From: a virus
Strand: one strand, 5' to 3'
Virus record (IMG/VR): IMGVR_UViG_3300032516_004127
Location: 1 to 27,562 of that record
DNA: 27,562 bases
Positions 1 through 27,562 of the stretch are shown in pieces (position 1 is the stretch's first letter; each line of letters starts with the position of its first letter). Under the pieces are notes generated by a model, which saw only the letters and a list, made by a program, of their open reading frames with translations, was not told the origin of the DNA and ran no database searches. A program made the position numbers and the translations under genes.

Positions 1-1310
1 AGCGATGTATTCAGGGAAGAACCTGGAATCACTTGGGCGTGCCTTTTCTGTTCTTTATATTTCTTCTTTAGCTTTTCCAGTATTTTCTTGTGTTTTTGTT
101 CCTTCTCTTTTTCGTGTTCCAGTTCTAGTTGCCGATTGAAATCAGGACCACCAAACATTCCCTTATCTCTTAGGTAATCGTGAATCTGATAAAATATCTC
201 TGGAAGATTCGCTTGCTTGTGAAGATTTGATACTCTCTGCATTTTAAACTTATCAATCATATCTTTTACAGCAGCATCAGCGCTGGGGAATTTACCATAC
301 GCCCTTGCTGTTTCACCAAGTGGAGAGTAGAACCAAGATTTATGCTCGGAACGATAATCAACCCAACCGATTACCCTACCATCAACTACAACACTAAAAA
401 TATCGCTACCTTCACGAACTGGATCTAATCTATAGTCGGGAAGTTCTTGAGCTACTTTCATCAAAATATCTAATCTCTTATTTGATGCATTCTTCTCCAT
501 GAACTTTATTTGTGTCTTACCACCATGTCCATGAATCTTCTCAACATCCTTAATATTGTTAAATAGCGTGATTGACGATGTTGCTGTATCCCACTCCATT
601 ACAACCTTACCACTAGGAAGAACTACACCATAAGCAACAACACCAGTTCCTGAAACACCAGTCTCGTCTTCTATGCGATCAACATAGAATGGCTTCAGTT
701 CTTTAAGCTCTTCATTCTTGGCTGTCTTGGTGAATTTTTTGATTCCAGCATTCATAGATTTTCCTTTTCCACACCCCAATTCAATATACTTGGCATCTGG
801 GTTGTTTGGAGTATTAAAATAAATATCTGGGGTACAAGAAATCAGCTCTAGTTCCCAACGCTGTCTTCCCGCATTATATTTCTTCATGAAATATACGAAT
901 GATTGTCCAAAACGAGAGCCGTAGTCTTGGTCTGGTGGAATCCTCTCAAATATAGTTGTAATCTTGGATTCGAAGCAATTCTTGTCATACTTGGCACCCC
1001 GTTCAGCAGATTCTCGGAGGAAGTGAGGGGTATAAACAACCACAAATGGCTTACCTTCTCGGGTTCGTTCTTTTTCATATTTTTGGGCTTGTTTGGTGAA
1101 ACCCTTTAAAGCACCTATTGGAGACGAGTTTTGGTATCCAAAAGGAGCAGGAATAAAAGTAGCAGGTAGAGATGTGAGTGGAGTCTGGGTACTCATATTC
1201 TCACGAGCTTTGCCAGAATTATTATCAAAGAATTCCACAGGAGCAATTGGATTTGGACCAAGTGTCTTTTTCTTTTTCTTAAGGAATAATTTCATAAACT
1301 TTTTTATCAT
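1..1310 (-). CDS. Unknown late protein, 3' end cut by the window
   Basis: 436 codons are visible and the frame is still open at position 1. The start is the ATG at 1310, which overlaps the terminase stop (ATGA), with AGAGG six bases upstream; the two genes are probably translationally coupled. The N-terminus is Lys-rich (KKFMKLFLKKKKK). Residues about 212-272 (GVSGTGVVAYGVVLPSGKV, then a KIHGHGG loop) look like a small beta domain that I have seen in uncharacterised phage and plasmid proteins. Two FTKxA signatures occur (GFTKQA near 70, KFTKTA near 193). Residues 390-423 are a highly charged helix, probably coiled coil. The position right after TerL is typical of a portal gene, but I see no portal signature, so portal identity is not claimed. 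Confidence 0.8.
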   Translation of the reverse strand, partial: MIKKFMKLFLKKKKKTLGPNPIAPVEFFDNNSGKARENMSTQTPLTSLPATFIPAPFGYQNSSPIGALKGFTKQAQKYEKERTREGKPFVVVYTPHFLRESAERGAKYDKNCFESKITTIFERIPPDQDYGSRFGQSFVYFMKKYNAGRQRWELELISCTPDIYFNTPNNPDAKYIELGCGKGKSMNAGIKKFTKTAKNEELKELKPFYVDRIEDETGVSGTGVVAYGVVLPSGKVVMEWDTATSSITLFNNIKDVEKIHGHGGKTQIKFMEKNASNKRLDILMKVAQELPDYRLDPVREGSDIFSVVVDGRVIGWVDYRSEHKSWFYSPLGETARAYGKFPSADAAVKDMIDKFKMQRVSNLHKQANLPEIFYQIHDYLRDKGMFGGPDFNRQLELEHEKEKEQKHKKILEKLKKKYKEQKRHAQVIPGSSLNTS

Positions 1311-3154
1311 CTGGGACCTCTGCGATTACTACCACCATTTCTCACTATTGGTTTCATAGAAGAAAGACCAGGCATTGGCATATTTCTATTTCCAGAAAAA
1401 CTAGGTACATCCATATTATTAAATCCCTGTGTTTTCTGAAACATATAGCCTGTATAAGCATAAACGAGGGCACAAGCACCATCAACTGGTTTGCTTGGTC
1501 CTTGCTTTCGATATTGTTTTTTTACCAAACCAGAACCTGCCGAAGAAGATACTATCTCAATATTTGAAAGATGTTGCATCAACCATTCCACCCTTATTGG
1601 TTCTTTATATGGGAAGCAAAATGCCTTTTGCTCGAGCATCTGGTCATAAAACTCCTCAAATACCCGATGCTTGTCTATCGTGATTTGTTTTGCACCCTTA
1701 TCAAATCTATAAGTTGTTTTACAATTAGCACTTGATACCACTTCCAAAACTCTATCAGGATATTTGTCTTTTAGCATTTGATTTTGGACATGTCCTGCTC
1801 CAAAGTCACATGCCACTATCTTACAATTATACAAGCGAATCCAATTAATCATATCTTGGATTTGTCCCTCTGGACCTATTACACTTGATTGCTCCATTCT
1901 ATGAGCAAATTCTAGCTTAAATTTTCCTTGGGGTAGTTTCGACAAAACTGTAAATACTGTATAACCACCCATACCCTCATCGTCTTCACCACTGATTCTT
2001 TGTCCCCAGTCTATCCCTGCCCAAGTCATTCTATCTTGGATATTTATACTAAATCGCCAGTCGGCAGTATTGGGGTCCATTGTAGTTGCCTCTACTACCT
2101 CTGCAAACGATGGACCAGTTTCACGACCAGCATAGAAATCACCCATTACTTCGTTTGCGAATGCTCTTGCTGTTTTAGCACGAAGTTTTTCATCTATTGA
2201 TTCACGAGTGATGCCAGGAATCAAAAGTTGGTCAATATGATAACCCCTATTTATTCCCTCTGGATTGTGTACAACCCATTTACCACCTTTCGTTGCTCGT
2301 CTTTTATCCATCTTTTGACGGCAACCCCTACCATCTCTATCACGACACTCTACTAAATATCCTTCAACAAAATTTGTATCAGTCATTTCTCGAGCAGTGC
2401 TATAGTTGTAGAACATAGGGAAGAAATGACCACAATGAATACACTTTAGATAATAGATTCTTTTATCAGACTTTTCCCAAAGAGCATGGAAATCTGAACT
2501 AACATCTTTGGGTGTTCCGAAATTTAGCTCAACTCCAAATCCTGACCTACCCAATTTGCTATGCGACAATGCTTCTTGGGTGTTTTCACGAGCAGCACGA
2601 GTTAAGTCCTGAATTTCGTCAAATAATACATAATCTAGAGAAATATTTCTCAACCGGTCGCCTGTTTCACCTGCACCCTCTATTACAACGAAGTTTCCAT
2701 TTCTAAATGGTTTTTGTGTTACAGAACCATCACTCTCAAGTAATTTCGCAATTCTACCATTTACCGACTCTGCTACTCTTGGAGAAAATGCCATCTTACT
2801 ATAACGACGGGCTTGCTCAATTTGTGGGAAAGTATGTAATCCTCTAATGTGATTATGATTTCCACTGCAGGCAAAGTACAAAGAAATTGCAGACGCTGTA
2901 GTGGTCATTTCTACCTGCCGACCCTTCTTTACGACCACTGACTGCCCTTTGGGTCCAACTGCCTCCAAACAAATATAACGATAAATTTCGTGGAGGTAGT
3001 CGCGACCACAATTTGTTAGCATAAAAGGCTGACCTTCTATGGTCAGCATTTTTTCAGTAAATGCGACAGGGTCTAACAAAGCAAATTCATCTATCAGGTT
3101 GTCCATCAAGAGTGAAGTATTATTGCTGACCTTGATTTTTTTGCTTCTTCCCAT
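1307..3154 (-). CDS. terL: Terminase large subunit (DNA-packaging ATPase and nuclease)
   Basis: This is the motor ATPase that pumps DNA into the prohead and cuts it with an RNase H-fold nuclease. In the 615-residue product, a divergent Walker A (KKGRQVEMTT, about 76-85) and Walker B (YVLFDEIQD, 175-183) are clear, with a GTP coupling segment near 214. A zinc-ribbon-like insert follows (C238, C241, C270, C278). Nuclease acidic residues fit D382 in GIDWG, D450 in VACD and D558 in PVDGA. This layout matches TerL proteins of the GpA-like/Terminase_6 kind. I chose the ATG at 3154 because GGAG lies seven bases upstream; an in-frame start 33 bases earlier falls inside a hairpin and has no SD. Unlike its neighbours it lacks the shared LD-G-EAD module. 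Confidence 0.93.
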   Translation of the reverse strand: MGRSKKIKVSNNTSLLMDNLIDEFALLDPVAFTEKMLTIEGQPFMLTNCGRDYLHEIYRYICLEAVGPKGQSVVVKKGRQVEMTTTASAISLYFACSGNHNHIRGLHTFPQIEQARRYSKMAFSPRVAESVNGRIAKLLESDGSVTQKPFRNGNFVVIEGAGETGDRLRNISLDYVLFDEIQDLTRAARENTQEALSHSKLGRSGFGVELNFGTPKDVSSDFHALWEKSDKRIYYLKCIHCGHFFPMFYNYSTAREMTDTNFVEGYLVECRDRDGRGCRQKMDKRRATKGGKWVVHNPEGINRGYHIDQLLIPGITRESIDEKLRAKTARAFANEVMGDFYAGRETGPSFAEVVEATTMDPNTADWRFSINIQDRMTWAGIDWGQRISGEDDEGMGGYTVFTVLSKLPQGKFKLEFAHRMEQSSVIGPEGQIQDMINWIRLYNCKIVACDFGAGHVQNQMLKDKYPDRVLEVVSSANCKTTYRFDKGAKQITIDKHRVFEEFYDQMLEQKAFCFPYKEPIRVEWLMQHLSNIEIVSSSAGSGLVKKQYRKQGPSKPVDGACALVYAYTGYMFQKTQGFNNMDVPSFSGNRNMPMPGLSSMKPIVRNGGSNRRGPR

Positions 3155-3163
3155 TCTTACTCC

Positions 3164-3207
3164 AAATAAAAAGAGTAGATACACCAAACCAATGGTGTTC
3201 TACTCTT
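3164..3207 (-). terminator. Hairpin plus U-tract ahead of terL (terminator or attenuator)
   Basis: On the minus strand AAGAGTAGA and ACACC pair with GGTGT and TCTACTCTT, giving a 14-bp stem with one bulged base and an 8-base loop, followed directly by TTTATTT. The stem runs 3207-3171. The U-tract ends at the SD of terL, so no promoter can fit between this element and the gene. If it terminates, terL is expressed only by read-through; it could instead be an RNA-processing site. The GC content of the stem is modest. Confidence 0.5.
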
Positions 3208-3272
3208 TACGAAATAATCGATACTTTTAGCCCCGATAAATTCGTGGCTTTTTGTTAGATTTTAGGGACTAT
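3208..3272. other. Short intergenic stretch upstream of the terL hairpin
   Basis: This 65-base AT-rich stretch lies between the stop of the 243-residue gene and the terL hairpin. It contains a small inverted repeat (AGCC, CGA, TCG, GGCT with single mismatched bases) that is followed by TTTT only on the plus strand, so it could stop antisense transcription. I see no convincing promoter on either strand. Confidence 0.3.
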
Positions 3273-4004
3273 TTATTTTGCTCTTTTTGCAACAGTACCT
3301 TCTGGAGTCTCAACTAGTACTATAATCCCCTTATCTGCAAGCTCGAGAGCCTTATCTCTATTGAGCACTGAACCTTCAAACTTGACACCCTCTTTCTCTT
3401 TAAGGCCTGTAAAAGAAGGATTCTCGTGCATGTCTTCTCGACGATTCAGATAAACTCTATCAGCAGCTGTAACTGCTGGTTTTTGGGTTTCTTCCTTGAT
3501 AATTTGGTCAATGAGGTCTGCTTCTTCAGAAAGACCCCTCTCGTCAAGTGTATTGGCAATCTTCACGAGTTTCTCAAGGAGGGAAGCCTCTTTCTTCTCT
3601 TCTTTACACTCGCAAACCTCCTTACCACACTTCTCACACTTTACGCACTTCTCTTCAGCCTTCTTGGTGAATTTCTGAACATCAGAGCCTTGGACACCCT
3701 TTGGTTCCTTTGTGGCGACTTCCAGTATGGCATCCTTTACTTCCTGAATTGTCTCAACATGGGCATCTGCACATGGGCAGGTGGCCTTGATGTCTGTTTT
3801 CTTTACATCGTAGACACCCTCACCACCCTTACCAGGTGTTGAGACTTGTGTTGTTACTCCACCACCTGGATGGGCAACCTTTACTTCGTCTTGTGATGGA
3901 CCTTGCTTGCTCTTATCCCAGTATTGGTCCTTATCCAGAGCTTTCTTGAGTAACTTCTTGCCTTCTTCAGTATTGAAAAAAGCTTCCACTACATTCCAAT
4001 CCAT
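3273..4004 (-). CDS. Zinc-binding late protein with LD-G-EAD module and shared C-terminal domain
   Basis: Function not recognised. The start at 4004 is fixed by GGAGG seven bases upstream (TTAGGAGGTAATCAAATG), giving 243 residues. In order: an acidic/Lys-rich N-terminal part; a CPC pair near 76-78; an FTKKA signature at 112-116; a Cys cluster (C120, C123, C126, C131, C133) likely to bind metal; the helical module at 143-171 (LVKIANTLDERG, then EEADLIDQII); and a C-terminal domain (212-243, SVLNRDKALELADKGIIVLV) that recurs at the end of the protein encoded at 20449-21174. It is the last gene before the terL hairpin. I infer a minor virion or packaging role from context only. Confidence 0.85.
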   Translation of the reverse strand: MDWNVVEAFFNTEEGKKLLKKALDKDQYWDKSKQGPSQDEVKVAHPGGGVTTQVSTPGKGGEGVYDVKKTDIKATCPCADAHVETIQEVKDAILEVATKEPKGVQGSDVQKFTKKAEEKCVKCEKCGKEVCECKEEKKEASLLEKLVKIANTLDERGLSEEADLIDQIIKEETQKPAVTAADRVYLNRREDMHENPSFTGLKEKEGVKFEGSVLNRDKALELADKGIIVLVETPEGTVAKRAK

Positions 4005-4019
4005 TTGATTACCTCCTAA

Positions 4020-4033
4020 ATAGTTGCAACTAT
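4020..4033. repeat. 14-bp perfect palindrome at a gene junction
   Basis: ATAGTTGCAACTAT is perfectly self-complementary. It covers the TAG stop of the upstream gene and lies just ahead of the GGAGG of the next. It may be an operator-sized site or chance; no second copy was noticed. Confidence 0.35.
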
Positions 4034-5712
4034 TGGGTTGAAATAATATCACGAACGATATTATCTATTAAATCCGCTTCTTGACTAAACCCTTTCTTGT
4101 CAAGTAAATTAGCAATACGAACTAACCTTATCACATGCTTTGCAGCAAGCGATAACTCTAACTCTTTCTCTTCTTCTTCTTGTGGCATTTGAATTATGTC
4201 GGCCAACTCTTCTTCTTTTTCCTCGGGAACTTCGACTGGTTCTACTTCTGGCTTTTCAAGAACAGGAGCAGGAGCTGGGGCTAACTTGGGACCTTGTGAA
4301 AGGATGCCCTTCAAAATATCTTTCACTTTTTCTTTTAGGTTTGCTGTACCTTCATTTATGGCATCTTGTTGGTACTTTGCCTCAACTTGCTCCATTGAAT
4401 CATATTCGTTACCTTCATCGTCAAACCACATATCTTGCATATCAACGAGTTGTCCTAGAACAACCTCTATTGAACGAGAGAACAAGTTTCTAGATGGGGG
4501 CAATTGTGCTTCTGTTTCTTTCCAAACAAATGTGGGCTTTTCTTTTGGGAGCTTTTCTTTAACAACTTCTTCTTTGGGAAGTCCCTTTTCTGGAATCCAG
4601 AACAAACCGCCCTTATCCAACTTTGTCATGTCCCGCTCTTCATCATTAATGTCATAGCTTTGTTCAGAACCAAGATGCATGACACCAATACCTGGATTTT
4701 GTTTCTTATCTGCAAAAGCAGGAGAATTTTGAAGAACATTGTTAGCTAAATAAGCATTATTAAACATTGACTCTTTTTGAAGTTCAGTAACCTTTTCCTG
4801 AATCTTCTTCTTTGTCTCATCTTGCTTCATAGCTTCTTGTGAATTAACAGTTACGAAATCATAGTTCGGATTCTTCGGATTCTGTACATAAATCTTTGCG
4901 CCACCTGGTGGAGTGTATCCAGCAACATCTGCATATGTCTTTTTCGTTCCAGCAGGTACATCTTTTACTGGGTCTTCTGGCTGATTCCCATTGGGGAACT
5001 TCTTTGCAAGCTCTGCTATTATTTCATTTGTTACAGCAGCACGAAGATAAGGATAGGGATCTTTCATCAAAAAGAATGTAAGCAGTTTGTTGGGGCGTTG
5101 TACACCTTGAATAGAAGTGGTTCCTGTGTGATGCCCACCTGTACCCCTACCTAGTTTTCCTTCAATGTCAATAAATTTAATGTCTGTTACTGCTTCGAGA
5201 TATTTCTTTTGAAGATTAGGAAAAGGTTTAAGACCTTCATAGAAGTCATGAATAACAGTTTCAGATGGAGAACCTTTTCTCTCCCTGGTTTTTTCAAGCT
5301 CTACTTCTTGTTTGTGTAGTAATTTGGTTTTGAGTCCTTCATGCTCGTAGCGTCCCTTACCGAGGAAGGCATCAACATCAAGCAGCTTTTGTTGGAGTTG
5401 GGGATTTGTTTTTGCTTGTGCTTCGAGTTCAGGATAAATTTGTTCTAGTCCTCGTATGAAGGTGTCCATGAGACCTTCCTTATCACGAAGAATCAAATCC
5501 TGAAGAATTTCATCAAATTTTCTTACACTAGAACGCCATACAGTACAACGAAGTGGAACATCTGGTTTAATGCGAGAATCAGTCTTTTTGGTTCCTCTTG
5601 CAATGTTCCAAACTTGGAAAAATCGTCGAGATGCTTTTTCGCGTTTTTCTGACTCCCAGCTCTCGACATCTTCCACCCACTTCATGGACGCATCCTGTGA
5701 TTCTTTTTTCAT
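4030..5712 (-). CDS. Unknown 560-residue late protein with C-terminal LD-G-EAD module
   Basis: Not recognised. The start at 5712 has GGGGAG nine bases upstream, inside the end of the previous gene. Residues 1-230 are mostly helical and charged. Residues 186-200 are Gly/Thr/His-rich (GRGTGGHHTGTTS). Residues 477-520 form a Pro/Glu linker (PAPAPV, then Glu runs). The last 35 residues are the shared helical module (VRIANLLDKKG, then QEADLIDNIV), here placed at the extreme C-terminus. One Cys only, so no zinc site. The linker-plus-tag architecture suggests that the module is a detachable docking element. The downstream gene follows after 25 bases with its own strong SD. Confidence 0.85.
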   Translation of the reverse strand: MKKESQDASMKWVEDVESWESEKREKASRRFFQVWNIARGTKKTDSRIKPDVPLRCTVWRSSVRKFDEILQDLILRDKEGLMDTFIRGLEQIYPELEAQAKTNPQLQQKLLDVDAFLGKGRYEHEGLKTKLLHKQEVELEKTRERKGSPSETVIHDFYEGLKPFPNLQKKYLEAVTDIKFIDIEGKLGRGTGGHHTGTTSIQGVQRPNKLLTFFLMKDPYPYLRAAVTNEIIAELAKKFPNGNQPEDPVKDVPAGTKKTYADVAGYTPPGGAKIYVQNPKNPNYDFVTVNSQEAMKQDETKKKIQEKVTELQKESMFNNAYLANNVLQNSPAFADKKQNPGIGVMHLGSEQSYDINDEERDMTKLDKGGLFWIPEKGLPKEEVVKEKLPKEKPTFVWKETEAQLPPSRNLFSRSIEVVLGQLVDMQDMWFDDEGNEYDSMEQVEAKYQQDAINEGTANLKEKVKDILKGILSQGPKLAPAPAPVLEKPEVEPVEVPEEKEEELADIIQMPQEEEEKELELSLAAKHVIRLVRIANLLDKKGFSQEADLIDNIVRDIISTQ

Positions 5713-5716
5713 TGCT

Positions 5717-8476
5717 TTACTCCCCTAAAAGCCGCTTTGTTAATTTGGATCTTTTTATTTTCCTCTTTAAAATATTAACTCTTGATACTAATGGCATTTG
5801 TTTGACTTCTTTTTGAGCTTTTACTAATCGATCAACACTATGAGTTACATGCCTGTTTTGCTTTTCTTGCGACATCTTTAACAAAACTCTTTCACGAATA
5901 CGACGCCTTGAAGCATATTCAACCTTTTCAAGCTCTTTTGGATCAACAACACTGGCAACTGGAACTTCATTTTCCAAAACTTCTAGACTGTTCCATTCTC
6001 TCACGACAGGAAGACCAGCGGGTGATTTTAAATGAACTGTTACTGTTTCGTCTTCATTGTTGATTTCTATATTATCAACAATGTAAAAGCCAGATGTGCG
6101 AGCCTTGCTGGATTGTAGACTTATTACTTCACCTTTTAGATCTTTTAGTTTTACTTTGCGTTCGTATTGTGAAGATTCCCAGGCTACCCAAGTTGTTCCA
6201 TCTTGGATATAAACAACTCGTCCATGTTTAAATTGTTGGGAATAAACAGCAGTGCCAACTTCCAACTTAATGGGTGCTGCTTGTTTTCCTGGTTCTGTTG
6301 GTTTATCTTCATCAAGACGAGTGCGAATTTCTTGTTCTTCGCGTCCCAGAATATGAACAAATCGGCTATTTCCAATAGCCTTTGGACCGTTACCTATGTA
6401 GTCTGAATCCTCATAAATAATATAAGGCTTTGAACCACCTGGATCGTTTTCGTTGACATCACGAATTACATATTTTTGTTCCCATTCAAATTCCATTACT
6501 TTTACTAGTACTTCGCGATACACGCCACACTTTGGACAAGTGGCTGAATTGATTTCAATGCGTTTATTATCAACAAGAATTAATTCATCATTGCCACAAT
6601 TCCAACAACCACGACCACCTGTTATAGAAATACCAACTTGAATCTTATCAAGGTCGCGTAGCTTTTTAGCTAGCTCTGCTGGAGTTGGCCAGTGTCCAAG
6701 TTCTGTAGCGAGTTCTTGCTCAACATCCTTAACTCTTAACTCTTCAAGACGCTCTTTTTGAACCGTGCGTCTTTCTGTGCTTGTCCAGCGTCTTTTGTGT
6801 CTTTTTGTCAAAGGTTTAAAATCAGAGAAAGTACCACGATACTCTTCTGTGGCACGACCAACCTCTTCCCTAAATGCTCTATGTAGTGCTTCAAAGGGAA
6901 CATTCTTGCTTTCCAAATAATTAATCTCACGCAGCTGTGGTTTTCCCTCGGCATCTTGTGCAAGCAAGGTATTGGGGAATTCATCATCCAAACGCATCTT
7001 TATTTCTTCTATAACCTCTTTGGCAAGTTCATCTAATGTCTTATCATCTGGATCAACACCAAAGCGTCTGAATTGATGTAAAACCATGTCTGTCAAAACA
7101 CGATCAGTATAGTTCAATTTTGTTTCAGTTTTGGTAGCAACATGTGGTGGGTGAATACCGGGAGACGCTCTCAATGCTTCACGACCTAATTCGGCAGCAA
7201 GTTCTTGCTCTCTGCTTTGGAGAGAAGCACCTGGGAACTTTCGGTGGTAAGCATTTATTAAATTCTCACGATATTTACCTGCTTCTGTTGATTGATACTC
7301 AATAACGCCTTCTGGACTTCTTTCAACTCTTCCTAGTAACTCGTCAGCATGTGTTTCCAAATGCTCAAATGGAATAACACCCGGATTATCATTATTAATC
7401 CAGAGCTTATCATGACTATCACAAACCATACACTTTACATAATCACCATGTTCTGGGTCTGTACCTTGCGATGGTCGATGATAAACACCGCTTCCAAACT
7501 CATCAACAGCCTTATTATATAAGTCTTGCAATCCTTCTGGACTTAAGTGTTTCAGTTTTAGTTTTTGTTCTTCTTTGGTTTTGACACCCAACAACTTCTT
7601 TATAACTGAATTAAATTTTATGTTATTTTCTTCTACCTTGTGTTTTACTGATTCTTGCTCACTTTTTTGTTTTCTTTTCTCTACAAGACCCCTATATTCA
7701 TTAGACAATGCCTCGATTTGGCTCTTCATTCCATTCCTAGCTTTTCTTTCAGCAATTGTCAAATCATCCCGTAGAATAGGCTTGGAATAAGTTGTCCCAG
7801 GTTTCAAGAACATGTGAATATAATGCTTTTGTAGTTCGCTAATTTCTTCAAGAATTTTTCGTTCTCTTGACTTTTCTTGTTGAGCTGGTCCTCTTTTGCC
7901 CTGTGGCTTTGTGGGAAACTTAAAGGTTGGACCTTTCTTGCGTGCTATGTCTTCGTCGCTTTCTAACTCTTCGGATGCTTCTATAACAATACCCGCTCTA
8001 TAACCAGCCGATGTTTGGCTTGGAGCATCAATCAAAGAGTCAGCATCTGATGAACCTGGTGATTTCTGTTGGGCATTATCCTCAACATCACGATTTTGTT
8101 GTGATTCAGGACCGAGATCTGTCAATTTGTGGAATGGCTTTTTTCGGGTCTTTTCAAGAAGTTTTGCTTTTTCACTTCCTGGTTTTATACCTGGAAGGAT
8201 AGCAGCAGGGGCATTGCCATTCTCAAATAACATCTTATCATCTTCAAAATTCATTTGTGGAAGATGTGTGGCGAGCTTAACAAAAACTTGCCGACGAAGT
8301 GCTCGTTTTTGCATTTCGTTTAGACCTGTTCGGCTAGCAAAATCTTGTAGAGCATCTTCTATATTGGCATAAGTTTCACGTCCCTCATTCTTTAAGCGTA
8401 TGTGATTAATATAATTTGCTGTTATAATACGCTTTGCCATGGGGGAGTCAAGAAAATCGTTCAACCAATTACTCAT
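5717..8476 (-). CDS. Very large unknown protein with zinc ribbon, C2H2-like site and SH3-like region
   Basis: 919 residues, the longest gene here; function unknown. The start at 8476 overlaps the upstream stop by 8 bases with GAGGAG upstream. Residues 1-90 are helical; 100-200 are low-complexity and charged. C349/C352 with H372/H376 could form a C2H2-type site. Residues 575-610 (DVEQELATELGHWPTPAEL) resemble the helix pair of sigma-70 region 3. C624/C627 and C647/C650 form a clear zinc ribbon. Residues 738-785 (GTAVYSQQFKHGRVVYIQDG) look like an SH3/KOW-type beta barrel. The last 70 residues are strongly basic. The set of parts suggests nucleic-acid binding; a virion-carried, transcription-related protein is possible but unproven. 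Confidence 0.88.
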   Translation of the reverse strand: MSNWLNDFLDSPMAKRIITANYINHIRLKNEGRETYANIEDALQDFASRTGLNEMQKRALRRQVFVKLATHLPQMNFEDDKMLFENGNAPAAILPGIKPGSEKAKLLEKTRKKPFHKLTDLGPESQQNRDVEDNAQQKSPGSSDADSLIDAPSQTSAGYRAGIVIEASEELESDEDIARKKGPTFKFPTKPQGKRGPAQQEKSRERKILEEISELQKHYIHMFLKPGTTYSKPILRDDLTIAERKARNGMKSQIEALSNEYRGLVEKRKQKSEQESVKHKVEENNIKFNSVIKKLLGVKTKEEQKLKLKHLSPEGLQDLYNKAVDEFGSGVYHRPSQGTDPEHGDYVKCMVCDSHDKLWINNDNPGVIPFEHLETHADELLGRVERSPEGVIEYQSTEAGKYRENLINAYHRKFPGASLQSREQELAAELGREALRASPGIHPPHVATKTETKLNYTDRVLTDMVLHQFRRFGVDPDDKTLDELAKEVIEEIKMRLDDEFPNTLLAQDAEGKPQLREINYLESKNVPFEALHRAFREEVGRATEEYRGTFSDFKPLTKRHKRRWTSTERRTVQKERLEELRVKDVEQELATELGHWPTPAELAKKLRDLDKIQVGISITGGRGCWNCGNDELILVDNKRIEINSATCPKCGVYREVLVKVMEFEWEQKYVIRDVNENDPGGSKPYIIYEDSDYIGNGPKAIGNSRFVHILGREEQEIRTRLDEDKPTEPGKQAAPIKLEVGTAVYSQQFKHGRVVYIQDGTTWVAWESSQYERKVKLKDLKGEVISLQSSKARTSGFYIVDNIEINNEDETVTVHLKSPAGLPVVREWNSLEVLENEVPVASVVDPKELEKVEYASRRRIRERVLLKMSQEKQNRHVTHSVDRLVKAQKEVKQMPLVSRVNILKRKIKRSKLTKRLLGE

Positions 8477-8757
8477 CTTCTCTCCTCAATAAGATATTAA
8501 CCTGCTCCGCTTCTTCACTATACCCTTGTTCGGTCAGATTGTCAGCAAACCTTTTCAGCCCCTCGACAAGATTTGCCTTGGTACCTCCTGGAAAGTTTCT
8601 ATATGTACCATCTGAATTTCTATCTACATGTTGCCAATTTGGTGGATGTGGAAATTTACGCAATACTTCTCTTACCCAAGAAAATTGAGGATTACCCTTC
8701 AAAGATTCTTGGATGCAGAACGAATATTGTGCTGCTGAATCCCAACCCTTCGGTTCA
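8469..8757 (-). CDS. Exon 2 of an intron-split small late gene with LD-G-EAD module
   Basis: The open frame begins right after an in-frame TAG (8762-8760) and has no ATG. Its only possible internal start (TTG at 8702) lacks an SD and would cut into good coding sequence. The product from 8756 is 95 residues, starting EPKGWDSAAQYSFCIQES and ending with the shared helical module (FADNLTEQG, then SEEAEQVN). The upstream DNA is a group I intron core, so I infer that this exon is joined by splicing to a short exon near 9797-9825 (candidate fused start MDKYKGMRKI then EPKGW). Joining to the end of the 160-residue gene (HWI then EPKGW) is an alternative. Its stop overlaps the next start by 8 bases. 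Confidence 0.7.
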
Positions 8758-9797
8758 CCCTATGGCTTTCACCATAAGCCGGACTATACCACTATCTCTT
8801 TGGAGATACTCCTTGGTAGTCTCTGGGGCCCATTTTCATGTGCCTGCTGATTGTCCATTGTCACATCCTTTGAATTTTTACTCTTTGGTATCAAAGGCTT
8901 TAGGAGTTTCCAGCATATTCGGAGTTTGCTTACCACATCGCTATGGTAAGGGGCAAGCTATTTACCCAACATGTCATTAAAACTAAATTTTTGCATACCT
9001 CCCCCGATTAGCTATTTTATAGAGCATCGAACCCTCTATATAAGGGGCAATTAAATCGATAAGTTTTTCGGCTTCGGCTGCCAAGAACTTAATATAGGGA
9101 TACCTTTTACCATTTTTATATTCAGCGGTATATTCAATCTTACAATTTACATTCCATACTTCTTTAAAATATTGAATGATGGCATTGTGTTCTTCAATGG
9201 AAAAATCACAGGTCATCAACCTAACACCACCATACTGAACTTTATGGGCATCATCTTGATACCAAATCGCGATGCCCAGAAGAGTTAACTTATTTAGACT
9301 ATCCCGAGTTACATGCTTTTTGTCAGTGTAAAATTCCTTACGAAGAATTCCAAGACTTCGAAAAGAACTGGTATCTATGCGGCATTCTGTTTTACCCGTT
9401 TTTTTACTAATGGGGTACGAAAACCGAGGCTGCAACCTGACCAACTTATTTGCTTTCCATCTTAGGTATTGCTCTTGCTTAAGCCCATGTCCTTCAGCAA
9501 AATAAGATGTTATACTGCTTCTATTATATAAACCACCATCACCTAGAATACTACCTCTAATCACTTGTTCTTCTTCCTGTGTGAGATGGTCGTCAATTAA
9601 ATCGAGATTATGCCCAACCCTGTTTGCATCTATAACACTTCTGGGTTGAATACCAAACTTCCTCATCCATCTATGGATTGTGATGCCACCAACCCCCACC
9701 TCTTTTCCTATTTCATGAGTTGATTTTCTATTCTGATTATATTCCTGTTCCAAGAAGATTTCAATCGGCAGCCCCACCTTCTCTTCGATCTGCCTGA
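8758..9797 (-). ncRNA. Group I self-splicing intron
   Basis: The core is compact and 3' of the homing endonuclease. Landmarks on the minus strand: P2 CTTACCA (8950-8944) with TGGTAAG (8935-8929); P3 TGCTG (8915-8911) with CAGCA (8849-8845); P5 CCTTTG (8897-8892) with CAAAGG (8872-8867); P7 GACTA (8821-8817, in CAGAGACTA) with TAGTC (8786-8782, in TATAGTCC); P8 TATCTC with GAGATA around 8808-8793; P9 CTTATGG (8778-8772) with CCATAGG (8765-8759). The AATCAGCAG and TATAGTCC strings are typical of group I cores. The 3' end is placed at the G at 8758 and the 5' end at 9797 by reading frame and a 6-bp P1 (TAAAAT with GTTTTA at 8983-8978). Both ends are tentative, the 5' end more so. Confidence 0.82.
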
Positions 9798-9825
9798 TTT
9801 TACGCATCCCCTTGTATTTATCCAC
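8983..9825 (-). CDS. LAGLIDADG homing endonuclease in the group I intron
   Basis: This is an intron-borne nuclease that cleaves intron-less alleles to spread the intron. An N-terminal helix-turn-helix (residues about 32-60, STHEIGKEVGVGGITIHRW) is followed by two LAGLIDADG-type helices: IRGSILGDGG (89-98) and LLGIAIWYQDD (182-192). Two motifs in 280 residues indicate a monomeric enzyme. The start is a GTG at 9825 with GAGG seven bases upstream; the ATG at 9807 has AAGGGG directly against it, too close to be a good SD. The frame therefore begins in what may be exon 1 and runs into the intron, and its stop (8985-8983) touches the candidate P1 strand. The gene sits 5' of P2, that is in the P1 loop. 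Confidence 0.88.
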   Translation of the reverse strand: MDKYKGMRKIRQIEEKVGLPIEIFLEQEYNQNRKSTHEIGKEVGVGGITIHRWMRKFGIQPRSVIDANRVGHNLDLIDDHLTQEEEQVIRGSILGDGGLYNRSSITSYFAEGHGLKQEQYLRWKANKLVRLQPRFSYPISKKTGKTECRIDTSSFRSLGILRKEFYTDKKHVTRDSLNKLTLLGIAIWYQDDAHKVQYGGVRLMTCDFSIEEHNAIIQYFKEVWNVNCKIEYTAEYKNGKRYPYIKFLAAEAEKLIDLIAPYIEGSMLYKIANRGRYAKI

Positions 9826-9827
9826 AA

Positions 9828-10310
9828 TTATTCCTCAATCCAATGTTCGTCGTACCCGTCTTCTTGTTCTATAATACCCAGCTGTTGTAGCTTATTTAGA
9901 AACCGACTCTCTTTGTAAAGATTTAACTTATGTCTAGTAATAATCTTGCGGAAAATAATATTAATGTCTGGATTGTTTTCGCGTCTGCAATGCTCCAAGA
10001 ATTCCTCGGACAAGGAGTTATAAAATTCATCTTCATTTGGAGAAGCAGCAGCGAATGAGCCAATCACATATTGAGCACCTTGACCTGTTATTGTTCCTGG
10101 TTGTTCAATATATGATGCAACAGTAATATTTGATCTGCTTAATTCATCGAAATAAACATTAGCGAATACAAGAGCTTCATTATAATTTTCTGTTTTATGT
10201 GTGAAACCCTTGACATACCTATTTTGGGAGTCTGTTACAGAGACACGATAATAAAGTGTCTTTGCATCATCTTTGGCTTCTAAATTGACTGTGTAGTCTG
10301 GGTTTAACAT
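9828..10310 (-). CDS. Unknown 160-residue late protein
   Basis: Not recognised. The sequence is acidic, with a beta-rich N-terminal half (YYRVSVTDSQNRYVKGF) and a helical C-terminal part ending SRFLNKLQQLGIIEQEDG, which reads like a small winged-helix fold. The start at 10310 has no SD; it lies six bases after the previous stop (GCATAACATTTTATG), so translational coupling is likely. The last codons supply the GAGG used by the GTG at 9825. It has no LD-G-EAD module and no Cys pair. Its very end is one candidate 5' exon for the downstream intron, but it reads as a complete protein. Confidence 0.78.
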   Translation of the reverse strand: MLNPDYTVNLEAKDDAKTLYYRVSVTDSQNRYVKGFTHKTENYNEALVFANVYFDELSRSNITVASYIEQPGTITGQGAQYVIGSFAAASPNEDEFYNSLSEEFLEHCRRENNPDINIIFRKIITRHKLNLYKESRFLNKLQQLGIIEQEDGYDEHWIEE

Positions 10311-10316
10311 AAAATG

Positions 10317-10982
10317 TTATGCAAAATATTGCTTAATCATATCAAAAGAACCTTCATTAGCAACGAAGGAACCGGTGATTGGGTAGCCCATGTCTCTCAT
10401 TATTTGTTGTATTGAGAAAGTCTCACGTTCGTTAATATCAAACTTTGTGGCGAGTTTCTTAAATGTGTCTTCAATGTTCTTACCATTTGCTACCTTTGCA
10501 TTTACACAAAGACGAGCAATGGCAAACAGGAATGGATCAACAACGTAAACGAATGCTGTTCCCTTTGATGCAGTCTTCAAAAGACCAGCCCGACTTGCTG
10601 CTGTTTTTAGTTGGTCTCTTACAACACTAACTGCTTCTTCTACCCTATCAAGAACTTCCAGCTGATTCATATTCAGTTCAGCGTGGTCGGCATCAGCAGT
10701 TGCTCCATCAATAATCTCTTTTTCAAGATTATCATAGAAGGCAATAGCTCGACGAAGACTATTAACATTAGAAGGAAGGATTTCTGGAGCAGAACGGGAC
10801 AACTTCACACAATACTTCACAAAGTCGTCAGCGTTTGTCCAAGCACCCACCTGAATCAGCTGTTTGGATTCTACAGGAGAATCCTCAACAACCATAATAT
10901 GTTCTTTTACATTATCTTCATCAACAACAATATCCTTTGGCTGAAGATCTTCTTCCCTGACTTCGATTGCCTTTTTTTCCAT
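10317..10982 (-). CDS. Unknown 221-residue late protein
   Basis: Not recognised. AAGGAG seven bases before the ATG at 10982 fixes this start over a TTG six bases earlier. The first 45 residues are strongly acidic, then mainly helical. The middle contains two K-x-A strings (QLKTAASRAG and LLKTASKG, about 126-141), similar to those in neighbouring proteins. The segment 143-160 (AFVYVVDPFLFAIARLCV) is hydrophobic but broken by Asp-Pro and is more likely a buried helix than a membrane span. The ordered C-terminus ends in QYFA. It lies between the 425- and 160-residue genes of the late block. Confidence 0.8.
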   Translation of the reverse strand: MEKKAIEVREEDLQPKDIVVDEDNVKEHIMVVEDSPVESKQLIQVGAWTNADDFVKYCVKLSRSAPEILPSNVNSLRRAIAFYDNLEKEIIDGATADADHAELNMNQLEVLDRVEEAVSVVRDQLKTAASRAGLLKTASKGTAFVYVVDPFLFAIARLCVNAKVANGKNIEDTFKKLATKFDINERETFSIQQIMRDMGYPITGSFVANEGSFDMIKQYFA

Positions 10983-11034
10983 GATCAAACTCCTTGTCCT
11001 ATTGTGATTTCCAAATTTATTTTAATTGGTGTTC

Positions 11035-12312
11035 CTACCAGTTCTTTACTTCTTCTGATTCTTCAGATGGACGCGCTCTTCCTTTTAATCCCTCACCTCG
11101 TCCAGGTACAGGTTTAGTAACTTTTGGGACCACTGGGGCAGCAGGTGTAGCAACAGGTGTACTCGTCATTTGACGAGCTGTATCTAGTAATTTTGTGAGT
11201 TGGTCTGGCTTTAAATTAAGTTTATTTAATTCCTCAACCAATTTAATTGAATCTGTTGGTATCAGTTGTGTCTTTTCCATTTCCCCTGTTGGCTGTTCTT
11301 CTTGGGCTTTTGGTGCTGTTGGCTGCTCTTCTGGTGTTGCCTCTGGTTGTGCTGCTGGTGCTAGAACCTGTAGTTGTGGCGAAAGTCCCTTCATATTATT
11401 CTGGAAAGCTTCTGTTGCTTGTCGGAAAGCTGGTATATATTTTGACAAATCACCCATATTTTTACCAGATGCCTGTAGAGCATCATAGGCAGCCTTTAAT
11501 GTATTCACAAGATTCCAGTGGGCTTGAGCTTTTTCTTGATACTTTGGATCTAATATACTCTTCCACTTATCCTTGGTTTGTTGGAAGAACTGAGCAGTTT
11601 TAAGAACTTCTGTAATCTTATCAGCTACCTCAAATTCACCTTGCTCGTCCATTTTATCAGCAAGTTTAAGAAGTTGTGGAATAAGTGATGCTTTTAGGGC
11701 AGCACCTGGTTGAGCTGATTGAGCTGCTGGTTGAGTTACTGGTTGAGCTGCTGGCTGCTGACCTGCTGGTGCTGCTTTAAGAGTATCTGCTTTTTGTTGC
11801 CATCTACTTTGGACATCTTGTACTGCCTTATCAGCTGCTCCAAGAGCAGGACCAATACTATCTTGTATACTCTGAATGACTTGTTTTACTTCTTGGTCGT
11901 ATTGGGGAGTACCTAACCGCTTATGAGCATCAGACAATCTCTTTAGAGCATCATTGATTTGCTTGACAAGGTCCCAGTGATTCTGGCGTACTTTTGTCAT
12001 AGCACCACGGGTATCTTTGTCCATTTCCTTTTCAGTCTGATACCAATTCTTAAGTTGCTGCCCCTTCTCTTTCATCCATTGCCATTGTGCTTCTTTCTGG
12101 AGTACTTTATCAAGAGCATCAGCAAGTTCTGGATGTCCAGACTCGTCAAGTTGGTTTGCCAAAGCAATAATTCTTTGAATGGTTTCTGCTTTCTTCTTGT
12201 CGTGCTTCTCTTTCTTGAGACCTGTACTTTTTGTGCAGATGGCCCAAGCCTCTGATTCTGATTTACCTGAATCTTGCACTTTCTTTACACAGTCCATTAA
12301 TTTCTTTGGCAT
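11035..12312 (-). CDS. Two-repeat helical late protein with SAWAIC-type N-terminal motif
   Basis: 425 residues; AGGGAG seven bases before the ATG supports the start. Residues 1-32 (MPKKLMDCVKKVQDSG, then AWAICTKSTG) match a short motif common at the start of phage and bacterial proteins of unknown role. Two diverged tandem repeats follow, each made of the LD-G-EAD module, a Trp-rich linker and a helix pair: 46-175 (IALANQLDESG, QNHWDLVKQI) and 210-312 (LKLADKMDEQG, QAHWNLVNTL). They are joined by a Pro/Ala/Gln linker (180-205). Each module is followed by a K-x-AQ string (QKEAQ, LKTAQ). The C-terminus is Pro- and Arg-rich. No enzyme motif is seen; a structural or scaffold-interacting role is plausible. 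Confidence 0.85.
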   Translation of the reverse strand: MPKKLMDCVKKVQDSGKSESEAWAICTKSTGLKKEKHDKKKAETIQRIIALANQLDESGHPELADALDKVLQKEAQWQWMKEKGQQLKNWYQTEKEMDKDTRGAMTKVRQNHWDLVKQINDALKRLSDAHKRLGTPQYDQEVKQVIQSIQDSIGPALGAADKAVQDVQSRWQQKADTLKAAPAGQQPAAQPVTQPAAQSAQPGAALKASLIPQLLKLADKMDEQGEFEVADKITEVLKTAQFFQQTKDKWKSILDPKYQEKAQAHWNLVNTLKAAYDALQASGKNMGDLSKYIPAFRQATEAFQNNMKGLSPQLQVLAPAAQPEATPEEQPTAPKAQEEQPTGEMEKTQLIPTDSIKLVEELNKLNLKPDQLTKLLDTARQMTSTPVATPAAPVVPKVTKPVPGRGEGLKGRARPSEESEEVKNW

Positions 12313-12324
12313 AAACCCACTCCC

Positions 12325-13038
12325 TTATCCATATAAACTATAATAGCTAAAATCGTGGTATTGATAATAATTCCTATCCAAATTAACAGTATTAAACCCC
12401 TCAAACAACCTAGGATAGATAGGGCTACCTCTGTACATCTTTGGCATTGCTCGTCCAGAAACTTCAGTCCCAAAATTACAATTTACTGCTTCTTTTCCAT
12501 CAAGAATTTGGGCAGCAAATGGACAGGGCTTACCTGTTCTGTATTTTTTAAATAGTCTTACATTTTGCTTAAATTCTGCTGGACGAGAATCCATTTCTTG
12601 GATTGCTTCTGCTCCAACACTTTCACAAGCGCTTGGAATTGGCAAACCAAATGGACATCTTTGTTCTGAATCTAGATTGTCTTTTCTTATAACTGCTTTC
12701 TTGCAAAAACCACAAACTGAAGCAAGATTGTGCTTGATTTTATACATTGACAAAATAGAATCAATAGCACTTTGTTGCTCAAATGCCTCAATCTCAATCA
12801 CCTTATCAAGTTCGTCTGATATTTCTTTTTGTCCTAACCTATCAAGTGTGTCAGATATTTTAATTAAATTGTCAAATGATCCTGTATAAATTTGAACATT
12901 TTCTTCTAGAGAAACATTATCTTCTTGCTTTATTTCTAACCCTATTTTAAGGGCAACATCTTCTATTTGTTGAGCGACAGAGTGTAATCCCTTAGCATCA
13001 ACAATGTTAGCAATAGAGATAAGTTTCTGCTTATCCAT
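12325..13038 (-). CDS. Cys-rich late protein with two LD-G-EAD modules
   Basis: 237 residues from the ATG at 13038; AAGAG lies nine bases upstream, in the end of the previous gene. Two modules are at the N-terminus: residues 4-33 (LISIANIVDAKG) and 57-88 (LIKISDTLDRLG). A Cys-rich part follows: C109 and C112 (CGFC), C128 and C138 (RCPFGLPIPSAC), C172 and C187. The CPFGLPIPSAC string suggests a structured metal or Fe-S site, but I cannot name the family. The tail is Tyr-rich (NYYQYHDFSYYSLYG). Function unknown; it sits among other module-bearing genes. Confidence 0.83.
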   Translation of the reverse strand: MDKQKLISIANIVDAKGLHSVAQQIEDVALKIGLEIKQEDNVSLEENVQIYTGSFDNLIKISDTLDRLGQKEISDELDKVIEIEAFEQQSAIDSILSMYKIKHNLASVCGFCKKAVIRKDNLDSEQRCPFGLPIPSACESVGAEAIQEMDSRPAEFKQNVRLFKKYRTGKPCPFAAQILDGKEAVNCNFGTEVSGRAMPKMYRGSPIYPRLFEGFNTVNLDRNYYQYHDFSYYSLYG

Positions 13039-13042
13039 CAAA

Positions 13043-13975
13043 TTATACTCTTGGTTGTGTTGGGACTGGTGGAGCAGACATTCCTGGTCTTCCTTCTGGT
13101 CTTATAGGAAGTTCTCGAGGTTTTGACACCTGCTTTCTCTGTCTTGGTACCTGACCCAACGAAGTATATACTTCCACCAATTTCTTGTGGATTCCATCAA
13201 TGTCGTCTAGTTCTTTTTTAATGATGTCAAGAATAGTGTCAGCTTCTGAATTGCGACCAAGAGCGATTAGATGACCACGAATTTTCATCATATTATCAAG
13301 ATGGACACCATAATTAAAAGCATCTAACTCTTCTTTTATCATTTCCATTATTGAGCCTAGGTTACCACTTGCTACTTCTTCTTCTGCTGCTTTTTTTGTT
13401 AGTGGTGTTTTGCCAAAAGAAGCAATAATAGAAACACTTCCTGCCATTATGTCTGCTATCTCAACCAGACCAGCCTTGCGGAAGATACCATTTGCTCTAT
13501 TGTGACGAGCCTCCATCAATTGAGGACGATTAAGAAGATTTACTTCTTCCTTTAGTTTTTGGAGAATACGACCAATATAAAGAGCTTTATCATTACTACC
13601 AGCAAGTAGTCCCTCGTCAATCATTTTATTGAGGAGACGCTCGGCAGAGTTGATTCTAGAACGCAGCTTTTTCTTCAACTCATTTAGTTGCCCTTCTTGA
13701 TTGGCAGCATTATAATCGTAAGCTGTTTTTTCCATGCTCATGTTATGTTGTCCTCGCTTATTGGTCTGTGTTAGTCTCCACCAATCTTTGAAACTATTTT
13801 GTTCCTGAAAATCCCACTTTTGAGTGAAATGATCAATTAACTTATCCATAGTATAATCTTTATAAAGTCTAGCAGCCATTTTGACTTTAATAGATGTTTC
13901 CTTCCACTTCTTTAAGTCGAAGGGAGGTTTTGGAGCACCTCTAAATCCTGTTGGATAAGCTTCTCGGTCCATCAT
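13043..13975 (-). CDS. Helical late protein with divergent LD-G-EAD module
   Basis: 310 residues, not recognised. The start overlaps the previous stop by one base (TAATG). Residues 1-75 contain aromatic and basic segments (LKKWKE, SFKDWWRLTQ). Residues 95-150 form long helices (LNELKKKLRSRINSAERLL). Two K-x-A strings occur (FRKAGL near 165, LTKKAAEEE at 192-200). The module is divergent (MMKIRGHLIALG, then SEADTILDIIKKEL, 229-256). The C-terminus (280-310) is Pro/Arg-rich and probably disordered. Its place directly after the putative small terminase suggests a packaging or prohead protein, but no family is recognised. Confidence 0.82.
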   Translation of the reverse strand: MMDREAYPTGFRGAPKPPFDLKKWKETSIKVKMAARLYKDYTMDKLIDHFTQKWDFQEQNSFKDWWRLTQTNKRGQHNMSMEKTAYDYNAANQEGQLNELKKKLRSRINSAERLLNKMIDEGLLAGSNDKALYIGRILQKLKEEVNLLNRPQLMEARHNRANGIFRKAGLVEIADIMAGSVSIIASFGKTPLTKKAAEEEVASGNLGSIMEMIKEELDAFNYGVHLDNMMKIRGHLIALGRNSEADTILDIIKKELDDIDGIHKKLVEVYTSLGQVPRQRKQVSKPRELPIRPEGRPGMSAPPVPTQPRV

Positions 13976-14754
13976 TAGGCCTTAATGTTTATGTTGACTT
14001 TCGGAGTATCATCTTCATCGTCTTCGTCGTTATCTTCAACTTCTTCTGCAAATTGTTGCTCATCTATACGAGCAGCTTGCATCTTCTCTGACATCTTATC
14101 CATAAAAGTTGACCAAATGTCAGGGCATAATTCACAGATTGTTTCGCGAAGTGCTGTCTTTATAATCTGAATTTCACGAGTGATACGACCAATGTCTATA
14201 TTTACATTTGTTTGTTGGTCGTTCTTTAATTTTTGTTCCATGTCAAAGGCATCTTTTAAGATAGCTCGCATGGCATTAAGTTGTTCTGTTATTACTTTTT
14301 CATTTAAATGGAATATCTTTTCACCTTCCATTATAGTAAGACGCTCTTGAAGTTTAAAATATATCTCTTCTAATCTTTGATTTGTGTTACTTATTTGTAG
14401 AGCGTAATTTTCGGCATACTTTGCTTTTGCTACTTGGTAGGCTGGTTCAGCATGGGCAACCTCAACAGCACGACGCTTTTTTTCTTCGTCTAACTTTACT
14501 TTTCGTTCTTTTTTAAGGTCAGCTAGTACTTCACCTTCAAGATTTAAGAAATTTTGTCGGTAAGCATTCAGGGTCATTTTATTGACCCATAACTTCTTAT
14601 TCTTGGAAAATTTTTGTTTGAGCCAATTAGCGACAGCTTCTACTGATTCACCCGCCAAGAGTCTTTCATCTATTTCATCCTTTGAGGGATGTTTTCTTAC
14701 TGATGCACCTGTGGCAGGATTGCTTTTTCTTTTTTCTTGACTTTCTTCGGTCAT
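13975..14754 (-). CDS. Helix-turn-helix plus coiled-coil protein, possible small terminase
   Basis: 259 residues; AAGG precedes the ATG by six bases. Residues 24-72 (DEIDERLLAGESVEAVANWL, then KMTLNAYRQNFL) look like a helix-turn-helix for DNA binding. Residues 75-200 are long charged helices suited to oligomerisation, and the tail is very acidic (EDNDEDDEDD) before a short ordered end. This order (N-terminal DNA-binding domain, central oligomerisation helices, C-terminal tail) is that of phage small terminases, which bind the packaging site and load TerL. There is no decisive motif, and it lies about 11 kb from terL, which is unusual, so the assignment stays tentative. Confidence 0.8.
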   Translation of the reverse strand: MTEESQEKRKSNPATGASVRKHPSKDEIDERLLAGESVEAVANWLKQKFSKNKKLWVNKMTLNAYRQNFLNLEGEVLADLKKERKVKLDEEKKRRAVEVAHAEPAYQVAKAKYAENYALQISNTNQRLEEIYFKLQERLTIMEGEKIFHLNEKVITEQLNAMRAILKDAFDMEQKLKNDQQTNVNIDIGRITREIQIIKTALRETICELCPDIWSTFMDKMSEKMQAARIDEQQFAEEVEDNDEDDEDDTPKVNINIKA

Positions 14755-14762
14755 ATTTAACC

Positions 14763-16091
14763 TTATTGTTGCACCCCTTGTCCTGGGATTGGTGCTGGTG
14801 GTACATTCATTTCATCGTGTACTTCTATTGTCTTTGGTTGCTCTGGAACTGCTTTGCTTGACTTCTCAATGAAGTCGTATGCTTCCTTGGCAGCAATCAT
14901 CAATGCCTTACCTTGGAATACACCATCGACAATTAAGCCAAGTACTTTTTTGGAATCTTCTTCACCACGAAGAGCCAAATCAATATCACGAGCTAATCTG
15001 TATTCCAAATTGGTATAGGCTTTCTTTGTAAAGTGTTTCACACTACCCTTCATTAGGAAGGGATGTGGACTTTGATAAAACTCTGGAAAATCTGGTGTCA
15101 TTTCAGCAACATTACCACCATTGTGTTCTTTGCCATCGTGGGTTTTAAAGCCCTTCTCATAATCGTAAATTTCACGATCAAGTGGGCACTGGAAGACACT
15201 ATCAGCTATACGATAAAGCGAAACACCAGGATGGTCTGGACAATAACGACTATGACGAATTGTTGGGGCAAACATCTTATCCATAATGCCAAGCGATTCT
15301 GCCTTCTTGGTGAATGGTTGGAAGCTTGCTTTCTTTTCTTTCTTGTCATCAGAATAAAGTTTTTCTGTTTCTTGATACTTTGTGTCTTTGTTCTCCTTGT
15401 ACTCTGGACATTTCTTGTTTTCGAAGGATTGTTGATTTGGAGTATCAAGGAACCCCTTTTGAGGGAAGGTCTTATTCCAATTTGGATTGGTTTGATTCTG
15501 AACACCAATCTTTGCCTCAACATCGTGTCCATCTGTATAACTGAACACTTCACCCTTCATTGGGCATTGATAGACACCATCTTTTACCCGACGCATCATA
15601 ACGCCAGGATGTTCTGGACAATAACGAGTCCATTCGAATGGTTCAGCATAAATACCAACGCTCTTTCGACCAATTGGTTCATATACAGTATCTGCTGTCT
15701 TTACCTGTTTATTGCTATTACCAACACTCCAACCCTCACCCTTTGCCTTATTAATTTCAGTTAGAGGATTTGGATAGTCAATACCAACAACTCGGCTACC
15801 ATTAAAGTCAATCCAACTTGCGACTGCCTCTGCTGTAACCTTTACTACCGCATCGCCAACCTCTAGAATACGGAACCTATTAGTCTTCATCCAGTTCTTT
15901 ACGAAACGTATGAAGTCTGAACCAACAGGAACACCTGCTGGAACTTTTGGCTGTACATCAGGATTCCACTTTTGAGCTGCTTCTTGGAGCCAAGCAGTTC
16001 CAATCTCAGCAACAAGTGAGTCCTGAGTGTCGGCCATTTGAGCCAACTTCCTTCTCTTCTCAGCACGAACTCTCAGTTCTTCTTTGTCCAT
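14763..16091 (-). CDS. Late protein with two CPxHPGV zinc motifs and two FTKKA sites
   Basis: Function unknown. I chose the ATG at 16091 because GAGGTGAG lies just upstream; an ATG at 16106 overlaps the previous stop but has no SD. Of 442 residues, two copies of a compact motif stand out: RYCPEHPGVMMRR, then VYQCPMKGE (157-180), and RYCPDHPGVSLYR, then VFQCPLDRE (283-306). The C, H, C pattern suggests metal binding, perhaps with a fourth ligand elsewhere. FTKKA appears at 260-264 and 354-358, each shortly before a new segment, so cleavage there would release domains. The central region 205-255 is polar and low-complexity; the C-terminus is Pro-rich (PPAPIPGQG). Confidence 0.86.
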   Translation of the reverse strand: MDKEELRVRAEKRRKLAQMADTQDSLVAEIGTAWLQEAAQKWNPDVQPKVPAGVPVGSDFIRFVKNWMKTNRFRILEVGDAVVKVTAEAVASWIDFNGSRVVGIDYPNPLTEINKAKGEGWSVGNSNKQVKTADTVYEPIGRKSVGIYAEPFEWTRYCPEHPGVMMRRVKDGVYQCPMKGEVFSYTDGHDVEAKIGVQNQTNPNWNKTFPQKGFLDTPNQQSFENKKCPEYKENKDTKYQETEKLYSDDKKEKKASFQPFTKKAESLGIMDKMFAPTIRHSRYCPDHPGVSLYRIADSVFQCPLDREIYDYEKGFKTHDGKEHNGGNVAEMTPDFPEFYQSPHPFLMKGSVKHFTKKAYTNLEYRLARDIDLALRGEEDSKKVLGLIVDGVFQGKALMIAAKEAYDFIEKSSKAVPEQPKTIEVHDEMNVPPAPIPGQGVQQ

Positions 16092-16105
16092 GGACTCACC
16101 TCTCA

Positions 16106-17767
16106 TTATGTCATTTTGATTTGATTTGTAATGATGACACCTTTATACGAATCATCATGTTGTCGGTTCCACTCCAAATGTGCTCTTGTGCAAACACCGG
16201 CTTTCTTTACGATGTTGCTGCACTGTGTATGAAGTAGGTTGCAGTAATCAGATGCAGATTTGTGCATTGATGCGATTGTTGCACCGCGTGGTTTGTAATA
16301 CTTGCACTGACTACAGCGAGCATTATAATCTACAGATGCTTGTGTAATCCATTCTTGATAATCGGCAACTGCTGCATTGTGTGCATCAACACCAAACTTA
16401 TCTTGAATTAGAGTCAGCGCTTCACGAGCCACATTATGTTTCCTATCAAAAGTGGCTTTGTGAATAATCTTGCGAAGACTATTATAATCCATATCTACTA
16501 GTACCGAACTATATCGTGAAATCTCGACCAATTCTTCTTTATTAAGCATTGCCTCTACTTGATGTGGCTCAATATTACGAACTTCACCATCATCAGCAAT
16601 AAACATTGAGGGGAACAAAACATTACCTTCGGCTACTTCTACGGGAACCGAAACCTCAACCTTCCCTCTCTTTGTCCAAAGAGTAGCATCGTAAGTCATA
16701 CCCTTTGTGTGGTCACCAGCAAAACAGACATCACTCTTAACACCAATCTTCTTGAACTCGTTAGCAACTAGGTCACGACCAAGTCCAATTGCTTGTTCAG
16801 TGTAACGGGAGGCTTTACGAATAACAGCATCTTCTAGGATTTTCTCGACATTAGCTAATTCGGGATTAATTGAGGAGAGTTTTGCAGGAACGATCTCTTG
16901 TACATAGGCTTGGATTTCATCAATCTCAATAGCACCTTCTTTTGGGTCACGAACAGTATCAGAAGTTAGATTATGCCGGATAGCATTAGCAGCTTCTAGG
17001 TCTGATTGTTTGCGAGACTCAGTGGCGTCATCAAGCAGTTTTTCCATACCAGCCTCATTAAAGGCATAGGCATTTTGACCAGCCAAATCAACGAATAGTT
17101 CTGGAACCTCTGGCTGACCAGCATTGATAACAATAGGCACATTGATATGAACAGTGCCAGTTGTGGTTGGGAAAGAGGCTAGATAGAGTAACCCCTTGGT
17201 AGTTCCAACCTTCAAAGAGGTTCGAACATTCTTACAACCAATGGTTTCTAGTTGAGTCTTTACTAACTCACTACCAGCCTTAATTATTTGTGGATTATAG
17301 GAAGCCAGAGCAGGAGTAGGAACGACTTTGTCAATTCCTAGAACCTCTACAGGCTGATCAAGAGCAGCTTGGTGCTCATCAACCTCAATTGACTCCTGCT
17401 TTGCAGTCGAAAGATCTCGCTCTGCAGTCGTATAGGGAATCCGACGCTTCTCGAAGGGATTGCTCGCCTTCTTAACCTCCACATCAGGAAGAAGGTCTGC
17501 ACAAACCTCTTTGAATGGGGTCTGTGGATTAAGATTCACAAAACTGTTGTACAGTTTGAAAATCTCCTCAGCTGTAATCACACGAGCTGGTTCTCTTTTA
17601 GCAATTGCCTCTAGAGCACCACCAACATTGCGAATGACGGGGTCAAAACGATACTTATCCTCCATGCTAGCAAACCGCTTCACAAGACTATCAACAGGAA
17701 AAGTCCTGTTAGCGTCTAGTATTAGCAAATCGACCAAGCCTTGGATAATCTCTTTTGTGTTATCCAT
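16106..17767 (-). CDS. Late protein with a duplicated internal domain and C-terminal Cys cluster
   Basis: 553 residues; a very strong SD (AAAGGAGGAG) precedes the ATG. Two diverged copies of an alpha/beta unit are visible: about 126-250 (IEVDEHQ, ELVKTQLETIGCKNV, TTKGLLYLASF, TVHINVPIVI) and 279-414 (IEIDEIQ, DLVANEFKKIGVKSD, HTKGMTYDATLW, KVEVSVPVEV). The C-terminal part holds C485/C488 (CSQCKYY), C509, C516 and C526, a likely metal site. K-x-A strings occur at 99-102 (VKKAS), 317-320 (IRKAS), 502-505 (HKSAS) and 521-524 (VKKAG). No known family is recognised. Its start overlaps the previous stop by 8 bases. Confidence 0.86.
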   Translation of the reverse strand: MDNTKEIIQGLVDLLILDANRTFPVDSLVKRFASMEDKYRFDPVIRNVGGALEAIAKREPARVITAEEIFKLYNSFVNLNPQTPFKEVCADLLPDVEVKKASNPFEKRRIPYTTAERDLSTAKQESIEVDEHQAALDQPVEVLGIDKVVPTPALASYNPQIIKAGSELVKTQLETIGCKNVRTSLKVGTTKGLLYLASFPTTTGTVHINVPIVINAGQPEVPELFVDLAGQNAYAFNEAGMEKLLDDATESRKQSDLEAANAIRHNLTSDTVRDPKEGAIEIDEIQAYVQEIVPAKLSSINPELANVEKILEDAVIRKASRYTEQAIGLGRDLVANEFKKIGVKSDVCFAGDHTKGMTYDATLWTKRGKVEVSVPVEVAEGNVLFPSMFIADDGEVRNIEPHQVEAMLNKEELVEISRYSSVLVDMDYNSLRKIIHKATFDRKHNVAREALTLIQDKFGVDAHNAAVADYQEWITQASVDYNARCSQCKYYKPRGATIASMHKSASDYCNLLHTQCSNIVKKAGVCTRAHLEWNRQHDDSYKGVIITNQIKMT

Positions 17768-18869
17768 TGAAAACTCCTCCTTTACCTAGAGATGCTATCC
17801 GTTGCACCATGTGCAATCGTCTTTTTCTGTTCGCTGTTATATTGCGCCTAGTTATTAGTATCTGTAATCTTGCTTCTGTGTCACTTGTCTGTGGCTTTGT
17901 GGTTTCTTCAAGATCTAATTTTACAAGCCTTTCATATTCTCTTTGTGCTTCTTCAGTAGATAATTGTTTCCAAGGTAGTTCCTCAAGTTTATCTACGACC
18001 TCTTGCAGATTACTCATAGCAGGAAGCAAAAAAGCTTTTACACCAGATGTCAAGTAAGGACCAGGATATCCTTCAGAACCGAATGTTGATTCTAGAATCC
18101 GAACCTCATCACTCAAAGCTTGATATAATACTGGTTTTATAATTTTTCTACCTCGTTCTGACTTTATCTTTGATGCTAAACCATTAGAAGCATCTAGAAT
18201 AGCATTGCCCCCACTGGTGGTGAAGTAACTGTATACAAGATTGTATATTAAAGAAGACGCTTCATTTAAAAGCTTTATAATTGCATTGATTTCTGGAATT
18301 CCTGCTTCTGCTGTCCGTTTTATTCTCTTTTCTATTTGGGCCTTGATTGACTCAAGTTTATCTTTAATGTCTTTTGGAAGTTTGTCATATCCCTCTGGGT
18401 CTTCTCTGCGTATTCTATCCAACTCATTTCTTAGCTTATTCTCGGGACCATAATAAGTTTTGGGAAGATTTCGGTGACGCTTATATTCTTTTTCTTGTTG
18501 CTTTTGCTCAAGTGCATAGGGATACATTTCTCTGTACCACTTGGTTTTTTCCATAAACTCTTTTAGGGAGTCAATCCAAGTTCTTTCCATGCTCTTGGCA
18601 ATATCCATACCCTCTATTGTTATTTTACTGAACCTCTTGACCCATTCATTAGATTGATGCAATGCTTTAATAGCATCATCAACAGAATGTGACACTATTC
18701 TCTTGGTTGCCTCATCAAGTGGATCTTCTTGTGAAACAACTATTGCCTCTATTAACTCGTCTTTTCTTTGTTCCATATAACCAAGAGATTCTGTAAGACT
18801 ATCAATAACCTTCTCAAGTTCTGTTTGTACAATGTTCAGATGTTGTGATAAACTTAAATTTTTAGTCAT
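17760..18869 (-). CDS. Unknown helical late protein, 369 residues
   Basis: Not recognised. The protein is almost entirely helical and charged: coiled-coil-like at 10-45 and at 115-185 (KEYKRHRNLP, KLESIKAQIEKRIKRT), with a more ordered segment at 190-290 (IYNLVYSYFTTSGG, then PGPYLTSGVKAFLLPAM). The basic C-terminus ends GKGGVFNG. It has no Cys and no LD-G-EAD module. The start is four bases after the previous stop with only a weak GAG upstream, suggesting coupling to the preceding 524-residue gene, which is also helical; the two may form a pair. Confidence 0.82.
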   Translation of the reverse strand: MTKNLSLSQHLNIVQTELEKVIDSLTESLGYMEQRKDELIEAIVVSQEDPLDEATKRIVSHSVDDAIKALHQSNEWVKRFSKITIEGMDIAKSMERTWIDSLKEFMEKTKWYREMYPYALEQKQQEKEYKRHRNLPKTYYGPENKLRNELDRIRREDPEGYDKLPKDIKDKLESIKAQIEKRIKRTAEAGIPEINAIIKLLNEASSLIYNLVYSYFTTSGGNAILDASNGLASKIKSERGRKIIKPVLYQALSDEVRILESTFGSEGYPGPYLTSGVKAFLLPAMSNLQEVVDKLEELPWKQLSTEEAQREYERLVKLDLEETTKPQTSDTEARLQILITRRNITANRKRRLHMVQRIASLGKGGVFNG

Positions 18870-18872
18870 AGT

Positions 18873-20447
18873 TTATAACTCGTAATTTAGTAAACCATTA
18901 AAAGCCTTTAGAATATTATCATAGGCTTGTGAGAATGGCTTTCCTCCACTTTCGGTGGGTGATAAATAATAAACTACTGTATTGGCCATAGCGGTAATAT
19001 ATTCCCTATACCATATTCCCCACACTACCTGATTTCGTACATTGTCTTTCTCTTCTTTTATCTCATCAAATTGATTTTGCTGTTCTTTATATTTCTCTTC
19101 TCTGGACCGAATACTATTAAGATGTTGTTGCTCAAAGGCATAAATATTTTCTTGAAGTATTTTGAGTGCCTCTTGAGAAATATTGGGTTTGTAGTTTGTA
19201 TTGTTAGATCTCAGATTTAAATATTCTGAAAATGTGTGTGTTGTACTTGTCAGTCCTTTTACATAGCTATCAAACCACTCTTGAAGATTAGCTACTTCTT
19301 TTTCTATAATTTCACAACGCTCATGTGTAGCAGATTCAGCATACCCTGCACCACCTGTGGGGAGTGTGTATCTCCTTGACATTCCCTTTATAAGGGCATC
19401 GTTTGTGTTATAATTTTCGTATGCCTTTCTTTTTGTTCCTGCTGCCCATTCAGCTTGGTCAGTTTCTACCTCTACTTCTGCCTCTTTTCCGCCTTTTGCT
19501 TGGAACTCCTGTTGTTGTTGATTGATTTTAGCTGCGAGTGCCTCAAAAGATGTTTTCATTACTCTGATGCGTTGTAGGTTATCTTTTTCTAATTGATAAG
19601 ACCTCTTAGTCTTAGGCAAACCTTCCCGAAGATTATCAAACTTAACCTGATTCTCTTCTCCTATTACATCATTTACTTCATGCTCTACCTTTTCTACCGC
19701 TTGTTTAAAAGGTCGTAGCCTCTTTTCCTCATACATTTTATAAACTATTTTAAATAGTGGTGAGTCTGGATCAGCCTCTTGAGGAATAGAGTCTGTAAAT
19801 TTCACTAATTTTTCTTGTACTTGCTTTGTGTTGTGTTCTTTTATCGAAATACCAATATCATTGAGATCATTTATCATTGATAGTAATGAATTTTCTATCT
19901 CTTCACCTATTTCTTGTTTAAGTCTATCTTCACGACTTATATCACGAGAACGCACCCAAATAAGCATTTCGCGTAATGCACTTACGGTATCAACAAGTGA
20001 ATCAAGAGACCGACTAACACTTTGCTCCTCTGAACGAGCTGAATAAACTCCTCCCAGCATTCGTCCAATCCCAGCAACTTCATTCATAAATTTACGATAT
20101 TTTGCATCGTATTTTGTACCACGCATATCTTCTTCGTAAATTGGTCTCATGACACGAGTTACTATTTCCTCTATGGATTTTTGAACTCTTGTGATTACTT
20201 CTTGTTTTGTTAAGTCCATAGTGGAGATATCAACTAGGGGAATGTTTAGGTCTTCTTTTATTGTCTCACCAGAGCCATATTTACGAGCTACCAATAAAAT
20301 CTTTGCTAGTTTAGCCAGTAAAAACTTTTCACGAGCACTGAGAACACCTGCTCTCTTTGATATGATTCTATCAAGAAGATTTGCTTCCTTGTGGAATCCA
20401 AGAGCATCAATTCTGTCAGCTATTTTTACCAGACTCTCAAACTTCAT
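18873..20447 (-). CDS. Unknown 524-residue helical late protein with N-terminal LD-G-EAD module
   Basis: Residues 4-31 are a near-consensus copy of the shared module (LVKIADRIDALG, then KEANLLDRII), followed by SKRAG, so the module could be released if K-x-A is a cleavage signal. The rest is helical: 75-220 and 255-340 include Glu/Lys/Gln-rich coiled-coil stretches, and 345-400 has a Gly-rich loop (LPTGGAGYAES). Only one Cys is present. The start at 20447 follows the previous stop by one base (TAATATG), with a purine-rich but weak SD. No family is recognised; it is probably a structural or scaffold-associated virion protein by context. Confidence 0.83.
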   Translation of the reverse strand: MKFESLVKIADRIDALGFHKEANLLDRIISKRAGVLSAREKFLLAKLAKILLVARKYGSGETIKEDLNIPLVDISTMDLTKQEVITRVQKSIEEIVTRVMRPIYEEDMRGTKYDAKYRKFMNEVAGIGRMLGGVYSARSEEQSVSRSLDSLVDTVSALREMLIWVRSRDISREDRLKQEIGEEIENSLLSMINDLNDIGISIKEHNTKQVQEKLVKFTDSIPQEADPDSPLFKIVYKMYEEKRLRPFKQAVEKVEHEVNDVIGEENQVKFDNLREGLPKTKRSYQLEKDNLQRIRVMKTSFEALAAKINQQQQEFQAKGGKEAEVEVETDQAEWAAGTKRKAYENYNTNDALIKGMSRRYTLPTGGAGYAESATHERCEIIEKEVANLQEWFDSYVKGLTSTTHTFSEYLNLRSNNTNYKPNISQEALKILQENIYAFEQQHLNSIRSREEKYKEQQNQFDEIKEEKDNVRNQVVWGIWYREYITAMANTVVYYLSPTESGGKPFSQAYDNILKAFNGLLNYEL

Positions 20448-20448
20448 A

Positions 20449-21174
20449 TTACTTTTTTCTTGCGATCAATCCTTGCGGTGTTTGTATGAGTTCCACTATA
20501 CCCTGCTTTTCATATTCACGGGCTTTATCTAGGTTTAAATCACTACCCTGATAGGTGTTGCCAACAAAGAATGGTACTCCCTTTCCCTCTACACCCTTGG
20601 GGGCTATGGGAAGTTCGTGAATATCATCAATACGAGTCTTGTATGACTTTTGAGCCTTAACTTGATGTACCAAACATCCTGGTGTATTACAAAGAACATC
20701 ATTGAGACCAATATAAACTGGCTTGCCACCACAATTTGGACACTTGTCAGTAGCAAGGGCAATAACTGATTTTACAAATCGTGCATCTTGTGTTTTATTG
20801 AGAAGATAATTTTGGAAGACTGCAATTGTATTCTTGTCAAATCCATAGTCTTTACCTGCAAACTTGCATAGAGGCATACCACGGAATGAAAGAGTTACAC
20901 TCTCTTTCGAAGAGTCAGCATTCGCTGCCCACTCATTAGAAGATTCCACTGCTAGGCCTTCTGTCTCTGTTCGGGCAATGTAATCAAGTCCATCTTCACC
21001 TTTTTGAATTTTCCAAATACAATTATCAACCACATCCCTAAATAGATTGGGACCAATGGCTGCAAATCGGGCACTACCTGCAACTTCCTTCAAAGGAATT
21101 TTTCCTTTTAAAGCTTCTTTTTTCAAAGAGCCCTGAAGATGACCCAGGTCCAATTCCAAGTCTTTTCTAGGCAT
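20449..21174 (-). CDS. Zinc-ribbon late protein, first gene of the late block
   Basis: 241 residues; a very strong SD (AAGGAGAT) lies just before the ATG after the longest ordinary gap of the late block, so expression is probably high. Residues 1-140 are an unrecognised mixed domain. C145/C148 with C162/C167 form a zinc ribbon (DKCPNCGGKPVYIG, then LCNTPGC). Residues 210-241 (SDLNLDKAREYEKQGIVEL) match the C-terminal domain of the protein at 3273-4004, with a shared TPxG and basic end (ARKK, AKRAK). The proteins therefore share one terminal module while the rest differs. Function unknown. Confidence 0.84.
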   Translation of the reverse strand: MPRKDLELDLGHLQGSLKKEALKGKIPLKEVAGSARFAAIGPNLFRDVVDNCIWKIQKGEDGLDYIARTETEGLAVESSNEWAANADSSKESVTLSFRGMPLCKFAGKDYGFDKNTIAVFQNYLLNKTQDARFVKSVIALATDKCPNCGGKPVYIGLNDVLCNTPGCLVHQVKAQKSYKTRIDDIHELPIAPKGVEGKGVPFFVGNTYQGSDLNLDKAREYEKQGIVELIQTPQGLIARKK

Positions 21175-21308
21175 CCTATCTCCTTCTCACACAAGATGTT
21201 AAACCACTATTCATAAGACAATAATACCACTAACTAGGAAGTGGTCCATTATTAGCGAGTATTATCGATAGTTTGAAGGAGTTTAAGGAAAAAATTCGAT
21301 ATGTTTTA
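21175..21308 (-). promoter_or_regulatory. 134-base gap ahead of the late block; hairpin, possible promoter region
   Basis: This is the place where a promoter for the genes from 21174 down would be expected. An imperfect inverted repeat at 21220-21253 pairs AATAAT with ATTATT and CCACT with AGTGG, with no U-tract after it. A GATAAT (21266-21261, minus strand) resembles a -10 box, but I find no fitting -35. Recognition by the phage's own sigma-like factor, encoded immediately upstream, would explain a non-standard promoter; that is inference. Confidence 0.3.
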
Positions 21309-21869
21309 TTAGGGCACAGGTGGGTCCTTATCTCGTTTATCATCAAAATCCACAAACCAGTCGTCGAAATTCTTGAGATAATCAATGGCAATGTCAACAT
21401 CATCTTTTTCGAGTTTCTTTAAATCTGTTATGACTTGACGACAAATAGCATCACGAACACAAATTTTCTTTAATTTTCTTTCAATACCACCATGATGTTT
21501 GCCATGAACTTTTGATTTGATGCCCTTTATGGCATAGGCTATGCTTGTGTATCCTGATCTATCACTCGAATAGCGTTCCCCTAGAATTGTGGCTATTTCT
21601 TGATAGGTCTTACCCTTGCGCATTAGGAAGAATACATGCTTTTGATGTGTTGTGAAGAAATTCTCAACCAGATGGAGTAAACGCTGAAATAGTTGATGGC
21701 GCGCCCGTGAGCGAGCCTCTTTAATTATTGCTACCTGTTCAGAACGAAGTATATTTTGCTCTGGACCTACATAATTATTTAAATCTCTTGGATCACAACA
21801 AATTTCCTTCCATTTGAACTGCCCATAGAATTCGTTTTCATCACTAGGGTCAAAATGTGGTGTCTTCAC
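21309..21869 (-). CDS. Sigma-70 region-4-like transcription factor
   Basis: 186 residues with a GTG start; GGGAG lies six bases upstream. Residues 73-117 (FTTHQKHVFFLMRKGKTYQE, then an IATILG turn) are a region-4-type helix-turn-helix, the part of sigma factors that reads the -35 element. After it, HHGGIERKLKKIC resembles the YGGxxKKLRKIC stretch found after the helix-turn-helix in similar phage proteins known to me. No clear region 2 is present; residues 1-60 may replace it. It likely directs phage late transcription, and it sits at the border between replication genes and the late block. The C-terminus is acidic. Confidence 0.72.
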   Translation of the reverse strand: MKTPHFDPSDENEFYGQFKWKEICCDPRDLNNYVGPEQNILRSEQVAIIKEARSRARHQLFQRLLHLVENFFTTHQKHVFFLMRKGKTYQEIATILGERYSSDRSGYTSIAYAIKGIKSKVHGKHHGGIERKLKKICVRDAICRQVITDLKKLEKDDVDIAIDYLKNFDDWFVDFDDKRDKDPPVP

Positions 21870-21890
21870 CTTCTTCTCCCTTATATCTCT

Positions 21891-22610
21891 TTAAGTAGCA
21901 CTTGCTAACAACTGATGGTATGCTGTTGCACCTTGGGTACGAAGGAATGTGTCAACATCGTCTCCATCAGGTAAGCTGGCCGCTTTAATGGTTAGTCCTT
22001 TAATTTCTTTTGATTTTATTTTTTCTGTAGCTTTTCGTCCTGCCTCATCTCCATCAAAAGCTATGATTATTTCTTTGGTGAAACGAGATAGAATTTTGAT
22101 CTGTTGAGCAGTCAGGCTAGAACCGACAACTCCTACTGTGTTTGTGAAGCCAAACTGATGTGATATTATAACATCAAATTGGCCCTCAACAGCAATAGCC
22201 ACTTTTTGTTTTTGTATAATAGGAGCTGCTCTATTTATACCATAGAGGAACGAACCTTTCTCAAAAGTAATATGCCAGTATTTACGAAGATTTTTGCTCT
22301 TGATTACATCGTTTGATTGTATAGGTCTGAATGATACAGACTTCACCTTTCCGTATTGATTTATAAAAGGAAAAGCGATACAATTACGAGTAAGACTATG
22401 GACATTTCCCTCATCTGATTCAAATATGACTCCTGCTTTGAGAAGTTCTTCCTTTCCCAAAGCCGAAACCATTTCCTCAACCTCAAAAGGAGAAAATCCA
22501 AGCTCAAATGCCTCAATAAATTCATCAGAGACAGCACGACCAGCCAAGTATTGTCTGGCAGTGCTGTTCAGTTTATTACGGCAGTATTGAGCAACTTGGG
22601 AGAGAATCAT
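21891..22610 (-). CDS. DnaG-type primase catalytic core
   Basis: The product would synthesise RNA primers for phage replication. The 239 residues cover the N-terminal core (RNCIAFPFINQYGKVKSVSF, about 75-96; KYWHITFEKGSFLYG, 110-124) and the TOPRIM fold with its metal ligands: E143 in VEGQFDV, D186 and D188 in FDGDEAG, and a following DGDD (215-218). The usual N-terminal CHC2 zinc domain and C-terminal helicase-binding domain are missing, so it is much shorter than bacterial DnaG (about 600 residues). It overlaps the upstream zinc-ribbon gene by ATGA, which suggests that the zinc function is supplied by that coupled partner. I am confident of the primase core. Confidence 0.9.
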   Translation of the reverse strand: MILSQVAQYCRNKLNSTARQYLAGRAVSDEFIEAFELGFSPFEVEEMVSALGKEELLKAGVIFESDEGNVHSLTRNCIAFPFINQYGKVKSVSFRPIQSNDVIKSKNLRKYWHITFEKGSFLYGINRAAPIIQKQKVAIAVEGQFDVIISHQFGFTNTVGVVGSSLTAQQIKILSRFTKEIIIAFDGDEAGRKATEKIKSKEIKGLTIKAASLPDGDDVDTFLRTQGATAYHQLLASAT

Positions 22611-22930
22611 GACTTGACAATCATTCCCTGTATCTTCATTGTCTCTCGCATAAATGGTGAAACATTCATTTCGTCACCACAAACTTGACAAATAACCCTG
22701 TCACCTGTTACAGCAACAAGACCTTGTCTTCGTTCTTTGCATTTTGGACAAGGGAATGAGAAGCTTTGTTTACCTTCTTCTACATATTCGCGAAGATTCC
22801 TCATAGCATTGACTGCTTGGACTGTAATCTTTGTAATTACCTGACCACATTCCATACAAATCGGTTCACCAGTCTTTTTATTAACTCTGGCATCTGTTGT
22901 TTGATTGCACTTATCACATAATACTAACAT
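22607..22930 (-). CDS. Double zinc-ribbon protein coupled to the primase
   Basis: 107 residues with two four-Cys sets: C5, C8, C25, C28 and C61, C64, C81, C84, each in a CxxC plus CxxC zinc-ribbon layout. Between them is a short helix (VQAVNAMRNLREYVEEG). GGAGG precedes the ATG by seven bases and lies in the end of recA. The four-base overlap with the primase gene favours a stoichiometric partner, perhaps a separated primase zinc domain for template recognition. The ribbons are not of the CHC2 type, however, so an independent role in transcription or replication is also possible. Confidence 0.82.
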   Translation of the reverse strand: MLVLCDKCNQTTDARVNKKTGEPICMECGQVITKITVQAVNAMRNLREYVEEGKQSFSFPCPKCKERRQGLVAVTGDRVICQVCGDEMNVSPFMRETMKIQGMIVKS

Positions 22931-22931
22931 A

Positions 22932-24008
22932 TTATTCCTCCAGCTTTAGAAACTCTTCGTCCTTACCGATTATCTCATCGGAATCAGAATCGTCACCTTC
23001 TGCTGCTGATTCTGGAGCACGAACGACACCATTCTTCATGGCTTCTTTTACTTTCACTTCAAGGTCTTTGACAACTTCTGGATTCTTCTTCAGATATTCA
23101 GCCACTGCGTCTTGACCACGGAAAGTCTCTTTACCAATGGCATAGGTACTCTTATTCACCCTCACGATTATACCAGTCTGTAATCCAACTGTCATGATTT
23201 CGTCTGTCCAATCGATTCCCTGACTATAGAAGATTGTAAACTCGACATCAACACCCTGAGCTGTTGATACCTTATTCTTCTTTACCTTGGCGCGGATTCT
23301 GTGACCGATTAGTCTTTCACCCTCTTTAATATCAGAACCACCAACTCGGGTAACTCCAATACGAACTGACGCACCATGCTTCAAAGCACGACCGCCTGGT
23401 GTGGTCTCTGGATTGCCGTAGCCGCCAATCTTGTCACGAAGTTGATTAATAAATAGACCTGTAACACCTTGTTCGTGAAATAGGGGTGTCATTTTACGAA
23501 GAGCAACTGTAAGAATGCGAGCGTGTGTTCCTATTGTTGCCTCACCAATCTCCTTGTCACTTTCAGCCTTTGTCGGAAGAGAAGGAACCGAATCAAATAC
23601 AATTAGTCCTACCTCACCAGATTTGGCAAGCAACATAATAATATTGAGAGCTTCTTCAAATGAATCAGGTTGAGCAATCAAAAGCTCATCAACATTGATG
23701 CCAAGTTGAGTACACCATCGGCGGTCAAGCGTATGTTCAGCGTCGATGAAAGCACATTTAATACCTTGCTTTTGAGCTTGCTTGATAGCCATCAAACACA
23801 AGAATGACTTACCACCTGATTCTGGACCCGATACTTCAATAATACGACCCTTTGGATAGCCACCAACAAGAAGAGCAGCATCAAGTGCCAAGCTTCCAGT
23901 TGGAATAGTTTCTACTTCAAGAGCTATCTTTTCACTACCCTTGAACACCGATGTTTCACCGTACTTTTTCTTAATTGCTTGCAACGCTGATTCTAATGCC
24001 TTACCCAT
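22932..24008 (-). CDS. recA: RecA recombinase
   Basis: This is the strand-exchange ATPase for recombination-dependent replication and repair. The length of 358 residues is normal for RecA. Walker A is GPESGGKS (61-68), a small change from the bacterial GPESSGKT. The IDAEHTLD segment (89-96) carries the catalytic Glu, and Walker B is LIVFDSV (135-141). Loop L2 is IGGYGNPETTPGGRALK (194-210). The C-terminus is acidic (EGDDSDSDE), as in bacterial RecA. The start at 24008 has GGAG eight bases upstream. It is followed by the zinc-ribbon/primase pair, so recombination and priming are co-expressed. It is closer to cellular RecA than to T4 UvsX. Confidence 0.96.
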   Translation of the reverse strand: MGKALESALQAIKKKYGETSVFKGSEKIALEVETIPTGSLALDAALLVGGYPKGRIIEVSGPESGGKSFLCLMAIKQAQKQGIKCAFIDAEHTLDRRWCTQLGINVDELLIAQPDSFEEALNIIMLLAKSGEVGLIVFDSVPSLPTKAESDKEIGEATIGTHARILTVALRKMTPLFHEQGVTGLFINQLRDKIGGYGNPETTPGGRALKHGASVRIGVTRVGGSDIKEGERLIGHRIRAKVKKNKVSTAQGVDVEFTIFYSQGIDWTDEIMTVGLQTGIIVRVNKSTYAIGKETFRGQDAVAEYLKKNPEVVKDLEVKVKEAMKNGVVRAPESAAEGDDSDSDEIIGKDEEFLKLEE

Positions 24009-24013
24009 ACTTC

Positions 24014-24223
24014 TTACTCCTCGTTAAATATATCTTCAATTAGTTTTTCAAAGACAGCAAGATCAAAATCTTCAATAAGCACCTTTTCAAGTTCAGATAG
24101 TTGAGAAGGTGACATCAACTCTCCATAGCGTTCTTTCAAACAATCGAATAAGACAACTCTTCCTGCTTCACTACTCAAAGCAAGATTCCACATTTGCTGT
24201 TTTTCCTCGTCTGTAAAAGCCAT
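24014..24223 (-). CDS. Small acidic protein upstream of recA
   Basis: 69 residues, not recognised. I chose the ATG at 24223 because its leader (GAGGAGTAAGAAGTATGG) is identical to that of recA; a longer in-frame start at 24250 would overlap the previous gene and lacks an SD. The protein is helical and acidic (MAFTDEEKQQMWNLALSSEA, ending EDIFNEE), with one Cys. Its last codons GAG GAG TAA serve as the recA SD. It may be a small regulator or a partner of RecA by position only. Confidence 0.75.
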   Translation of the reverse strand: MAFTDEEKQQMWNLALSSEAGRVVLFDCLKERYGELMSPSQLSELEKVLIEDFDLAVFEKLIEDIFNEE

Positions 24224-24228
24224 ACTTC

Positions 24229-24495
24229 TTACTCCTCTTTGTTGTCCCAATCATGGGCCCAGAATATACTCTTAACCAACTCCCACTTACCCAGTGTAAG
24301 TCTGCTGGTGAGACCATTTCTCCAACCAAGATGGAGACCAAGAGTAAGCCACTTTTCCTCCTTATGAGTTGTTAATCCATAATGGAAACCCAGCTTTCCT
24401 ATGCGAAAGACTATAAATCTATCATTCTCATATCTACCAAGAAACTTATCACCCCAGCACTGAAACCAGCCCCATTTACACTTATACTCAAACAT
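24229..24495 (-). CDS. Small Trp-rich protein of unknown function
   Basis: 88 residues with a strong SD (GGAGGG) seven bases before the ATG. The sequence is rich in Trp, Phe and Gly (KCKWGWFQCWGDKF, LGFHYGL, LGLHLGWRNGL), suggesting a small beta-sheet protein. There are two Cys (6 and 13), too few for a zinc ribbon. No signal peptide or membrane span is seen. Its end (NKEE, TAA) provides the SD of the next gene. Not recognised. Confidence 0.75.
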   Translation of the reverse strand: MFEYKCKWGWFQCWGDKFLGRYENDRFIVFRIGKLGFHYGLTTHKEEKWLTLGLHLGWRNGLTSRLTLGKWELVKSIFWAHDWDNKEE

Positions 24496-24518
24496 TTGTT
24501 CCCTCCAAAATAGTTTCC

Positions 24519-24547
24519 AAAATATCTACTTACATTAAGTATAGATA
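24519..24547 (-). terminator. Weak hairpin with U-tract after the resolvase gene
   Basis: On the minus strand TATCT, two bulged bases and ACTTA pair with TAAGT and AGATA around an ATG loop, followed by TTTT. The stem is 10 bp and very AT-rich. It sits between the resolvase stop (24552) and the SD of the next gene, a layout like the terL hairpin. It may give partial termination. Confidence 0.35.
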
Positions 24548-24551
24548 CTTT

Positions 24552-25358
24552 TTATAGTTTGTCATTCTCTTTTTCTTTTGCTTCCCTGACATCTTTATGG
24601 GTTATCAACTCCTTACAATGTGGACATTTCATTATGACATCGTCAGAAGTGTCTCGCCACCATTGGGAATCGGCTTTTATGAGTGGGTCAACATCTGGAA
24701 TGCTGTTTTCCAATCTATGAAGCTTTCCATAATAATGACCTCGCTCTTTGTTGGTAAGTCTATACTGATTTTCTTTGTACCAGGCAGTCAATTCTTCTAC
24801 ATTATTGTGCGAGTTGATAAAGTCCAAAGGTTGAAGCGCCTTGAGAGGACCACGCTTGACAATTAGAGTGATTAGATTTTCAAGTGGAAGAGCAATAAAG
24901 TGTTCTTTGTAATCTTCCCACAAGAAGCAAACCAAAGATTCATCATCAAGCCACTTACGATAGAAGGTAAATAGGGTACCGCCAGTTGCTATATAACGTG
25001 GAGTGGCAACGAATGAAGGGTCAAGAGTCTTGTAGTATATTTCTGGAACTAAAGCGTAATGTGGACTTCTTCCAAAAGCAAACACCAAAAACTCGTCGTT
25101 ACTGAAGTCTATCTTATTAATCCACTTCCTTTGCAGTTTGTGAGTCGCATCTTCTGCTGTCTTCTTACATTCAATCTGTAAAAAGATGCCATCTTTGCTT
25201 GCTCGAACATCATGCTTACCTGTTGTTTCGGCAATTTGTTGGCTTGCTCCTGAAAGTGGGTTGCGGTGTGCATCCCAACAATGGTCGATGAACCATTGTT
25301 TTACTCTATATTCATAGTTTGAACCTCTACCTTTTGGAGCGTGACCACCTGGACTCAT
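24552..25358 (-). CDS. Hjc-like Holliday-junction resolvase / PD-(D/E)xK nuclease
   Basis: This is a probable structure-specific nuclease resolving recombination or replication branches before packaging. The start at 25358 is fixed by TAGGAGG; a longer in-frame start runs into the upstream terminator. In 268 residues the N-terminal nuclease core has E16 (GSNYEYRVKQWF), D50 (GKHDVRA) and E63-x-K65 (FLQIECKK), the order of PD-(D/E)xK enzymes of the archaeal Hjc kind. The extra 170 residues are not recognised and end with a possible zinc knuckle (C245, C248, H254 in MKCPHCKELITH). It is longer than typical Hjc (about 130-150). The neighbours SSB and RecA support a recombination role. Confidence 0.75.
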   Translation of the reverse strand: MSPGGHAPKGRGSNYEYRVKQWFIDHCWDAHRNPLSGASQQIAETTGKHDVRASKDGIFLQIECKKTAEDATHKLQRKWINKIDFSNDEFLVFAFGRSPHYALVPEIYYKTLDPSFVATPRYIATGGTLFTFYRKWLDDESLVCFLWEDYKEHFIALPLENLITLIVKRGPLKALQPLDFINSHNNVEELTAWYKENQYRLTNKERGHYYGKLHRLENSIPDVDPLIKADSQWWRDTSDDVIMKCPHCKELITHKDVREAKEKENDKL

Positions 25359-25424
25359 TACTGACCTCCTATAATAATAGCCCCTTGACAAGGAGTCTAT
25401 CAGCATAGTCACCAGATTTGTCAT

Positions 25425-25460
25425 TAAAAAAATAGGAGCCCTCATTTTATTGAGGGCTCC
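25425..25460 (-). terminator. Strong rho-independent terminator
   Basis: A perfect 10-bp GC-rich stem (GGAGCCCTCA with TGAGGGCTCC, 25435-25460, six-base loop) is followed on the minus strand by TATTTTTTT. It closes the unit ending with the ssDNA-binding protein gene. The resolvase gene 66 bases further on needs read-through or its own promoter. Confidence 0.92.
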
Positions 25461-25472
25461 CTTGGTTTATTG

Positions 25473-25492
25473 TGGTACCTTATTGGGTACCA
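25473..25492. repeat. Inverted repeat just ahead of the strong terminator
   Basis: TGGTACC and GGTACCA form a perfect 7-bp stem with loop TTATTG. It lies between the SSB stop and the terminator and has no U-tract of its own, so it may stabilise the mRNA 3' end. Confidence 0.45.
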
Positions 25493-25512
25493 TTGGGATT
25501 GGGAATACTAAA

Positions 25513-26235
25513 TCACAGCCTATCAAGGTCGAGGAAATCCTTCTCATTATCTAGAAGGTTTTGGTCTTCCTCTTCAGCAACTGGTTGAGTAGCAGCAGCC
25601 TCTGGGGCTTTCTTGGTATCAACTTCATTGATAATGTTCATGATACGCTCTGCTGTCCAGGACTGGCAGAACTTCTTCATATCAATAAAAGTCTCATTAC
25701 CTTCAACAGCTGAATCCTTTACCATCTTAATCTCTTCTGGTGTAAGAGCCTGTGGGGCTTTCTCACTACCAAGAGCCTGAACGGTATAGGTTGGGGACTT
25801 GGAGTTTTTTGGACCCTTGATTACTAGAATGTCATACTTGGAAATATTTCCAAAGTTTTCCTTATCCTCATGGAGTGTCTTGATTTGAGCCATAACCTGT
25901 GAGCCAGCGTCTAGAATCTTCAAAGACGTTGTCTTCTTGACTGGGTCACGGAACAAAACCTTAAACAGCCACTTCAGTTGTGGACCCTTGTTTTCCTTGA
26001 GACACACTGGGTCTGTTCCATCTAGTGTGGCATTTACTTTACGATTCTTACCACTCTTTGTCTTTACCCAGTGACAGTAGTATTGATGTGGCTTGGAAGC
26101 GATACGCATACGATACTTACCCTCTTCCTTCATATTTAGGAAGATGCTTTCGCCGTTTCCACTTCCACTACCGTTACCTTGCTTGACCTCAACTTCATCC
26201 CAACTAACTTCGCCGAGCTTCTTACCGTTTGTCAT
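25513..26235 (-). CDS. Probable ssDNA-binding protein
   Basis: 240 residues from the ATG at 26235, which has GGAGG eight bases upstream; an earlier in-frame ATG overlaps that SD. The core (EGKYRMRIASKPHQYYCHWV, about 38-57; KWLFKVLFRD, 88-97; LKILDAGSQVMAQIKTL, 105-121; KYDILVIK, 133-140) follows the pattern of phage gp32-like ssDNA-binding proteins, an OB fold that often carries a zinc site. Here only C54, C78 and C190 are present, so the zinc set seems lost. The acidic tail (NEKDFLDLDRL) is typical of ssDNA-binding proteins, which use it to contact partners. It lies upstream of the resolvase and RecA genes. Confidence 0.72.
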   Translation of the reverse strand: MTNGKKLGEVSWDEVEVKQGNGSGSGNGESIFLNMKEEGKYRMRIASKPHQYYCHWVKTKSGKNRKVNATLDGTDPVCLKENKGPQLKWLFKVLFRDPVKKTTSLKILDAGSQVMAQIKTLHEDKENFGNISKYDILVIKGPKNSKSPTYTVQALGSEKAPQALTPEEIKMVKDSAVEGNETFIDMKKFCQSWTAERIMNIINEVDTKKAPEAAATQPVAEEEDQNLLDNEKDFLDLDRL

Positions 26236-26274
26236 AAATGAATCCTCCATTATGAAAATGGGTTTAAAGAATTG

Positions 26275-26303
26275 ATTGACGTTTTAAAAAATTAAACGTC
26301 AAT
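26275..26303. repeat. 10-bp inverted repeat around a gene end
   Basis: ATTGACGTTT and AAACGTCAAT pair perfectly around a 9-base AT loop and include the stop codon of the 198-residue gene. No U-tract follows on either strand, so termination is doubtful. Confidence 0.4.
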
Positions 26304-26888
26304 ATTAAAATCGTCTTCTACATTAATCGAATCTAAACTGGATTTGTCATGCGATTTTTCTATACTGCTCTGACCCACTTGCTTTCCTGTTTCTGATAAC
26401 GGGTCAAAATCGTCAACACCTTCCCACCCACTCTTGCTTCGGTTCTCAACATGAGACTTCAAAAGGTCCTTACATAGAACATGGGCTTTGATTAGATTCT
26501 CATACTTTTGCTTTATCCATACCAAAAATGCCTCTGCTTCTGTGTGAGCATTTGTGGCTTCAACATACTTGGGGTCATTACTGTAGGTTTCACGAGCCGT
26601 TGTTGCTGGTGTACCCTTGGCAATCTTACCCTCTATTGCGTCTGCTTTCTTTGACTTCCTTTCGGCATCTTTATTACCAACCAATCTAACTGCCTGGCTG
26701 ATTAGTTCGCCACAATAATCAGCACACCGCAGAAAAATAGTAGCTAACCTTTCTGCTTCATTTAAATCGATAGAGCCATCTTTGGGAACCTTATGGCTTA
26801 CATCCTGGATATAACCAACATCAATATTCATTGGATTTAAGCCTTCAACCTTTATGAGGTCGCCAAGACGAACTACATTGTCTGCCAT
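26292..26888 (-). CDS. Helical protein, possible recombination mediator
   Basis: 198 residues from the ATG at 26888, one base after the stop of the small membrane-protein gene; a longer in-frame start would overlap that gene entirely. The middle is helical with a patterned stretch: ARETYSNDPKYVEATNAHTE (about 97-116), then AFLVWIKQKYENLIKAHVLC (119-138). The spacing of Tyr, Asn, His and Cys recalls UvsY-type loaders of phage recombinases, but this is only a loose resemblance. The C-terminal 50 residues are polar and acidic, probably disordered. Position next to the SSB and RecA genes fits a recombination accessory role. Confidence 0.75.
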   Translation of the reverse strand: MADNVVRLGDLIKVEGLNPMNIDVGYIQDVSHKVPKDGSIDLNEAERLATIFLRCADYCGELISQAVRLVGNKDAERKSKKADAIEGKIAKGTPATTARETYSNDPKYVEATNAHTEAEAFLVWIKQKYENLIKAHVLCKDLLKSHVENRSKSGWEGVDDFDPLSETGKQVGQSSIEKSHDKSSLDSINVEDDFNIDV

Positions 26889-26889
26889 A

Positions 26890-27012
26890 TTACTTTTCTT
26901 CTTTCTTGTTTTGTCTTTCTTGCCTGTCATAGACATATCCCAAGACAGGAAGAACGATAAAAATAAACACAGCGGCCATCAGTAATACTACATCTGTAAC
27001 CCAGTTATCCAC
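26890..27012 (-). CDS. 40-residue single-span membrane protein
   Basis: The frame starts at a GTG (27012) with AAGGAG eight bases before it, inside the end of the upstream gene, and stops one base before the next ATG, so it fills the gap exactly. Residues 6-27 form one hydrophobic span (TDVVLLMAAVFIFIVLPVLG), preceded by MDNWV and followed by a charged tail (YDRQERQNKKEEK). The tail is probably cytoplasmic. No family is recognised. A role at the host membrane (for example a lysis or host-takeover peptide) is possible. An overlapping ATG at 27014 opens only eight codons and is not used. Confidence 0.72.
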   Translation of the reverse strand: MDNWVTDVVLLMAAVFIFIVLPVLGYVYDRQERQNKKEEK

Positions 27013-27013
27013 A

Positions 27014-27562
27014 TTACTTGCTCCTTGTAATGCCCTTATTATTTCCACGAACGATTGGACCACTCTTTAATACTTTTGGAAGTGTCTTGCTCTTTAGAGC
27101 ATCTATTTTAGCTGCCGTCTCTGGGTCTGCTTCACTTCCAAAAATACGAGCTGCTTCTTCTGGAGAAACATTATCGTCAGCCACTTCTGTATCGTCCTCC
27201 ATTCGTACTACTTGTGTGTCTTGCTCAAATGCTTTCTCATAAATACTCATTACATTTTGTGGAACTCCTGCTTCTTGCATTGCTTCTGCACGAGCTTCGC
27301 GACGAAGTTTTTCACGACTTGCAGCATCACTCAAACTTCGTGAAGAACCAGTTTTTTCCACGACTGGCTGTGATGTAGAGCGTACTTTTATGGTAGGCAA
27401 TCTTCCATCGGACGATTTAGTGGAATTGACATCCAAAACAACCAACTCGTCAGCATTCACTACCTCTTCGCCAATCTTTGTGAACTTGAAATGCTTTGAC
27501 AATTCATCAATCACACGCTTACGAATCTTGGCATCAACATCGCTCTTATTTGTAAACTTTGC
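27014..27562 (-). CDS. Unknown protein, 5' end beyond the window
   Basis: 182 residues are visible and the frame is open through position 27562, so the start lies outside. The internal GTG at 27514 has no SD and is not the start. The sequence begins with a basic helix (DVDAKIRKRVIDELSKHFKF), then a short ordered part (NADELVVLDVN), then a long charged Ala/Glu-rich region (EKLRREARAEAMQEAG, SPEEAARIFGSEADPE) and a basic end (RGNNKGITRSK). No family is recognised. Its last codons carry the SD for the small membrane-protein gene. Confidence 0.78.
   Translation of the reverse strand, partial: AKFTNKSDVDAKIRKRVIDELSKHFKFTKIGEEVVNADELVVLDVNSTKSSDGRLPTIKVRSTSQPVVEKTGSSRSLSDAASREKLRREARAEAMQEAGVPQNVMSIYEKAFEQDTQVVRMEDDTEVADDNVSPEEAARIFGSEADPETAAKIDALKSKTLPKVLKSGPIVRGNNKGITRSK

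Follow-up and report, generated by a model that had tools for sequence, protein, structure and literature searches.

A detachable helical module on otherwise unrelated late proteins of phages with phage G-type heads is a candidate prohead-targeting tag

Results

Nine module copies in seven late proteins

The stretch of DNA analysed here, hereafter the window, is IMG/VR record IMGVR_UViG_3300032516_004127, whose 27,562 bases are the whole known extent of this viral genome. A sequence-only reading had pointed to about nine copies of a short pattern in seven late proteins. Our profile search placed nine ungapped 31-residue copies in those same seven proteins, all on the minus strand:

1310-3157, minus strand: terminase large subunit (TerL; phrog_675, 4e-64; GpA_ATPase), without the module
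3489-3581, minus strand: copy 1, residues 142-172 of the 3273-4004 protein, preceded by K-E-A; C-terminal in relatives
4045-4137, minus strand: copy 2, residues 526-556 of 560, at the C-terminus of the 4030-5712 protein
8996-8964 (exon 1), about 8963-8751 (group I intron, RF00028) and about 8750-8469 (exon 2), minus strand: small module gene
8478-8570, minus strand: copy 3, in exon 2 of this intron-interrupted small protein, at the C-terminus
11593-11685, minus strand: copy 4, internal, residues 210-240 of the 11035-12312 protein, with K-T-A at its end
12091-12183, minus strand: copy 5, residues 44-74 of the 11035-12312 protein, then K-E-A
12787-12879, minus strand: copy 6, residues 54-84 of the 12325-13038 protein
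12943-13035, minus strand: copy 7, residues 2-32 (N-terminus) of the 12325-13038 protein
13211-13303, minus strand: copy 8, internal, residues 225-255 of the 13043-13975 protein; the weakest of the nine
14763-16091, minus strand: module-free protein with F-T-K-K-A sites; its orthologs in three presumably marine phages have a C-terminal module
20352-20444, minus strand: copy 9, residues 2-32 (N-terminus) of the 18873-20447 protein, then K-R-A
22932-24008, minus strand: RecA-like recombinase by sequence, on the replication side, without the module

Leave-one-out profiles searched against the 27 window proteins recovered eight of the nine held-out copies at E-values of 0.0055 or better; the copy at 13211-13303 reached E=0.15 only, and its ortholog in the related contig G001 scores 8e-5. 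Among the seven carriers, four pairs are similar with their modules in place and none once the modules are masked, which bears out the earlier claim that the rest of each carrier is unrelated. Two further parts of that reading held in the window: copies lie at the N-terminus (7 and 9), at the C-terminus (2 and 3) or internally (4 and 8), and, as it had claimed for TerL and the replication genes, no module scored in TerL, the RecA-like protein, primase, SSB, resolvase or the other genes above 21.2 kb.

The module gene that had been read as split, with exon 2 at 8469-8757, is indeed interrupted by an intron, and exon 2 is more accurately about 8750-8469. The intron is group I (RF00028, 51.5 bits) and was placed after codon 11, the splice point being our own reading and good to a few bases; the spliced product, MQKFSFNDMLGKGWDS..., agrees with the intron-free ortholog in contig G003. 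A LAGLIDADG-type endonuclease gene (8983-9825, minus strand), also kept in G001 and G002, lies directly upstream, overlapping exon 1 and outside the intron. Elsewhere in the window, the 14763-16091 protein has an internally duplicated Cys-rich domain (RYCPDHPGV...QCP), a duplication that shows in the DNA as a 91-base direct repeat (15159 and 15537, 70%), and the 3273-4004 and 20449-21174 proteins have similar final ~30 residues, LNRDKALELADKGIIVLVETPEGTVAKRAK and LNLDKAREYEKQGIVELIQTPQGLIARKK.

Predicted fold and spread among relatives

An AlphaFold2 prediction made from 77 copies gives a helical hairpin with helices at residues 2-14 and 18-30 (mean pLDDT 95.7), in which L5, A9, L12, D13, G16, A21 and D25 are near-invariant. 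The full-length model of the 12325-13038 protein is poor (pLDDT 40.8); both of its modules are nonetheless helix-turn-helix. Searches of Pfam (zero matches for all nine window copies), PHROGs and the PDB, the last by sequence and by fold, gave no significant match, the fold matches being to generic helical hairpins only.

Starting from TerL, we found four related contigs, G001 (26 kb), G002 (49 kb), G003 (91 kb) and G004 (11 kb), with 6 to 11 module copies each in orthologs and in further genes. The search of this genome and related phages that the sequence-only reading had proposed found copies in both. A strict DNA pattern of the module core matched 47 stretches of IMG/VR with over 100 copies, many on contigs of 100-317 kb; because this pattern samples only near-consensus matches, these counts understate the true spread. 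We take the large contigs to be those of marine or aquatic phages, habitat being absent from the records. On them the module is mostly N-terminal, starting at residue 1 (MIKELIKLANELDSRGLVKEADYLDSIIKKA and the like), and its carriers are many small unrelated proteins, with about 20 tagged proteins in G005, 16 in G008, and 12 each in G006 and G009. Clusters of small tagged genes sit far from the head genes in these large genomes, so that the earlier claim of restriction to one gene block applies to the window and fails in its larger relatives.

Over 142 copies, 57 were N-terminal, 18 C-terminal and 67 placed otherwise, and some proteins hold two or three. Where the tag is N-terminal, the gene's start codon is also that of the tag and mostly has a ribosome-site-like sequence; no common promoter was seen upstream of tagged genes. 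For 99 tagged proteins (4851 pairs), the number of similar pairs fell from 2812 with the module to 32 with it masked. An HExxH protein and a tagged protein that are two genes in G006 (68751-70466) form a single open frame in G008 (113816-114775), G009 (32229-33158) and G010 (72337-73149); the internal tag has an ATG with GGAGA before it, suggesting internal translation starts.

Beyond these phages, tblastn of module copies against 50,697 phage records returned nothing real, and no module was found at E up to 1 in phage G, Rctr197k, Tunturi_5, Myrna, E3 or one 485 kb uncultured phage. No other common tag stood out in the head blocks of phage G and Rctr197k. In 84,980 cellular genomes the DNA pattern matched four stretches, none tag-like: two are one protein found twice (E=3e-4), with the match internal, and the remaining two score nothing.

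Gain and loss of the module

The C-terminal half of the 12325-13038 protein is module-free in five relatives, and in G004 this half and the module are separate genes. The 14763-16091 protein, module-free in the window, has a C-terminal module in its orthologs from G006, G009 and G010. As judged from these orthologs, the module has been gained or lost on the same protein and is in that sense detachable in evolution.

Identical module residues in the window use the same codon at a frequency of 0.410, against 0.419 expected by chance, and mean nucleotide identity between copies is 46.8%; no palindrome or strong DNA repeat was found at the copies. Chance-level codon sharing indicates that the module has been kept as protein rather than freshly copied as DNA. 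A slight excess of shared codons between copies in G005 and G006 hints at some recent tag duplication there.

Head genes of the phage G type

Using window-protein profiles, we found the window syntenic with G006, G008, G009, G010 and G017, in the order RecA, primase-like and next genes, a conserved block, and TerL. Contigs of 120-317 kb from presumably marine phages are among the relatives with this gene order. In G009, TerL is followed by a portal (phrog_16240), a fusion of a protease with a long C-terminal part, and a major head protein (phrog_2522). This head protein occurs in 8 of 20 module contigs, and the rest of these contigs may be incomplete. Among isolated phages, Bacillus phage G comes closest (51% identity in the major head protein, 32% in the portal), and by these similarities the head genes of the module phages are of phage G type. 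As phage G and five other head-gene relatives are without the module, heads of this type do not need it. Tail sheath and DNA polymerase A searches of the large contigs gave no match.

The head proteins of the examined module phages have a ~40-residue N-terminal extension with [IL]-[VL]-[KR]-Y-A that phage G gp27 lacks; that this extension is the module's docking partner is only an idea. The 3273-4004 module protein and the C-terminal part of the prohead-protease fusion (loci compared: L006:11890-15216, and G003 20037-23174, L012) have an AHPxGG...DAHxET segment in common (E 5e-5), a second common segment that appears to link the 3273-4004 protein to the head core. Compared with G003 and G009, the portal gene of G002 (18817-23073, L006/L007) seems to be broken by two intein-like insertions.

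A motif shared by head proteins and tag boundaries

Outside the modules, the late proteins of the window contain 27 Phi-x-K-x-A sites against 9.8 expected from shuffles, and the replication-side proteins 1 against 3.3, the replication contrast covering the window and G001 only. In the head blocks of eight contigs, we counted 59 sites in the first 40 residues (10.4 expected) and 204 beyond residue 40 (83.4 expected), compared with 84 (47.1) and 297 (274), respectively, outside head blocks; these counts take homologs repeatedly, each listed contig being nonetheless enriched alone, and the shuffles behind the expected values do not preserve helix periodicity. Glycosyltransferases occupy 72-91 kb of G003. 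K-x-A ranks first of 400 residue pairs (182 against 58.3), the runner-up being far weaker. The 63 tags that start with Met end in [KR]-x-[AS], and the two residues are coupled in phase (29/31, p=8e-5; 30/32, p=3e-5), with no coupling out of register. In phage G the motif is enriched in gp4-gp27 (25 against 9.3) and not clearly so in gp28-gp65; the enrichment in this head block (L126) extends to the protease-like gp19.

T4 served as a positive control. The known site of its prohead protease, gp21, is [IL]-x-E, and a statistic of the same kind placed this motif first in gp21 substrates (46 against 22.3), which it did not do in T4 gp18-gp20. From the head-block enrichment and this control, we infer that Phi-x-K-x-A is the prohead-protease site of the module lineage. 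A common short motif enriched in head proteins is also present at the tag-cargo junction, as in prohead-protease propeptides. In the window, K-x-A stands at the module boundary in four of the nine copies, and therefore cutting cannot be universal.

Cargo of the tag

Searched against Pfam, 89 tagged proteins gave few known domains: LysM in three, two of them also with a cell-wall hydrolase, and a CCA-adding enzyme, an ArdC-type antirestriction domain, an ArcS-like domain, cupin and PilZ. By eye, we also noted tagged HExxH proteins and one peptidase-like protein. The sequence-only reading would have been contradicted by hits spread evenly over non-virion genes; no such spread appeared, in that none of the 89 had a Pfam match to a replication family, a weak test because most tagged proteins are without known function. 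The cargo domains fit, and do not prove, delivery alongside the genome: in T4, injected IPI* counteracts a restriction enzyme (PMC3012670), and P1 packages DarB (PMC9024508). The CCA-adding enzyme and ArcS-like domain are not typical virion cargo. In G005 (110494-112848, L068), a CCA-adding-enzyme-like domain is fused to a HAD-like one; this protein has a module at its C-terminus and a degenerate module-like stretch that separates the two domains.

Discussion

Two independent signals link the module to head assembly: the phage G-type head genes, and the Phi-x-K-x-A motif over-represented in head-block proteins, whose K-x-A unit also closes N-terminal tags. Our preferred interpretation, which we consider probable though far from certain, is that the module is a transferable prohead-targeting tag, often removed by the prohead protease and similar in action to the T4 capsid-targeting sequence (CTS). 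The two-helix hairpin would dock on a procapsid component or its internal core, and docking would bring the carrier protein into the assembling head. The prohead protease would then probably remove N-terminal tags after delivery, since a Phi-x-K-x-A site usually follows them, and the mature cargo would stay in the head. In the window's branch the module is also built into proteins encoded between RecA and TerL, and it might dock these during assembly. The docking or capsid-targeting role put forward in the earlier reading is in these terms the best supported account, though supported in part: the module is detachable, lies beside phage G-type head genes, and on N-terminal tags ends in the head-block motif, while docking, the docking partner, cleavage and presence in the virion are predictions from these patterns.

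The strongest rival that remains, although we regard it as unlikely, is a generic protein-protein hairpin that pairs with itself or a common partner during assembly or in the virion, with neither head addressing nor removal. Its TPR-like geometry, the matches to generic helical hairpins only, the proteins with two or three copies, and the many internal window copies with no K-x-A boundary would all suit such a role. Dozens of tiny unrelated proteins carrying the tag exactly at their start, closed by K-x-A, look instead like addressing and not like oligomerisation.

We find it improbable that the tag localises proteins to a non-virion compartment or a host-takeover complex in the infected cell, as might be suggested by tagged clusters away from the head genes of large genomes and by the CCA-adding enzyme, ArcS-like and ArdC domains. 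The window's carriers are most closely syntenic with TerL, portal, protease and major head protein; through the K-x-A unit the tags are linked to the head block; and no tagged protein matched a replication family. Less probable still is a folding tag that recruits a chaperone, for example the GroEL that some module phages encode. G009 has a phage GroEL (phrog_5725), the matching place in G010 is taken by a 552-residue protein, and the N-terminus of the T4 head protein is reported to direct proteins to GroEL (PMC10052503), a precedent for this role; C-terminal and internal placement and the many tiny carriers are not suggestive of a folding tag. Scattered, detachable copies in unrelated genes recall an in-frame mobile DNA element like the Rickettsia palindromic element, with no protein function, but we rejected this for the window as highly implausible, given codon sharing at chance (0.410 against 0.419), 46.8% nucleotide identity, copies with no DNA-level similarity, inverted repeat, palindrome or strong repeat, and tags that begin at start codons.

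More tentatively, a prohead-targeting tag together with its matching protease site may form an address code that loads many proteins, including effectors delivered to the host, into heads. If so, the packaged cargo of a large uncultured giant-phage lineage could be listed from sequence alone. Little is known of what giant phages carry in their heads and inject, and finding out normally takes an isolate and proteomics. With a tag readable from sequence, candidate cargo could be listed for uncultured phages and new anti-defence and host-takeover proteins could be tracked down; the tag itself would be a new peptide with which to load proteins into phage heads.

Comparison with known systems

In shape the module resembles TPR hairpins (rmsd about 0.3-1 A over 27-31 residues), but its copies are single or widely spaced and not in tandem arrays, match no TPR family, and have their own D13 and D25. 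Phage G (Donellivirus) supplies head-gene relatives in gp14, gp19 and gp27 and shares the Phi-x-K-x-A enrichment in gp4-gp27, yet its whole 497 kb genome is without the module and its gp27 without the ~40-residue N-terminal extension. The predicted Phi-x-K-x-A site is a concrete prediction for the prohead-protease specificity of this isolated phage.

In SPN3US, 13 of 14 prohead-protease sites remove N-terminal propeptides, with a short motif (PMC10052503); propeptides of this SPN3US/phiKZ type are not described as one common module, and their cut motif differs from Phi-x-K-x-A. The DarB signal of phage P1 is likewise N-terminal, a stretch of at most 30 residues sufficing to carry a reporter into the capsid, but no common sequence was found among Dar proteins (PMC9024508), whereas one module family is present on many proteins here.

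The T4 CTS is, like the module, one short conserved segment on otherwise diverse proteins: T-even internal proteins are highly diverse, have only the conserved CTS in common and are taken into the scaffolding core (PMC3012670). In both systems a head-protease motif, putative in the case of the module, follows the tag. The module differs in being a 31-residue two-helix hairpin that is also C-terminal and internal, in ending its tags with [KR]-x-[AS] (Phi-x-K-x-A) and not the gp21-type [IL]-x-E, and in belonging to an unrelated head lineage whose module carriers are predicted to enter the virion. Because sequence, fold, placement and protease motif all differ, the module falls outside the T4 CTS family, and the likeness between the two would be one of action.
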